Source: an uncultured Alcanivorax sp. (GTDB lineage Bacteria > Pseudomonadota > Gammaproteobacteria > Pseudomonadales > Alcanivoracaceae). Taken from it: a stretch of DNA of 64,000 bases. Under the pieces are notes generated by a model. That model had not been told where the DNA came from, did no database searches, and worked only from the letters and a program-made list of their open reading frames with translations. Position numbers and translations under genes: made by a program. Shown piece by piece: positions 1 to 64,000 of this stretch; the stretch's first letter is position 1, and every line of letters begins with the position of its first letter. Where the stretch lies: assembly GCF_947258575.1 (NCBI RefSeq), contig NZ_CAMYIV010000002.1:310001-374000 (forward strand). Direction: 5' to 3'.

Positions 1-131
1 TGGACAAGCAGATACGAGGCCTTGAGATGCGTGAGAGCCCGATTGCTGACCTGGATATGGAGCGCTTAAAGCGGGAACGAATCAGGCTGAAGGACGAGGT
101 GTACCATCGTCTCAACAATGAAGCGAGCTAG
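1..131 (+). CDS. YdcH/DUF465 family small protein, C-terminal part (truncated by window start)
   Basis: The reading frame open from base 3 to the TAG at 129-131 encodes about 42 residues. They match the end of the YdcH (DUF465) family: a D-x-x-I..LE segment, the SPIADLDMERLKRERIRLKD stretch, and a short tail after VYHRL. These proteins are short (about 70-80 residues) helical-hairpin proteins of unknown biochemical role. The start lies outside the window, so neither length nor promoter can be judged. The gene is convergent with the Omp85-like gene. The 100 bases between them contain only a weak 4-bp hairpin followed by a T run (about 173-193), a possible terminator. Confidence 0.8.
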   Translation, partial: DKQIRGLEMRESPIADLDMERLKRERIRLKDEVYHRLNNEAS

Positions 132-231
132 TTTTATTGTTTGAGAAAAAGTCTTAAATTTCCGTTACGAGTCCTGAAAAGCAGGCTTTTTTTGCTCTTC
201 GTGACTCGCCACAGGCAGTGACGTAGGGCAC

Positions 232-2028
232 CTAGAAATCCACCCTTCCTGACACAATGAACTGGACATCGTCGACTTCGTCCTGATCTACCAGTGGTGC
301 TGCTACATCCAGATGCAGCACCCGATCCACTCTGAATTTACTGGGGCTCAGGCGTAGTCCCAGTCCCGCGTTAGCCAGGGTGCTGCCGCGGGGCTCACCC
401 TGTTCCCAGGCTTGCCCGGCGTCCACATAAACGGCTCCGCCCACATAGGCCAGGTTGAAAATTTGCCAATTGGTAAAGCGGCGTCGCTCAACGGAAAAGA
501 CCCAGCGGCGGTCGCCACGCTGATAGTTGGTTGGGTAACCGCGAAGGTTATCGTTGCCACCAATGGTCAGTTGTTCATCCTGACGCAGATTGCTACCGGC
601 GTTCAGATTGAGGCGCGCGAACCAGCGATTGTTCTGGTTGAGGAAATAGTAATAACTGAGGTTTCCCCCATAGATGGTGCTGACAAAATCATCGTCTTGA
701 TAACGCCCGCTTGCAGACAAGCCGCTGCGAAACAAGTGATGCTTGCGAATAAAGCGGGTGTTGTTGGTGCTCATGTTGAAAATGATCGACTCGGCATTGC
801 TGCCGAGGGATTCGCTGGCGTGCCCCACACGCGCAAAGTGATACCAGCCCAGGCGAATGTCTTCCTGACGCTGGGCGCGGTTCAGATTTGAGGCTACCAG
901 ATGCTGGTTCTCCTGATATTCCAGGGACAACCAGGGGTACACGCGACGCTCGTCCTCGGGCAGCGAGGTGGTTTCGTCGGGGACCGCGCTAAAGCGTTCC
1001 TCTTCGTCGGTGATCCCCAGCCGCCAGCGGATAACAGCTTTTTCCTTAACCCCCGGCGACCAGCCAATAAACGCTTCGTAACGGTTATCCTCAAGACGAT
1101 AGCGATTGACCGTCTGATCATTTACCTCGATGCGTTCCAGCAGGTTTTCCCGCTGTACGTCGACGCCGCCAGACCAGTGGCTGTTCAGTTGATAGAAGGG
1201 CCGTACCAGGCCGCCTGACAGGGATTCACCGTCACTGGCATTGGTATAGCTAAGATTCAGTTGTACCCGCGCGGGGAGCAGAGGGTTGCGGTAACTGAAG
1301 AAATGGCCGCTGCGGTCGGCATCATCGAAGTAGCCGGTGGCGACCCTCTGGCCGCTGCCCAACAAATTACTTTCCGTGAAACCGGCGCTGGTGCTGTCAT
1401 CGCCGCCGGAACGCGATGCCGAGGCAGAGGGTGAAAAAGTCCACACATCCCTAACTACCACCAACAGGTCTATGGTGTCTGCACAGACCTTGTGGGGGAC
1501 GATCATGGCATCGACAAGATAGTCGTTACCACGCAGTAGTCGTTCATTTTCCCTGAGGCGATCCCGTTCAAGCGACTCACCACGGGTCAGGATCATCTGC
1601 TTTTGCAGGGTGCTTTTTCGTGTCTCGATATGCAGAAAGTTGGCTGCCCGATACAGCCAGTTATCCTCAGCCGGATCGTCTTCGTTGAAGATGGGCAGCA
1701 CGGTGTAGTGAATCTCGCCGATGGAACGTCCCTGGTAGTCACTGAAGTCCACGTTCTGGCGGGTCTCGACAAATTCAAACAGGGCAGGATCACCGTAATC
1801 GTAGATAACGTTACAGCTTTCATCCGGGGAGGAGGCCCAGCTCGGCAAGGGCAACAACAACAGGAATGCCGTCAGCCAGGAAATGCCAAACCCGGCCCGG
1901 GAGAGTTGTTGCCGCTGCGTACCGGGACACAGTGCCTGCATGAACGAACGCCTTACCGGGAGAGCTTTCACTCTACAAAGCCCTCGACGGGAATGACAAG
2001 TTTTCTGCCGTACCTGGCACTCTTTCAT
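232..2028 (-). CDS. Omp85/BamA-like outer membrane beta-barrel protein
   Basis: Predicted outer membrane protein of the Omp85 (surface antigen D15) superfamily. A hydrophobic signal segment (GISWLTAFLLLLPLP, about residues 48-62) is followed by one POTRA-like region (about 95-200). The barrel is rich in alternating aromatic residues and contains a GGNDNLRGYPTNY motif resembling the conserved VRGF/Y loop-6 motif of Omp85 proteins. The last residue is Phe, the usual barrel C-terminus. With one POTRA-like region it is smaller than BamA or TamA and closer to accessory Omp85 proteins; whether it secretes a partner or moves lipid cannot be told. The start at 2028 sits one base after the upstream stop, with GGA just before it. 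An internal ATG at 1941, nearer the signal segment, would also give an exported protein. It is probably co-transcribed with the preceding exported protein. Confidence 0.75.
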   Translation of the reverse strand: MKECQVRQKTCHSRRGLCRVKALPVRRSFMQALCPGTQRQQLSRAGFGISWLTAFLLLLPLPSWASSPDESCNVIYDYGDPALFEFVETRQNVDFSDYQGRSIGEIHYTVLPIFNEDDPAEDNWLYRAANFLHIETRKSTLQKQMILTRGESLERDRLRENERLLRGNDYLVDAMIVPHKVCADTIDLLVVVRDVWTFSPSASASRSGGDDSTSAGFTESNLLGSGQRVATGYFDDADRSGHFFSYRNPLLPARVQLNLSYTNASDGESLSGGLVRPFYQLNSHWSGGVDVQRENLLERIEVNDQTVNRYRLEDNRYEAFIGWSPGVKEKAVIRWRLGITDEEERFSAVPDETTSLPEDERRVYPWLSLEYQENQHLVASNLNRAQRQEDIRLGWYHFARVGHASESLGSNAESIIFNMSTNNTRFIRKHHLFRSGLSASGRYQDDDFVSTIYGGNLSYYYFLNQNNRWFARLNLNAGSNLRQDEQLTIGGNDNLRGYPTNYQRGDRRWVFSVERRRFTNWQIFNLAYVGGAVYVDAGQAWEQGEPRGSTLANAGLGLRLSPSKFRVDRVLHLDVAAPLVDQDEVDDVQFIVSGRVDF

Positions 2029-2029
2029 G

Positions 2030-3304
2030 TTATTCCAATGTCAGGGTGGCGCTCGGCTCGTCCAGTTGCTGGCGGGCGTAGTTACCTGGCGCAAGCCCCT
2101 GGCTGTCCTTGCTGTAGAACAGCCGGGTAACAAAATAAAACTCCTGGCCAAAGGGTATGTCCGTCAATGAAAAGCCCACATTGGGAAGCTGGCCAGGGAA
2201 ACGTTCAGGGTCGTTAACTAGTGAAGCATCATCCTGGTAGAGCAGACGGGCAGGGGTATCAAAGCCCTTCAGGAACGCCAACTGGGCGAGCAGATCAAAA
2301 CCACGGCCAGTGCTGAACCATATCCAGTTGTCACCGCCCAGCGGTTTGTCGAGCATGGCCTTTTCGGCGTCGGACAACCGACCATCCGTGATCGCAAGAT
2401 GATTGCCGGTCCAACTGGTCATCAGTTGGCTGTCATAGAGGCCATTGCCGTCCAGGGAAATGTCCAGTGCCGGGCGTTTCACAACGGTTTCGGCGATGCC
2501 GGGCAGGGTGAAGCGACTATGGATCTCCATCTGTTTGGGCATCACCAGAAAATAATTGTTGATGCGCAGCACGGGAACCTTGGCAACGGTTACCGACGTG
2601 GACGCGTAAACCAGCGCTGCCAGAGGGCCATTGATGACCTGTTTGACCTTGGGGTCCAGGTTGTTGTTGCTCAGGGTGATCCGGTTGTTTTCTCCGAAGA
2701 GACCGGCACTGAGGCGTAATTTAAGGGTATCGAGAATGCTCTGTCGCTCACCGTTTTCGCCTTCAAAGCCGCGAAAGTAAAAGTCGCTCCAGTTGAACAG
2801 GTTGCCGCCCGCCATGCTCAGTGCATAGTCGGTGCTTTTGATGGTCATGGACTGCGGGTCGAACTGAACGTAACGATCAGTATTCTGCAGGTAGGCATTC
2901 TTGATCAGGTAAAAGTAACGGGTTTGGCCACCTTGTTCCACGGCCAGTTCTGCTGCCACCTGTTCGGTAACCGGGCCATCAAGGGGTTGGCCGCCATCTT
3001 CAAAACGCAGCAGCAGGCGATCCTCGGCATCGATCCGCAGGGGGTCGCCAACCGGGCTGGTGCTGTCATCTTCTTCGAAATAGGGGTAGCCCTGTTCTGA
3101 CCATTGCACCCACTGATGCGGCACGGGCGCCAGCCGCCCATCCTGAATGGTGAAGAACGAATAGAGCCCGCTCTGCTTTCCATGCAGGGTTTTGAAGGTT
3201 TCGCCGGTAAGCGTAATGATCTGCGCGTGCAAGGTGCCGGACAGAGCCGGCAAAAGGAACAGCAGGGCAGCTGCCAACGTCGGCAAGCGTTTATTATTCT
3301 TCAT
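2030..3304 (-). CDS. Exported protein of unknown function, partner of the Omp85-like barrel
   Basis: A 424-residue protein with a clear Sec signal peptide (KR near the N-terminus, a hydrophobic core, then a predicted cut after TLHA, about residue 27). The mature part is beta-rich, with frequent aromatic and Asp/Asn residues, and has no family motif I can name. It ends one base before the Omp85-like start, so the two are almost certainly translationally coupled and act in the envelope together. A periplasmic or surface role is inferred only from the signal peptide and this partner. A hairpin at 3351-3372 separates it from the leucine/acetoacetate operon upstream. Confidence 0.65.
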   Translation of the reverse strand: MKNNKRLPTLAAALLFLLPALSGTLHAQIITLTGETFKTLHGKQSGLYSFFTIQDGRLAPVPHQWVQWSEQGYPYFEEDDSTSPVGDPLRIDAEDRLLLRFEDGGQPLDGPVTEQVAAELAVEQGGQTRYFYLIKNAYLQNTDRYVQFDPQSMTIKSTDYALSMAGGNLFNWSDFYFRGFEGENGERQSILDTLKLRLSAGLFGENNRITLSNNNLDPKVKQVINGPLAALVYASTSVTVAKVPVLRINNYFLVMPKQMEIHSRFTLPGIAETVVKRPALDISLDGNGLYDSQLMTSWTGNHLAITDGRLSDAEKAMLDKPLGGDNWIWFSTGRGFDLLAQLAFLKGFDTPARLLYQDDASLVNDPERFPGQLPNVGFSLTDIPFGQEFYFVTRLFYSKDSQGLAPGNYARQQLDEPSATLTLE

Positions 3305-3350
3305 GTTTTACATCACTGGGCCGGTATAAGCCTACATGATGCGCGTTTAA

Positions 3351-3372
3351 ACCGGGCCGTCAATGGCCCGGT
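3351..3372 (-). terminator. Hairpin ending the liu-aacS transcript
   Basis: ACCGGGCC (3351-3358) and GGCCCGGT (3365-3372) form a perfect 8-bp stem with a 6-base loop, 11 bases past the acetoacetyl-CoA synthetase stop. On the minus strand it is followed by TTTAAA, so the U-run is short. It is probably the end of the leucine operon, but could also be a stability hairpin. Confidence 0.5.
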
Positions 3373-3382
3373 AAACGGACGG

Positions 3383-5323
<1,941 letters not shown>

Positions 5324-5333
5324 TGTGTTCTCC

Positions 5334-5368
5334 CAAGTGTCAGGTGTCCGGCAGCAAGTGTCCGGCGG
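5334..5368. repeat. Heptamer array, five 7-bp units (liuD-aacS gap)
   Basis: Five contiguous units on the plus strand: CAAGTGT, CAGGTGT, CCGGCAG, CAAGTGT, CCGGCGG. Units 1 and 4 are identical; units 3 and 5 differ at one base. It lies in the 87-base gap between liuD and aacS. It is a single-orientation example of a repeat type seen at several other loci here. Confidence 0.7.
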
Positions 5369-5410
5369 TTTCAATCAGCTCGGTAATACGGCCGGATGGC
5401 CGCGACTGTC

Positions 5411-7360
5411 TCAAGCCTCAGCGGTCTCTTCAAATTCCACCAGCAAGGTGCCTTCGCTGACGCTGTCGCCGACGGCCACATGAAAATCATGGACTGTCCC
5501 CGGCACCGTAGCGCGCAGGGTGTGCTCCATCTTCATGGCCTCCAGTGTAATCACCGCATCGCCAGCAGCAACGGTATCGCCGGCCGACACGTGCAGGGCC
5601 ACGATAGTGCCGCTCATGGGCGCGATGAAGCCGGCTTCTTCGTCGTGCCGGGCACTCTCACGGCTGGGGTTCAATGTGACCGCACGGGCCTGGCCGGCCA
5701 CGAACAACAGCAGGGTGTTGTCATCCTTGCGGGCATAGCGTGCGCGCAGACCGTTGTTACCCCAGTGCAGGTTGATGGTCTGCGCATCCATTGTCGCAAC
5801 AAGGGGGGCCTGCTTGTCGCCCACAGACGCGGAGCCATCTTGTTCGCGGACCGTGATCAGGTCGCCATCGACCTGAAGCAGGGTTTGCCGGAAACGTCGG
5901 CCCAGCGGCCGCCAGCCCTGCAGGCTTTGCCAGGGGGAATCGCCGGTGTTGTCGGTGGCGAATACCTGGCTGGCAGCCAGGGCCAGCAGCTCGGGGGCCG
6001 TCTGCGTGGCCTCCAGCAGTTGCGGGCGGTGTTCCAGAAGACGGGTATCCAGTTCGCCACCGGCAAAGGCTGCGTCGTTGAGTACCCGGTGCAGGAAAGG
6101 GGCATTGTGATGGATGCCGCTCAGTTCCAGGGCTTCCAGAGCCGTGATCAGTTTCTGGCGGGCCTCATTGCGTGACGCGCCATGGCAGATCAATTTGGCG
6201 ATCATGGGATCATAATGGTCGTCTACCCGATCGCCATTTTCATAACCGGCATCCACCCGGGCCACTTCATGGGGCCAGCGCAGATGGCTGAGCAGGCCGG
6301 AGGAGGGCAGGAATCCCTGCTCCGGATTTTCCGCGTAGAGACGCACTTCCATGGCGTGGCCGTGACGCTCGATCTGATGCTGCGCTTTGGGCAGCGGTTC
6401 GCCGGCGGCGACGGCGAGCTGCCAGGCAACCAGGTCTTCGCCGGTAATCATTTCCGTCACCGGGTGCTCTACCTGCAGACGCGTGTTCATTTCCATGAAG
6501 TAGAACTGGCCATCGGGACCGTAGAGGAACTCGACGGTGCCGGCACCGCGATAATCAATGGCCTTGGCCGCTTGAACTGCGGCGTTGCCAAAGGCGTCCC
6601 GGGTGGCCTCATCCAGGCCAGGTGCCGGGGCTTCCTCAATGATTTTCTGATGGCGACGCTGTACCGAACAGTCGCGCTCGAAAAGGTGTACGGCGTTGCC
6701 GTGATTGTCGGCGAATACCTGCACTTCCACATGGCGAGCCGTGGGCAGATAGCGCTCCAGCAGTACCCGGTCATCGCCGAAGGCACCGCGGGCTTCGCGG
6801 CGTGCTGCCGCCAGCGCTTCGGAGAACTCGCCGGCGTTGTTGACCACACGCATGCCCTTGCCGCCACCGCCGGCCACCGCCTTGATCAGAAGCGGGAAAC
6901 CTACCTGCTCACTGGCACGAACCAGGTCGTCATCACTGGCGCCTTCTTCGTCGAAACCGGGCAATACCGGCACACCGCTGGTTGCCATCAATTGCCGGGC
7001 GGCGGCCTTGTCGCCCATGACGTCGATGGCGCGGGCATTAGGCCCGACAAAAATGATGCCGGCGTTTTCGCAGGCGGCGGCAAAGGCAGTGTTCTCGGAA
7101 AGGAATCCGTAACCCGGGTGAATGGCATCGGCGCCGGTATCCTTGGCGGCGGCGATGACCTTGTCGATGACCAGGTAGCTTTCCCGCGCCGGGGCCGGAC
7201 CCAGACAGACCGCCTGATCCGCTTCACGCACATGGGGCAGGGTGGCGTCGGCCTCGGAGTAGACCGCCACGGTGGCAATACCCTGCTGGTGGCAGGTGCG
7301 GATAATACGCCGGGCAATTTCGCCACGGTTGGCGATCAGGAGTTTTTTTATCTGTGCCAT
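5411..7360 (-). CDS. liuD: 3-methylcrotonyl-CoA carboxylase alpha (biotin-carrying) subunit
   Basis: Biotin carboxylase plus biotin carrier subunit of methylcrotonyl-CoA carboxylase, which converts 3-methylcrotonyl-CoA to 3-methylglutaconyl-CoA in leucine catabolism. Domains in order: biotin carboxylase N-domain (KKLLIANRGEIARRI), ATP-grasp with the glycine-rich loop KAVAGGGGKGM (about 160-171), biotin carboxylase C-domain, a linker, and a C-terminal biotinyl domain with the biotinylation motif EAMKMEH (Lys about 609). At 649 residues it has the expected size. The operon also holds the carboxyltransferase (liuB) and the next enzyme (liuC), which favours MCC over acetyl-, propionyl- or geranyl-CoA carboxylase. 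Confidence 0.93.
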   Translation of the reverse strand: MAQIKKLLIANRGEIARRIIRTCHQQGIATVAVYSEADATLPHVREADQAVCLGPAPARESYLVIDKVIAAAKDTGADAIHPGYGFLSENTAFAAACENAGIIFVGPNARAIDVMGDKAAARQLMATSGVPVLPGFDEEGASDDDLVRASEQVGFPLLIKAVAGGGGKGMRVVNNAGEFSEALAAARREARGAFGDDRVLLERYLPTARHVEVQVFADNHGNAVHLFERDCSVQRRHQKIIEEAPAPGLDEATRDAFGNAAVQAAKAIDYRGAGTVEFLYGPDGQFYFMEMNTRLQVEHPVTEMITGEDLVAWQLAVAAGEPLPKAQHQIERHGHAMEVRLYAENPEQGFLPSSGLLSHLRWPHEVARVDAGYENGDRVDDHYDPMIAKLICHGASRNEARQKLITALEALELSGIHHNAPFLHRVLNDAAFAGGELDTRLLEHRPQLLEATQTAPELLALAASQVFATDNTGDSPWQSLQGWRPLGRRFRQTLLQVDGDLITVREQDGSASVGDKQAPLVATMDAQTINLHWGNNGLRARYARKDDNTLLLFVAGQARAVTLNPSRESARHDEEAGFIAPMSGTIVALHVSAGDTVAAGDAVITLEAMKMEHTLRATVPGTVHDFHVAVGDSVSEGTLLVEFEETAEA

Positions 7361-7378
7361 GTTGTTGCCTTTGTCCTG

Positions 7379-7445
7379 CCGCAGGAGCGTCGCCGGTGGC
7401 GCGATTCCGGCGTGGGTTGCCGCGCCGCCAGCGACGCTCCTGCGG
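7379..7445. repeat. REP-like palindrome between liuC and liuD
   Basis: CCGCAGGAGCGTCGC (7379-7393) and its exact reverse complement (7431-7445) are continued inward by 10 bases with two mismatches, giving a stem of about 25 bp around a 17-base loop. The AGGAGCG core resembles the REP family of pseudomonads and the elements near 38.2 and 48.0 kb. It fills nearly all of the 93-base gap inside the operon. Confidence 0.75.
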
Positions 7446-7453
7446 ATAGTGGG

Positions 7454-8227
7454 TCAGATCCAGTTCGCTGTTCGTTTTTCCAGAAAGGCGCTCAGTCCCT
7501 CCTGGCCTTCTTCGCCGGTACGCAGCCTGGCGATCAGGTTGGCGGTGTCGTTGAGCATGCTCTGACCGATTGGGCCGTCACTGACGCGGGCGATCAGGTT
7601 GCGTGCTTCGATCTGGGCACGGGGGCCGGCGCTGAGCAGGGCGGTGATGAGGTTGCTGACCGCCTCATCCAGTTCGCTCTCCGGTACCACTTCATGGGCA
7701 AGCCCAAGCGCGACTGCCTTACTGGCAGGAATGACCTCGGCCGTCATGAAATAGCGATTGGCCTGCCGGGCGCCCATGGCGCGCACCACATAGGGGCTGA
7801 TCACCGCCGGTACAATGCCCAGTTTTACCTCGCTGAGGCAGAAGCGGGCATTGTCGGCAGCCACCGCCATGTCGGCGGCGCAGATCAGGCCCAGCGCGCC
7901 GCCAAAGGCCGCGCCCTGCACCCGGGCGATGACAGGTTTGGGGCACTGGTCGATAGCCTGCATCAGCCGCGCCAGTTTCAGTGCATCGTCGCGGTTCTGT
8001 TGCGCATCCAGTTTGCCCATGGCGCGCATCCAGTTCAGGTCTGCACCGGCGGAGAAATGCTTGCCCGTGGCCTGAAGCACCACAATGCGCACGCTGTCAT
8101 CGTTACCGGCTTTTTCAAAGGCCTCGGTGAGCGAGGCGATAATGGTGTCGTCGAAGGCGTTGCGCTTGTCCGGATTATCCAGAGTGATTTGCGCCACACG
8201 GTCTTTGATCTGTGTCGTTACGCTCAT
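7454..8227 (-). CDS. liuC: Methylglutaconyl-CoA hydratase (enoyl-CoA hydratase family)
   Basis: Hydrates 3-methylglutaconyl-CoA to HMG-CoA. The 257 residues form a single crotonase domain: oxyanion-hole segments SAGADLNWMRAMG and QGAAFGGALGLICAADMAVA, and the catalytic-region SEVKLGIVPAVISPYV. General fold assignment is certain. The specific substrate is inferred from its place between the two MCC subunit genes and from the LNWM sequence after SAGAD, which is common in LiuC/AtuE-type hydratases. It starts at ATG 8227 and is flanked on both sides by palindromic repeats rather than by tight coupling. Confidence 0.88.
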   Translation of the reverse strand: MSVTTQIKDRVAQITLDNPDKRNAFDDTIIASLTEAFEKAGNDDSVRIVVLQATGKHFSAGADLNWMRAMGKLDAQQNRDDALKLARLMQAIDQCPKPVIARVQGAAFGGALGLICAADMAVAADNARFCLSEVKLGIVPAVISPYVVRAMGARQANRYFMTAEVIPASKAVALGLAHEVVPESELDEAVSNLITALLSAGPRAQIEARNLIARVSDGPIGQSMLNDTANLIARLRTGEEGQEGLSAFLEKRTANWI

Positions 8228-8247
8228 GTTATACGTCCGATGTTCTC

Positions 8248-8328
8248 GTAGGGTGCACTGAGCCTAGGGCGAACTGCACCGTTACGGCGTTGGATGGTGC
8301 AGTTCGCCTTAGGCTCAGTGCACCCTAC
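8248..8328. repeat. Long palindrome, GTAGGGTG family
   Basis: The 33 bases at 8248-8280 are the reverse complement of 8296-8328 with one mismatch, around a 15-base loop. Both ends begin GTAGGGTGCACTGAGCCTA. A related, more diverged element lies at 44310-44408. It occupies the liuB-liuC gap and would form a very stable mRNA hairpin. Confidence 0.85.
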
Positions 8329-8336
8329 TTGTGGTC

Positions 8337-8364
8337 TTTGCTTGCCGCGTGAAGCGTGCAAGTA
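8337..8364 (-). repeat. Short heptamer array downstream of liuB
   Basis: Read on the minus strand just after the liuB stop: TACTTGC, ACGCTTC, ACGCGGC, AAGCAAA, four 7-bp units sharing an A-x-x-x-x-C type pattern. The ACGCTTC unit also occurs downstream of the SDR gene at 39.26 kb. A weak member of the heptamer class. Confidence 0.45.
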
Positions 8365-8372
8365 TCTCTTAA

Positions 8373-9980
8373 TCACATCCGAAACACGCCATAACGCGTC
8401 TCTTCGATCGGTGCGTTCAAGCTGGCTGAGATGGCCAGCCCGAGGACATCACGGGTATCCGTCGGGTCAATCACGCCGTCGTCCCACAGTCTCGCGCTGG
8501 CATACCAGGGTTGCGCCATCTCTTCGTAGCGCTCGGTCATATCTGCCTGGAATGCGGTTGCTTCCTCGTCACTCCATTGCTGGCCTTTCTTCTTCAGCGA
8601 CGCCTGCTTTACCTGAGTGAGAACGCTGGCGGCCTGTTCGCCCCCCATCACGCAAATACGGGCATTGGGCCACATGAACATGAAGCGCGGATCATAGGCG
8701 CGCCCGCACATGCCGTAATTGCCGGCACCGAAACTGCCACCGGTGATCACTGTGAACTTGGGCACGCTGGCACAGGCCACGGCGTTGACCATCTTGGCGC
8801 CGTGTTTGGCGATACCTTCGGATTCGTATTTCTTGCCCACCATGAAGCCGGTGATGTTCTGCAGGAACAGCAACGGAATCTTTCGCTGGTTGCACAGCTC
8901 GATAAAGTGCGCGCCTTTCTGGGCAGATTCGGAGTAGAGCACGCCATCGTTGGCGAGAATGCCCACCGGGTAGCCATGGATATGGGCAAAGCCGCACACC
9001 AGGGTGGTGCCATAGCGGGCCTTGAATTCATCTAGCTCGGAGCCGTCTACCATACGGGCAATCAGTTCCCGCGCCGGCATGGGCTGGCGGGTAGTGGTGG
9101 GGATGACGCCGTATAGCTCGGTGGGATCGTAGGCCGGCGGGCGGACCGGTTGACGGTTTACCTGATCCGGCTTGTGCCAGTTCAGGTGCGCGATGGAACG
9201 GCGTGCCAGCTCCAGGGCATGGGGTTCGTCGTCGGCCAGATGGTCGGCCACGCCGGATTGTTCGCAGTGCAGGTTGGCGCCGCCCAGCTCTTCGGCGGTG
9301 ACCACCTCGCCGGTGGCAGCCTTCACCAGTGGTGGGCCGGCCAGGAAGATGGTGGCCTGTTCCTTCACCATGATCACTTCGTCGGCCATGGCCGGCACGT
9401 AGGCGCCGCCGGCGGTGCAGGAACCCAGTACCACACTGATCTGGGGAATGCCCCGGGCGGACATGTTGGCCATGTTGAAGAAGATGCGACCGAAGTGATC
9501 CCGGTCCGGAAACACTTCGTCTTGGCGGGGCAGGTTGGCACCGCCGGAATCCACCAGATAGACACAGGGCAGACGGTTTTCGGCAGCAATGGCCTGGGCC
9601 CGCAGGTGTTTTTTCACGGTGAGCGGGTAGTAGCTGCCGCCTTTCACCGAGGGGTCATTAGCGACGATCATGCATTCCACGCCGTGGATCTGACCGATGC
9701 CACCCACACAGCCCGCTGCCGGAACGTCTTCACCATAGACACCTTCGGCGGCCAGGGCGGAAATCTCCAGGAACGGTGAGCCTGGATCCAGGAGAAGATT
9801 GATGCGCTCGCGCACCGGCAGTTTGCCGCGTTCGCGCAGACGCTGTTCGGCAGCCTCACCTCCGCCGTGGGCGATGTGGTCCAGTTTTTCCTGCAGCTGC
9901 TGGCGCAGTGTCAGGTTGTGTTCCCGATTGGCCTGGAATTCCGGGCTGGCGGGATTGATCTGGCTATTGATCTTGGGCAT
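8373..9980 (-). CDS. liuB: 3-methylcrotonyl-CoA carboxylase beta (carboxyltransferase) subunit
   Basis: Carboxyltransferase subunit that moves CO2 from biotin on LiuD to 3-methylcrotonyl-CoA. The 535 residues cover the acyl-CoA carboxyltransferase N- and C-domains, with the oxyanion-type glycine motifs [11 protein letters not shown] and [20 protein letters not shown]. The [15 protein letters not shown] segment is typical of the MCC beta family. The ATG at 9980 has GAGG 5 bases upstream; a GTG 18 bases further up lacks a ribosome site and falls near a repeat array. It forms the enzyme with liuD two genes downstream. Confidence 0.93.
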
Positions 9981-10003
9981 GGGCGCCTCACAAAACACTG
10001 TTA

Positions 10004-10070
10004 ACCACAGATGGCACAGAGCACACAGAGTAAAAAGATTCTTCTCAGTGAACGCTGTGCTCTTTGTGGT
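10004..10070. repeat. Inverted pair of heptamer arrays (liuA-liuB gap)
   Basis: Left arm, plus strand: ACCACAG, ATGGCAC, AGAGCAC, ACAGAGT (10004-10031). Right arm, minus strand: ACCACAA, AGAGCAC, AGCGTTC (10070-10050). The arms are inverted and share units, so the region can fold into a hairpin. It begins about 10 bases after the liuA stop. Confidence 0.7.
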
Positions 10071-10080
10071 AAATCATCTT

Positions 10081-11244
10081 TTACGCTGTTTCGTTAAACA
10101 GCTCACGGCCGATCAGCATGCGGCGGATTTCACTGGTGCCGGCGCCGATTTCATAGAGCTTGGCGTCGCGCAGCAGGCGGCCGGTGTTGTAGTCGTTGAT
10201 ATAGCCGTTGCCGCCCAGGGTCTGGATCGCTTCCAGGGCCATTTTGGTGGCGTTCTCGGCGCAGTAGAGGATTACGCCGGCGGCATCCTTGCGGTTGGTC
10301 TCGCCGCGGTCACAGGCCTGGGCCACGTGATAGAGATAGCTGCGGCTGGTGTTGAGCATCACATACATGTCGGCGATCTTGCCCTGCATCAGCTGGAATT
10401 CGCCGATGGCCTGGCCGAACTGTTTGCGTTCATGGATGTAGGGCACCACCTCATCCATGCAGGCCTGCATCACGCCCACCGGACCACCGGACAGAATGGT
10501 GCGCTCATAGTCCAGGCCGCTCATCAGGACCTTTACGCCCTCATTTTCCTTGCCAAGGATGTTCTCGGCGGGGACTTCGCAGTCTTCGAACACCAGCTCG
10601 CAGGTGTTGGAGCCACGCATGCCCAGTTTGTCGAGCTTCTGGGCCCGGGAGAAACCGGGGAAATCACGCTCGACGATGAAAGCCGTGATGCCACGGGGGC
10701 CAGCGCTGCTATCCGTCTTGGCATAGATCACGTAGGTATGGGCGTCAGGGCCGTTGGTGATCCACATCTTGTTGCCATTGAGGATGTAGCGGTCGCCTTT
10801 CTTTTCGGCGCGCAGCTTCATGCTGACCACATCAGAGCCGGCACCAGGCTCGCTCATGGCCAGAGCACCGATGTGCTCGCCGCTGATCAGTTTAGGCAGA
10901 TACGTGTCTTTCTGTTCAGCGCTACCGTTGATGGCAATCTGGTTAACACACAGATTGGAATGGGCACCGTAGGACAAGCCGATGGAGGCAGAGGCGCGGG
11001 AGATCTCTTCCACCACGATGGTGTGAGCCAGATAGCCCATATTGGCGCCGCCGTATTCTTCGCCGGCAGTGATTCCAAGAAGCCCCAGATCACCCATTTT
11101 CTTCCACATCTCCAGAGGGAACTCGTTGCTGCGGTCGATCTCGGCGGCGATGGGCGCGATTTCCTTCTGGGCGAAGGCGCGAGCCGTATCACGCAGGGCG
11201 TCAATGGTTTCGCCCAGGTGGAAGTTGAAGGTGCTGTTAAACAT
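10081..11244 (-). CDS. liuA: Isovaleryl-CoA dehydrogenase
   Basis: FAD enzyme oxidising isovaleryl-CoA to 3-methylcrotonyl-CoA, first committed step of the leucine branch here. The 387 residues show the acyl-CoA dehydrogenase N, middle ([16 protein letters not shown]) and C domains. The catalytic Glu is in the IVD position ([14 protein letters not shown]), while the usual C-terminal Glu position reads IGAGTSEIR. This is the diagnostic pattern of isovaleryl-CoA dehydrogenases. The ATG at 11244 follows AAGGA by 4 bases and overlaps the end of liuR, so the two are translationally coupled. A longer in-frame reading upstream lies inside liuR and is rejected. Confidence 0.95.
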
Positions 11245-11635
11245 TTTCCTTGGACTCCAGTTGGTTAAGACTTTCCAGGCAGCGTTGTTCGGCGTTATCC
11301 AGTTCCTGTTGCAGTAGCTGGATGTCACGCAGTTGCTGATCAAGCTGTACGCGGCGCTGGTGAATTTTTTCCTGCAGGGCAAGCAGCTGGGATCGGTTAT
11401 CGCTCTGGGGCTGGTACATGCCGATTAGCTCGCGGGATTCGGCCAGCGAGAAGCCCAGGCGCTTGCCACGCAGAATCAGTTTCAGGGTGACCCGGTCGGC
11501 AGGGGTGTAGACCCGTGTCTGCCCACGACGCTCAGGGGCTACCAGGCCCTGGTCTTCGTAAAAGCGGATGGTGCGGGTGGTGACATCAAATTCCCGGGCC
11601 AGCTCGCCGATGCTGTAGGTCTGTTTTTTGCTCAT
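11237..11635 (-). CDS. liuR: MerR-family regulator of leucine/isovalerate catabolism
   Basis: A 132-residue MerR-type protein: N-terminal winged helix ([25 protein letters not shown]) followed by a dimerisation coiled coil (about residues 80-125) without a metal-binding Cys cluster. Position as first gene of the liu operon and a perfect 16-bp palindrome 20 bases upstream identify it as LiuR, known in proteobacteria to control branched-chain amino acid catabolism. The ATG at 11635 begins [12 protein letters not shown]. No Shine-Dalgarno is visible and a possible -10 lies only 6 bases upstream, so the mRNA may be leaderless. Confidence 0.9.
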
Positions 11636-11641
11636 GGTAAA

Positions 11642-11670
11642 AGAGTAGGGGAAGTTTACGTTAACGTAAA
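11642..11670 (-). promoter_or_regulatory. LiuR operator and candidate liu promoter
   Basis: TTTACGTTAACGTAAA at 11655-11670 is a perfect palindrome matching the LiuR-type site known from comparative genomics of gammaproteobacteria. On the minus strand a possible -35 (TTTACG, 11670-11665) overlaps it, and TACTCT (11647-11642) is a possible -10 after a 17-base spacer. The operator would then cover the -35 and spacer, as is usual for MerR proteins. The operator call is strong; the exact promoter is an inference. Confidence 0.8.
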
Positions 11671-11751
11671 GTATTGGGTTTTGGCCCTTTCGGTCCGTGA
11701 CACAGTGTTTACCCCTGCCTAGACTGCGGCTACCGAATAAGGGGGATACGC

Positions 11752-14067
11752 ATGAAAGACGCATGGAGTCGCTGGCTGGTGGCACATCCGGTGTGGGTAC
11801 TGCTGGCCTGTACTGGCCTGTGCCTTGCCATGGCCGGTGGCATGAGCCACTTCCATAACAACAACGATCCACGGATCTTCTTCACGGAAGAGAATCCGGA
11901 TTTCAAGCGCTTTGTTTCCCTGGAGGACAGTTTCACCGCTAACGAAATGGTGTTGTTTGTGGTGCACCCGAAAAACGATCGGGTGTTTGAACCGCAAACG
12001 TTGGCGGCCATTGAAGGCCTGACCGACGACGCCTGGACGTTGCCGCATTCCACCCGGGTGGATTCGCTGACCAATTTTCAGCACACGGAAGTGGAGGGCG
12101 ATGACCTCTTTGTGGCACCGCTGGTGGAAGACGCGCTTTCCATGTCGGCGGAGGATATCGAGCAAGCCCGCGAGATTGCCCTCGACGAGCCCGCGCTGGT
12201 GGGCCGACTCGTCTCGGGCAAGGGGCATGTGGCCGGGGTGGTGGCGACAGTGACCATGGGGGAGGGCAATACCGAGGCCCCGGAAATCACTGCCGCCGCC
12301 CGGGAAATGGCCCGGGCCTATGGGGAGCAATACCCGGATATCGAATTCATGGTGACCGGCACTGTGGTGTTTTCCCAGGCCTCTGCCGAAGCCACAGAGC
12401 AGTCCATGGCGACCACGCTGCCTTTGGCCTTTGTGGTCATGCTGGTATGCCTGTGGCTGATCCTGCGCAGTGCCATGTTTGTGGCGGTCACGGTGGTGGT
12501 GATCGCTTTCTCCATTGCGTCGGCCATGGGCGTGGCCATGTGGCTGGGTATCGAGTTTTCGCCCATCGTGGGCATGGCGCCGGCCATGATCCTGACCCTG
12601 GCAGTGGCGGACTCCGTGCATCTTCTCGCCAGTTATCGTCATGAGCGCCTGCAGGGAATTGCCAAGACACCGGCGCTGCTGGAAAGCCTGCGTATCAATC
12701 TGCAGCCAATCTGGTTGACCAGCCTGACCACGGCAATCGGCTTTGCCATCCTCAATTTTTCCGAGTCACAACCGTTTCGGGCACTGGGGAATGTGGTACT
12801 GATCGGGGTGCTGCTGGCCTTTGTGTTCTCTGTGCTACTGCTACCGGCGCTTGTGATGCTGTTACCACACCGCATCGAACCCGGCAGACAGCGTGATTAT
12901 GCGCCCTGGATGAGCGCATTGGCCGGCCATCTCAGCCGTCATTACAAGCGTTGGCTGGCAGGTATGTCGGTTGTCGTCGTGGTGCTGACGGCGAGTGTTG
13001 GGCTTAACCGTACCAACGATGTGTTCAACGAATATTTTGACGAGACCTTCGAGGTAAGGCGGGTCAACGATTTTGCCATGTCGGAAATGACCGGCATGCA
13101 CCGTATTGATTATGCGGTGCCCTCCGGTGAATCCGGCGGCACCATGGAGCCGGAGTACCTTCAGCACCTTGATGATCTGATGACCTGGCTGGAGCAGCAG
13201 GACGAAGTGGTCTATGCCACCTCCTACACCAATGTGATCAAACGCCTTAACCGGGATTTGCACGGCGGTGACCCTGCTTACTATCGCATTCCGGATTCCC
13301 GGGAACTGATTTCCCAGTACACCCTGTTGTACGAGTTGTCGCTGCCCCAGGGGCTGGGCCTGGAAGATCAGCTCGATATCGACAAACGCCAGGCTCGCGC
13401 CATCGTGGTGCTGGAAAATATCGGCTCAAAGCCGGTGCTGGATTTCAACGACCGGGTTGAGCAGTGGATGCAGGATAACTGGCCCGCGGCCATGCAGACC
13501 AAAGGGACAGGCATGGATATCCTGTTCGGCCGGGTCACCATGCGGAATATCGAAAGCATGCTGGGCGGCGCCCTGATCGCACTGATCAGTGTCTCGCTAT
13601 TGCTGATCTTCGCCCTTCGCTCGGTTCGCTACGGCCTGCTGTCGTTGATTCCCAACCTGCTGCCCGCAGCCATGGCGTTTGGTCTCTGGGGGTTGATCAA
13701 TGGCGAAATCGGTCTGGCGGTATCGGTGGTGGCCTGTATGACCCTGGGCATCGTGGTGGACGATACGGTCCATTTTCTCAGCAAGTATGTGCGTGCCAAG
13801 CGGGAGCTGGGTCTGAATACCGAGAAAGCGGTGGATTATGCCTTTCGCACCGTGGGGGTCGCCCTGGTTGCCACCTCCGTGGTGCTGGTTGCCAATTTTG
13901 CGATTATTGGCACCAGCCACTTCTACCCCAATGCCAGCATGGGCTTGCTGTCGGCGATAACCATTGCCATGGCCCTGTTTGTGGACTTTTTCTTCTTTGT
14001 ACCGTTACTGATTGCCCTGGATCGTGCGCGGCGGAGTAGCCAGCCCGGAAAAGCAGTGCTAACGTAG
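11752..14067 (+). CDS. MMPL/RND-family exporter (HpnN-like lipid or hydrophobe transporter)
   Basis: A 771-residue inner membrane protein with the duplicated RND layout. TM1 (about 13-31) is followed by a large periplasmic loop and five clustered helices (about 222-390). A second half repeats this: TM near 405, a second loop, then five helices (about 600-765). Conserved intramembrane Asp residues are seen in LTLAVADSVHLLASYRH and LGIVVDDTVHFLSKY, the expected proton-relay positions of this family. No adaptor or outer membrane partner is adjacent, consistent with the MMPL/HpnN group that moves lipids. The ATG follows AAGGGGGAT. It is divergent from liuR, so LiuR might influence it, but that is unproven. 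Confidence 0.85.
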   Translation: MKDAWSRWLVAHPVWVLLACTGLCLAMAGGMSHFHNNNDPRIFFTEENPDFKRFVSLEDSFTANEMVLFVVHPKNDRVFEPQTLAAIEGLTDDAWTLPHSTRVDSLTNFQHTEVEGDDLFVAPLVEDALSMSAEDIEQAREIALDEPALVGRLVSGKGHVAGVVATVTMGEGNTEAPEITAAAREMARAYGEQYPDIEFMVTGTVVFSQASAEATEQSMATTLPLAFVVMLVCLWLILRSAMFVAVTVVVIAFSIASAMGVAMWLGIEFSPIVGMAPAMILTLAVADSVHLLASYRHERLQGIAKTPALLESLRINLQPIWLTSLTTAIGFAILNFSESQPFRALGNVVLIGVLLAFVFSVLLLPALVMLLPHRIEPGRQRDYAPWMSALAGHLSRHYKRWLAGMSVVVVVLTASVGLNRTNDVFNEYFDETFEVRRVNDFAMSEMTGMHRIDYAVPSGESGGTMEPEYLQHLDDLMTWLEQQDEVVYATSYTNVIKRLNRDLHGGDPAYYRIPDSRELISQYTLLYELSLPQGLGLEDQLDIDKRQARAIVVLENIGSKPVLDFNDRVEQWMQDNWPAAMQTKGTGMDILFGRVTMRNIESMLGGALIALISVSLLLIFALRSVRYGLLSLIPNLLPAAMAFGLWGLINGEIGLAVSVVACMTLGIVVDDTVHFLSKYVRAKRELGLNTEKAVDYAFRTVGVALVATSVVLVANFAIIGTSHFYPNASMGLLSAITIAMALFVDFFFFVPLLIALDRARRSSQPGKAVLT

Positions 14068-14106
14068 CGCCACATTGTCCGGAAACGTTCCACGGAACAA
14101 GACACG

Positions 14107-16320
14107 GTGACATACAAGAAAGATCGCAAGGTTCTCAAGCGCGTCGATTACGGGGCCGCCAAGAACTCCCTGATGGGGGTTTTGGCGGCCCTTCTGATTT
14201 ATGCCCTGGTTTTTGCCTGGGGGCAGGTTTATCAGAGTTTCGAACTGGAAGCGCTCATCGGAGGCGGGGCCGTTCTGGCTGTTACTGCCTATCGACTATG
14301 GCTGGTTGCCCGTTTCGATGCCCTTTACGGCTCGGGGCCGGCACGCTGGCGCAAGCTGTTTGGCGCCGGTCTGGCCATGCATGCGCTGCTGTGGGGGATA
14401 CTCCCGGCCTGGCTGGCGTGGCGACTGGGCTCCGGCTTCAACTTCTTCGCGGTACTGCTTTATAACGTCGGTGTCACCACGGCCCTGGGTAGCTCCTGGA
14501 TGGCCGGTCTGCGGGTGCGTCAGGCGTATATCGTGCTGATGTTTCTGCCCACCGTGCTGGTACTGCTGATCACCGGTTCGCTGCACGACTGGGTGATCGC
14601 GATCATGATCAGCATCTATGCGTTCTACCTGTTCCGGCTCTACCGCGGGCAGTATGAAACCTTCTGGCATGCGATGACCCGCGAACGCCGCGGACGGGGC
14701 GAAAGCAGCAGTCAGCAGCCGGTTCGCAGCAGTACGGAGGTGCAGCTCAGTCTGGTCTACCGGCTGGCCCACGAACTGCGCACGCCGATGAATTCCCTGA
14801 TGGGAATGATGTCCCTGCTGGAAGATACCCGTCTGGATGATGAACAGAAGGATTACCTGCAGGTAGCCGGGCGCAGCGGCAAGCTGCTGTTGTCGTTGAT
14901 TGATGACGTACTCGATTACTCCCGCATCCTGTCCCGGCGGGTCACCCTCAATTCCGAATTCTTTGATTTCCGCACCGCCATTGAACAGGCCCTGGAAGCC
15001 TTCGGCCCCATGGCCCAGACCACGGGGCTGGAACTGACCTGTGTAATCGACCGGTTGCTCCCCAAACGCATTCGCGGCGACCGTGAGCGCCTCATGCAGG
15101 TGCTCAACAACCTGTTCAGCAATGCCATCAAATTCAGTGATAACGGTGAGATCCGGCTCGATGTGGATTTTACCGTGGAAAGCGAAAGCAACGGTGTGTT
15201 GCGGGTGCGCCTCAGCGACCAGGGCTCGGGTATGGATCCGGAAACGTTGCGCCATCTGTTCCAGGATCGCTTTATCGAAGAGGGCCAGGATGTCTACAGT
15301 AGCCGTCATACCGGCTTCGGCCTGCTGGTCTGCAAGGGCCTGATTGATGCCATGGGAGGCACCCTTGGCGCCGAGAGCGTACCGGGGGAGGGCTCCACCT
15401 TCTGGTTCACGGTGCCGGTGCAAATGCAGCCTGACATGCGCGAGGCCCAGGATCTGGTACGTGCCCTTGATGGCGCCGAAGCCGTGGTAGTGGGTGCCGC
15501 CTCCGGTACCGTTGCCTGCCTGCAGGAAGAGCTTGAGACGCTCGGTTGCCAGTGCTCTTCCGCCCAGGGTTATGACCATGCCTTGCAGGCCCTGCGGGCC
15601 GGCCACCGGGAGCACAGTGATTTTGACCTGCTGCTGGTGGATACCTGGACGCGCCCGGAATTGGCTCTGAACCTGTGCCGCAATGTGCTGGAAGATCCTT
15701 CCCTGCGACCGGTGCGACTGGTGCTGCTGGCCACTATCGAAGAGCGTGGCACCCCGGCGGTACAGAAGCTGATCGACAAGCACGGATTGGTGGTGCTGGT
15801 GCGCCCGGCCCATCGCCGCAGTCTGCGCAACGCGTTGGCTCGTCTGGTGGGCCTGCAGCGTCAGCAACCGGTTGGCGATGCGCCCATGCAGACCCGTGAG
15901 GAGCGCCAGCGGCGCAAGCAGTTCCGGTTGATGCTGGTGGAAGATAATGAGGTCAACCAATTGGTGACCCGGGGCATGCTAAGCAAGCTGGGCTATCAGG
16001 TGAAAACCGTCAGTAATGGGGAAACGGCACTGGCCCTGGTGGACCAGGAAGGCTTTGATCTGATCCTGATGGATTGCATGATGCCGGAAATGGACGGCTT
16101 TGAAGTGACCCGCCGGCTGCGCGATCGCGAGAAGCAGAATGATGGCACGCGAACTCCGGTTGTGGCGATTACCGCCAATACGGCGGAAGGCGTGCAAGCA
16201 CGTTGTCTGGCGGCGGGAATGGATGATTTTCTGGCGAAACCGGTGCACCTGGACGCACTGGAAACGGTTCTGCGTCGCTGGTTGCCTGCGGAGCCAGACG
16301 TTGATGAGGATGATGAATGA
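14107..16320 (+). CDS. Hybrid sensor histidine kinase with degenerate and intact receiver domains
   Basis: A 737-residue membrane-bound hybrid kinase. N-terminal helices (about 22-42, 50-68, 88-108, 118-180) form a membrane sensor. Next come HisKA with the phospho-acceptor AHELRTPMNSL (about 220), HATPase with an N-box (NLFSNAIKFS) and G-boxes (DQGSGMD, GFGLLVCKGL), a degenerate receiver (about 460-580), and a complete receiver with LVEDNEVNQ, phospho-Asp in LMDCMMPEMDG and a conserved Lys in LAKPVH. In the first receiver the acidic pair is replaced (VVVGAASG), so it probably does not bind Mg. It starts with GTG. No cognate regulator is adjacent, and the next gene overlaps by four bases. Confidence 0.88.
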   Translation: MTYKKDRKVLKRVDYGAAKNSLMGVLAALLIYALVFAWGQVYQSFELEALIGGGAVLAVTAYRLWLVARFDALYGSGPARWRKLFGAGLAMHALLWGILPAWLAWRLGSGFNFFAVLLYNVGVTTALGSSWMAGLRVRQAYIVLMFLPTVLVLLITGSLHDWVIAIMISIYAFYLFRLYRGQYETFWHAMTRERRGRGESSSQQPVRSSTEVQLSLVYRLAHELRTPMNSLMGMMSLLEDTRLDDEQKDYLQVAGRSGKLLLSLIDDVLDYSRILSRRVTLNSEFFDFRTAIEQALEAFGPMAQTTGLELTCVIDRLLPKRIRGDRERLMQVLNNLFSNAIKFSDNGEIRLDVDFTVESESNGVLRVRLSDQGSGMDPETLRHLFQDRFIEEGQDVYSSRHTGFGLLVCKGLIDAMGGTLGAESVPGEGSTFWFTVPVQMQPDMREAQDLVRALDGAEAVVVGAASGTVACLQEELETLGCQCSSAQGYDHALQALRAGHREHSDFDLLLVDTWTRPELALNLCRNVLEDPSLRPVRLVLLATIEERGTPAVQKLIDKHGLVVLVRPAHRRSLRNALARLVGLQRQQPVGDAPMQTREERQRRKQFRLMLVEDNEVNQLVTRGMLSKLGYQVKTVSNGETALALVDQEGFDLILMDCMMPEMDGFEVTRRLRDREKQNDGTRTPVVAITANTAEGVQARCLAAGMDDFLAKPVHLDALETVLRRWLPAEPDVDEDDE

Positions 16321-17012
16321 CAAGAAAAGCCTTGCTGCTGGGGGCCACCGGACTGGTCGGTAACGACTGTCTTGCCAATCTGCTGGAAAGTGATGAGTAC
16401 GAACAGGTACGGGTACTTTGCCGTCGCCCCCTTTCCATAGAGCATCCCAAGCTCGATGTTCATGTGGTTGATCTGGATCAGATGGAAGCCTGCCAGGCGT
16501 CTTTTCAGGTAGATGATGTGTTTTGCTGCCTGGGCACGACCATGAAGAAGGCCGGGTCGCGGCAAGCCTTCCGCCATGTGGACCATGATCTGGTGGTGCT
16601 GGCCGGCCAAATGGCCCTGCGCGCCGGCGTGCAGCGTTTCCTGGTGGTTTCGGCCGTCAATGCCAAAGCTCGTTCCCCGTTTTTTTACGCCCGCGTAAAA
16701 GGGCAGATGGAAAAAGCACTGGTTAAACTGGAGTTGCCGTTACTTGCTATCCTCCAGCCCTCCCTGCTGCGCGGTCAGCGAAATGACCGGCGGCCGGCGG
16801 AGGACTGGGGCAACATCTTCAATCGCGTGATTGAGCCGCTAACCCGCTGGACTGACGCCCACTGGCTGCCGGTAGACAGCCAGAAAGTGGCAGACGCCAT
16901 GGTGGGGATGGCCCTTGAGGGGCCGCAGACCGGTCTCTACAAACTACGCTACCGGGATTTTCTGGTGTTTGCCGGCAAGTTCCGTAACCAACGAGAAGTG
17001 AAAGGCGAGTAG
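16317..17012 (+). CDS. NAD(P)-binding Rossmann-fold protein (atypical SDR)
   Basis: A 231-residue atypical short-chain dehydrogenase/reductase-like protein. The dinucleotide-binding motif GATGLVG sits at residues 9-15, followed by an Arg pair (CRRPLS) suited to NADP binding and a CCLGTTMKKAGS segment typical of NAD(P)H-binding proteins related to TIP30/HTATIP2. The classical YxxxK is present in the form FFYARVKGQME. The substrate is unknown. The start ATG overlaps the kinase stop as ATGA, so it is coupled to the hybrid kinase, but no functional link is evident. Confidence 0.75.
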   Translation: MTRKALLLGATGLVGNDCLANLLESDEYEQVRVLCRRPLSIEHPKLDVHVVDLDQMEACQASFQVDDVFCCLGTTMKKAGSRQAFRHVDHDLVVLAGQMALRAGVQRFLVVSAVNAKARSPFFYARVKGQMEKALVKLELPLLAILQPSLLRGQRNDRRPAEDWGNIFNRVIEPLTRWTDAHWLPVDSQKVADAMVGMALEGPQTGLYKLRYRDFLVFAGKFRNQREVKGE

Positions 17013-17088
17013 AGCTGGTGGTTAAAACGGCGCGACTGTCGCCTGCCACGCTGGAACACCTTTCTCACCACTGTTTTAAGGAGTCAGT

Positions 17089-17571
17089 ATGACTTTTGTG
17101 ACCTGCGATCTCTGTGATGACAATGCCGACAGCGTGTCTGTGGTAACCGGCTATAACTGGTTCAGCTACGGTGCACGTAGTGCCTTTGGTGGGGAAGTCG
17201 TGACAGTGAAATGTTTCGAGGACAACAGTCGCGTCAAGGAACATCTGGGCACCGACGGTAAAGGGAAAGTGCTGGTGGTCGACGGTGGCGGTAGCCTGCG
17301 CAATGCCCTGATCGGTGACATGATTGCCGAGAACGCGGTCAAGAATGGCTGGGAAGGTGTGATCATCTATGGCGCCTGCCGGGATGTGGACGAGCTGGCC
17401 AAGCTCGATATCGGCGTTGTCACTCTGGGCTGCGTGCCGATCAAATCCGTGCGCCGCGATGAAGGGCAGCTCAATATCGACATCACTTTCGGTGGCGTTA
17501 CGTTTCACCCGGGGGATTATGTCTACGCGGATAACAACGGCATTATTACTTCGCCGAAGGCGTTGCTGTAG
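17089..17571 (+). CDS. rraA: RraA family protein (RNase E activity regulator / HMG aldolase-like)
   Basis: A 160-residue RraA fold protein. The conserved core GDMIAENAVKNGWEGVIIYGACRDVDEL is split by the Arg and Asp that bind metal and substrate in HMG/CHA aldolases; the same family in E. coli inhibits RNase E. Length and sequence fit RraA rather than the longer plant-type aldolases. AAGGAG lies 6 bases before ATG 17089. Which activity dominates here, RNase E control or 4-hydroxy-4-methyl-2-oxoglutarate aldolase, cannot be decided from sequence. Confidence 0.88.
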   Translation: MTFVTCDLCDDNADSVSVVTGYNWFSYGARSAFGGEVVTVKCFEDNSRVKEHLGTDGKGKVLVVDGGGSLRNALIGDMIAENAVKNGWEGVIIYGACRDVDELAKLDIGVVTLGCVPIKSVRRDEGQLNIDITFGGVTFHPGDYVYADNNGIITSPKALL

Positions 17572-17583
17572 CCTATCTTTGTC

Positions 17584-17604
17584 AGCTGCCCCAAAGGGGC
17601 AGCT
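17584..17604. terminator. Hairpin between convergent rraA and small gene
   Basis: AGCTGCCCC (17584-17592) and GGGGCAGCT (17596-17604) form a 9-bp perfect stem with an AAA loop. It overlaps the stop codon of the minus-strand small gene. Neither strand has a good U-run, so it is either a weak bidirectional terminator or a 3' stability hairpin. Confidence 0.5.
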
Positions 17605-17816
17605 TAGGTGCGGATTTCTGGTGCCAGCCCAAATGATGCTTTTGCTTGCATATCGCGGATATACATCATCAATTCCTGTTCTGCGTCTCTGTGAGTATCA
17701 AAAGGACCTTCAACAGTATTTTCCCTGGTCGAAAAGAACCAGCGTCCTCCTTCGTTAAAAAAGCGATCGCTGCGAAACCAGGTCTTTGCTTCCATGTCTT
17801 CGGCTCTGACTTTCAT
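17604..17816 (-). CDS. Small conserved protein of unknown function (DUF6316-like)
   Basis: A 70-residue soluble protein beginning MKVRAEDMEAKTWFRSDRFF. AGGGA lies 5 bases before ATG 17816; a longer in-frame reading has no ribosome site. The pattern FRSDRFF..GGRWFFSTRE....GPF...DAEQELMMYI looks like the small DUF6316-type proteins found in marine gammaproteobacteria, but I cannot confirm the family without a search. No catalytic motif is visible. It stands alone, convergent with rraA, with its own promoter region shared divergently with the CBS gene. Confidence 0.65.
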   Translation of the reverse strand: MKVRAEDMEAKTWFRSDRFFNEGGRWFFSTRENTVEGPFDTHRDAEQELMMYIRDMQAKASFGLAPEIRT

Positions 17817-17990
17817 AAAATTCCCTTTTTTGCATATGGCCTTTTTCAAAAGGTAACATTGTGTAACTATTTGCATCTACCGCCGTTCGTCGTTCAGCGG
17901 CTAAACAGAGCCCGTGGTGATCAAAGCAATATCTGTTATAAAAGGAACCATTGGCCTATTTCGGTCCGATACACAGGGAAGTTCTCTCTC

Positions 17991-18401
17991 ATGCTGAAGT
18001 CGATTCGGGTCGCCGATTACATGACCCGCAACCTGGTTACCCTGAAACCCCATGTTTCGGTCAATGATTCCATTCGTATCCTCCTGGAAAACCGGATTTC
18101 CGGTGCCCCAGTGGTGGATGAAGCGGGAGGTTTGGTAGGGGTTTTTTCCGAGTCGGATTGTCTCAAGGGTGCTTTGCAGGCCAGCTACCATGAAACAGAA
18201 ATTGGCCCGGTTGCCGAGTATATGACCCGGGATCCTCAGACTATCTCGCCGGACAGCTCAATACTGGATGCGGCAGAAATCTTTATTGCCGATCATCGGC
18301 GTCGTCTTCCGGTGGTAGATAAGGGCAAGCTTGTCGGGCAGATCAGCCGTCGCGATCTACTGAGGGCGATGGATGATTTCAGTCGAAAGCACACTCTATA
18401 A
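17991..18401 (+). CDS. Two-CBS-domain protein
   Basis: A 136-residue protein made only of a CBS pair (Bateman module): VADYMTRNLVTLKPHVSVND... and VAEYMTRDPQTISPDSSILD..., each ending in the (L/V)VG-x-(F/I)S-x-x-D segment that binds adenosine nucleotides in related proteins. Such stand-alone modules usually sense AMP, ATP or SAM and regulate a partner, which is not identifiable here. The start at 17991 gives MLKSIRVADYM; about 115 further open codons upstream have no recognisable content and cross the divergent small gene, so they are rejected. It is monocistronic. Confidence 0.85.
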   Translation: MLKSIRVADYMTRNLVTLKPHVSVNDSIRILLENRISGAPVVDEAGGLVGVFSESDCLKGALQASYHETEIGPVAEYMTRDPQTISPDSSILDAAEIFIADHRRRLPVVDKGKLVGQISRRDLLRAMDDFSRKHTL

Positions 18402-18558
18402 GGAATCAACAGTGGCCGGCTCCAGCCAGTCACTGGTAATAGCCAAATTCGCAGTTGCAGTCTTCTGTCCGGTTATTTCTCTGACCCATTGCAGGAAGTA
18501 GCCGCCATTACTGAGGCTGACCTTTTAATATGTAATCACTTTCCCAAGGGGGGGAACC

Positions 18559-19149
18559 ATGAACCAGCCTTATCAGGCTCCATCCGCGGATGTGTCCGCC
18601 GCCAATGCTGATGAAAGTTATCAACCCAAATTCTTTGCGGCCTCAGGCCGTATCGGTCGGATGCGTTATGTAGTCTATGCCTTTGGTCTGACCATGTTGT
18701 CCTATCTGGCGATAGCCGTCGTGGGAGGCATTCTTGCCGCGATCATGGGCGGCTTTGACAGTGCTTCTGCCAATTCCGGGGCCACCATGCTGCTGGGTTT
18801 TCTGGCTATGGTGGTGATGCTGTTTATTCTGGTGATGACGGTTATCTATGCAATCCGCCGGTTGAATGACATCAATGCCAGCGGTTGGTTTGTGCTGTTA
18901 TTTCTTGTCCCGATCGTGAATCTGATCATGGGCTTGCTGTTGATCTTCATGCCGGGCACCAGGGGAGCGAACAAATTCGGCCCCAGGCCGGTAGCTAACA
19001 GCGGTGGGGTGATAGCGGCTTTTGTTGTGGTGACGGTGTTGTTCGTGGGTTATATCGGTGTACTGATGGCAGTGGCCGTGCCGGCCTACAATCAATATGT
19101 CGAGCGTGCCCAGGCTGCTTCTGAAATGCAGTACGACTATGACTACTGA
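18559..19149 (+). CDS. DUF805 membrane protein with a pilin-like C-terminal helix
   Basis: A 196-residue inner membrane protein. Residues about 25-140 fit DUF805: a soluble F-x-x-SGRIGRMRY entry, TM segments near 38-62, 75-98 and 112-132, and the IRRLNDINASGW segment typical of the family. After a short GTRGANKFGP loop comes an extra helix (about 150-172) ending AVAVPAYNQYVERAQAAS, which strongly resembles the N-terminal helix of type IV pilins (IPAYQDYxxRAQ) but lacks a prepilin peptidase site at a usable N-terminus. The ATG follows AAGGGGGGGAA. Function is unknown, and a bidirectional terminator follows. Confidence 0.75.
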   Translation: MNQPYQAPSADVSAANADESYQPKFFAASGRIGRMRYVVYAFGLTMLSYLAIAVVGGILAAIMGGFDSASANSGATMLLGFLAMVVMLFILVMTVIYAIRRLNDINASGWFVLLFLVPIVNLIMGLLLIFMPGTRGANKFGPRPVANSGGVIAAFVVVTVLFVGYIGVLMAVAVPAYNQYVERAQAASEMQYDYDY

Positions 19150-19178
19150 GCAATAGAGCAAGAGCGCTACATCGGGTA

Positions 19179-19211
19179 TAAAAAAAGGGGCTCCGAAGAG
19201 CCCCTTTTTTA
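19179..19211. terminator. Bidirectional terminator, DUF805 gene / mdh
   Basis: GGGGCTC (19187-19193), loop CGAA, GAGCCCC (19198-19204), flanked by A and T runs on both sides. It is a textbook factor-independent terminator for both convergent genes. Confidence 0.92.
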
Positions 19212-19224
19212 TTCCTGCGAAACC

Positions 19225-20205
19225 TTACGGCAGCAGGTGGGAAACGGCGTCACGTTCTTCCGCCAGTTCCTTCTCGGTGGCTTCCATCTTGCCACGGGAG
19301 AAATCGTTCACTTCCAGACTCTGAACGATGCTCCAGTCACCATCCTTGCAGGTGCAGGGGAAGGAGTAGATCAGGCCTTCCTGGATGCCGTAGGAACCGT
19401 CGCTGTAGATACCCATGGAAACCCAGTCACCGTCGGCAGTGCCGAGGGCCCAGGAACGCATGTGATCAACAGCTGCAGAGGCTGCAGAAGCGGCAGAGGA
19501 CGCGCCACGGGCCTTGATGATGGCGGCACCGCGCTGCTGGACTTCCGGAATGTAAGTGCCTTCGTACCAGTCCTGTTCGATCTGGTCGACGGCCACTTTG
19601 CCGTCCACTTCGCAGTGGTGCAGATCCGGGTACTGGGTGGAGGAGTGGTTGCCCCAGATGGTCATCTTGGTGATGTCGTTGACCGTCTTGCCCAGTTTGT
19701 TGGCCAGTTGCGCCATGCCACGGTTGTGGTCCAGGCGGGTCATGGCAGTAAACTGACGGGGGTTGATGTCCGGCGCATTGCGCTGGGCGATCAGGGCGTT
19801 GGTGTTGGCCGGGTTGCCGACAACCAGCACCTTGATGTCCTTGCTGGCGTTGTCGTTGATGGCTTTGCCCTGGGCAGAGAAGATTGCTGCGTTGGCTTCC
19901 AGCAGATCTTTGCGCTCCATGCCTGGACCACGCGGACGAGCACCAACCAGCAACGCGTAGTTGGCGTCCTTGAAGGCCACGTTGGCATCGTCGGTGCCAA
20001 TAATGCCGGCGACCAGCGGGAAAGCACCATCTTCCAGTTCCATGATAACGCCCTTCAGGGCTTCCATGGCCGGGGTGATTTCCAGCAGTTGCAGAATAAT
20101 GGGCTGGTCTTTGCCGAGCATGTCGCCGGAGGCGATACGGAACAGCAGGGAATAGCTGATTTGGCCAGCGGCGCCGGTAACGGCTACGCGTACGGGTGCT
20201 TTCAT
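19225..20205 (-). CDS. mdh: Malate dehydrogenase (NAD)
   Basis: Oxidises malate to oxaloacetate in the TCA and glyoxylate cycles. The 326 residues match the cytosolic-type bacterial MDH group (about 325-330 aa). The NAD-binding motif is [16 protein letters not shown], the proton-relay His lies in [13 protein letters not shown] with its Asp in MTRLDHNRG, and substrate Arg residues are in [14 protein letters not shown] 20205 has AGGAG 7 bases upstream; a longer in-frame reading is rejected. It shares its terminator with the DUF805 gene and is divergent from the flavoprotein gene. Confidence 0.96.
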
Positions 20206-20311
20206 TAACAATCTCCTAGCTTTAATTCGGGAGAACTTATGGGGCTGAAACCAGGGGAGCCACTGAGCAATGGCGAATTCCGCCATGGGTCAGGGGTCCC
20301 GGACGGGGCGC

Positions 20312-20340
20312 ATTATAAAGGAAGCACAGGCCTATTCATA
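20312..20340 (-). promoter_or_regulatory. Candidate mdh promoter
   Basis: On the minus strand a perfect -10 TATAAT (20317-20312) is preceded after 17 bases by TATGAA (20340-20335), a poor -35. It would give an mdh leader of about 100 bases. The -10 is convincing; the -35 is weak. Confidence 0.5.
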
Positions 20341-20378
20341 CTTGGACCGAGGTCCGGTTGACTGACTTGAGGCACGGA

Positions 20379-21464
20379 ATGACGAAATGGGATGTGATTA
20401 TTGTCGGGGCGGCTCAGGCCGGCTGTGCCGCCGCCTGGGATTTGGCGGCGGCCGGACGGCGTGTACTGGTGTTGTCACGGCCTGCCGGGCAGGGCAAACC
20501 CTGCGCTGGCGGGGTGACAGCCAAGGCCCTGAATCGCTACCGATTTTCCATTGCGCCAGTAGTTCGTGAAGTGGTCTCCACTCTCTGGGTCGGGCGTTTT
20601 CCCGCAAACAGCCAGGCTCTGCATGCCCCAAACCCCTTCTGTGTGATGACCGAACGGGCCGAACTGGATGCGTTTTGCCGACAACAGGCGCAGCAGCAGG
20701 GCGCCAGTTTTGTGGAGACACGAGGGGTTCAGTCCCTGCGTCAGGACGGCCGCTCTGTCACCCTGACCACCCGTGAGGGCGAGCGCTTTCAGGCCGACGC
20801 ATTGATTGCCGCCGATGGTGCCCACAGCCCGGTACGCAAACTGTTGGGCGAGCGCCGTTTTGCCGGCGCGGTGGCCATCGAAGGGTGTGTGCCTCGAGAC
20901 CAGCTCTCTCGCTATCCGGGCATGACGCTTGATTTTGCGGCAATCAAAGGTGGCTACGGTTGGCTGTTCCCCAAGGGAGATCATGTCAACGTCGGGCTTT
21001 ACGTGTGGCGCCAGGGTATTGCCTCCCCGAGCCGTGAGCTGCTCGATCGCTACAGTCAGCAACAGCTGGGCACCCGTCCCTCTGGGGTACAGGGCTACCC
21101 GCTGGGTACCTGGCTGCCTCAGTCCCGTTTGTGTCAGGGCAGAATCCTGTTTGCCGGCGATGCGGCCGGTTGTACTGAAGCGCTGCTGGGTGAGGGGATT
21201 TATGGCGCCGTTCTCAGCGGTCAGCTGGCCGCCCAGGCGATTCTTGCCGGGCAACTGGCGAGCTACCCTCAGTGGCTGGCGGGCTGGCGCGAAGAGTTGG
21301 CGACGGTGGAGCAGCTGGCGCGGCTCTTTTACCCGTTAATGCCGCTGTCTACCCGCATGCTGCAGGGTAATCTGGGGGAGACCCTGGTTGAGGGCTTTGC
21401 CCTGGGACTTACCCTGGGTCAATGCAAGCGCCGCTGGCGCGGCGCATCAATCGTCGGGAGATAA
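20379..21464 (+). CDS. FAD-dependent oxidoreductase, geranylgeranyl reductase family
   Basis: A 361-residue flavoprotein with the N-terminal GxGxxG-like motif IIVGAAQAGCAAAWDLA, a CAGG segment (GQGKPCAGGVTAKAL) typical of geranylgeranyl-reductase-like enzymes, the ADGAHSPVRK FAD motif (about residue 145) and the C-terminal FAGDAAGCTEALLGEGI motif. The family reduces isoprenoid double bonds or hydroxylates; the substrate here is unknown. ATG 20379 has GAGG 7 bases upstream and is preferred to a TTG seven codons earlier. Its last 18 bases overlap the end of the convergent AraC gene. Confidence 0.8.
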   Translation: MTKWDVIIVGAAQAGCAAAWDLAAAGRRVLVLSRPAGQGKPCAGGVTAKALNRYRFSIAPVVREVVSTLWVGRFPANSQALHAPNPFCVMTERAELDAFCRQQAQQQGASFVETRGVQSLRQDGRSVTLTTREGERFQADALIAADGAHSPVRKLLGERRFAGAVAIEGCVPRDQLSRYPGMTLDFAAIKGGYGWLFPKGDHVNVGLYVWRQGIASPSRELLDRYSQQQLGTRPSGVQGYPLGTWLPQSRLCQGRILFAGDAAGCTEALLGEGIYGAVLSGQLAAQAILAGQLASYPQWLAGWREELATVEQLARLFYPLMPLSTRMLQGNLGETLVEGFALGLTLGQCKRRWRGASIVGR

Positions 21465-22514
21465 AGCGCTGCCTTGTTGTTCCCGGTAGTGAACCGGGGT
21501 GACACCGAACCAGCGCTTGAAGGCCCGATTGAAAGCGCTTTGTTCCGAATAGCCCAGATCCAGGGCGATCTGGTTTACCGAGCGGTCGCTGTGCAATAAC
21601 CAGTCACAGGCCAGACGTCGGCGTTCATCTTCCAGCAGGCTGGAAAAATCCGTGTTCTCTGAGCGCAACTGGCGGCGCAGGGTCCAGGGCTTTATCCCCA
21701 ATTGGTCGGCGATAGGTTCCAGTTGCGGGACACCCTGCTGCAGGCGTTTCTGAATCTCCAGGCGCACCTGTTCCAGCAAATTGTCGCGGGCATGGTACTT
21801 GGTTACCGCCCGCTGCATGCGAGAACGCGCCACCTTGTGCATTTCCGGGTCCGCATCGCGCAGCGGCAGGTCCAGCAAACCGGCGTCCAGCACGATGGCA
21901 TTCACTGGCTGCTCGAAGGCCACCTCACAGCGGAAGATTCGCTGGTATTCCAGCTCATCGCCCTGGGGCGGGTGGCGAAACAGCACCCTGGCTGGCGACA
22001 TTTCCTTGCCGATCAACCAGCGGCCGTAAACGATGGCGCCGGCGAAGTTGGCATCTATGCGAGCCGGATAAGTGGCCAGGTCTTCCAGGTCGCTTTCCCA
22101 GATAAGCCACAGGGACTTGTCGCGCCACTCAAAGCGCAGCTGGGCACATTCACTGGTGACTTTGGTGAAGGGAATCATCAGCTCGATGGCGTCACCAAGG
22201 GTGGCGCTGGACATGCTGGCATAGCCCAGCTCGCCCATGAAGCGCGGGCGGATGCCTTCGCCCATATGCAGACCGAAAAGCGGATCACCACTTTCTTTCA
22301 TGGCCTGCTTGAGCAGCTGGTTCTCCACCGACATGGCAATCCGGGACTGGGGGTTTTCCAGATCGTCGTTGCTGATACCCAGATCCACCAGGGCACGACT
22401 CAGATCGACACCGGCACGCAGGGCGGCATCCAGCAGGAATTCAAGCCAGAAAGGGGCGACGGTACGCAATTTCAGTGAAGAAGACAGGCTGGCGGACATC
22501 TTGGCTCGCGTCAT
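21447..22514 (-). CDS. AraC-family transcriptional regulator (arabinose-binding-like N-domain)
   Basis: A 355-residue regulator. The N-terminal 200 residues fit the Arabinose_bd (PF12625-type) domain of OruR/ArgR-like AraC proteins (PFWLEFLLDAALRAGVD..., GDPLFGLHMGEGIRP, ELGYASMSSATLGDAIELM). The C-terminal about 100 residues hold the two helix-turn-helix motifs (LEPIADQLGIKPWTLRRQL and VNQIALDLGYSEQSAFNRAF, then KRWFGVTPVHYRE). Such regulators often control lipid, alkane or amino acid catabolism. The start could be ATG 22514 or ATG 22499; neither has a clear ribosome site. The target is unknown. Confidence 0.87.
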   Translation of the reverse strand: MTRAKMSASLSSSLKLRTVAPFWLEFLLDAALRAGVDLSRALVDLGISNDDLENPQSRIAMSVENQLLKQAMKESGDPLFGLHMGEGIRPRFMGELGYASMSSATLGDAIELMIPFTKVTSECAQLRFEWRDKSLWLIWESDLEDLATYPARIDANFAGAIVYGRWLIGKEMSPARVLFRHPPQGDELEYQRIFRCEVAFEQPVNAIVLDAGLLDLPLRDADPEMHKVARSRMQRAVTKYHARDNLLEQVRLEIQKRLQQGVPQLEPIADQLGIKPWTLRRQLRSENTDFSSLLEDERRRLACDWLLHSDRSVNQIALDLGYSEQSAFNRAFKRWFGVTPVHYREQQGSALSPDD

Positions 22515-22594
22515 TTTTGTTATCTGCAGAGGCTACTAGATAACGAGAGGCGGGCGGGGAAGTCAACGGTTCAGGTGAGACAAAGAAGAGAGAG

Positions 22595-22617
22595 CAGGGG
22601 CGGCGGTACCGCCCCTG
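22595..22617 (-). terminator. Terminator of the phasin gene
   Basis: CAGGGGCGG (22595-22603) and CCGCCCCTG (22609-22617) form a 9-bp stem with a 5-base loop. On the minus strand it is followed by a pyrimidine-rich tract (CTCTCTCTTCTTT). It lies 16 bases past the phasin stop. Confidence 0.7.
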
Positions 22618-22632
22618 AGGCTGGCAAAGCGA

Positions 22633-22986
22633 TTATTTCGCTTCTTTGGCCAGCTTGTTGACCTTACGGGTCAGGGTGGCCAACTTCTTGTTCAGGGCTT
22701 CTACCTCATCGCGAGTGGGCAGACCCAGGGCGGAAGCAACTTTGCCGCGGACTTCGTCCAGCTGGGACGGCTGCTTCTTGGCAGTGGTTTTTTTCTGTGG
22801 CTTGGCTACGGCTTTCTGACGCTTCTCGCCAGTTTTCACCAGCGTCTGAAACAGCTCATTGCCGTTTTCTTCCAGACGGGTGTAAGCACCGCGTACGGCG
22901 GTGTTCAATTTTTCCAGAGCCGCTTTGGCTTCGGTAGTAACTTGCTCATAGCGCTCGTTGAGTTGCTCGATCGTAGCGTTGCTCAT
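22633..22986 (-). CDS. Phasin-like / PHA granule-associated protein (PhaF/PhaI type)
   Basis: A 117-residue helical, Lys-rich protein. The N-terminal half is amphipathic helix (ATIEQLNERYEQVTTEAKAALEKL), a Lys/Pro/Ala linker follows (QKKTTAKKQPSQ), and the C-terminus LPTRDEVEALNKKLATLTRKVNKL is the characteristic PhaF/PhaI coiled-coil end. Phasins coat polyester or neutral-lipid inclusions, plausible in an organism that stores lipid. ATG 22986 follows GGAGGGAAG; a longer in-frame reading upstream lacks family similarity. It is monocistronic, with its own terminator. Confidence 0.75.
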   Translation of the reverse strand: MSNATIEQLNERYEQVTTEAKAALEKLNTAVRGAYTRLEENGNELFQTLVKTGEKRQKAVAKPQKKTTAKKQPSQLDEVRGKVASALGLPTRDEVEALNKKLATLTRKVNKLAKEAK

Positions 22987-23263
22987 AGGGGGCTTCCCTC
23001 CGTAGAAAAAATGGATTAGCAAAGCCCTCTGGCGGTGGCTGCGAGGGCGTGAACAAGTGTAAGTCAGGATTCTGACAGTGTTGTTAATGTTGTCTAACAA
23101 TTAAACATGAGGTTTGGCCTACTCATCAGTAGGTAATTTGCTAAGGTCTACATCCAGCCTTTGCGGGGGTAGTCATTATCGCTTCTGAGGCACCATTTTC
23201 CGGCGAATGAAACGCGTCGGGCATGACCGGGCTGTCGGACAGAAATCAGAAAAGGATCCATCC

Positions 23264-24787
23264 ATGTCAGTAGTGATTCGTCAGGGCCACTATCAAGGGC
23301 TTAGCGGTAACGGTGTCACCGAGTACAGAGGCATCCCCTTTGCCTTGCCGCCGCTGGGCGAGCATCGTTTCAAGGCGCCCCGGGCGCTGCCGGACTCTGA
23401 TAACGAGATCACGGCGGATCAATACCCCCAGCCCTCGCTGCAGATGAAGAACCCGTTGATGGGAGTCCATGACTCCAGTGAAGACTGTCTTTACCTGAAT
23501 ATCTGGGTGCCGGAGGGGCAAGGCCCCTTTCCGGTGATGGTCTGGTTCCATGGCGGTGCCTATCTGGCCGGCGCCATTTCCCAGCCGCTGTACAACGGTG
23601 CTGAGCTTGCTCGTAGCCAGCAGGTGGTGGTGGTGAATGCTGCCTATCGGCTGGGAGCCATGGGCTTTGCCGATTTCACGGCGGTGGCGCCGGAGCTTCA
23701 GGCCGACACCAATCTGGGGCTACGCGATCAGCTGGCGGCGCTGGAATGGGTCCAGGAAAACATCAGCGGTTTTGCCGGTGATGCGGATCGGGTCACCGTA
23801 TTCGGGGAATCCGCCGGTGGCTTCAGTGTCTGTGCGCTACTGGCATGCCCGCGGGCCGCAGCACTGTTTCATGCAGCTATCGTTCAGTCCGGTGCGGCGG
23901 ATTTTGTACTGGCGCCGGAACAGGTTCGCAAGGTCACCGATGCCTTTGTGGCCGCTCTGCCCGGCGAGGGCAGTGCGACGGAAAAGCTGCACGATGCCAC
24001 CGCCAAAGACTGGGTCAAAGCCCAGAACCAGGCAGTGAAAGTGCTGGTGGACCGGGGGCTGCGCACGACAACGCCACAGTACGCGATGAATCTTCTTCCC
24101 ATGGTAGATGGTGACCTGTTGCCGCTGCTACCGATCGAGGCCATTGCCGCCGGTGCTGCCGCTGACAAGAGACTGCTGGCCGGGGTCTGCCAGGATGAAT
24201 ACCACTTTTTCCAGTACGCCGGGGTGCTGGCCGGAACAGTGAAAATGGCATCCCTGCGAGACGTGGATGAGCAAGAAATCCAGCGTCGTTTTGAGCGTGG
24301 GCTGCCGGGAAACGGAGCCCGGGCATTTGACTATTATCGCACCAAGGTAACGCCGGATCCGCGTCGCAGCCCGCTGGATGTGTTTTCAGCCATGGAATCC
24401 GATCGCCTTTTCCGTGTGCCCACGGTCCGTCTGCTGGATGCCCAGAGTCGCCATAACCCGGATTGCTGGGGCTTCCAGTTTACCTGGCAGAGCGAGCCCT
24501 TCGGCCTGCCGCTGGGTGCCTGCCATGTGGTGGATGTGCCCTTTGTGTTTGGTGTCACTGATACCCCGGCGGGAATGTATTTCACCGGCGGCGGTGATGC
24601 CGCCAGGGCCCTGTCCCGTAAGGTGCAGGATGCCTGGGGGGCGTTTGCCCACGGTGATGATCCGGGTTGGCAGGGCTGGTCCGCCGGACGGCAGGTGCGC
24701 CAGTTCGGTCCGGGCGAGGAGATGGCCGGTTTGCTGGATGAGGCTGGCGAGGGCCTCTGGGAAACCATCATTCCCTTCCCGAAGTAA
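23264..24787 (+). CDS. Type-B carboxylesterase
   Basis: An alpha/beta-hydrolase of the carboxylesterase type B family, 507 residues, hydrolysing carboxylic esters. The hallmarks are EDCLYLNIWVP (type-B signature 2), the oxyanion hole WFHGGAYLAG, the nucleophile elbow VTVFGESAGGFS (Ser about 187), and a catalytic-His candidate in LGACHVVDVPFVFG. No signal peptide is visible, so it is probably cytoplasmic. ATG 23264 has AAGGA 7 bases upstream. The 277 bases before it hold only promoter-like A/T-rich sequence. It stands alone between the divergent phasin gene and bolA. Confidence 0.88.
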   Translation: MSVVIRQGHYQGLSGNGVTEYRGIPFALPPLGEHRFKAPRALPDSDNEITADQYPQPSLQMKNPLMGVHDSSEDCLYLNIWVPEGQGPFPVMVWFHGGAYLAGAISQPLYNGAELARSQQVVVVNAAYRLGAMGFADFTAVAPELQADTNLGLRDQLAALEWVQENISGFAGDADRVTVFGESAGGFSVCALLACPRAAALFHAAIVQSGAADFVLAPEQVRKVTDAFVAALPGEGSATEKLHDATAKDWVKAQNQAVKVLVDRGLRTTTPQYAMNLLPMVDGDLLPLLPIEAIAAGAAADKRLLAGVCQDEYHFFQYAGVLAGTVKMASLRDVDEQEIQRRFERGLPGNGARAFDYYRTKVTPDPRRSPLDVFSAMESDRLFRVPTVRLLDAQSRHNPDCWGFQFTWQSEPFGLPLGACHVVDVPFVFGVTDTPAGMYFTGGGDAARALSRKVQDAWGAFAHGDDPGWQGWSAGRQVRQFGPGEEMAGLLDEAGEGLWETIIPFPK

Positions 24788-24929
24788 GTGAATAGCGCTC
24801 GATCGCCGGAGATTTCTCACAATCCCCTAAAGCGCGTAGAATACCGCCCCCGTGCGGCCCTGCTACCGCGCTATACGGGTTGTGATCTGCCACATTTGCG
24901 ATGTGGGTGAGTAGAGAGTGGTGAGCGTC

Positions 24930-25262
24930 ATGAGCGTAGCAACATTGATCGAGCGCAAGGTTTCCGAGGCCGTCCCTGTGGCACATTTGGCCCTGGAAAA
25001 CGAAAGCCACAAGCACAGTGTGCCGCCCAATTCAGAAACCCACTTCAAGCTGGTGCTGGTGAGTGATGCCTTTGACGGCATGCTGCCGGTGCGTCGCCAC
25101 CAGTTGCTCTACAAGGTACTGGCCGACGAGCTGGCCGGGCCGGTGCATGCGCTGGCGCTGCACACTTATACCGTGGCGGAGTGGCAGGCCAAAGGGGGTG
25201 AGGTGAGCGAATCGCCTGACTGTCTTGGCGGCAGCAAGCATGATCCGGAGTTCAAGGCGTGA
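24930..25262 (+). CDS. bolA: BolA family protein
   Basis: A 110-residue BolA protein: [26 protein letters not shown], then [30 protein letters not shown], with the conserved His residues that ligate a shared [2Fe-2S] cluster with monothiol glutaredoxins. It matches BolA more closely than IbaG in length and in the [10 protein letters not shown] block. ATG 24930 is chosen; a GTG four codons upstream is possible. It overlaps trhO by four bases (GTGA), so the two are translationally coupled. Confidence 0.9.
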
Positions 25263-26209
25263 GTCAGCATAAAGTGGAAAGGTCGGACAGCATTGTCGTT
25301 GCTGCCCTGTACAAGTTTGTCCGTCTGGATGATTGCGAGCAGTTGCGGGAGCCGCTGCTGGCACTGATGTTGGCACAGGATGTGCGCGGCACTCTGTTGC
25401 TGGCCGCGGAAGGCATCAACGGCACCATCTCCGGGCCACGGTCCGGCATTGATACGGTGCTTGGCTGGCTCCGCGAGGATGCGCGTCTGGCGGATCTGGA
25501 GCACAAGGAGTCCTTCCACGACGAACATCCCTTCCTGCGTACCAAGGTTAAACTCAAGAAGGAAATCGTCACCATGGGCGTGGAGGGAATCGACCCCAAC
25601 CGCACCGTGGGTACCTACCTGAGCCCGGAAGAATGGAATGCGGTGATCAGCGATCCGGAAACCCTCCTGATCGATACCCGTAATGATTACGAAGTGGAAG
25701 TGGGCACTTTCAAGGGTGCCATTAATCCGGAGACCCGCACCTTTCGTGAGTTTCCGGACTATGTGAAAGACACGCTGGACCCGGCGAAACACAAGAAAGT
25801 GGCCATGTTTTGCACCGGCGGGATTCGCTGCGAAAAATCCACCGCTTACCTCAAAGAGCAGGGCTTTGATGAGGTCTATCACTTGAAAGGTGGCATCCTC
25901 AAATATCTGGAAGAGATGCCCAAGGAAGACTCCCTGTGGGAAGGTGAGTGTTTTGTTTTCGATGAAAGAGTCACGGTTGATCACGATCTCAATCCTGGCG
26001 AATTTGACCAGTGTCATGCCTGCCGTCGTCCCATTAATGACGACGAAAAGGCCTCGGAAAAATTCCAGCTGGGCGTCTCTTGCCCCAAGTGCTACGACGA
26101 GTCATCTCCTGAGCAGAAGGCGCGTTTCGCTGAACGTCAGAAGCAGATCGAACTGGCCCGCGCCCGCGGTCGCCAGCATCGTGGACAGAACCCCCGCAAG
26201 CCGTCCTGA
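25259..26209 (+). CDS. trhO: tRNA uridine(34) hydroxylase, rhodanese-like
   Basis: The oxygen-dependent tRNA U34 hydroxylase TrhO (YceA) that makes 5-hydroxyuridine. The 316 residues contain an N-terminal acylphosphatase-like domain ([17 protein letters not shown]), a rhodanese domain with the active loop [16 protein letters not shown] (Cys about 182), and a C-terminal Cys cluster (CHACRRP..., CPKCYDE) with a basic tail. The start is GTG overlapping the bolA stop. The nearest alternative would be an uncharacterised rhodanese, but the full domain order fits TrhO. Confidence 0.92.
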
Positions 26210-26211
26210 GC

Positions 26212-26290
26212 TCTCCAGTTTCCAGACACGAGCCTCCAGTCGCGAAGATCCCGGTTGTTGATTTTCGCTGCTGGATTCTCGTTCCGCGAT
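26212..26290. repeat. Inverted pair of heptamer arrays downstream of trhO
   Basis: Left arm, plus strand: TCTCCAG, TTTCCAG, ACACGAG, CCTCCAG, TCGCGAA (26212-26246), five units beginning 2 bases after the trhO stop. Right arm (26290-26263, minus strand) carries ACGAG, TCCAG and GCGAA cores in the same order with the same 7-bp spacing, so in each unit five bases are kept and two vary. Confidence 0.7.
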
Positions 26291-26384
26291 CACAGCATGT
26301 CGCTTCTTAACGGGACAGATCACCAATAGTGCCGCCGGGCGTGATGACATAGACTGGGCACTGCCAGGTCCTCGTGGAGTCTCC

Positions 26385-27122
26385 ATGAAGTGTTTGCTTG
26401 TCAGCCTGTTGGCGGTAGTCACCACCATCGCAGTGGCTGAGCCCGTTCAGGTTGCTGTTTCTGCCAATTTTTCCTCCCCACTGAAACAACTGGTCCAGCG
26501 TTATCGCCAGCAATACCCGCGGGCGGATATTCAAATTACTGTGGGTTCCACCGGCAAGCTTGCCGCCCAGATTCGCCAGGGGGCTCCCTATGATATTTTT
26601 CTGGCGGCGGATGACAGGCGGCCGCAGGAGCTGGCTTCTGAAGGTTTGCTTGAGGCCGACACAGTGCGCACCTATGCCATTGGCAGGCTGGTGTTGTGGT
26701 CACCGGATGCCGGGGCGGTTCTCGATGGCTCTTCGCTGGTGACCGGCATGGTCACTCCGGTGGCCATGGCCAATGCGCGTAGCGCTCCCTATGGCGAAGC
26801 CGCCGAGGCAGTGCTGGAACGGTTTCCACTACCGGATTCGGTGAGCCTGGTGCAGGCGGAGAATGTGGCGCAGAGCTATCACTTTGCTCACAGTGGCGCC
26901 GCAGAGGCTGCCTTTGTGGGCCTAAGCCAGGTACAGGACCAGGGAGGGCGACAGTGGCGTATTCCCGAGGCGTTCTATCCACCGATACGTCAGCAGGGTG
27001 GTGTACTGAGGGATGGACTTGCAGTACATCATTTCTACGATTTTCTGTTTTCTGGCGAGGCTCAGGCAATGATACGCAGCCTGGGGTATCGCACTGATGA
27101 GGCCGCCGATGATGTTGAGTGA
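26385..27122 (+). CDS. modA: Molybdate ABC transporter, periplasmic binding protein
   Basis: A 245-residue exported binding protein: signal peptide (KCLLVSLLAVVTTIAVAEP), then the ModA core AVSANFSSPLKQL, VGSTGKLAAQIRQGAPYDIFLAADDRRP and the YGEAAEAVLER region that contacts the oxyanion. It binds molybdate or tungstate and delivers it to ModB. It is first in a tight modABC operon: modB starts inside its 3' end. No ModE box was recognised upstream; the preceding gap holds a heptamer array. Confidence 0.92.
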   Translation: MKCLLVSLLAVVTTIAVAEPVQVAVSANFSSPLKQLVQRYRQQYPRADIQITVGSTGKLAAQIRQGAPYDIFLAADDRRPQELASEGLLEADTVRTYAIGRLVLWSPDAGAVLDGSSLVTGMVTPVAMANARSAPYGEAAEAVLERFPLPDSVSLVQAENVAQSYHFAHSGAAEAAFVGLSQVQDQGGRQWRIPEAFYPPIRQQGGVLRDGLAVHHFYDFLFSGEAQAMIRSLGYRTDEAADDVE

Positions 27123-27798
27123 TGGCGACTGGCTCGCTCTGTGGGTAGGGGTCAAACTGGCAGTGGTTACCACCCTCATCCTGCTGCTGGTATGCACGCC
27201 GCTGGCCTGGTGGTTGGCCCGCCGTCGTTTGCCCGGGCAGGCGCTACTGGAAGCCTTGCTGGCCCTGCCTCTGGTGTTGCCGCCGTCGGTGCTGGGATTT
27301 TATCTGCTGATCGGGCTGGGACCGAATGGGCCGGGCGGCTGGCTGGCACAATGGGGCGGTGTCCGTTCCCTGGCGTTCAGTTTTACCGGCCTGGTGATTG
27401 GATCTTTGGTCTACTCGCTGCCCTTTGTCCTGCAACCCCTCAAGAGCGCCTTTGCGGCCATTGAGACACGGCAACTGGATATGGCGGCGGTCTCTGGTGC
27501 CCGGCCCATGGATCGTTTTTTCTCGCTGGTGATTCCCCAGGCGCGGCATGGCTATGCCAGTGCGGTGATTCTCGGTATTGCGCATACCCTCGGGGAATTT
27601 GGTGTGGTGCTGATGATCGGTGGCAGCCTGGCCGGGGAAACCCGGGTTGCCTCCGTGGCTCTTTATGAGCATGTGGAGGCGGGGGACTACGCCAGTGCGC
27701 ATCGGTTGGCAGCGGTGCTGCTGGTGGCGTCTGTGTTGATGCTGTGGGCTCTGTTTCGCTGGCAACGAAAGCAGCAGAGCACCGGGGTGATGCCATGA
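27109..27798 (+). CDS. modB: Molybdate ABC transporter permease
   Basis: Inner membrane permease of the molybdate importer, about 229 residues and five or six TM helices. The cytoplasmic EAA loop that contacts the ATPase is visible ([19 protein letters not shown]), followed by the characteristic [21 protein letters not shown] segment of ModB. Three ATGs (27097, 27109, 27112) are possible; 27109 is preferred because GAGG sits 6 bases upstream. The gene overlaps modA upstream and modC downstream (ATGA), so all three are made together. Confidence 0.92.
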
Positions 27799-28844
27799 GT
27801 CTGACATTCTCTCTGTCTGGCCAGGTGGGGCCATGTCGTTTGCAGGCGCAGGCGCAACTTGCTGCCAATGGTGTGACCGTTCTGTTCGGTCCTTCCGGGT
27901 CTGGTAAGAGCACGCTGCTGAGAATGCTGGCCGGGCTCCAGGATTGCGATGGCGAGATTCGCTTCGGTGATCAGCTCTGGCAAACCGACGACGCCACGCT
28001 GCCGCCCTGGCAGCGTCCCCTGGGCATGATGTTTCAGGAGCCGACCCTGTTTCGCCATTTGAGTGTGCGCGGCAATCTGGACTATGTGGTGAAACGTCGG
28101 GGAGCAGCAGGGGACCTGGACAGCGTGGTAAGTCAGACGCGTATTGAGGGTTTGCTGGGGCGTTCCGTGCAGACACTTTCCGGGGGCGAGGCTCAGCGGG
28201 TGGCGCTGGCTAGAGCGTTACTGGCCGGACCGGAGCTGCTGTTACTGGATGAACCCCTGTCGGCGCTGGATCACGGTCATAAGCAGGAACTGCTGAAGAT
28301 GATCAGTGACATCGCCAGACAGGTACCGGTGATCTATGTCACCCATGATCTGGATGAGCTGCTGACCTTGTCGCGGCAAGTCTGGCTGATGGAGCAGGGA
28401 CGTATCGTGGCGCGGGGCAAGGCTCACGAAGAGCTGGCCCGGCTGGATGGGCCGCTGGCACAGCGTGGCGATGCCACGGCCTTGTTGTACGGTGAACTGG
28501 GGGATTATGACAACCGGGATCACCTGCAGGCGGTGACCGTTGCACAGCAGACATTCTGGCTACCGGCTGCGCAGCCCGTGGCTGGCGAACAGCCGGTACG
28601 ACTTCGCATCGCTGCCCGGGATGTGAGCCTGTGTCGTCAGGCGCCGCAGGATTCCAGCATTCTCAATATCCATCCGGTGCAGGTGGCTGCTTTGCGCGAA
28701 GTAGGGCCGGGACAGGCTGTGGTACAGCTGGCTCTGGGAGACCAACGGTTGTTGGCTCGCATCTCCAGCCGCTCCGCCCGCGAACTTGAGGTGTTCCCGG
28801 GGACGCGACTTTATGCGCAGGTAAAGGCGGTGGCGCTGGGGTGA
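27795..28844 (+). CDS. modC: Molybdate ABC transporter ATP-binding protein
   Basis: ATPase of the molybdate importer, 349 residues. Walker [11 protein letters not shown] (about 32-41), Q-loop MMFQEPTLF, signature [15 protein letters not shown], Walker [13 protein letters not shown] and the switch His (YVTHDLDE) are all intact. A C-terminal TOBE/Mop-like regulatory domain (about 285-349, [13 protein letters not shown]) is typical of ModC. ATG 27795 overlaps the modB stop; an upstream in-frame ATG inside modB is rejected. The transcript ends in a repeat-flanked hairpin. Confidence 0.94.
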
Positions 28845-28848
28845 GGTC

Positions 28849-29005
28849 AAAGCTACAAGCTACAAGCCTCAAGCTAGAACGTGGCTCAATAATGTTGGTA
28901 TTTGAAACACAAGAGGCCACGCCCGGGTCCTTGGCGCGGCCTCTTGCGTTGGAAACCTTACATTCGTTTCTCGTGTTGTAGCTTGAGGCTTGTCGCTTGA
29001 AGCTG
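28849..29005. repeat. Inverted heptamer arrays flanking a terminator (modC / Lgt-like gap)
   Basis: Left arm, plus strand: AAAGCTA, CAAGCTA, CAAGCCT, CAAGCTA (28849-28876), 4 bases after the modC stop. Right arm, minus strand: CAAGCGA, CAAGCCT, CAAGCTA and flanking units (about 28998-28976), abutting the stop of the convergent gene. A hairpin at 28910-28946 lies between the arms, so the whole gap is one nested palindrome. Confidence 0.8.
28910..28946. terminator. Bidirectional hairpin, modC / Lgt-like
   Basis: CAAGAGGCCACGCC (28910-28923) pairs with GGCGCGGCCTCTTG (28933-28946) with one mismatch. U-runs are weak on both strands. The stem is nearly the same as in the glcB terminator at 42.65 kb, so the hairpin itself is repeated. 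Confidence 0.75.
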
Positions 29006-29006
29006 T

Positions 29007-30116
29007 TCAAGCCGCCGCGTTTTCCTTTGCCTGGCAGCCTTCCTCGTCACAGCCCGCCTGGCTGCGCCAGTCTGCGGCGAGACCGAAGCGGAGTTCGCCG
29101 GTGGTGATGGTGCTGGTGCCGGAGAAGAAGAACATGGCCACGGTGATGACCTGCAGGCTGAGAATAACCCCCGGTGACCAGAGGGCTCCCAGGCCGGCAG
29201 CAAGATCCGGCGACAGGCCCGCATGGTCCGGCAGGGCGAGGCTGATGGCAATGCCGTAGAGTGCGGCCAGCAATGCCATCATCTGGTATACCGAGAACAG
29301 TCTGCTGCCGCCACGATAGTCTGCCCGCAACGTTTCTGAATATACCCGCCACAACTGACTTCCTACCAGGCTGAGGGCAAAAGCCAGGGCGAATTGGCGG
29401 TGGAAGAATAGGGCACTGCAGACCAACGCGAGGGCGGTATAAACCACACAGGTGACCGCCTGGATGGGGATCACCTTGACGGCTTCCATCTCCCCGGCAA
29501 AGGCAATCTTTTTGGTCTTGCCGATAAACACATGATTCAGGGTGCAGAACAGGCGCTGGGCCCAACGCGGTGAGTGCCGCAGCGCCTTACCGTAGCAACA
29601 GCCAAAGCTGATGCACGCCAGTCGTCCGATGCCTTCGCCCAGCACATAGGCAATCGACATGGCCGCCAGCATGGGCAGAATCGGTAAAGCAGTCTGCCAC
29701 CAGTGCTGGCTGGCCAGATCCGCCAGCCACAGGAACAGGGGGGCGATAATAATGCCGACAAAGCTGGCACCGCCGACGGTGAAGCCATGGCGGTTTTTTT
29801 CCACCACGGTGGCAATGATCTTGGCGGCGGGCAGGCAGATTGCCAGTGTCCCCAGCGTCAGTATCAGTGCGGTGCCCAGCGACACACCGGCGGAAGCGGT
29901 TAATAGAATAAAGCAGGCAACCCCTAGCCCGCCGGCGATACCGGTGAAGAGGCCGTAGAAGGTCAGGTTCAGTCCCTGCCAGGAGCCATCATGGTTTTTC
30001 TTCAGGGGTAACGAGGCCACGAATTGCCAGCGCTCTTCGGGCAGATGACGGAACAGAAAGCGAAAACCTGCCCCGAAGATCAGGGCACACCCCAACAGAA
30101 ACAGATCCACAGCCAT
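29007..30116 (-). CDS. Prolipoprotein diacylglyceryl transferase-like membrane protein
   Basis: A 369-residue polytopic membrane protein with about 8-9 hydrophobic helices. The motif GEGIGRLACISFGCCYGKALRHSP (split: GEGIGRLACIS then FGCCYGK) resembles the G-x-GR-x-G(N/C) region of Lgt, which transfers diacylglycerol to lipoprotein Cys. However, true Lgt has GRxGNFxNxE, while this has a Cys-Cys pair, as in a divergent Lgt-like group. It is therefore probably a paralogue with another lipid-transfer role. AAGGA lies 7 bases before ATG 30116. It is a single gene, convergent with modC. Confidence 0.65.
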   Translation of the reverse strand: MAVDLFLLGCALIFGAGFRFLFRHLPEERWQFVASLPLKKNHDGSWQGLNLTFYGLFTGIAGGLGVACFILLTASAGVSLGTALILTLGTLAICLPAAKIIATVVEKNRHGFTVGGASFVGIIIAPLFLWLADLASQHWWQTALPILPMLAAMSIAYVLGEGIGRLACISFGCCYGKALRHSPRWAQRLFCTLNHVFIGKTKKIAFAGEMEAVKVIPIQAVTCVVYTALALVCSALFFHRQFALAFALSLVGSQLWRVYSETLRADYRGGSRLFSVYQMMALLAALYGIAISLALPDHAGLSPDLAAGLGALWSPGVILSLQVITVAMFFFSGTSTITTGELRFGLAADWRSQAGCDEEGCQAKENAAA

Positions 30117-30302
30117 AGCGAGTTCCTTCAGCGGTAGCGTCAGGGCTCAGCATGTGGGTATATCAGTGCGCAGGAATGACAGCCAGGTGACGGTTGTATG
30201 AAGGTGGAGCGCAGCAAGATTCAGGGAAGATCCGAGAAAGTGCGAGGTTAACTAGCGGCTTGAATAAAACTGGAAAGGAGTGCTTGGCGGATATTCTGCG
30301 GA

Positions 30303-30560
30303 CTAATCCCGATTGCGTAAAAAACACTCGGCGGCTTGCACGATCAGTTCGGTGACGGAGCGGTCTTCCATCAGGGCCTGCATTTTCAGACGTTTGTGCA
30401 GATCGGCGGGGATATCGGCGGTGAGGCGGCGGTAGCCATCACGAACAGCTCCCGGGCGCTGTGGCTTCGCGGCTTTCTTCGGACCGGGTTTACGAGCGGC
30501 ACCGTTACGCTTGCGGGGGCGTTGCTGCTCTTCAATAGTGACGAAATCGATCTGTTCCAT
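30303..30560 (-). CDS. Small ribbon-helix-helix-like DNA-binding protein
   Basis: An 85-residue protein from ATG 30560. A basic N-terminal arm (RPRKRNGAARKPGPKKAAK) is followed by a C-terminal RHH-type fold: the YRRLTADIP strand, then two helices (ADLHKRLKMQALMED, SVTELIVQAAECFL). This is the layout of ParG/CopG-like or plasmid-partition repressors, but no partner toxin or ParA is adjacent. It is divergent from the GMC oxidoreductase, whose promoter it may control. The ribosome site is weak. A longer reading into the divergent promoter is rejected. Confidence 0.65.
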   Translation of the reverse strand: MEQIDFVTIEEQQRPRKRNGAARKPGPKKAAKPQRPGAVRDGYRRLTADIPADLHKRLKMQALMEDRSVTELIVQAAECFLRNRD

Positions 30561-30708
30561 GGGTGCTGCAATGAGGCCGGCGAAGACAGTCGCCAGATTA
30601 CTGGAAAGTGCTGCAAATAGACAGGATTGGCCGTTAATTTTATAGTGCAAAACCTTGATTAAAAAAGCGTTGTCGCAAAGGCGACGAAAAGAACAGGGGT
30701 TGGGGGAG

Positions 30709-32280
30709 ATGATGGAAAATGTGGATGTCCTGATCATCGGCAGCGGCTTTGGCGGCTCGGTGATGGCCTGCCGGATGGCGGAGAAGGGAAGCCGGGTGGT
30801 GGTGCTGGAACGGGGGCGGCGCTGGTTGTCGGACGATTACCCATCGGTGTCCCAGCGCGACTGGTTCTGGGATGAAGATGAACCGGAAAAACAGAACGGC
30901 TGGATCGATTTCCGCTACTTCGGCGACATGAGTATTGCCATGGGCGCCGGAGTGGGTGGCGGCTCGCTGATCTACGCCAATGTCAGTATCGAAGCCAAGC
31001 CTGAGGCCTTTGCCCAGGGCTGGCCGGAGGCTATCGATTACGCCACGCTCAAGCCCCATTACGATACCACTGGCATCATGCTCAACGTGCAGGAGCTGCC
31101 GGGCAATCAATGGACGCCGCGAACCCATCTGATGAAGGAAGGCGCTGACGCCGTCGGGGCCGGCGACCGGTTTCGTATTGTGCCCCAGGCGATCACCTTT
31201 GATCCCGACTGGAGCACGCAACGGGATGATCCTTACTCCTATAGCCATAGCCAGAGCTGGGTAAATCCGCAGGGCAAAACCCAGGGCACCTGCGTGCATT
31301 GTGGTAACTGCGACCTCGGCTGTCCGGTGCAGGCCAAGAACACCCTGGATCTGAATTACCTGGCGGCGGCGGAGAATGCTGGCGCCGAAGTCCGGCCGCT
31401 TCATCATGTGCGCACCATTCGCGCCCTGGACGGCGGCGGCTATGAAGTGCTGGCCCGTGACCTGGACAATCATTGCTGGCGCCGCTTCAAGGCGGAAAAG
31501 GTGATCGTGGCTGCCGGTTCCATGGGGTCCACGGAATTGCTGTTGCGCTGCCGGGATCAGTACAAGACCCTGCCGAAACTGAGCCGCACGCTTGGCCATA
31601 ATTGGTCCTGCAATGGTGACTTTGCCACCATGGCGTTTTACGACGAACGCCAGATTTCTCCCACTCGGGGGCCGACCATTACCAGCGCCATTGATTACCT
31701 GGATGGGGCAGATGGTGGCGCCCGTTATTTTGTCGAAGATGGGGGCGTGCCCGATATTCTCGGCAGCTGGATGGAGCGATTGGGCAAGGATCCCCGCTTT
31801 GCCAGTACCCGGTTGGGTGCCGCCATGCTCAAGTATGGAGAGAGTAGCGATCCTTTTGCCAAAATGATGCCCTGGTTCGGACAGGCCATGGATGATCCCG
31901 GTGGCCGTTTCTATCTGGGCCGCCGCTGGTACTGGCCCTGGAAGAAAGACCGCTTGAAACTGGATTGGAATTATCGCAAGGCGGAAAAGGCAGTACAGGG
32001 GCTGGCGGACCGCCATCTTGCGTTGACCGCTGCCACCGGCGGGGATCCGATGACGCCAGCGACCTGGGACTGGTTCAAGGACCTGGTGACCCCGCACCCG
32101 CTGGGGGGCTGCAATATGGCAGATTCTGTGGATCAGGGCGTGGTAGACCACCGGGGAGAAGTGTTCAACTATCCCAATCTGTTTGTGATTGATGGTGCCA
32201 TGGTGCCACGGGCACTGGGTTTGAACCCATCACGGACCATTGCTGCGCTGGCCGAGTACGCCGCCAGTGAAATGGGATGA
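30709..32280 (+). CDS. GMC-family FAD oxidoreductase (cholesterol-oxidase-like)
   Basis: A flavin alcohol oxidoreductase of the glucose-methanol-choline family, 523 residues. FAD motif VLIIGSGFGGSVMACRMAEKG at the N-terminus, GVGGGSLIYANV, C-terminal HPLGGCNMAD (catalytic His) and GLNPSRTIAALAE. A Cys-rich segment (GTCVHCGNCDLGCPVQAKN) is typical of one GMC branch with ferredoxin-like Cys spacing. It could act on sterols or long-chain alcohols; the substrate is not determined. It begins at ATG 30709 or 30712, just after GGGGGAG. A TTG further up is rejected. Confidence 0.85.
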   Translation: MMENVDVLIIGSGFGGSVMACRMAEKGSRVVVLERGRRWLSDDYPSVSQRDWFWDEDEPEKQNGWIDFRYFGDMSIAMGAGVGGGSLIYANVSIEAKPEAFAQGWPEAIDYATLKPHYDTTGIMLNVQELPGNQWTPRTHLMKEGADAVGAGDRFRIVPQAITFDPDWSTQRDDPYSYSHSQSWVNPQGKTQGTCVHCGNCDLGCPVQAKNTLDLNYLAAAENAGAEVRPLHHVRTIRALDGGGYEVLARDLDNHCWRRFKAEKVIVAAGSMGSTELLLRCRDQYKTLPKLSRTLGHNWSCNGDFATMAFYDERQISPTRGPTITSAIDYLDGADGGARYFVEDGGVPDILGSWMERLGKDPRFASTRLGAAMLKYGESSDPFAKMMPWFGQAMDDPGGRFYLGRRWYWPWKKDRLKLDWNYRKAEKAVQGLADRHLALTAATGGDPMTPATWDWFKDLVTPHPLGGCNMADSVDQGVVDHRGEVFNYPNLFVIDGAMVPRALGLNPSRTIAALAEYAASEMG

Positions 32281-32282
32281 GC

Positions 32283-32312
32283 GTGGCTTCACGTGGCTTC
32301 ACGTGGCTTGCT
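32283..32312. repeat. Tandem decamer after the GMC gene
   Basis: GTGGCTTCAC is repeated exactly twice (32283-32302) and begins a third copy (GTGGCTTGCTTC), starting 3 bases after the stop codon. The period is 10, unlike the 7-bp arrays, but it contains the CTTCACG motif found in two of them. Confidence 0.7.
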
Positions 32313-32424
32313 TCATGAAACCCCTGACACCGTGCGGTTTGCGTGTTGTCAGTAAGGCAAGCGTGCTGCTCATTTCCGGGTACGATACATTGGTAGTCAG
32401 TAGAGAATCAGAGAGGAATCCACA

Positions 32425-32991
32425 ATGGCCGATGCCCGTTTCCATATCGTCTTTGCCGGTCAGCTGGTGAAAGGGTCGGACCTTGCGACGGTAAAGAGCA
32501 ACCTGGGAAAAATTTTCAAGATGGATGCCGCCCGGGTGGAGAAATTGTTTTCCGGGCAGCCGGTAGTGCTGAAGAAGGATGCTGACCAGGCCACCGCAAT
32601 GAAATTCCGCGCGGTGCTGAAACAGGCTGGCGCTGAGTGTGAATTGCGACCGGTAGCCGCCTCTGACCAGACACTGGCTAACTCATCGGCGCCGGTACCG
32701 GAACCCCGCGCAGCCTCTGCGGCCCCGGAAACTCGAGAGCCGACAGAGCCGGCGTCAGGCGAGCTGGAAACGGTGGGTACCATCCGCACCGGGGGGACCG
32801 GCTTTTCCGGGGCCTACTCGGTGGCGGAAGTGGGTGCGGAGATGGATAACAGGGAAAAGGTCGCTCCTCCACCAGCGCCGGATGTGGGGCACTTGACCAT
32901 GGCTCAGCCAGGAGAAGTGCTGGGGCAGAAAAAAGAGGAGAAAACACCGGTGGCACCGGACATCAGCCATCTGTCTCTGAAAGACGACTGA
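32425..32991 (+). CDS. Conserved protein of unknown function with acidic low-complexity tail
   Basis: A 188-residue protein. The first 80 residues form a compact alpha/beta domain (FHIVFAGQLVKGSDLATVKSN, then LFSGQPVVLKKDADQATAMKF, then LKQAGAECELRPV). This pattern recurs at the N-terminus of several uncharacterised gammaproteobacterial proteins. The rest is Pro/Ala/Glu-rich and disordered (about 82-170), ending with two short DISHL/DVGHL repeats. No signal peptide or catalytic motif is visible. The ATG follows GAGAGGAATCCACA. It is convergent with the DUF2914 gene. Confidence 0.65.
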   Translation: MADARFHIVFAGQLVKGSDLATVKSNLGKIFKMDAARVEKLFSGQPVVLKKDADQATAMKFRAVLKQAGAECELRPVAASDQTLANSSAPVPEPRAASAAPETREPTEPASGELETVGTIRTGGTGFSGAYSVAEVGAEMDNREKVAPPPAPDVGHLTMAQPGEVLGQKKEEKTPVAPDISHLSLKDD

Positions 32992-33010
32992 CGACCGTGC
33001 TGTTATGACA

Positions 33011-33862
33011 TCAGGGGCTGGATGCGGCCTGGAATACGGTTTCCCGCTCGTTACCTTCCAGGCGATTCAATAGCCGGTGACGACTTTGCAGCGCCGGATA
33101 AACCGGGCTGTCTGGGGAGATGGAAATCACCAGCGTTTGCATAAGTTCACGGGCGCCGTTTACATCCCGCTGGCGGATCAGTTTGTCCAGTTGGGCAAAG
33201 GCTTCGTTGTCTGCGGCCAGGGTATCCAGCTCAGCCTGTTGTTCCGGATTGGCTGTGAGCGCGCGAGCACGGCGTATCGCCACCTTGACCGCGCGGGTAT
33301 CGCCCAGATCAAGAAGCTGGCGAATCACCGCGTAGTTTTCACTGAGATCCACTGCGTCGCTCTTGGCTTTTTCCGGCGGCGCTTTGGGAGGCGTTTCTGA
33401 GGTTTTTTTCAGCGCTGGTGGCGAGGGTGCTGCTGGGGCTGGCGACTCAGTGGCTTCGCCATCATCGCTGAGCGTCAACGTCCAGCTACCCAGCTCACAG
33501 CCACTTTCTGTGCTGACGTTTACCTGCCACTGACCACCGGCAGCCAGATCAAGGCCGGCGAAGGTTTTTGACGACCAGGTGCGCCAGTAATCCGAGCTCA
33601 CTGCCAGCGGCACATCAACAATGGGCTCACCGTTATAAGACCAGGTATGGTGAAGCTGCTCGCCGTTGCCATCCTGGATGGCGGTAAAGAATAGCAGCTC
33701 ATCGACAGAGAGCGGGGCGGTTGTGAGCTGAGCGAGCGGTTCCCGTTCTTCCACCGCGGTGGTGAAAGCGGCACTGACCAACGTCGGGCATGCGTTGTCG
33801 GTGGCAGTTTCAGCGAAGGCCAATGCCGGAATCAGCAGGCCGGTGACAATGCAGATACGCAC
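33011..33862 (-). CDS. Exported DUF2914-domain protein
   Basis: A 283-residue exported protein with a signal peptide (RICIVTGLLIPALAFAETA). The DUF2914 domain (about 45-130) contains the typical VDELLFFTAIQDGNGEQLHHTWSYNG region (split: VDELLFFTAI, LHHTWSYNG), then WRTWSSKTF and GQWQVNV. A Pro/Ala/Lys linker (about 137-175) and a helical, TPR-like C-terminal part follow. DUF2914 proteins act in the periplasm, but their biochemical role is unknown. The start is GTG 33862, supported by GGGGGG 8 bases upstream. Confidence 0.78.
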   Translation of the reverse strand: MRICIVTGLLIPALAFAETATDNACPTLVSAAFTTAVEEREPLAQLTTAPLSVDELLFFTAIQDGNGEQLHHTWSYNGEPIVDVPLAVSSDYWRTWSSKTFAGLDLAAGGQWQVNVSTESGCELGSWTLTLSDDGEATESPAPAAPSPPALKKTSETPPKAPPEKAKSDAVDLSENYAVIRQLLDLGDTRAVKVAIRRARALTANPEQQAELDTLAADNEAFAQLDKLIRQRDVNGARELMQTLVISISPDSPVYPALQSRHRLLNRLEGNERETVFQAASSP

Positions 33863-34010
33863 CTTGATACCCCCCAGAATGTTGTCTGGCTGCCGCTTAT
33901 GTCTGAATCGTTTTTTGGATAGCGGCAGCGTCTACAACAAGACTAGTGGTACAGCGGCAACAAGGCGCAGAACTGCGTCACGTTAGCGGTGAACGTTCGG
34001 CTATGGACAA

Positions 34011-34565
34011 TCAGTCTGCCGAGGCGGATTCATCACCCTGATCCGGGCCATGGAACACCAGGTACAGCTCTTCCAGTATTTCCGGAATGCTCAGAGCCAT
34101 TTGCCGGACTACCTGGCTGTTTTCCCAGAGCGTGTCCAGGGCTTCGTCATCATCCACTCCAGAGATCAGGATGAAGGGCAGTAGCAGTTGCGCCATCTGC
34201 TCTTCATCATCCTGATACCAGTTATCTTCAGCCACGAAGACGCCGGTCATGAAACCGGCACACCAGCTGGCCAGATCCTGGCCGTCATCTTCCTGATAAG
34301 GGTCAAGCAGGCAGGGCAGGTTGATGGCGTCGCCACCGAGTAACTGGGTCACCAGCCTTTCACGCAGCCGGTTTAGGGCATCGGTGACTTCCTCGGGAAC
34401 CGGCATTTCCAGCTCTTCGCTGTAGTCCACCGTGTCCGTATCTGGCCCGACGGCCAGGGCACAGAGCATGCCATGGATTTCCGTCCAGGTAGGGGCGTCT
34501 TCGCCAAGGTCCTGGAAGTACTGGCGAACGGTGTTTTTCAGGCTGGGATTGGTAATGTCTGACAT
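34011..34565 (-). CDS. YgfB/YecA (UPF0149) family protein
   Basis: A 184-residue acidic protein of the UPF0149 family: EIHGMLCALAVGP near residue 30, then DLASWCAGFMTGV (about 95-110), both family hallmarks. There is no SEC-C zinc motif at the C-terminus, so it is the short YgfB-like type. GGAGGA sits 5 bases before ATG 34565; an in-frame ATG 21 codons upstream has none. It lies 69 bases downstream of the diguanylate cyclase on the same strand and may share its transcript. Function is poorly known. Confidence 0.82.
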   Translation of the reverse strand: MSDITNPSLKNTVRQYFQDLGEDAPTWTEIHGMLCALAVGPDTDTVDYSEELEMPVPEEVTDALNRLRERLVTQLLGGDAINLPCLLDPYQEDDGQDLASWCAGFMTGVFVAEDNWYQDDEEQMAQLLLPFILISGVDDDEALDTLWENSQVVRQMALSIPEILEELYLVFHGPDQGDESASAD

Positions 34566-34634
34566 GGAGTCCTCCGCTGCCGGCAAGCATACCGGGAGTT
34601 GTTCAGTGGCTCCAGGCATTCCCGGCATTATGAC

Positions 34635-35786
34635 TCAGGGCAGTTTAGCAATCCGGTCCCGTCCCCTGGATTTGGCGTCATACAGAGCAGTGTCTGCCCG
34701 TTTGGTTAATTGATCCGCGGTTTCTCCTTCCTGATAAGCAGTGAGACCGGCAGAAAAGGAGGTATGAAGCTCTGGAGCAAAATCGTAATGCTGTTCAGAA
34801 AACTGGTTGCGCAAGCGCTCGAGAGCGGCTTCGCTGGCGCCCTCGGAGGCGTGGGGGAACAGCACCACGAATTCCTCGCCACCATAGCGGGCCAGCAGGT
34901 CTGACTTGCGCAGGCTCTGACTGGCGATGCGGGCAAAACGGCTGAGAACCTCGTCGCCGCTGTGATGACCATAGTTGTCGTTTACCTGTTTGAAATGATC
35001 CAGGTCGATAATTGCCAGGTAAAGCGGGGTGTGATTACGGTTGGCGAGGGAGAGCTCCTCTTCCAGTCTCTCCAGGAAATGGCGGCGGTTATATAGCCCG
35101 GTAAGGTCATCGCGCACGGCAATGGCTTCCATGCGTGTGTGAGCGTCACGCAGGTTTTCCCGTTGGTCTCTTACCCGGCTCTGCAAGTTATGGATGTAAC
35201 CGCCCATGTAGATAAACCAGCAGAGGATCAGGGCAAGAATGATCCAGTGCCCGATCAGAAACGAAAAGATCGCCTGCTGGGGTGTTTCCAGCCACTCGTA
35301 CACCTGCAACGTGGTGAAGCAAAAAAGAGTAAAACCGGCCATGGCCATTTGCCGACGCCGGTCCAGGGCAAAAATGCCGAATGTCATCACCATAAAGTAG
35401 ATACTCAGCATGGCGCCACGCAGCTCGCGGGTATAATGCAGAATCACCGTGGTCAGGATGATACCGGTGGCCATCTGCAAAATGGTCAGGCTGGGGTCGC
35501 CGAGGCGTTCGCTGAGACCACTGCGAATGAGCACAAAGAACACCAGGTTGATCGCAAATAGCACCGAGAACATCATCAGGTGCGGGGTATCCGGTGCAAA
35601 GGCACTGAGCTCGACGCCGAGGATGGTGCCCACCCATAGCAAGCAATAGGAATAAACAGCCATTATCTGGCGGCGAAGGCGGGTGGCGCGCTCCGGCGGG
35701 TCGGCGGGAATCAGGGTAAACACGTAAGTAATAGGATCCTGTTGGTGGCCTGATGGCTTTTTGGCCAACTTTACCGTTTTTCTCAT
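34635..35786 (-). CDS. Membrane diguanylate cyclase (GGDEF)
   Basis: Makes cyclic di-GMP from GTP. The 383 residues comprise an N-terminal membrane region with about six helices (residues 42-205), a short coiled coil (RVRDQRENLRDAHTRME) and a GGDEF domain. The GGDEF domain has DDLTGLYNRRHF, DLDHFKQVNDNYGHHSGDEVL and the active site ARYGGEEFVVLF. RKSD five residues before GGEEF is an intact RxxD inhibitory site, so the enzyme should be active and product-inhibited. The membrane domain has no family I can name, and no ribosome site supports the ATG at 35786 strongly. Confidence 0.9.
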   Translation of the reverse strand: MRKTVKLAKKPSGHQQDPITYVFTLIPADPPERATRLRRQIMAVYSYCLLWVGTILGVELSAFAPDTPHLMMFSVLFAINLVFFVLIRSGLSERLGDPSLTILQMATGIILTTVILHYTRELRGAMLSIYFMVMTFGIFALDRRRQMAMAGFTLFCFTTLQVYEWLETPQQAIFSFLIGHWIILALILCWFIYMGGYIHNLQSRVRDQRENLRDAHTRMEAIAVRDDLTGLYNRRHFLERLEEELSLANRNHTPLYLAIIDLDHFKQVNDNYGHHSGDEVLSRFARIASQSLRKSDLLARYGGEEFVVLFPHASEGASEAALERLRNQFSEQHYDFAPELHTSFSAGLTAYQEGETADQLTKRADTALYDAKSRGRDRIAKLP

Positions 35787-35845
35787 TCGAGGTCACAGGG
35801 ATGTCATTGTGAGAGGTAGACAGGGGCTGACAAACTGTCTCGAGT

Positions 35846-35859
35846 GAAACAATCGTTTG
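35846..35859. promoter_or_regulatory. Candidate PsrA-type operator upstream of the acyl-CoA dehydrogenase pair
   Basis: GAAAC-AATC-GTTTG fits the known PsrA consensus (C/G)AAAC-N2-4-GTTT(G/C) and lies 36 bases before the first acyl-CoA dehydrogenase start. PsrA is a TetR-family repressor of fatty-acid oxidation genes in gammaproteobacteria. This is a single-site match, so regulation by PsrA is an inference. Confidence 0.5.
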
Positions 35860-35895
35860 ATTGGTTGTGTTAATTCGACCCCCTGAGGCCCGATC

Positions 35896-36990
35896 ATGTC
35901 GACCCCCCTGTTTGATCTCACGCTCACAGAAGAGCAGCGCATTACCCGCGAGAGCATGCGACGCCTTGCCCGCGACTCCCTGTCACCCCAGGCTCGAGCG
36001 GCTGACGACGCGGCGATGGCCAATCCGGCTTTATTGGATGCTATTAGTGGTTTCGGGCTGGCATTGATGCCCATGCCGGAAGCGCTGGGTGGCGTAGCCA
36101 TGCCCCGTTCGCCGTTATCGAACGCCCTGGCCGTGGAGGATCTGGCCCAGGGGGACATGTCCCATACCCTGGCCGCACTTCAGCCCATGGCAGCAGTGAA
36201 TGCATTGATGGATTTCGGTGATGAGCAGCAACAGGAGCGTTGGCTCCCGGCCTTGGCGGCGGAGACGTTTACCGGCGCAGCGCTGGCGGTCAACGAGCCT
36301 CGTGCCACTTTCGAGCCTGCTGCGCCGGCCACCATGGCCAGTAAAGACGGCGACATCTACACCCTCAACGGCGTGAAGAGTCTGGTCCCCATGGCTGCGC
36401 AATGTGAGTGGTTTGTGGTGGTGGCGGCTATTGATGGCGAGGTGGCGGGCTTTGTGGTGCCAGCGGAAGCGGAAGGGCTGAGCATTGAGTCCGAGCCGTA
36501 CATGGGCCTGCGCAGTGCCAACATGGCGACGCTGACCCTGGAAAACGTGGCAGTTCAGGCTCGTGACCGGTTGCCGGGCTTCGACCTGAATCGTCTGCTG
36601 GGCCTGAGTCGTATCGGCCAATGCGCCCTGGCGGTGGGCTGCTGTCAGGCGGTGATGCAATACAGCATCCCCTATGTGAAAGAGCGTAAGGCGTTCGGGG
36701 AGCCGATTGCCTGGCGTCAGTCCGTGGCTTTCATGGTGGCCAACATGGGCATCGAAATTGAAGGCATGCGCCTGATGATGCTGCGTGCCGCCAGTCGGGC
36801 AGAGCAAGGCCTGGATTTTCACAAGGACGCCTATCTGGCCCAGTTGCAGTGCATGGAAAAGGCCATGGAGATCGGTACCAACGGTATCCAGTTATTTGGT
36901 GGCGCCGGTTTTGTGCGCGATTACCCCCTGGAAATGTGGTACCGCAACCTGCGCAGCATTGCCGTGTTGCACGGCAGCCTGATGGTATAG
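35896..36990 (+). CDS. Acyl-CoA dehydrogenase-like subunit lacking the catalytic Glu
   Basis: A 364-residue acyl-CoA dehydrogenase fold protein. It retains the C-domain motif YVKERKAFGEPIAWRQ (about 258-273), whose Arg and Gln normally contact FAD across the subunit interface. However, at the canonical catalytic position it reads VLHGSLMV (His359) and the protein ends there, and the alternative IVD-type position (GLSRIGQCALA) has no Glu either. It should not catalyse alone. The next gene encodes a dehydrogenase with complementary features, so the pair probably forms a heteromer. GAGG lies 7 bases before the start. A PsrA-like site is upstream. Confidence 0.85.
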   Translation: MSTPLFDLTLTEEQRITRESMRRLARDSLSPQARAADDAAMANPALLDAISGFGLALMPMPEALGGVAMPRSPLSNALAVEDLAQGDMSHTLAALQPMAAVNALMDFGDEQQQERWLPALAAETFTGAALAVNEPRATFEPAAPATMASKDGDIYTLNGVKSLVPMAAQCEWFVVVAAIDGEVAGFVVPAEAEGLSIESEPYMGLRSANMATLTLENVAVQARDRLPGFDLNRLLGLSRIGQCALAVGCCQAVMQYSIPYVKERKAFGEPIAWRQSVAFMVANMGIEIEGMRLMMLRAASRAEQGLDFHKDAYLAQLQCMEKAMEIGTNGIQLFGGAGFVRDYPLEMWYRNLRSIAVLHGSLMV

Positions 36991-36999
36991 GAGAGAGTC

Positions 37000-38193
37000 A
37001 TGATCAATCTGGAAATTCCGGCCAAGCTCGAACAGGTCCAGCAGATGGCCCAGCAACTGGCAGCGGGCGTCTTTCGTCCCATTGCCCGTAAATACGACGC
37101 CATCGAGCACTGCGACACCCCGGAAGAACTGAAACCGGTGGCACAGATGATGGCGGCCATGCCTCGCGGCAGCGGCGGCAAGGGCGGTGGCGACGAGATC
37201 AAGAACGGTAGCAACATGACCGGCATCCTGGCGGTGGAAGCCATGTGCTGGGGAGATGTGGGGCTCATGCTCTCCGTTCCCGGCTCCGGGCTTGGCAATG
37301 CGGCCGTCATGGCCGTTGGCACCCCGGAGCAGAAAGAAAAATACGGCAAGCTCTACTGTGCCATGGCGATCACCGAGCCGGGTGCGGGTTCGGATTCTGC
37401 CGCCGTCAGCACCACCGCCGAACTGGACGGTGACGAGTGGGAGCTCAATGGCGAGAAGATCTACTGCACCGCCGGTCAGCGCTGCGACGCGGTGGTGGTC
37501 TGGGCGACTCTGGACAAGTCCCTGGGCAAGGCGGCGATCAAATCCTTTATCGTCCCCCGTGATAACCCGGGCCTGCAGCTGGTACGGGTGGAAGACAAAA
37601 TGGGGCTGCGGGTGTCCGATACGGCGGCCCTGTCGTTCAACAACTGCCGCATTCCCAAGGATCATATCCTTGGTTCGGCAGAGATTGGCGATACCGAAGA
37701 GGCCCGTAAAAAGGCCTTCGGCGGGGTAATGCAGACCTTTGATAACACCCGTCCCCAGGTGGCCGCCATGGCATTGGGTGTGGCCCGGGCGGCACTTGAA
37801 ATAACCAGGGAAACACTTGAAAAAGAAGGTGTTGAGGCTGATTTCTCGAAACAACCTTATAACTCTACGGCGCGTGAGCTGGAGCTGTACCGGCTGGAAG
37901 CCGACCTGGAAGCCGCCCGGCTGATGACCCTGAAAGCCGCCTGGATGGCCGATAATGGTCAACCAAACTCCCGGGAGGCATCCATGTGCAAGGCCAAAGC
38001 CGGGCGCATGGGCAATGAGGTCACTCTCAAGTGCGTCGCTCTGTGTGGCGAACTGGGCTATTCCGAGCGATCCCTGCTGGAAAAACTCGCCAGGGACTCC
38101 AAGATCATCGATATCTTCGAGGGCACTCAGCAGATCCAGCAGTTGATCGTGGCGCGGCACCTGCTTGGGCTGTCTTCCAAAGAGCTGAAATAG
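37000..38193 (+). CDS. Acyl-CoA dehydrogenase, catalytic subunit of a probable heteromer
   Basis: A 397-residue acyl-CoA dehydrogenase with an AITEPGAGSDSAAVSTT middle domain and the catalytic Glu374 in IIDIFEGTQQIQ. In place of the usual R-x-FG...Q flavin-contact motif it has a divergent stretch (EGVEADFSKQPYNSTARE), so its own FAD site looks incomplete. It starts 9 bases after the preceding subunit stop, with GGAGAGAG upstream, and is surely co-transcribed. Together they resemble alpha2beta2 acyl-CoA dehydrogenases known from sterol-degrading actinobacteria. The acyl substrate is unknown; the upstream PsrA-like site suggests fatty acyl chains. Confidence 0.87.
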   Translation: MINLEIPAKLEQVQQMAQQLAAGVFRPIARKYDAIEHCDTPEELKPVAQMMAAMPRGSGGKGGGDEIKNGSNMTGILAVEAMCWGDVGLMLSVPGSGLGNAAVMAVGTPEQKEKYGKLYCAMAITEPGAGSDSAAVSTTAELDGDEWELNGEKIYCTAGQRCDAVVVWATLDKSLGKAAIKSFIVPRDNPGLQLVRVEDKMGLRVSDTAALSFNNCRIPKDHILGSAEIGDTEEARKKAFGGVMQTFDNTRPQVAAMALGVARAALEITRETLEKEGVEADFSKQPYNSTARELELYRLEADLEAARLMTLKAAWMADNGQPNSREASMCKAKAGRMGNEVTLKCVALCGELGYSERSLLEKLARDSKIIDIFEGTQQIQQLIVARHLLGLSSKELK

Positions 38194-38205
38194 CTAGCGA
38201 CAAGG

Positions 38206-38368
38206 CCGCTGTAGGAGCGCCTCTCGAGGCGCGAACTGGCCGTGGCAAGTTGTCTTCTAGCTTACAGACTAACCTGCATACAACTGGCGAGCCCTGAAAC
38301 GCCTGATCGTCCCGCGGACGATTTCCGCGCAAGCGCGGTTCGCGCCTCGAGAGGCGCTCCTACAGCGG
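38206..38368. repeat. REPIN-like element: two REP units in inverted orientation
   Basis: The 30 bases at 38206-38235 (starting CCGCTGTAGGAGCGCC) are the exact reverse complement of 38339-38368. Each arm also contains its own GCGCCT-CTCG-AGGCGC hairpin. The right half, including GCCTGATCG and GATTTCC, is shared with the element at 47.95-48.11 kb. It resembles GTAGGAGCG-type REPs of pseudomonads. No RAYT transposase is in the window. Confidence 0.85.
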
Positions 38369-38460
38369 CTGCGTAGTTAGCGTATTTGCTGTTTCAGCCT
38401 TTGGATTTCTCGGCCATGGCATTACCCTTGCGGTGTCTTTGACTTCAAGGAGCGTGTGAG

Positions 38461-39258
38461 ATGGCCGAAACGCTGGCTGGCAAGGTGGTGTGGATTACCG
38501 GGGCGTCCTCCGGGATTGGTGAGGCGGTGGCGAAGGAGTACGCCCGCCGGGGTGCCACCCTGGTACTCTCGGCCCGCCGGGAAGAGGAGCTGAACCGGGT
38601 CCGCGAGGGGCTGGTCAACAGTGATGATCACCTGGTGCTGCCGCTGGATCTGGCGGATGCCGGGGCCATGCCCGCTGCCGTGGCGGCGGTGCGCCAGCGT
38701 TTTGATCGTCTTGATCAGGTGGTCCATAACGGCGGTATTTCCCAGCGCTCCCTGGTGGCCGACACCGACCTGGCCGTGGACCGGCGCATCATGGAGGTGA
38801 ATTTCTTCGGCACAGTGGCACTGACCAAGGCGGTGCTGCCCTGGTTGAAAGAGCAGGGCAGAGGTCGGTTTGTGGTGGTGACTTCGCTGGTCGGTGAGCT
38901 GCCCACGCCACTGCGCAGTGCCTACAGCGCCAGCAAGCATGCCCTGCACGGTTTCTTCGAATCATTGCGGGCGGAAGAATACGATTCTGGTATTCGGGTG
39001 ACCCTGGTGATGCCCGGCTTTATCCGCACCCAGGTATCCTTTAACGCACTCACTGCCGACGGTTCCGCCCAGGGCAGTATGGATGACGCCCAGGAAGCCG
39101 GTATTGCCCCTGACGAATGCGCCAAACGGATGGTGAAGGCCGTGCAGCAAGGCCGCGATCAGGTTATCATCGCCGGCCGCGAGGGTGCCGGGGTCTACCT
39201 GAAACGCTGGAGCCCCGCGCTGTACCGCCGATTGATCCGTAAAATGAAGGTCACATAA
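38461..39258 (+). CDS. Short-chain dehydrogenase/reductase
   Basis: A classical SDR of 265 residues. NAD(P)-binding [12 protein letters not shown] (about 14-25), NGG at the usual NNAG position (VVHNGGIS), catalytic Ser in VTSLVGELP, and YSASKHAL carrying the Tyr-Lys pair. Overall it resembles DHRS7-type reductases acting on lipid or steroid-like ketones. An Arg after the second strand (SARREEE) suggests NADPH. It follows the acyl-CoA dehydrogenase pair but is separated by 267 bases holding a REPIN-like element, so co-transcription is uncertain. AAGGAG precedes the ATG. Confidence 0.87.
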
Positions 39259-39263
39259 TCGCC

Positions 39264-39320
39264 CACACGCTTCACGCAAAATCCGCTTCTTGCGTCATTG
39301 CTGTTCCATGAAGCGTGATG
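39264..39320. repeat. Short inverted heptamer-type repeat downstream of the SDR gene
   Basis: CACACGC and TTCACGC (39264-39277) begin 5 bases after the SDR stop. CACGCTTCATG occurs inverted at about 39309-39319. The arms could pair over a 31-base loop. It is a weak member of the heptamer class and shares the ACGCTTC word with the array after liuB. Confidence 0.45.
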
Positions 39321-39349
39321 GCTGTTACACAGAGAGAGAAAGGGTTCCC

Positions 39350-40201
39350 ATGGACACGCTGGACGCCAAACAACGGACTCGCCTCAACAAGCTGCAGAAG
39401 AAGCTGCGGCGCGAGGTCGGTCGTGCCATTGCTGATTTCAATATGATCAGTGAGGGCGACAAGGTGATGGTGTGCCTGTCTGGCGGCAAGGATTCCTACA
39501 CCATGCTGGAAATCCTGCGCAATTTGCAGCATTCAGCGCCGGTGAATTTCGAGCTGGTTGCGGTGAACCTGGACCAGAAGCAGCCGGGCTTCCCGGAGCA
39601 TGTACTGCCTGAGTACCTGGAGCGCGAAGGGGTGGCCTACCACATCCTCGAGAAGGACACCTATTCCATCGTCAAGGAGAAGGTGCCGGAGGGGAAAACC
39701 ACCTGCGGGCTGTGTTCACGGCTGCGCCGTGGCAGCCTGTATGGCTTTGCCGAAGAGATCGGCGCCACCAAGATCGCCCTGGGCCACCACCGCGATGACA
39801 TCGTCGAGACCCTGTTTCTGAACATGTTCTTTGGCGGCAAGATGAAAGCCATGCCGCCCAAGCTGCGTAGCGACGATAACCGCAATATTGTTATTCGTCC
39901 GCTGGCTTACAGCCGCGAAAAGGACATCATCGAGTTCTCCAACTTCAAGGATTTCCCGATCATTCCCTGTAACCTGTGCGGCTCCCAGGAGAACCTGCAA
40001 CGCCAGGTGATCAAGGATATGCTCAACAAGTGGGACCGGGACCAGCCAGGGCGCATCGAGAACATCTTCGCCGCCATCCAGAATATTGCCCCCTCGCAAC
40101 TGGCCGATACGCGTCTGTTCGACTTCGAAAACCTGGAAGACGGCCGGCAGCAGGGCGGTGAGCAGGCCCATCGATTGGATGTGGTCAACCTGTTCGGTTG
40201 A
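39350..40201 (+). CDS. ttcA: tRNA 2-thiocytidine(32) synthetase
   Basis: Thiolates C32 of certain tRNAs using ATP and an iron-sulfur cluster. The 283 residues hold the PP-loop [10 protein letters not shown] (about 44-53), the Cxx[13 protein letters not shown] and a third Cys pair in [14 protein letters not shown], the cluster ligands of Ttc[15 protein letters not shown] is the family block. ATG 39350 follows AAAGGG by about 6 bases; an in-frame extension upstream runs through a repeat and is rejected. It is monocistronic. Confidence 0.95.
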
Positions 40202-40427
40202 TCAAAAAAGCATCGTTTCGGCGATTTTGCCACTAAACATGATTCACGGCGCCGTTTCCGGTAAAATACCCGCGCCTTTTTGCGGTGCGGTCTGTCAGGC
40301 CGCCATGTAACCGTTTCCCCGGGCTTCTGCGACTTCCTCCGACCCCCTTCAAGCGGGGTCGACCCTTGGGTTTTCGCCGAATGTCCCGATTAACCAAGAC
40401 TCTCTCGACCAGAAGGGTAGGAGCACC

Positions 40428-42590
40428 ATGACCGATCGTATTCAGAAGGGTAGCCTCGAAATCGCTGCCGAACTCCATGATCTGGTAGTCAACGAGATTG
40501 CGCCGGGCACCGGCGTGGACCCGGAACACTTCTGGGCCGAGCTGGAAAGCATCCTCAAGGACCTGGCGCCCAAGAACAAGGCGCTGCTGGAAAAGCGTGA
40601 AACCATCCAGGCGCAGCTGGACGAGTGGTACAAGGCCCGTAAAGGCCAGGCCATCGATATGGTCGAGTACAAGCAGTTCCTGACCGAGATCGGTTACCTG
40701 CTTCCGGAAGGCGAGGACTTCAAGGTCACCACCGAGAATGTGGATGACGAGATCGGCACCATCGCCGGCCCGCAGCTGGTGGTACCGGTGAAGAATGCCC
40801 GCTTCGCCCTGAATGCCGCCAATGCGCGTTGGGGCAGCCTGTATGACGCCCTCTACGGCACCGATGTGATTTCTGATGAAGGCGGCGCCGAGAAAGGCGG
40901 TGCTTACAACCCCAAGCGTGGCGCCAAGGTAATTGCCTGGGCCCGTAACTTCCTGGACAGCTACTTCCCGCTGGCCTCTGGTTCCCACAAAGACAGCACC
41001 GGTTACGCCATTGTTGATGGCAAACTGGAAGTCTCTCTGGGCGCTGAAAAATCCGGCCTGAAAGACGAAGGCCAGCTGCAGGGTTATGTGGGCGAGGCTT
41101 CTGCGCCGTCCGGTATCCTGCTCAAGCACAACAACCTGCATGCAGAAATCCAGATCGATGCCAGCCACCCGATTGGCGCGGACGATGCGGCCAACATGAA
41201 GGATGTGCTGCTGGAATCGGCCATCACCACCATCCAGGATTGCGAAGACTCCGTGGCTGCCGTGGATGCGGAAGACAAGGTTGAGGTGTACCGCAACTGG
41301 GCCGGCCTGATGAAGGGCGATCTGCAGGAGTCCTTCCAGAAAGGCGGCAAGACCATGACCCGTTCCATGAACGGTGACCGTGAGTACACCGCCCTGGACG
41401 GCTCCACCCTGACCCTGCACGGCCGCTCCCTGCTGCTGGTGCGGAACGTGGGTCACCTGATGACCAACCCGGCCATCCTCATGAACGGGGAAGAAACCCC
41501 GGAAGGCATCATGGACGGCATGGTCACCGTGCTGGCCGGCATCCACGACCTGAAGAAGCTCAACAAGCTGAGCAACAGCCGCACCGGTTCCATGTACATC
41601 GTGAAGCCGAAGATGCACGGTCCGGAAGAAGTGGCCTTCGCCGTTGAGCTGTTCGAGCGTGTCGAGAAAGCCCTGGGCCTGGAAAAAAATAGCCTGAAGA
41701 TCGGCATCATGGATGAAGAGCGTCGCACTACCGTAAACCTGAAGGAGTGTATCCGTCAGGCGAAGGAGCGTGTGATCTTCATCAACACCGGCTTCCTGGA
41801 CCGTACCGGTGACGAAATGCATACCTCCATGGAAGCGGGCCCCATGGCACGCAAGGGCGACATGAAAGCCCTGCCGTGGATCAACGCCTACGAAGACTGG
41901 AACGTGGATATCGGTCTGGAATGCGGCCTGCCGGGTCACGCCCAGATTGGTAAGGGCATGTGGCCGAAGCCGGACGAAATGGCAGAGATGATGGCCACCA
42001 AGGCCGGTCACCCGAAAGCCGGCGCCAACTGCGCCTGGGTGCCGTCCCCGACGGCTGCGACCCTGCACGTTACCCACTATCACGAGATTAACGTGGCAGA
42101 AGTCCAGAAAGAGCTGGCTAACCGCAAGCGTGCCTCCCTGGACGACATCCTCACCGTGCCGTTGCTGACCCGTGAGCTGTCCGCTGAAGAAATCCAGCAG
42201 GAGCTGGATAACAACGCCCAAGGCATTCTGGGTTACATGGTTCGCTGGATCGACAGTGGTGTGGGTTGCTCCAAGGTGCCGGACATCAATGATGTGGGCC
42301 TGATGGAAGACCGCGCCACCCTGCGGATTTCCAGCCAGCACGTAACCAACTGGCTGCACCACGGCATCACCAATCAAGAACAGGTGACCGAAACCCTGAA
42401 GCGCATGGCAGAAGTGGTGGATCGTCAGAACGCCAACGACCCCACCTATGTGCCCATGGCCAAGGATTTTGACAACTCCGTGGCCTTCCAGGCAGCGATG
42501 GAGCTGGTGTTCGAGGGTTGCTCCCAGCCCAGCGGTTACACCGAGCCGGTCCTGCACCGTCGTCGCCGTGAGCTGAAGAACAACGGTTAA
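40428..42590 (+). CDS. glcB: Malate synthase G
   Basis: Condenses glyoxylate with acetyl-CoA to malate, completing the glyoxylate shunt needed for growth on acetate, fatty acids and alkanes. The 720-residue length and sequence ([21 protein letters not shown] split across the active site, [25 protein letters not shown]) mark the G isoform rather than the shorter A form. The acetyl-CoA-site Cys and catalytic Asp fall in the C-terminal third (RASLDDIL). A 226-base leader precedes it. GTTAACA, the first unit of a heptamer array, contains the stop codon TAA. Confidence 0.95.
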
Positions 42591-42748
42591 CAGTGAATAA
42601 TTAACAGTTAACAGCGACGCGTTCTCGTGTCGCAGTTCTTGAAAGCAAAGAGGCCGCGCCCAATCGTTGGGCGCGGCCTCTTGCGTTTTAATCCCTGCCT
42701 GTTGCTCGCCGCGCAACTATGAACTATTCACTGTTAACTATTCACTGA
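42590..42748. repeat. Inverted heptamer arrays flanking a terminator (glcB / secretin-like gap)
   Basis: Left arm, plus strand: ACAGTGA, ATAATTA, ACAGTTA, ACAGCGA (42590-42617). Right arm, minus strand: TCAGTGA, ATAGTTA, ACAGTGA, ATAGTTC, ATAGTTG (42748-42714). The left array begins inside the glcB stop codon; the right array contains the last codons and TAG stop of the convergent gene. A 16-bp terminator stem lies between them. Confidence 0.88.
42646..42689. terminator. Bidirectional terminator, glcB / secretin-like
   Basis: AAGAGGCCGCGCCCAA (42648-42663), loop TCG, TTGGGCGCGGCCTCTT (42667-42682): a perfect 16-bp stem followed by GCGTTTTAA on the plus strand. The AAGAGGCC(A/G)CGCC arm is shared with the hairpin at 28.9 kb. 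Confidence 0.88.
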
Positions 42749-43514
42749 TCTCCACCATGACTTCCAACGGCAGGTTGACCTGCTGGCTGCGGCGTTGCAC
42801 CCCGCCAAGCCCTCGCTGGTCCTGTTGTCGGTCTACACTAATGCTGCCCATCGGCTGCCAGACTCCAGGTTGTACCCGCAGGGTGGTGCCGCTGGACTGG
42901 GTATTGGCCAGGCCCGGGCCGCCGGCCTGGTCATAGCGCTGGCTGATCTGCAGTACCACGTCGCCGTCCGGGGTCAGTTGCGGAATTACCTGGATACCCT
43001 GTTGCAGCTCAGCAAGCACGGTGCCGTAATAACCGCCGCCGAGAGCGAGCAGGGTGCCCTGACTGATATGGGCCGGGTAACCGCTGAGGGTGCGGATCTG
43101 GTAATGGTCTTGTTGGCTGCCGTGCTGCCGGCTTTGTTCAATGCGGATATCAGCGGAGACGCCGCCAGGAATGCGGCCCTGGATACGGGTATCCACGCCG
43201 CTGCGCTGGCCGCTGCTGGTGCCTTGACGACGAAGGTGAACAACCAGAGCGCAGGGCGTGGCTTCCAGGCTGCCCAGCACCCCTTCCAGCTCGGCCATAT
43301 TGTTGTCGGTGGTACGCACGATCAACTTGCCCTGATAGGCCCGTACGCTGCCGCCCGGGGCCAGTAGGGGTTCGATCACCGACACCAGTGCCGGCGCATC
43401 CGGGCGCGGCAATACGTGGATGCGCATGGTATCTGCCACGGCCTGTCCGATCGTCCCCAGCAGCAGGCTGAGTAGCAGAACGAGATGTCGGCTGCGGTGT
43501 ATGGGTTGCATCAT
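42738..43514 (-). CDS. Exported secretin-like protein (NolW/N-domain type)
   Basis: A 258-residue exported protein. After a signal peptide (HLVLLLSLLLGTIGQAVA) comes a NolW-like secretin N-domain (ALVSVIEPLLAPGGSVRAYQGKL region, then IVRTTDNNMAELEGVLGSL). A beta-rich remainder with GG..YYGTVLAEL and DGDVVLQISQRYDQ recalls the start of a secretin domain. It is far shorter than a pore-forming secretin, and no type II/IV secretion gene is nearby, so it is probably an orphan accessory. ATG 43514 has GGAG 6 bases upstream. Its ISE-stop end is encoded within the heptamer array. Confidence 0.65.
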   Translation of the reverse strand: MMQPIHRSRHLVLLLSLLLGTIGQAVADTMRIHVLPRPDAPALVSVIEPLLAPGGSVRAYQGKLIVRTTDNNMAELEGVLGSLEATPCALVVHLRRQGTSSGQRSGVDTRIQGRIPGGVSADIRIEQSRQHGSQQDHYQIRTLSGYPAHISQGTLLALGGGYYGTVLAELQQGIQVIPQLTPDGDVVLQISQRYDQAGGPGLANTQSSGTTLRVQPGVWQPMGSISVDRQQDQRGLGGVQRRSQQVNLPLEVMVEISE

Positions 43515-43621
43515 GATCGACTCCAGCACGCTTTTTCTCACTCTATCATGGCGGCTACATTGCGCATCTCTACGGGATCACAGGCATAATGGCCGCCGCC
43601 TGAAGTTGCCCCAGAGTTGCC

Positions 43622-44287
43622 ATGTTCGCCAACAGCCGTAGCGTTACCTCGAATCAGACCGGAATCCACAGTGACTTGGACCGGGTGGTCCGTCGCCATC
43701 TGCAAAGTCCCTGGCGGGCGCCTATTGCAGACCATGATGCTCAGGCGTTTGCCCGGTTGCAGCAATGGCGGCAAGCCCAGGGGGCCGAGAGAGCCCTGAT
43801 ACTGGATTCCGGCTGTGGCACCGGGCGCTCCTCCTTGTTGCTGGCCCGTCAGCAGCCTGAGGCACTGGTGGTGGGGGTAGATCAGTCTGCTGTTCGCCTG
43901 GAGCGTGCCAGTAAGCGTTTCCAGCTGCCGGACAACCTTCTGCTCTTGCGGGCTGATTGTGCGGGTTTGTGGCGGCTGATTGCCGGCGAAGGCTGGCAGC
44001 TCCAGCGCCATCAGATCCTTTACCCGAACCCGTGGCCGAAAAGCGCTCATCTGAAGCGGCGCTGGCATGGACACCCGGTATGGCCAACGATGTTGTCGCT
44101 GGGTGGCGAGCTGGAGATGCGTAGCAACTGGCTGCTGTATCTGCAGGAGGTGCGCGATGCGCTGGCGATCAGTGACATCCACGCCGAGTTGTCGCAGCTG
44201 CCGATGCAGAGTGAACCGTTGACGGATTTCGAGGAAAAATACCAGGCCAGCGGCCAGGTAAACTGGCGGCTTACGGCGAGACTGTGA
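43622..44287 (+). CDS. TrmB-family SAM-dependent methyltransferase (paralogue)
   Basis: A 221-residue class I methyltransferase of the tRNA (guanine-N7) TrmB superfamily. The SAM motif LILDSGCGTGRSSLLLA sits at about 60-76, VVGVDQS follows, and the family block YPNPWPKSAHLKRRWHG replaces the PDPWPKxRHxKRR of canonical TrmB. The N-terminus SRSVTSNQTGIH is characteristic of a separate gammaproteobacterial paralogue. It may still modify tRNA, but the target is not established. It is divergent from the secretin-like gene; no strong ribosome site is seen. Confidence 0.78.
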   Translation: MFANSRSVTSNQTGIHSDLDRVVRRHLQSPWRAPIADHDAQAFARLQQWRQAQGAERALILDSGCGTGRSSLLLARQQPEALVVGVDQSAVRLERASKRFQLPDNLLLLRADCAGLWRLIAGEGWQLQRHQILYPNPWPKSAHLKRRWHGHPVWPTMLSLGGELEMRSNWLLYLQEVRDALAISDIHAELSQLPMQSEPLTDFEEKYQASGQVNWRLTARL

Positions 44288-44309
44288 CGTGGCGGTCTGG
44301 GCGCGGCGG

Positions 44310-44408
44310 GTAGGGTGGATTAGCCTGAAGGGCGTAATCCGCCAGATTCCTGGTGCCAGGCGTTGCACCCTGTGACGGAGGATTACGCCTTCGGCTAATC
44401 CTCCTTAC
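44310..44408. repeat. GTAGGGTG-family palindrome
   Basis: GTAGGGTGGATTAGCCTGAA (from 44310) and the inverted GGCTAATCCTCCTTAC end (to 44408) form a long imperfect hairpin filling the convergent gap. It is the same family as the element at 8248-8328: both arms start GTAGGGTG and contain (T/A)AGCC and GGGCG. It may act as terminator for both flanking genes. Confidence 0.75.
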
Positions 44409-44414
44409 AAGATT

Positions 44415-44912
44415 CTATAAACGCAGCTCTCGCAACTCTACGGAGGAAGCCGCCCGTTCCCAGTGTTCCTGAAACTGTCTTGCCAGACGTGGCGCGCGGG
44501 GAAGACGGTGGCCGCACAGGTCTATCCGTCCGGGCCGGGGCCAGCCCGGGGCTTCGAACAGCCCGGTGCCATCACCGATAGCAAAGCAGAGCTGATTGTC
44601 CCGGTCATCATCCTGACTCTGGCGCATCTGTATGCGAGAAGGGAGCCGTCTGGCCAGATGGACCAGGCGATGCCCATTGCGCACGGCCTTGTCTTGGCTG
44701 TCGTACTGAATGCGGATATCGGTTTTTGCGCTGCTCAGGGCCAGGCGCTTGAGGGCATCGCACACGGCGTGGTCAGCGGTCAGGGCGTCCAGTTGCGGCA
44801 CCCGCAGCCAGAGGCTGCGACGGCAGGCTGAAATCAGCGAAGCCAGCGCAGTGCCTGCCTCGCGAAATTCAGGGTGGAGCAGGGTGTCGTCGTCACCGAT
44901 GACAAAAGGCAT
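44415..44912 (-). CDS. Conserved protein of unknown function (DUF7931-like), coupled to a GNAT gene
   Basis: A 165-residue soluble protein beginning MPFVIGDDDTLLHPEFREAG. The pattern LISACRRSLWLRVPQLDALTADHAVCDAL followed by DIRIQYDSQDKAVRNGHRLVHLARRLPS suggests a phospholipase-D-like half-domain without the HKD motif, as in small proteins linked to acetyltransferases in pseudomonads. The family name is uncertain. Its ATG overlaps the GNAT stop by one base, showing tight coupling. It is last gene of the nudJ-to-GNAT operon. A longer reading inside the GNAT gene is rejected. Confidence 0.65.
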   Translation of the reverse strand: MPFVIGDDDTLLHPEFREAGTALASLISACRRSLWLRVPQLDALTADHAVCDALKRLALSSAKTDIRIQYDSQDKAVRNGHRLVHLARRLPSRIQMRQSQDDDRDNQLCFAIGDGTGLFEAPGWPRPGRIDLCGHRLPRAPRLARQFQEHWERAASSVELRELRL

Positions 44913-45337
44913 CAGGCGAGGGGTTTGAACATCTGCCGGTGGGGGATGTTGGCATCCATGAAGATGCCACCGGAAACCGTAAAACCGGCGGCTTCGTAGA
45001 AGCTGGTGGCATGGGTCTGGGCGTGCAGAAAGATTTCTTCCATGCCCTTGGCGCGGGCGGCTTCTTCCGACGCCACCAACAGGGAGCTGCCGACGCCATT
45101 GTTGCGCTGCTCGGACAGGACGCACAGTCGGCTGATCTGGCCGCTGGGAAGAAGGCGAATACAGCCTACCGGATTCTGCTCCCGATCCAGGGCCAGAAAA
45201 TGGATGGCCTTGTCATCTTCGCCATCCCATTCCAGCTCTTCGGGAACATGCTGTTCGTTGATGAAGACCGTTTGGCGAAGGGCTCGCAGGGCGGTTTCGT
45301 TTTCGTCCCAGCGGGTCTCGATAATGCTGATAGCCAT
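44912..45337 (-). CDS. GNAT-family N-acetyltransferase
   Basis: A 141-residue GNAT protein: ALRALRQTVFINEQHVPEELEWDGEDD is the N-terminal segment of the ElaA/YjcF-like group, and ISRLCVLSEQRNNGVGSSLLVASEEAA carries the R/Q-x-x-G-x-G/A acetyl-CoA loop (here RNNGVG). ATHAQTH...FYEAAGF (as HAQTHATSFYEAAGF) completes the fold. The acceptor is unknown; its position after the ribosomal oxygenase gene roxA hints at translation-related use, but only by context. ATG 45337 lies 10 bases after roxA. Confidence 0.82.
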   Translation of the reverse strand: MAISIIETRWDENETALRALRQTVFINEQHVPEELEWDGEDDKAIHFLALDREQNPVGCIRLLPSGQISRLCVLSEQRNNGVGSSLLVASEEAARAKGMEEIFLHAQTHATSFYEAAGFTVSGGIFMDANIPHRQMFKPLA

Positions 45338-45347
45338 AGGGGTCTCG

Positions 45348-46477
45348 TTAAAGTTGGGCGAAGAAGCCCTGTTCAATCCAGTCATGTAGCAATTCACTCC
45401 CGGCTGGCTGCAAGACGGCATCCAGCGCTTCACGGGTATAGCAGCGCTGGCGGGCCAGCAGCTGCACCAGTGGTCGTTGTTGTTCTGTCAGTGAGTAAGG
45501 CTCACCGTTTAGCCAGACAATATTGCCCTGCAAAATCAGGCGCACACTACCATGGCGCACCAGGGCGATGGATGGATCGCGCTGGCGAATATGGGCATCA
45601 TCGACGGCAAATTCAAGTCCATCCAGCCGGGGAGTGGACAGCCAGCGATAAACTGCCCGCTCAATCGCAGCCGGATTGAGCAGGTCCAGGGCGCCGCGAA
45701 CCAGTTGTTGACGGTCCCCATCGGCCAATACCGCCGGGTCTTTGGGCTCCTGCCGGTCCGCGTCAGTAAACAGCTCGCTGTCCGCATCGGCCAGGCATTC
45801 GCCGGCGATTTCCGCCATCAGCATCTGGTAATCCGGAGCCCGGAAACCCACTGACCAGGTGATGCAGTCACTGTCCTCGGCGACGCCATGGTGGGCCACG
45901 CCCGGGGGCAGGTAGAGTACATCGCCGGGGTTGGCCACGAACTCTTCACGCACCGGCATGTCGGCCAGTAACTTCAGATCTGGATGCAGCAATTTCGGCG
46001 TTTTTTCGTCGCAGACATCACCGATCTGCCAGCGGCGACTGCCGGCGGCCTGGATCAGGAAAACGTCATAGCGGTCGAAATGGGGGCCCACACTGCCACC
46101 CTTGGCGGCATAACTCATCATGATGTCTTCAAGCCGCCAGTTGGGCAGGAAAGCGAAGCTGTCCAGCAGCAGGGACACATCGGTCAGATAATGGTCCACG
46201 GACTGCACCAGCAAGGTCCAGTCCCGCTCGCCCACCTCGGCGAACACGGTTTCCTCGAACGGCCCCTGTTTGAGTTCCCAGGTGCCGCCAGCAGCGCCGC
46301 GAATGATACGGGCTTCCACATTCTCTTCCAGCGCCAGCCCGGCCAGGGTGTCCGCGTCCGGTTCATCCAGGCCGCTGGCGGCACCGGGCATGAACAGTGG
46401 CTTTTTCTGCCAGTAATCACGCAAAAACGCTGCCGGGGCAAGCGGCAGCGTGAAGGTGGGAAGGCCCGGTTCTGTCA

Positions 46478-46478
<1 letters not shown>
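45348..46478 (-). CDS. roxA: Ribosomal protein uL16 3-hydroxylase (JmjC-type oxygenase)
   Basis: A Fe(II)/2-oxoglutarate oxygenase that hydroxylates an Arg of ribosomal protein uL16 in E. coli (YcfD/RoxA). The 376 residues contain the JmjC cupin core with iron ligands His and Asp in GSVGPHFDRYDVFLIQ and the distal His in LPPGVAHHGVAE. They also contain the N-terminal FLRDYWQKKPLFMPGA entry and the C-terminal winged-helix-like domain of prokaryotic ribosomal oxygenases. Its ATG overlaps the purB stop (ATGA), the same order as in many gammaproteobacteria. Confidence 0.93.
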
Positions 46479-47935
<1,457 letters not shown>

Positions 47936-47948
47936 TTAGCGGATGCTT

Positions 47949-48113
47949 CCTGTAGGAGCCCCGCTTGAGGGGCGAACCGAGCGAAGCGAGGCGACAGCGC
48001 GAGAGGGTTGCGACAAGCGTTCCGGAGATTTGCAGGGCTCTGATTCGCCTGATCGCCCTTTGGGGGATTTCCACGCTACCGGGCGGTTCGCGGCTCGAGC
48101 GCCGCTCCTACAG
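47949..48113. repeat. REPIN-like element between hflD and purB
   Basis: CTGTAGGAGCCCCGCTTGAG (from 47950) and the inverted CTCGAGCGCCGCTCCTACAG (to 48113) are REP units facing each other. The right half (CGCCTGATCG, GGGATTTCC, GGCGGTTCGCG) matches the element at 38.2 kb, so they are two copies of one element about 165 bases long. Confidence 0.83.
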
Positions 48114-48130
48114 GTGACTTTAAGAAAGCC

Positions 48131-48769
48131 TTACAGGTTGTTGATATCTATAGACTCTATGGCGCTCAAAAGTCGCTTTCTCTGGAACAGTAACTGCCAG
48201 CGGCGGCCGCCGAGCTGGTGCCAGAGGAAGGCGGCACGCACCCCCGCCAGGAACAGGGCCCGGACCCGGGCGGCTTTGTTCTCGTCCTGCAGGTGGGCCG
48301 GTTCGCCCTTTACCTGGATCCGGAAACGGAAAGTGCCCAGGGTGTCCACATAAATGCCGGCCAAGCGATGGCAGAAGGCATCGTCCCGCACACTGCTGAA
48401 ATGGGCCTGCTGGCCATCCAGTGCCTTGAGCCGATGGCGCAGGATATTCACGGTGTCATCGGTTTTGCGCAACTTGGCCGCCAAGTGCAGCAGGGCCAGG
48501 CCGTAATTGAGCGGGCGCAGGTTGCCACCGGCGGAATCCCGGTTGAGGCTGCGGTTGAGCAGGCTGACGCCATCACGGAGCAGGGCCGGTTGTGAGTAAA
48601 TGGTGTCAAAACTCTCAGCATCCAGAGCCATGACGCCCTGCATCAGGGCTTCGAAAGCGCGTGGGTCGCAATCGCCACGCAGGGCAATGTCGTCGGCCAG
48701 CTGGGCGGCCTGAAAGACCGCTGCCAGGGCCAGAAGCTGTTGTTGTTGCGGGCTGAAGCGTTCGCTCAT
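48131..48769 (-). CDS. hflD: High-frequency lysogenization protein HflD homologue
   Basis: A 212-residue helical protein of the HflD/YcfC family, known in E. coli as a membrane-associated factor that binds lambda CII. The sequence [23 protein letters not shown], the [14 protein letters not shown] block and the ...[22 protein letters not shown]-terminal block are characteristic. Its ATG overlaps the mnmA stop (ATGA), matching the conserved mnmA-hflD-purB order. Its cellular role outside phage lysogeny is unclear. Confidence 0.9.
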
Positions 48770-49872
48770 GCGGTCTCCTCAATAACAGCACCACCCAGAC
48801 ACACAGGCCCATCGTAGAACACCACGGACTGACCTGGCGTGACCGCGCGTTGGGGGTCGTCAAACACCACGTGAACACGGCCATTGCCGGCGTCGCTGAC
48901 GGTGCAGGCCTGGTCCGGTTGCCGGTAGCGGGTCTTGGCGGTGAGTCGGGCGGGCAGCGCCGGCGGTGCCAGGGCGACCCACTGCATGGGGGCGCTGGTC
49001 AGTTCACGGCTGTAAAGCAACGGGTGATCCGTGCCCTGAACGGCGATCAGCACGTTGAGCTCAAGGTCCTTGCCGGCCACATACCAGGGTGCATCGCCGG
49101 CGTTGGCAAGACCGCCAATGCCCAGGCCCTGGCGCTGGCCCAGGGTGTAATACATGAGTCCGTCGTGATCGCCGATCACATTGCCATGGTCATCCTCGAT
49201 CTTGCCAGGCTGGGCGGGCAGGTACTGTTCGAGAAAATCCTTGAAGCGTCGTTCACCAATGAAGCAGATCCCGGTGGAATCCTTCTTCTTGTGGTTGGCA
49301 AAGCCCTTTTCTTCGGCGATGCGACGGACTTCCGGCTTTTCCAGGTCACCCAGGGGGAACAGGGTGCGCTCGAACTTGCGGTGATCCACGGCGTGGAGGA
49401 AATAGGTCTGGTCCTTGTTGGTATCCACAGCTCGCAGCAGGCGCCCCTTGCCGTCGTGGCTCACCTGGGAATAGTGACCGGTAGCAATGTAGTCCGCGCC
49501 CAGGGTGATGGCGTGATCCAGAAACGCCTGAAACTTGATTTCCTTGTTGCAGAGGATGTCCGGGTTGGGGGTACGCCCGGCCCTGTACTCGGCCAGGAAG
49601 TGCTCGAACACCCGGTCCCAGTACTCCGCAGCAAAATTCGCCGTATGCAGTTCGATACCCAGTACGCCCGCTACCTGCATGGCATCCATCAGGTCTTCCC
49701 GGGCGGTGCAGTAGTCGGTGCCATCGTCCTCGTCCCAGTTCTTCATGAACAGGCCTTCGACGTGATAACCCGCATCCAGCAGACGCGCCGCGGCCACCGA
49801 GGAATCAACGCCGCCGGACATGCCGACGATCACATGGGTGTCTTGTGGGGCTTTTGCGGAAACTTGGCTCAT
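48766..49872 (-). CDS. mnmA: tRNA-specific 2-thiouridylase
   Basis: Thiolates the wobble uridine U34 of Lys, Glu and Gln tRNAs. The 368 residues contain the ATP PP-loop [12 protein letters not shown] (about 17-28), the catalytic Cys in [12 protein letters not shown], and the second Cys in [13 protein letters not shown], the disulfide pair used in persulfide chemistry. AAGG is 8 bases before ATG 49872. It is followed by hflD with overlap and preceded by nudJ after 15 bases. Confidence 0.96.
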
Positions 49873-49887
49873 GGTGCTGCCTTCATC

Positions 49888-50355
49888 TCAGCCGCGTTGC
49901 AGCGGCCAGGGGTGCTGATAGATGGTGTCCAGTGGCAGGCGCCGGCCTGACAGGTAGTCATCCAGGCATTTTTCCACCAGGGCACTACGGTGTTGGGGGC
50001 GGCGGCTGCGTAGTTCGTCCGGTGTCAGCCATTCGGCGCCAAGAATACCGGTATCCAGCTTCTGGCCCGGGTCATGGCTGACAGGCCTGGCCACAAAACA
50101 GGTGCGGTAGTAGACCCCGGCGCCGCGGAAGGGCTGGAAGATATACCAGCCCAGCAGGTCGGTGATTTCCACCTGCCAGGCGGTTTCTTCCAGGGTTTCC
50201 CGGTAGGCCGCTTGCATCAGGTTTTCACCGAATTCCACATGCCCGGCGGGCTGGTTCAGCACTTCCTGGCCCTTGCTCATTTCCCGAACAAAGAGGAAGC
50301 GCCCGTCTTGTTCCACCACACAGGCCACAGTAATGTGCGGCTCAAAGCTGTTCAT
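49888..50355 (-). CDS. nudJ: Nudix hydrolase, NudJ type (thiamine pyrophosphate/nucleotide phosphatase)
   Basis: A 155-residue Nudix protein. The Nudix box is GHVEFGENLMQAAYRETLEETAW, with the three catalytic Glu residues of REx2EE present. The N-terminus PHITVACVVEQDGRFLFVRE and the LLGWYIFQPF segment are typical of NudJ (YmfB), which hydrolyses HMP-PP, TPP and nucleoside triphosphates. ATG 50355 is chosen from similarity; the longer reading upstream crosses the divergent moaC promoter. It is first gene of the mnmA operon. Confidence 0.88.
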   Translation of the reverse strand: MNSFEPHITVACVVEQDGRFLFVREMSKGQEVLNQPAGHVEFGENLMQAAYRETLEETAWQVEITDLLGWYIFQPFRGAGVYYRTCFVARPVSHDPGQKLDTGILGAEWLTPDELRSRRPQHRSALVEKCLDDYLSGRRLPLDTIYQHPWPLQRG

Positions 50356-50489
50356 AGCAACCCTACCGGTACTGGCCCCGTCCAAATGGGGCACAATAAT
50401 AACGCAATCCGTTCTGTCACCATGGATCCAGACGGACAATAAAGGCGGGAATGGTAGCGCAGCAGCGCCACAGACAACAGGAGTGATCA

Positions 50490-50990
50490 ATGCCCGGTGA
50501 CCGGTTTACCCACCTGGATGACCAGGGACGCGCCCAGATGGTGGACGTGACCGACAAGGCGCAAACGCAGCGAGAGGCGACCGCCCGGGCGCGCATTCGC
50601 ATGCAGCCGCAAACCCTGGCAATGATCCGCGATAAGCGGCATCCCAAGGGGGATGTGATTGCCACCGCGCGTATCGCCGGTATCCAGGCGGCCAAGAAAA
50701 CCTGGGATCTGATCCCCATGTGTCACCCCCTGTTGCTTAGCAAGGTGACGGTTGCGATTGAAGAAGCGGGGCAAGATGGCTTGGAAATTCTCACCACCTG
50801 CAAGCTCAAGGGGGTGACTGGTGTGGAAATGGAGGCGCTTACGGCGGCCTCGGTGGCCGCACTGACACTCTATGACATGTGCAAGGCGGTGGATCGTGGC
50901 ATGGTGATTGAAGAGATCTGTTTGCTGGAGAAGAGCGGTGGTCGCAGTGGCCATTACCAGCGAGAGGATTGCGAACTGGGCGACGAGTGA
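50490..50990 (+). CDS. moaC: Cyclic pyranopterin monophosphate synthase
   Basis: Converts the MoaA product to cPMP in molybdenum cofactor synthesis. The 166 residues show MVDVTDK, the conserved [10 protein letters not shown] and the active-site segment [15 protein letters not shown] with the catalytic Lys. AGGAG precedes the ATG. First of the overlapping moaCDE operon. moaA is not in the window. I see no Moco riboswitch in the 134-base leader, only a short GCCCC/GGGGC hairpin near 50378-50396. Confidence 0.95.
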
Positions 50991-51244
50991 TGATAGAAGT
51001 GCGTTTTTTTGCAGCCCTGCGCGAGCGGGTCGGCAACGACAATATGACGGTATCGCCACCGGAAACGGTTAATACAGTAGCGAAGCTGGCGGACTGGCTG
51101 ACAGAACAGGACCCGCGAGTCGCTCAGGCGCTGGCCGCCACGCCGCGGCGTATGGTGGCAGTGAATGAAGTGCTGGCTACCGAGGATGCGGCGATTTGCG
51201 ACGGTGATGTGGTTGCCCTGTTCCCTCCGGTGACCGGCGGATGA
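50990..51244 (+). CDS. moaD: Molybdopterin synthase small subunit
   Basis: An 84-residue ubiquitin-like sulfur carrier that donates its C-terminal thiocarboxylate for dithiolene formation. IEVRFFAALRERVG at the start, VAVNEVLA in the middle and the diagnostic C-terminal FPPVTGG are present, so the Gly-Gly end is intact. ATG 50990 shares its A with the moaC stop TGA, and the gene ends in an overlap with moaE, so stoichiometry is probably set by coupling. Confidence 0.95.
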   Translation: MIEVRFFAALRERVGNDNMTVSPPETVNTVAKLADWLTEQDPRVAQALAATPRRMVAVNEVLATEDAAICDGDVVALFPPVTGG

Positions 51245-51714
51245 AAACCCGTATCGAGATTCGTAATGGGCCACTGGATAGTACCGAGCCGGCCGCATGG
51301 CTGGGTGATGCCGGTCTCAGCGGTGCCCAGGTGCAGTTTGCCGGGCAGGTGCGCGATGAGCAGGGCAGGGTGGAAGCGCTCCATCTGGAGCATTATCCGG
51401 GGATGACAGAGTCGGTGCTGAGCACCATTGTCGAGCAGGCCGCAACGCAGTGGCACCTTAATGGTGCCTGGGTTGTGCACCGGGTTGGCACGATATCGCC
51501 TGGTGACGACATCGTTCAGGTAGCGGTAAGTGCCGCTCACAGACAGGCCGCCTTCGAGGCCTGTGCGTTTATCATGGATTTGCTGAAAACCCGGGCACCG
51601 TTCTGGAAGAAAGAGCTTATCGGCGGCCGCTGGTTTTGGGTCGAGGCCCGCGAGCGGGATGCCGAGGCCGCGGCCGCCTGGCTGCAGGGGCTTTCGGGGC
51701 ATGAATTGCCGTAG
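51241..51714 (+). CDS. moaE: Molybdopterin synthase large subunit
   Basis: Catalytic subunit converting cPMP to molybdopterin with MoaD. The 157 residues have GAQVQFAGQVRD, LHLEHYPGMTE, the VHRVGTISPGDDIV block and the active-site Lys pair APFWKKELIGGRWF. It overlaps moaD by four bases. Its last 98 bases are also the antisense of the end of rluE, an unusually long convergent coding overlap. Confidence 0.94.
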   Translation: MKTRIEIRNGPLDSTEPAAWLGDAGLSGAQVQFAGQVRDEQGRVEALHLEHYPGMTESVLSTIVEQAATQWHLNGAWVVHRVGTISPGDDIVQVAVSAAHRQAAFEACAFIMDLLKTRAPFWKKELIGGRWFWVEARERDAEAAAAWLQGLSGHELP

Positions 51715-52240
51715 AGTGCCATTTTCCGGGAGCCAGGCCGGTCAAGTCCCAGTCGCCGATCTGCCAGCGAACCAGGCGCAGGGTGGGGTAGCCAATGGCC
51801 GCCGTCATGCGTCGTACCTGCCGGTTTCGACCTTCGTCTATGGTGAGTCTCAGCCAGCTATCCGTTACCGTTTTACGAGTCCTGACCGGGGGGTGGCGCG
51901 GCCATAGATCGGGTGCCGGGATGGCTTCCACCTTGGCTGGCCGACAGGGACCGTCCTTGAGAGTGATCCCCTGGCGCAGTTTTTGCAGTTCCTGCTCCCC
52001 GGGCGTACCTTCCACCTGCACCAGATAGGTCTTGGGCAGATGAAAGCGCGGCTGGCTGATGCGTGCCTGCAGGGGACCGTCATCGGTTAGCAACAGCAGC
52101 CCTTCAGAATCCCAGTCCAGCCGCCCGGCCGGGTACACACCGGGTACTGGCACGAACTCGCGCAACGTTCGGCGCCCCTGATCGTCGCTGAACTGGGAAA
52201 GGACCTGAAAGGGTTTGTTGAGCAAAATCAGTTGCGCCAT
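51617..52240 (-). CDS. rluE: 23S rRNA pseudouridine synthase RluE
   Basis: RsuA-family pseudouridine synthase, about 207 residues, matching RluE (23S U2457) rather than RsuA because there is no N-terminal S4 domain: it starts directly at QLILLNKPFQVLSQFS. The catalytic Asp lies in VYPAGRLDWDSEGLLLLT; EGRNRQVRRMTAAIGYPTLRLVR is the second hallmark. ATG 52240 is preferred (CAGG upstream) over one four codons earlier. The C-terminal 35 residues are a basic Pro/Arg-rich tail encoded antisense to moaE, longer than the family needs. Confidence 0.9.
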   Translation of the reverse strand: MAQLILLNKPFQVLSQFSDDQGRRTLREFVPVPGVYPAGRLDWDSEGLLLLTDDGPLQARISQPRFHLPKTYLVQVEGTPGEQELQKLRQGITLKDGPCRPAKVEAIPAPDLWPRHPPVRTRKTVTDSWLRLTIDEGRNRQVRRMTAAIGYPTLRLVRWQIGDWDLTGLAPGKWHSTAIHAPKAPAARRPRPRHPARGPRPKTSGRR

Positions 52241-52318
52241 ATGGCCTGACATTCCTGATGGCTGTCATTGATGATTTGAGTCGCGTTACCGGGTGGCTAC
52301 GCTAACAAGGGTAGGCGG

Positions 52319-52335
52319 TCGGTGCTATACTCGCC
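52319..52335 (+). promoter_or_regulatory. Extended -10 promoter element of idh
   Basis: TCGGTGCTATACTCGCC contains an extended -10 (TGC-TATACT, -10 at 52326-52331). No good -35 lies 17 bases upstream. The same 17 bases occur before icd at 54924-54940. A start near 52338 gives a leader of about 120 bases. Confidence 0.65.
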
Positions 52336-52395
52336 AGCTGATGCAGAATACGGTTTATCTGGAGGGAGCACTCCTGTTCGGTCTCGCTGATCTGA

Positions 52396-54681
<2,286 letters not shown>

Positions 54682-54699
54682 GCGTCAGATGCAAAGATA

Positions 54700-54724
54700 A
54701 AAGCCGGCGAAAGCCGGTTTTTTT
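54700..54724 (+). terminator. Terminator of idh
   Basis: AAAAG-CCGGC (to 54708), loop GAAA, GCCGG (54713-54717), then a run of seven T. A strong factor-independent terminator 19 bases past the idh stop. Confidence 0.9.
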
Positions 54725-54923
54725 CTGTCAGGCGGTACCCGTTATGCGGTAACCGCATTGCTGAGCCTGTCCCTGTTTGCCCACTCCGGGCATGCTGGCA
54801 CTTCTGAGCATCATTGCGGTGATTTCGCTTCTGTGGAAGAGGATTTGAACGATCTGAGGAGCCGCAGAGGAGGGCAGAATCACGGTGAACCCGGCTTTGC
54901 CCTTGATGTCCGCGAGCTTCATC

Positions 54924-54940
54924 TCGGTGCTATACTCGCC
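54924..54940 (+). promoter_or_regulatory. Extended -10 promoter element of icd
   Basis: TCGGTGCTATACTCGCC, identical to the idh element, with TATACT at 54931-54936. A start near 54943 gives a leader of about 40 bases to the icd ATG. No recognisable -35. Confidence 0.65.
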
Positions 54941-54982
54941 GACAGGCGCCTAATTCGCTTTTATTCAGAGGGAGTAGTGTAG

Positions 54983-56245
54983 ATGGGATACCAAAAGATC
55001 ACGGTCCCCGCAGACGGTGACAAAATCACAGTCAATGCGGACCTGTCCCTGAATGTCCCCAACCACCCGATTATTCCTTATATCGAAGGGGACGGCATTG
55101 GTGTTGATATCTCACCAGTGATGATGAACGTGGTGAATGCCGCAATTGAAAAAGCCTATGGAACCAAGCGTGGCATTACCTGGATGGAAGTCTATGCCGG
55201 GGAAAAGGCCACCGTCGTCTACGGGCCCGATGTCTGGCTGCCTGAAGAGACCCTGGAAGCGCTGCGTGAATTCACCGTGGGTATCAAGGGACCGCTCACC
55301 ACCCCGGTAGGTGGTGGCATCCGCTCTTTGAACGTGGCCCTGCGTCAGGAGCTCGATCTTTACACCTGTATGCGCCCGGTACGCTACTTTGAAGGGGTTC
55401 CGAGCCCGGTGGTTCACCCCGAACTGACCGACATGATCATCTTCCGCGAGAACTCCGAAGATATCTATGCGGGTATCGAATGGGCGGCGGACAGCCCGGA
55501 AGCGACCAAACTGATCCGTTTTCTGCGTGAGGAAATGGGCGTGACCCAGATTCGATTCCCGGAAGGCTGCGGTATCGGCATCAAGCCGGTGTCCCGTGAA
55601 GGGACGCAGCGACTGGTTCGCAAGGCGATCCAGTACGCCATCGATAACGACAAGGATTCTGTCACCCTGGTGCACAAAGGCAACATCATGAAGTACACCG
55701 AGGGGGCCTTTAAAGACTGGGGGTATCAGCTTGCCGGCGACCGTTTCGGCGCTGAATTGCTGGATGGCGGCCCCTGGATGACCATGAAGAACCCGCGTAC
55801 CGGCAAGGAAATCATCATCAAGGATGTGATTGCGGATGCTTTCCTCCAGCAGATCCTCATGCGTCCAGCCGACTACAGCGTGATTGCCACCCTGAACCTG
55901 AATGGGGACTACATCTCCGATGCCCTGGCAGCGGAAGTGGGCGGTATCGGCATCGCGCCGGGCGCCAACATCGGTGGCTCCGTGTCCCTGTTCGAGGCGA
56001 CCCACGGTACTGCACCGAAGTACGCCGGTCAGGACAAGGTGAACCCCGGGTCTCTGATCCTGTCAGCGGAAATGATGCTGCGGCACATGGGTTGGAATGA
56101 TGCCGCCGACCTCATCATCAATGGTGTGGAAGGGGCCATTGCCGCCAAGACCGTGACCTACGACTTCGAGAGGCTGATGCCGGATGCCACGTTGCTGAAG
56201 TGCTCTGAATTCGGTGATGCAGTGATTGAGCATATGGGTATCTGA
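54983..56245 (+). CDS. icd: Dimeric NADP-dependent isocitrate dehydrogenase
   Basis: Homodimeric isocitrate dehydrogenase of the E. coli type, 420 residues. [16 protein letters not shown] at the N-terminus, the substrate loop [16 protein letters not shown] (its Ser is the AceK phosphorylation site in E. coli), the NADP-selecting Lys/Tyr region near [19 protein letters not shown], and catalytic Asp in [16 protein letters not shown] precedes the ATG. Having this next to the monomeric isoenzyme, with the same -10 sequence, suggests parallel expression. Phosphorylation control would need aceK, not seen here. Confidence 0.96.
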
Positions 56246-56272
56246 TCAGCCAGATACCCACTCATGGTGCTA

Positions 56273-56536
56273 TCAGGAAGGCGTCGACTGTTTTTCAGCG
56301 GCGCCTTCTTCGTTATCGGCTTCCACGTATTCCCCATCAGCACGAAGATTGACGGCATGAAAGCCCTTGTTGGCCGGCTGAACCTCGTATTCCACGGGTT
56401 GGCCTGCCTTCAGGCTCTTGTAGCCCTCCATCTGGATATAGGAGTAGTGGACGAACAGATCCTCTCCCCCTTCATCTGGCCTGACAAACCCGTACCCCTT
56501 GGCATTGTTAAACCACTTTACTCGTCCCGTTGCCAT
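56273..56536 (-). CDS. cspD: Cold-shock-domain protein CspD
   Basis: An 87-residue single cold-shock domain: MATGRVKWFNNAKGYGFVRPDEGGEDLFVHYSYI (shown in part), with RNP1 (KGYGFV) and RNP2 (LFVHY), then an acidic C-terminal tail (EYVEADNEEGAAEK). CspD in E. coli inhibits replication by binding single-stranded DNA in stationary phase. The divergent cspD-clpS-clpA order is conserved in gammaproteobacteria. ATG 56536 is supported by GGAAGG. It is convergent with icd, only 27 bases apart. Confidence 0.92.
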   Translation of the reverse strand: MATGRVKWFNNAKGYGFVRPDEGGEDLFVHYSYIQMEGYKSLKAGQPVEYEVQPANKGFHAVNLRADGEYVEADNEEGAAEKQSTPS

Positions 56537-56761
56537 GGTCCTTCCCTCTTGCCTATCCAATGGCTGTCATTGTTTGTTGTTATCCCCGGGCCGACTGCTA
56601 CGGTAAACTGGTAACCGGAGTTATCGTGCAACTTTTAAACATGCGTCGCAGGGTGTCAAGCCCGTGAAATATTTACGGGCAGGGATTGAAAAATCCGTTA
56701 CCGCCCATCATTTCTTCATTGCCTGCTGACGCCAGCAGGGTTACAACGGTTTTGAGGCATT

Positions 56762-57148
56762 ATGAACTGGCAACAACAAGGGCACTCGGTGATGGCTCAC
56801 GGAAAAGATGATCTCCGTAACGGGCCTGCAGATTCCCCTTCCGACCCGGATCGCCATGGTGATCTGGCGGTGGAAGAGGCCAGGCCGAAGTTGAAGCCCC
56901 CCTCCATGTACAAGGTGTTGATGCTCAATGATGACTACACCCCCATGGATTTTGTGGTAGAGATACTGGAAGACTTCTTCAATCTGGGCCGCGAGCAGGC
57001 AACCCGTGTGATGCTTACGGTCCATACTGAAGGAAAGGCGGTGTGCGGGGTGTATCCCCAGGATATCGCCGAAACGAAAGCCACTCAGGTGGTGGAATAT
57101 GCCCGTGAAAATCAGCATCCGCTGATGTGTCAGGTGGAGAAGGCCTGA
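56762..57148 (+). CDS. clpS: ATP-dependent Clp protease adaptor ClpS
   Basis: N-recognin that binds proteins with N-terminal Leu, Phe, Trp or Tyr and hands them to ClpAP. The 128 residues comprise a disordered N-terminal extension (about 1-45, which enters the ClpA pore) and the core. The core has [18 protein letters not shown] (Asn and Asp that grip the alpha-amino group), [16 protein letters not shown] (substrate His) and [17 protein letters not shown] is 6 bases before ATG 56762; an ATG at 56792 is a weaker choice. It is followed by clpA after 47 bases. Confidence 0.95.
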
Positions 57149-57195
57149 TTCAGGCCCCCCAGCTGAATGTCCGGGTACTGCAGTGAGGTAGCCTT

Positions 57196-59460
57196 ATGCT
57201 CAGCAAAGAACTGGAAATGACGCTCAACGAAGCGTTCCGCCACGCACGTAGCCACCGGCATGAATTCATGACCGTTGAGCATTTGCTGCTGGCGCTGCTG
57301 GATAACGAGGCGGCCGTCGAGGTTCTGCGTGCCTGTAGCGCAGATCTGGAGGAACTGCGCGATTCGTTAAGCCAGTTTATCGAGGATTCCACGCCGTTAT
57401 TGCCGGAAAGCGACCCGGACCGCGATACCCAGCCAACCCTGGGCTTCCAGCGGGTGCTGCAGCGTGCGGTGTTCAGCGTGCAATCTTCCGGCAAGAAAGA
57501 AGTGACCGGCGCCAATGTGGTGGTGGCCATCTTCAATGAGCAGGAAAGCCAGGCAGTGTATTTCCTCAACTGTCAGGATATCCATCGCCTGGATGTGGTG
57601 AATTTCATTGCTCACGGCATCTCCCAGGTGCAGGACGCGGAGCCGTCCATGGAGGCGGAACAGGACATGGAGAACGGCGGTGAGAGCGCGCCAGCCAGTG
57701 CCCTGGAAAACTACGCCAGCAACCTGAATGAACTGGCCCGCGCTGATCGCATTGATCCGCTGGTGGGTCGGGCTTTCGAGATTGAGCGGGCAGCGCAGAT
57801 TCTCTGCCGTCGCCGCAAGAACAACCCGCTGCTGGTCGGCGAGCCCGGTGTCGGCAAAACGGCCATCGCCGAAGGGCTGGCCCGCATGATCGTGGAAGAG
57901 AAGGTACCGGCACCGCTGCTGGATGCCACCGTCTACTCGCTGGATCTGGGCGCATTGCTGGCTGGCACCAAGTACCGGGGCGATTTCGAGAAGCGCCTGA
58001 AATCGGTACTGGCGGAGCTCAAGAAAGACCCGAACTCGATTCTCTTTATCGATGAGATTCACACCATCATTGGCGCGGGCGCGGCCTCCGGTGGCGTTAT
58101 GGATGCCTCCAATCTGCTCAAACCGATGCTGGCCAGCGGTGAACTCAAGTGCATGGGCTCGACCACCTTCCAGGAATACCGGGGCGTGTTCGAGAAGGAC
58201 CGTGCCTTGTCACGTCGCTTCCAGAAGATCGATGTGGTGGAGCCCTCCGTGGAAGATACCGTGGGGATTCTCAAGGGGCTGAAAAGTCGTTTCGAGAAGC
58301 ATCATGATGTGAGCTACAGCGATGCGGCCCTGAAAGCGGCGGCGGAACTGAGTGCCCGTTATATCAATGATCGCTACCTGCCTGACAAGGCCATCGACGT
58401 AATCGACGAGGTAGGGGCCTGGCAGCGCCTGCGCCCGGAAGATCAGCGCAAGCACACCATCGACGAATCCGATGTGGAAGACATGGTGGCGAAGATTGCC
58501 CGCATTCCTCCCAAGCAGGTGTCCTCGTCTGACAAGGAGCTGCTGCGCAACCTGGAGCGGGACCTGAAGATGACCGTGTTCGGCCAGGAAGAGGCCATCG
58601 ACACCATCTCGGCAGCCATCAAGTTGTCCCGTGCCGGCCTCAAGGGTGAGCACAAGCCCATTGGTAGCTTCATGTTTGCCGGCCCCACCGGCGTCGGCAA
58701 GACCGAAGTTAGCCGTCAGCTTGCCCGGGCTCTCGGTGTCGAACTGGTGCGGTTTGACATGTCCGAGTACATGGAGCGTCACACCGTGAGCCGGTTGATT
58801 GGTGCGCCGCCAGGGTATGTGGGTTACGACCAGGGCGGGCTGTTGACTGAAGCAGTGACCAAGACGCCGCACTGTGTGCTGTTGCTGGACGAAATCGAGA
58901 AGGCCCACCCTGAGGTGTTCAATATCCTGTTGCAGGTGATGGATAACGCCACCCTGACCGATAACAACGGTCGCAAGGCGGACTTCCGTAATGTGATTTT
59001 GATCATGACCACCAACGCCGGCGCAGAGGTCCTCAACAAGCGTTCTATCGGCTTTACCGAGCAGGACAACAGCACGGACGGTATGGAGGTGCTGAAGAAG
59101 GTATTCACGCCCGAATTCCGCAATCGCCTGGATGGCACCATCCAGTTTCTGCCGCTCACCAGCGAGGTTATTCTCGGTGTGGTGGACAAATTCCTGGTGG
59201 AACTGCAGGCGCAGCTGGACGAGAAGGGTGTGGTGCTCAACGTGGACAAGGCCGCCCGAACCTGGCTGGCAGACAAGGGCTACGACAAGGATATGGGTGC
59301 CCGCCCCATGGCACGCCTGATCCAGGAGCAGCTCAAGAAGCCGCTGGCGGAAAAATTGCTGTTCGGCGAATTGTCCGAGAACGGTGGGCAGGTCGATGTG
59401 ACCGAGAAGGATGGCCAGCTGTCGCTCACCGTAAAGGCGGCGGAACCGGAGCCAGCATAA
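57196..59460 (+). CDS. clpA: ATP-dependent Clp protease ATPase subunit ClpA
   Basis: AAA+ unfoldase of ClpAP, 754 residues. N-domain (about 1-140) binding ClpS; D1 with Walker [11 protein letters not shown] (about 214-223), Walker [14 protein letters not shown]2 with Walker [11 protein letters not shown] (about 495-504), Walker [13 protein letters not shown]; and the IGF loop in RSIGFTEQ (about 618-620) that docks on ClpP. It lacks the coiled-coil middle domain of ClpB. clpP is not in the window. Its mRNA ends in the heptamer/terminator element. Confidence 0.96.
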
Positions 59461-59466
59461 AGAGAA

Positions 59467-59586
59467 GCAGTGAAAAGTTAACAGTGAATAGTTAATAGCT
59501 AAGAAAAAACAAAAATACCCCCGGCTCTGTGAAAAGACGGGGGTATTTTTTTAGCTGTTAACTGTTACTTATTAACTGTTAACTGC
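59467..59586. repeat. Symmetric five-plus-five heptamer arrays flanking a terminator (clpA/infA)
   Basis: Left, plus strand, 59467-59501: GCAGTGA, AAAGTTA, ACAGTGA, ATAGTTA, ATAGCTA. Right, minus strand, 59586-59552: GCAGTTA, ACAGTTA, ATAAGTA, ACAGTTA, ACAGCTA. Both arms have five units, begin with a GCAG unit and end with an AGCTA unit beside the terminator at 59511-59552. It is the clearest example of the class. Confidence 0.92.
59511..59552. terminator. Bidirectional terminator, clpA / infA
   Basis: AAAAATACCCCCG (59511-59523) pairs with CGGGGGTATTTTT (59538-59550) over a 14-base loop, with A- and T-runs at both outer ends. It serves the convergent clpA and infA. Confidence 0.93.
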
Positions 59587-59593
59587 CTTTCAC

Positions 59594-59812
59594 TTATTTC
59601 ATGCGGAACGTAATACGGCCCTTGCTCAGGTCATAGGGGGACATTTCCACCTTGACCCGGTCGCCGGTGAGAATGCGGATATAGAATTTACGCATCTTCC
59701 CGGAGATATGGGCGGTAATAACATGACCGTTGTCCAGCTTCACACGAAACATCGTGTTTGGCAGGGTTTCAACGATGACACCTTCTAGTTCAATCTGCTC
59801 TTCTTTCGCCAT
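59594..59812 (-). CDS. infA: Translation initiation factor IF-1
   Basis: A 72-residue S1/OB-fold protein that binds the ribosomal A site during initiation. [20 protein letters not shown] at the start, then [21 protein letters not shown] and [18 protein letters not shown], an essentially universal IF-1 sequence of full length. AAGG lies about 9 bases before the ATG. It is last in the aat-bpt-infA direction, with 133 bases separating it from bpt. Confidence 0.97.
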
Positions 59813-59945
59813 CCAACGAATACCTTGGGTTACCGGCTATTAGCGGGCGCAATTGTGCCGGAAAAGACGGCTGGCTGCAAAAGAAGTTGGGAAGCGGTTA
59901 AAAAGCGGGTTATTCGGCTCATTGCAGGGGGCCTGGAGAAGCGAT

Positions 59946-60659
59946 TCAGTCCGGGTCGAACTCTTTCCAGGCACCACTGCGGAGAATTTCCAGGGGGCGG
60001 TACTGGCTCTTGTATTCCATCTTTTGGCATTGATGAATCCAGTAGCCCAGATACAGGTAGGGAAGTTCCAGGTGCTGGCAGTGGCGGATCTGCCAGAGCA
60101 GCGCCATTACTCCCAGGCTGCGCTCAGGGAGCTGCGGATCAAAGAAGGTGTAGACCGCAGAAAGGCCGTCTTCCAGTTGGTCGGTGACCGCCACGGCTAG
60201 CAAGGTTTCGCCCTGCCGGAAGCAGTAGAAATGGGTGTCTGCCCAGTCACAGGTCAGAAAGTTGGTGAACTGCTCCTCTGAAGGGGGATACATATCCCCG
60301 TCACCATGACGTTGATCTATGTAGGCTGCGTAGAGATTGTAGAACTCGCGGGTGTAGCGAGCCGGCTCCCGGTGGACGGTGAGATCCTGATTGGTCTTCT
60401 CGATCCGCCGGTGGCGGCGACGGGGACGGAAATCCGCCACCCTCACCCGGGCCGGGATGCAGGCGTTGCAGCCTTCGCAGTGGGGGCGATACAGATAATC
60501 ACCGCTACGACGAAACCCCAGCAAGCTCAATTCACTGTAGAGCTCTGGTGACAGTTTGGCCTGTGGGTCCACAAACAGCGTAGAGGCCTGGCGGTCCTCG
60601 AGGTAACTGCAGCTGTGGGCCGGGGTGCGGAAAAAGCGCAGCGTGGACAGATCAGTCAT
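59946..60659 (-). CDS. bpt: Aspartate/glutamate leucyltransferase (Bpt, arginyl-transferase family)
   Basis: Transfers Leu from Leu-tRNA to proteins with N-terminal Asp or Glu, creating ClpS degrons. The 237 residues show HSCSYLEDRQASTLFVDP and GDYLYRPHCEGCNACIPARV, the Cys motifs of the ATE/Bpt family, and YLYLGYWIHQCQKMEYKSQYRPLE near the C-terminus (split GYWIHQC, MEYKSQYRP). Bacterial members of this size, adjacent to aat and infA, are Bpt rather than true arginyltransferases. Confidence 0.9.
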   Translation of the reverse strand: MTDLSTLRFFRTPAHSCSYLEDRQASTLFVDPQAKLSPELYSELSLLGFRRSGDYLYRPHCEGCNACIPARVRVADFRPRRRHRRIEKTNQDLTVHREPARYTREFYNLYAAYIDQRHGDGDMYPPSEEQFTNFLTCDWADTHFYCFRQGETLLAVAVTDQLEDGLSAVYTFFDPQLPERSLGVMALLWQIRHCQHLELPYLYLGYWIHQCQKMEYKSQYRPLEILRSGAWKEFDPD

Positions 60660-60682
60660 GCCTTCAGTGTAGAGGAGAAATA

Positions 60683-60808
60683 ACGCCAGACGCCAGATGC
60701 GTGAGGCAGGAAGCAGAAATCACCGAAAGGCGTTGATGCCTGCTGGCATGGAGTCTCTGGTGTCGCATCATTGGCGTCAGTCGTCAGTCGTCAGTCGTCA
60801 GTCGTCAG
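60683..60808. repeat. Two five-unit heptamer arrays around the aat 3' end
   Basis: Left, 60683-60717: ACGCCAG, ACGCCAG, ATGCGTG, AGGCAGG, AAGCAGA. Right, 60774-60808: GCGTCAG followed by four exact TCGTCAG units. The right array runs into the aat coding end: its last residues (TTDD) and TGA stop are made of the repeat. The two arms are only loosely inverted copies. Confidence 0.85.
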
Positions 60809-61513
60809 GACCAGGGACCGGCTCCATTCGGTTTCAGGCCAGCGTTCGGCCCTTGGGGCGTCTGGGATCAGTGCTTTGAGCAATCCCTCGAAAGTAGGGC
60901 GGTTGATGAGTTCGGCGCCCAGCGTGAGCAGATGCGGGTTCTCGACCTGGGCATCGATAAGCTGGATGCCGAGAGTGGGCGCCAGCGCGCGCAGGGCGGC
61001 GAAGGCCATCTTGGAACCGTTGGGCTGCGGGGAAACCATGGATTCGCCAAAGAACAGCCCTCCCAGCTTGATGCCGTAGACAGCACCGGCAATCTGCCCG
61101 TCCTGCCAGATTTCCAGGCTGTGGGCGTAGCCAAGAGTGTGCAGGCGCACATAGGCCGCGATCATCTCTTCACTGATCCAGGTGCCCGTGCCATCAGCGC
61201 GGGGAGCGGCACACAGGCGCATCACAGATTCGAAAGCCCGATCAAGGGTGACGGTGAAATCGCTACGGCGCAGGTGGCGGGTCAGACTGCGGCTGATATG
61301 AATCTTGTGCGCATGGATGACACAGCGCGGGGCAGGGGACCACCACAGGATTGGCTGGTAGTCCGCGTCATACCAGGGAAAGATGCCCAACGAATAAGCC
61401 CGGAGCAGGGTCTCCGGGCTCAAGTCGGCCCCGGCGGCCAACAGGCCCTCCGGGTCGCTCAGGGCGGTGCGGGTATCCGGGAACGCCGTTCCCGGTTCCA
61501 GCCACGGCACCAT
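60791..61513 (-). CDS. aat: Leucyl/phenylalanyl-tRNA--protein transferase
   Basis: Adds Leu or Phe to proteins with N-terminal Arg or Lys, marking them for ClpS/ClpAP. The 240 residues have PDPEGLLAAGADLSPETLL-like start, FPWYDADYQPILWWSPAPRC, and GTGTWISEEMIAAYVRLH with the GAVYGIKLGGLFFGESM core. It starts 3 bases after trxB, so it is coupled to it. The extreme C-terminus is encoded by the heptamer array, so the last few residues probably vary between strains. Confidence 0.95.
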   Translation of the reverse strand: MVPWLEPGTAFPDTRTALSDPEGLLAAGADLSPETLLRAYSLGIFPWYDADYQPILWWSPAPRCVIHAHKIHISRSLTRHLRRSDFTVTLDRAFESVMRLCAAPRADGTGTWISEEMIAAYVRLHTLGYAHSLEIWQDGQIAGAVYGIKLGGLFFGESMVSPQPNGSKMAFAALRALAPTLGIQLIDAQVENPHLLTLGAELINRPTFEGLLKALIPDAPRAERWPETEWSRSLVLTTDD

Positions 61514-61516
61514 GCC

Positions 61517-62779
<1,263 letters not shown>

Positions 62780-64000
62780 GTGAGTAAAACGGTTGCCGGG
62801 CAAGGACAGTCCGGGTTTTCCCGCCATCTCAAGCGCGGCTTGATCGAGGGCATGGTGATCGCCCTGATTGCCCTGTGCCTGTATCTGCTGCTGGCGTTGA
62901 TCAGCTTCGACAGCCGGGATCCGGGTTGGTCCTACGTGGGCAATGTGGACGCCGTGCGCAATGCCGCTGGCCGTGCCGGCGCATTCAGCGCCGATCTGTT
63001 GCTGGGCCTGTTTGGCTATATGGCGTACCTGTTTCCGGTGCTGGTGGGCTTCTGGGCCACCAAGGTGCTGCGTGAACGTCACGCCGGTTTGCCTGGCAGC
63101 TGGCCACTATTCAGCCTGCGCCTGGTCGGCTTCGTGTTGACCATGCTGGCCGGCACCGCGCTTTCTTACATGCACTTCACCGTTGGGGATGCACTCCCGG
63201 AAGGGGCAGGCGGAATTCTCGGCCACGAAGTCGGCGCCGCCGCGCTGAATGGTTTCAATCCTCTGGGCGGCAGCCTGATCATGGTTGCCCTGTTTCTGAT
63301 CGGGGTCACCATCTTTACCGATCTGTCCTGGATTGCCCTGGCTGAGGGCCTGGGGGCCATGGTGCTCGGTGCCTTCGAGAAAATCCCCGCCTGGTGGCAG
63401 GCGCGCCGCAAACGGCGTGAGGAAGCGCAGCAGAAGAAACAGGCCCATGAAAAGCGCGCCAAGGTGATCAGCGAAGCCAAGAAGAAGGCGGAGACCCGCA
63501 CACCGCCGAAGATAGCCAAGCCGGCCAAACCGGTGGAGAAAAGCGCACGAGTCCACAAAGAGAAGCAGCAGAAACTGTTTACCACGGAAGTGAGCGGTGA
63601 ATTACCGCCACTGGTGTTGCTTGACCCGGTAGAGGAGGCCAAGGGCGGTTTCTCCGAGGAAGCCCTGGAAGGTATGTCCCGCCTGCTGGAAATCAAGCTC
63701 AAGGACTTCAATATCGAGGCCGAGGTAGTAGCGGTACAGCCCGGCCCGGTCATTACCCGTTTCGAAATTCAGCCTGCACCGGGCATCAAGGTGTCCCGGA
63801 TCACCAATCTCGCCAAGGATCTGGCTCGTTCCCTGGCGGTGATCAGCGTGCGTGTGGTCGAGGTGATTCCCGGCAAGACCACCGTGGGTATCGAAATTCC
63901 CAACGAGCAGCGGGAAATGATCCGCTTTACCGAAGTGGTCGGCACCCAGATGTTTGACCAGTCGCCGTCGCCGCTGACTATGGCTCTGGGCAAGGACATC
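62780..64000 (+). CDS. ftsK: DNA translocase FtsK, N-terminal part (truncated by window end)
   Basis: The frame from GTG 62780 stays open to the last base (407 codons). Four hydrophobic helices (about residues 24-45, 73-96, 110-133, 165-190) form the septal membrane domain of FtsK/SpoIIIE. A Lys/Ala/Glu-rich linker (about 205-270) is shorter than in E. coli. The alpha/beta start of the motor domain follows (FNIEAEVVAVQPGPVITRFE, GIEIPNEQREMIRF). The Walker motifs and gamma domain lie beyond the window. The start is GTG with AAGGGGTAAGG upstream. Chromosome segregation at the division septum is the expected role. Confidence 0.94.
   Translation, partial: MSKTVAGQGQSGFSRHLKRGLIEGMVIALIALCLYLLLALISFDSRDPGWSYVGNVDAVRNAAGRAGAFSADLLLGLFGYMAYLFPVLVGFWATKVLRERHAGLPGSWPLFSLRLVGFVLTMLAGTALSYMHFTVGDALPEGAGGILGHEVGAAALNGFNPLGGSLIMVALFLIGVTIFTDLSWIALAEGLGAMVLGAFEKIPAWWQARRKRREEAQQKKQAHEKRAKVISEAKKKAETRTPPKIAKPAKPVEKSARVHKEKQQKLFTTEVSGELPPLVLLDPVEEAKGGFSEEALEGMSRLLEIKLKDFNIEAEVVAVQPGPVITRFEIQPAPGIKVSRITNLAKDLARSLAVISVRVVEVIPGKTTVGIEIPNEQREMIRFTEVVGTQMFDQSPSPLTMALGKDI

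Follow-up and report, generated by a model that had tools for sequence, protein, structure and literature searches.

REP/BIME, ERIC and Correia/NEMIS elements are dispersed intergenic palindromes of about 100–180 bp that form hairpins in transcripts; their arms are not known to consist of heptad arrays whose unit differs from copy to copy. The over-representation of heptads in bacteria has no explanation so far. It has been reported together with a polymerase-slippage hypothesis (PMC4692102, citing earlier work), and the idea of a generating mechanism is therefore not new. Paired arrays of short repeats are known in Geobacter and Xanthomonas (PMC2700814; PMC4692102). Those of Geobacter metallireducens are described as paired tandem-repeat sites of classes 1–3, with a GGACCGG heptad family (PMC2700814). 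The GGGAATC repeats of Xanthomonas and the GGGGA(T/C)T repeats of Nostoc are G-rich and are proposed there to form quadruplexes (PMC4692102), while TAACTGA repeats are reported from marine Beggiatoaceae, cyanobacteria and Bacteroidetes (PMC4679880). Dps was considered as a candidate binder; in the study of that protein, heptanucleotides were not significant (PMC5553809).

The window analysed here is a 64,000-nucleotide stretch of the genome of an uncultured Alcanivorax sp., a marine bacterium that degrades oil. A preliminary description had listed nine period-7 arrays in it and called them a candidate for an undescribed system. We found no already described family that absorbs all the arrays. 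A large subset of them belongs to one dispersed family, which was modelled here; in the literature searched, neither the family nor its dialects were found described.

Period-7 arrays in the window and the genome

Lag-7 scores at the nine loci were compared with those of shuffled sequences, giving one p value for lag 7 alone and one allowing any lag from 3 to 15. Four of the loci (28.9, 42.6, 59.5 and 60.7 kb) held up as period-7 arrays, their eight arms each giving p ≤ 0.0025 for lag 7 and ≤ 0.026 for any lag; the other five did not. Those at 5.3, 26.2 and 39.3 kb did not exceed chance when any lag was allowed (p = 0.11, 0.35 and 0.46), lag 7 alone giving 0.009, a borderline value, 0.029 and 0.045, respectively. 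The 10.0-kb locus is instead a 9-mer palindrome (best lag 9; p = 0.27 for any lag, 0.024 for lag 7), and the 8.3-kb locus (p = 1.0 and 0.997) is a plain 33-bp inverted repeat, 97% complementary, at 8248–8328. TRF at score 30 gave no period-7 row at any of these five loci. Separate CTGTAGGAGC hairpins in the window resemble REPs.

At three of the four confirmed loci the arms lie in inverted orientation around a hairpin or terminator, an arrangement absent from the preliminary description. The features are as follows, with genes called by a codon-usage script written for this analysis and the supporting evidence in brackets.

28849–28876, plus strand: left heptad arm, class B (AGCTACA AGCTACA AGCCTCA AGC; CAAGCTA type), the stop of an ABC-transporter gene (27744–28844) lying 4 nt before it (TRF, sequence, lag-7)
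28880–28883, unstranded: left box CGTG, a variant of CGCG (sequence, family alignment)
28911–28945, unstranded: family central hairpin, AAGAGGCCACGCCC...GGCGCGGCCTCTT (inverted repeat, family alignment)
28976–29004, minus strand: right heptad arm, class B, inverted, matching the left arm with 90% complementarity across 30 nt and adjoined by the end of the convergent gene 29007–30116 (TRF, inverted repeat, lag-7)
42586–42614, plus strand: left heptad arm, class A (ARTKAAY; TTAACAG/TTCACTG type), with the stop codon (42588–42590) of malate synthase G (40428–42590) inside it (sequence, lag-7)
42648–42682, unstranded: central hairpin AAGAGGCCGCGCCCAATCGTTGGGCGCGGCCTCTT (family alignment, terminator scan)
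42710–42713, unstranded: right CGCG box (sequence, family alignment)
42715–42747, minus strand: right heptad arm, class A, inverted, extending to the end of the convergent gene 42738–43541 (inverted repeat, lag-7)
59469–59502, plus strand: left heptad arm, class A, the stop of clpA (57196–59460) lying 8 nt before it (lag-7)
59551–59585, minus strand: right heptad arm, class A, inverted, between a terminator-like hairpin (ACCCCC..GGGGGT) and the infA stop (TRF, lag-7)
60683–60697, plus strand: short heptad array ACGCCAG, upstream of ate (59946–60659, minus strand) (TRF, lag-7)
60775–60808, minus strand: heptad array of identical CTGACGA units (CGTCAGT on the other strand), with the stop codon of aat (60791–61513, minus strand) inside it (TRF, lag-7)

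The fixed period proved to be a genome-wide property. In 656,320 bp of this genome there are 50 intergenic arrays of period 7, as compared with 1.7 in Markov shuffles; the other periods from 4 to 15 gave 0–5 intergenic arrays each, apart from 38 at the harmonic 14. Seven is the only short intergenic period enriched in these 656 kb. By this excess, and by length changes in unit steps, the arrays are bacterial heptanucleotide simple-sequence repeats. Five units had been given as the frequent number. By eye, four are commoner in the family defined below, and single arrays reach about 16 units (115 nt).

Nearly all the arrays had been said to begin close to a stop codon, which is true on average: a stop is found no more than 15 nt from 27 of the 49 gene-gap arrays, and a start that close to two. 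When arrays were placed at random in these gaps, a mean of 11.4, and a maximum of 21 in 2000 trials, came as near to a stop. The catalogued arrays are thus non-randomly placed relative to genes, contrary to the outcome that the preliminary description had named as refuting it. Units differ by locus throughout the genome, as proposed, but a lack of sequence conservation is not supported: most stop-adjacent arrays share AG at one phase and sort into a few classes and dialects. On the mRNA strand, AG is invariant at one phase in 23 of the 27 (11.2 expected when the seven columns are permuted), GT likewise in 16 (4.9 expected) and AA in 24 (18.3 expected). The array at 60775–60808 falls outside this common AG skeleton. 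Most class A units contain TAA or TGA; class B units (AGCTACA) have no stop on the mRNA strand, and a reading of the arrays as stop codons in all frames is therefore rejected. Fixed period, proximity to stops and locus-specific units together point, as had been suggested, to a generating mechanism, a structural role or both.

Pairing of arrays is common. Of the 38 neighbouring pairs obtained without a complementarity filter, 30 have arrays of one class in inverted, outside-in orientation, which is the paired, opposite-strand, dispersed arrangement of the Geobacter sites. With the filter, 36 inverted pairs, pre-selected by complementarity, were recovered, and 36 of 93 arrays had no partner under the pairing criterion. 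The 32 of these 36 elements with a gap of ≤130 nt were folded, and all 32, having been chosen for inverted arms, pair arm to arm. Sixteen of the 36 pairs lie in convergent, 14 in co-directional and three in divergent gaps, with three unassigned.

Anatomy of a dispersed gene-end family

The arrays are best read as mostly the arms of palindromic gene-end elements. The commonest family of such elements is ∼175 bp long and consists of a heptad arm, a CGCG box, a free spacer and the hairpin AAGAGGCCGCGCCCA-n5-TGGGCGCGGCCTCTT, followed by the mirror image. From a stop codon, some four heptads, of class ARTKRAY or of another, are followed by CGCG, spacer, 35-nt hairpin, spacer, CGCG and inverted heptads, and the far end is usually the stop codon of a convergent gene. 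We counted 27 strict copies in 1,056,320 bp; a period-7 array flanks 26 of them on one side or both, and 21 on both. Twenty occupy convergent gaps, seven co-directional and none divergent, whereas convergent gaps make up 99 of 584 (Fisher p = 2e-11); the skew is weaker for all 36 array pairs. Boxes and central hairpin are conserved. The spacers are close to background in identity (0.33 against 0.26–0.27) but near-constant in length (26–27 and 22–25 nt). Changes on both sides occur in 3 of 13 central-stem pairs, indicating weak covariation. The T tract of the hairpin is poor. A terminator scan called 42648–42682 (tail GCGTTTTAAT) and the 59.5-kb hairpin terminator-like and made no call at 28911–28945; between 42 and 61 kb it made about as many calls as in shuffles (19 versus 16.3). 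Rfam gave no match in the window at gathering score.

A model of the family, R1, was built from 25 copies. Because it takes in the inner ends of the arms, most of them class A, its best matches lean to class A; copies fetched from other species are mostly its top matches. The core was found in 17 of 17 Alcanivorax genomes and in 5 of 145 sampled from the order, with 45 to at least 150 matches per Alcanivorax genome, counted per strand, most places counting on both. Among 274 genomes from the class, class A was matched in four (this one, G240 with one match, G265 with 37 and G267 with 145), and the reversed control pattern matched three others (G070, G115 and G143). Among 398 from the phylum, ARTKRAY was matched in 13, with 1–6 matches each except in this one. 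Two of the sampled genomes, from other families of Gammaproteobacteria, have a similar stop-adjacent layout. Sixty-one loci from other genera, with 8 arrays in 612 kb, showed no excess of period 7, and there were no arrays in 20–40 kb of each of five genomes of the same order. The class A 23-mer occurs in 52 IMG/VR stretches and the reversed control in 95, which gives class A no special standing in that collection; some of these contigs may be bacterial. Of the 169 arrays in the 52 stretches, which were selected for carrying an array, 68 have a stop within 15 nt and 12 a start, 5 are inside genes and 84 are elsewhere.

Explanations for the arms

The account to which we give about even weight is that the element is a hairpin serving gene ends in both directions, and that its arms evolve through slippage in 7-base steps and copying from arm to arm under a pairing constraint. 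What it does we infer. Upon transcription, or extrusion from supercoiled DNA, the arms would pair and join boxes and central hairpin in one long stem, which could act as a bidirectional 3'-end module in termination, 3'-end protection or processing, or insulation of convergent genes. The arms would change length by 7-base slippage and be re-copied from each other through the palindrome, so that a locus would drift as a unit with pairing retained; the period would thereby stay constant while the units became specific to locus and species. Either residual selection or the copying mechanism may require the common AG(Y) skeleton in every heptad.

On average, arms at the same locus agree better than arms of different loci in one genome (0.736 versus 0.668; 0 of 5000 permutations; 82 elements, 13 genomes). 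Elements lacking a recognisable box were dropped, which kept 25 of ∼28 in this genome, 3 of 5 in G003, 7 of 9 in G004, 2 of 4 in G366 and 9 of 17 in G292; all fetched elements were kept in other genomes, and G292 was excluded from the permutation. Agreement is uneven. It is clear in this genome (partly class A versus class B), G003, G004 and G009; G001, G008, G294 and G366 show none, or the reverse. Within class A of this genome the true partner ranks best of 22 for only two (mean 19.3 versus 17.3 permuted). At the clpA site in L005, L007 and L009, the arms are of unlike classes, which also speaks against this account. In its favour, arm lengths at the glcB site, given below, change in 7-base steps, and G001 and G011 have a common left spacer there and different dialects in both arms.

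A purely mutational origin is possible though improbable: replication slippage with a preferred 7-base step, aided by stalling or template switching at a terminator palindrome, would build and homogenize functionless heptads just past stops, where indels are tolerated. Part of this has a precedent in print, the polymerase-footprint slippage hypothesis (PMC4692102), and length does change in such steps. At the one well-sampled orthologous site (glcB), right arms in eight genomes measure 40, 40, 33, 19, 40, 40, 40 and 40 nt and left arms 23, 23, 23, 24, 16, 30, 23 and 31 nt, showing steps of 7 bases. Twelve sites were compared, with both flanks present in A. jadensis for six and in G005 for seven. 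The clpA site differs by 14 bp between this genome and A. jadensis. Perfect expansions are seen at the 28.85-kb site, with about 23 units in G005 and four here around an unchanged centre, and in the aat-stop array, with five identical CGTCAGT units here and about two in A. jadensis. In the 3,120,143-bp genome, which we take to be that of A. borkumensis SK2, core copies are retained with eroded arms, and heptads are therefore dispensable there. Against a purely mutational origin stand the AG skeleton of most stop-adjacent arrays, AGTGAAT at stop codons in two other gammaproteobacterial families, the near-constant spacers between arm and hairpin, and the order of units in the arm phrase, which is maintained across dialects and which homogenizing slippage should scramble.

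These dialects could also reflect a code in 7-base steps, in which a putative trans-acting factor or arm-limited copying recognizes mirrored AG(Y) heptads at gene ends and keeps the species dialect. We regard this as doubtful; if true, one change would appear in every unit, copy after copy, while the spacers of the same elements drift. The arm phrase is AATTGAT-AGTTGAT-AATGGAT-AATTGAT in G004 and AATTAAT-AGTTAAT-AATGAAT-AATTAAT in G294, one change common to every unit across many unlinked copies whose spacers are unconserved. Since spacers are not homogenized, gene conversion of whole elements is an unlikely source of dialects, and conversion limited to the arms may be one.

The parallel change in unlinked copies and the near-constant spacing would likewise suit heptads that are subsites of a putative trans-acting protein or RNA-binding factor stepping 7 bases, as has been proposed for the paired Geobacter arrays, with dialects as drift in its specificity. 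Such a factor seems distinctly unlikely, for one genome holds several dialects and classes (A5/G5 counts are 305/15 here, 73/56 in A. jadensis and 9/34 in G004) and class B arms also occur on the common family centre.

A non-autonomous, MITE- or REP-like mobile element inserting at gene ends with the heptad arms as terminal repeats is highly improbable: the family is dispersed, the element is present in 8 of 13 at the orthologous glcB site and three species carry three different elements at the L184 site, but the arms vary in class and dialect between copies rather than forming constant terminal inverted repeats, no target-site duplication was found (by eye, few sites read), and positions are common to species with about 91% protein identity at glcB. 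REP/RAYT was rejected as well: by eye, the 25-copy alignment shows no hairpin headed by a GTAG-type tetranucleotide, and the genome has one weak Y1-transposase match over the cut-off plus one below it. A plasmid or phage origin was also rejected, the glcB element having no match in plasmids and the 28.9-kb element none in phages.

Comparison with described repeats

With dozens of related copies per genome, a fixed layout and shifting units, Alcanivorax makes the heptad question testable, and its many replicate loci allow in-place unit change, arm-to-arm copying and spacing constraint to be compared. Should the element prove to be a 3'-end module, it would be an unannotated transcript-end signal throughout Alcanivorax. 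Like REP/BIME, ERIC and Correia/NEMIS, the elements are dispersed gene-end palindromes.

TAACTGA repeats are also heptad arrays with indels in 7-nt steps between related strains, and the reverse complement of the unit, read in phase, is AGTTATC, which is close to class A. Unlike those of Alcanivorax, they have one unit per genome instead of classes, and in the main genome treated there most of them are just upstream of start codons (PMC4679880). The Xanthomonas and Nostoc repeats resemble ours in being intergenic heptads, often of four units and some in inverted pairs, whose position is maintained between species while length and sequence change (PMC4692102), but the units of Alcanivorax lack their G-richness and stand on either side of a hairpin. 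The Geobacter metallireducens sites share short arrays (7–9-nt units, three to five copies), mostly in dispersed opposite-strand pairs, with a class-specific unit; the distance within a pair is described there as variable, and the sites are proposed to be IHF/HU sites (PMC2700814). Compared with that description, the Alcanivorax elements differ in their near-constant spacing around a conserved hairpin, their location mostly between convergent genes and their species dialects.

Heptad arrays at gene ends

The preliminary description listed nine places in the window as arrays of 7-base units. Four of them, at 28.85-29.00, 42.59-42.75, 59.47-59.59 and 60.68-60.81 kb, were supported by TRF, direct reading and lag-7 shuffle tests, and two arrays are present in each; the other five were not supported. 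In shuffle tests, the sequences at 26.2 and 39.3 kb, and the borderline one at 5.3 kb, were non-significant as heptad arrays when any lag was permitted. The 8.3 kb sequence is instead a 33-bp inverted repeat, and that at 10.0 kb a palindrome of 9-base units with a best lag of 9. The host genome is 3.5 Mb and its nearest named relatives are Alcanivorax; identity to A. jadensis T9 is 93% for aat, 99% for ate and 99.5% for clpA.

A fixed period of 7, also claimed at the outset, was borne out in 656,320 bp of this genome (30 stretches plus the window): there were 50 intergenic arrays as compared with 1.7 in shuffles, and 0-5 at each other period from 4 to 15, except the harmonic 14 with 38. Proximity to stop codons held on average: of the 49 arrays in gene gaps, 27 were no more than 15 nt away from one, where arrays placed at random gave a mean of 11.4 and a maximum of 21. 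Just two of the 49 were as close to a start codon. Enlarging the sample to 1,056,320 bp gave 93 arrays, with 21 stop codons inside arrays. Multiple contigs of this assembly start in heptad arrays of ACGAGCT or TAGCTTC type (L096:1-94, contig C5; L101:1-94, contig C10; L100:1-20; L102:13-32); it is therefore likely that the assembly was interrupted by long arrays and that these are under-represented in the counts.

Unit classes and element anatomy

The units differ by locus, as first described, yet they are related, mostly sharing an AG skeleton and falling into a few classes. On the mRNA strand, AG was invariant at one phase in 23 of 27 stop-adjacent arrays versus 11.2 with permuted columns; corresponding values were 16 versus 4.9 for GT and 24 versus 18.3 for AA. 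In three of the four arrays without invariant AG, some units have AA and others AG at this position, and the fourth, the CTGACGA array of the window, lacks AG on the mRNA strand. Classes rarer than the following three also exist.

Main classes of heptad unit
Class A: AGTKAAY and relatives
Class B: AGCTNCA
Class C: AGTTNAA

Filtering for complementarity yielded 36 inverted array pairs, all concordant in class, partly by construction of the filter, and left 36 of the 93 arrays without a partner. Without this filter, 30 of 38 neighbouring pairs were inverted, outside-in and of one class. One hairpin type sits between the arms of many pairs. An alignment of 25 copies revealed CGCG boxes, the hairpin AAGAGGCCGCGCCCA-n5-TGGGCGCGGCCTCTT and two spacers of 26-27 and 22-25 nt, whose identity is close to background (0.33 versus 0.26-0.27). 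Both-side changes in three of 13 pairs of the central stem give a weak covariation signal. Among 27 strict copies of the family, a period-7 array flanked at least one side in 26 and both sides in 21; 20 copies were between convergent genes, seven between co-directional and none between divergent genes (background convergent gaps, 99/584). The setting of all 36 array pairs was less skewed (16 convergent, 14 co-directional, three divergent, three unassigned). Arm-to-arm pairing was obtained on folding in 32 of 32 elements, all chosen for inverted arms.

Other centres are flanked by arms too, one of them being the terminator-like hairpin in the clpA-infA gap of the window. One locus can carry arms of different classes, since this gap in three sampled stretches (L005, L007, L009) has a left arm of GCACGC/AAGC type and a right arm of TCAACTG or TTAACTG type.

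The window contains other inverted repeats, as follows.

Inverted repeats of other kinds in the window
8248-8328: 33 bp, 97% complementary, starting GTAGGGTGCAC; REP-like, without heptads
10006-10072: 9-base-unit palindrome (ACCACAG..CTCTTTGTGGT), similar to the A. jadensis element at sampled locus L184
7379-7445, 38193-38381 and 47949-48114: inverted pairs headed by CTGTAGGAGC or CGCAGGAGC; REP-like look

Two weak matches to Y1-transposase lie elsewhere in the genome than the REP-like pairs.

Distribution and dialects

The element core model, R1, matched in 17 of 17 Alcanivorax genomes, with 45 to at least 150 strand-hits per genome. In an order-wide sample it matched in five of 145 genomes. 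These were this one, two of the four further members of its family and, marginally, two more. In a single-contig genome of 3,120,143 bp the core copies persist and their arms are eroded (17 copies; match of 0.34 at lag 7 and 0.23-0.28 at the remaining lags); 23-mers of classes A and B are absent from it. Stretches of two gammaproteobacteria of other families (G265 and G267), picked for class A matches, contained eight arrays, five of which were no further than 15 nt from a stop codon; two facing pairs are among them. A reversed control pattern of class A matched in genomes G143 (60), G070 (3) and G115 (1); heptads of a different class may be arrayed in G143, though 40 kb of it showed none. In Flavobacterium ichthyis (L060:1725-1782), an intergenic stretch has TTAAGAA heptads and then units of CTTTAAAC/CTTCAACC; a comparable arrangement may occur in Bacteroidota.

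At the 28.85-kb site, genome G005 shares the centre and carries some 23 units that are nearly identical, and A. jadensis, a closer relative, has class B arms and a different spacer. The L184 site carries class C arms here, class B in G005 and, in A. jadensis, a 9-mer palindrome resembling the one at 10.0 kb. Downstream of glcB (malate synthase G; 42.6 kb), the element was present in eight of 13 Alcanivorax genomes, the G004 contig stopping 83 nt past the stop codon. Arm lengths there differ by whole heptads, apart from a shift of 1 nt in the two genomes that have a different stop codon; G001 and G011 have the left spacer in common and a different dialect (unit variant) in both arms. Across dialects, identical positions are altered in successive units.

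Arm phrases in different dialects
G294 and others: AATTAAT-AGTTAAT-AATGAAT-AATTAAT
G004: AATTGAT-AGTTGAT-AATGGAT-AATTGAT
G009: AGTTGAC-AGTTGAT-AGTGGAC-AGTTGAC
This genome: AGTTAAC-AGTGAAT-AGTTAAC

Genomes are mixtures in differing proportions, with whole-genome A5/G5 dialect counts of 305/15 here, 73/56 in A. jadensis and 9/34 in G004. Arms agreed more within a locus (0.736) than between loci of one genome (0.668; 0/5000 permutations), an effect carried by this genome, G003, G004 and G009 and absent or reversed in G001, G008, G294 and G366. In G005 (L219, 988 to about 12778), the site of the L087:9811 element has the left half of an element, followed by about 11.7 kb of different DNA and then by a complete element whose arms are of another dialect; this looks like the insertion of an island at an element.

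Interpretation and relation to known repeats

We propose that the elements may act as a structural 3'-end module, as the sequence features suggest: the arms are palindromic, spacing is near-constant and placement is at gene ends. The 7-base steps and local arm agreement point to arms that are made by slippage and re-copied from one another. Dialects are the least explained feature; candidates are a factor that reads heptads and conversion confined to the arms, alone or together.

Over-representation of heptads and a slippage hypothesis are already published (PMC4692102), as are paired short tandem arrays in Geobacter (PMC2700814) and TAACTGA repeats (PMC4679880). The Alcanivorax family, its skeleton and its dialects were not found described in the open literature searched. 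We file the Alcanivorax elements under a known but unexplained kind of repeat.
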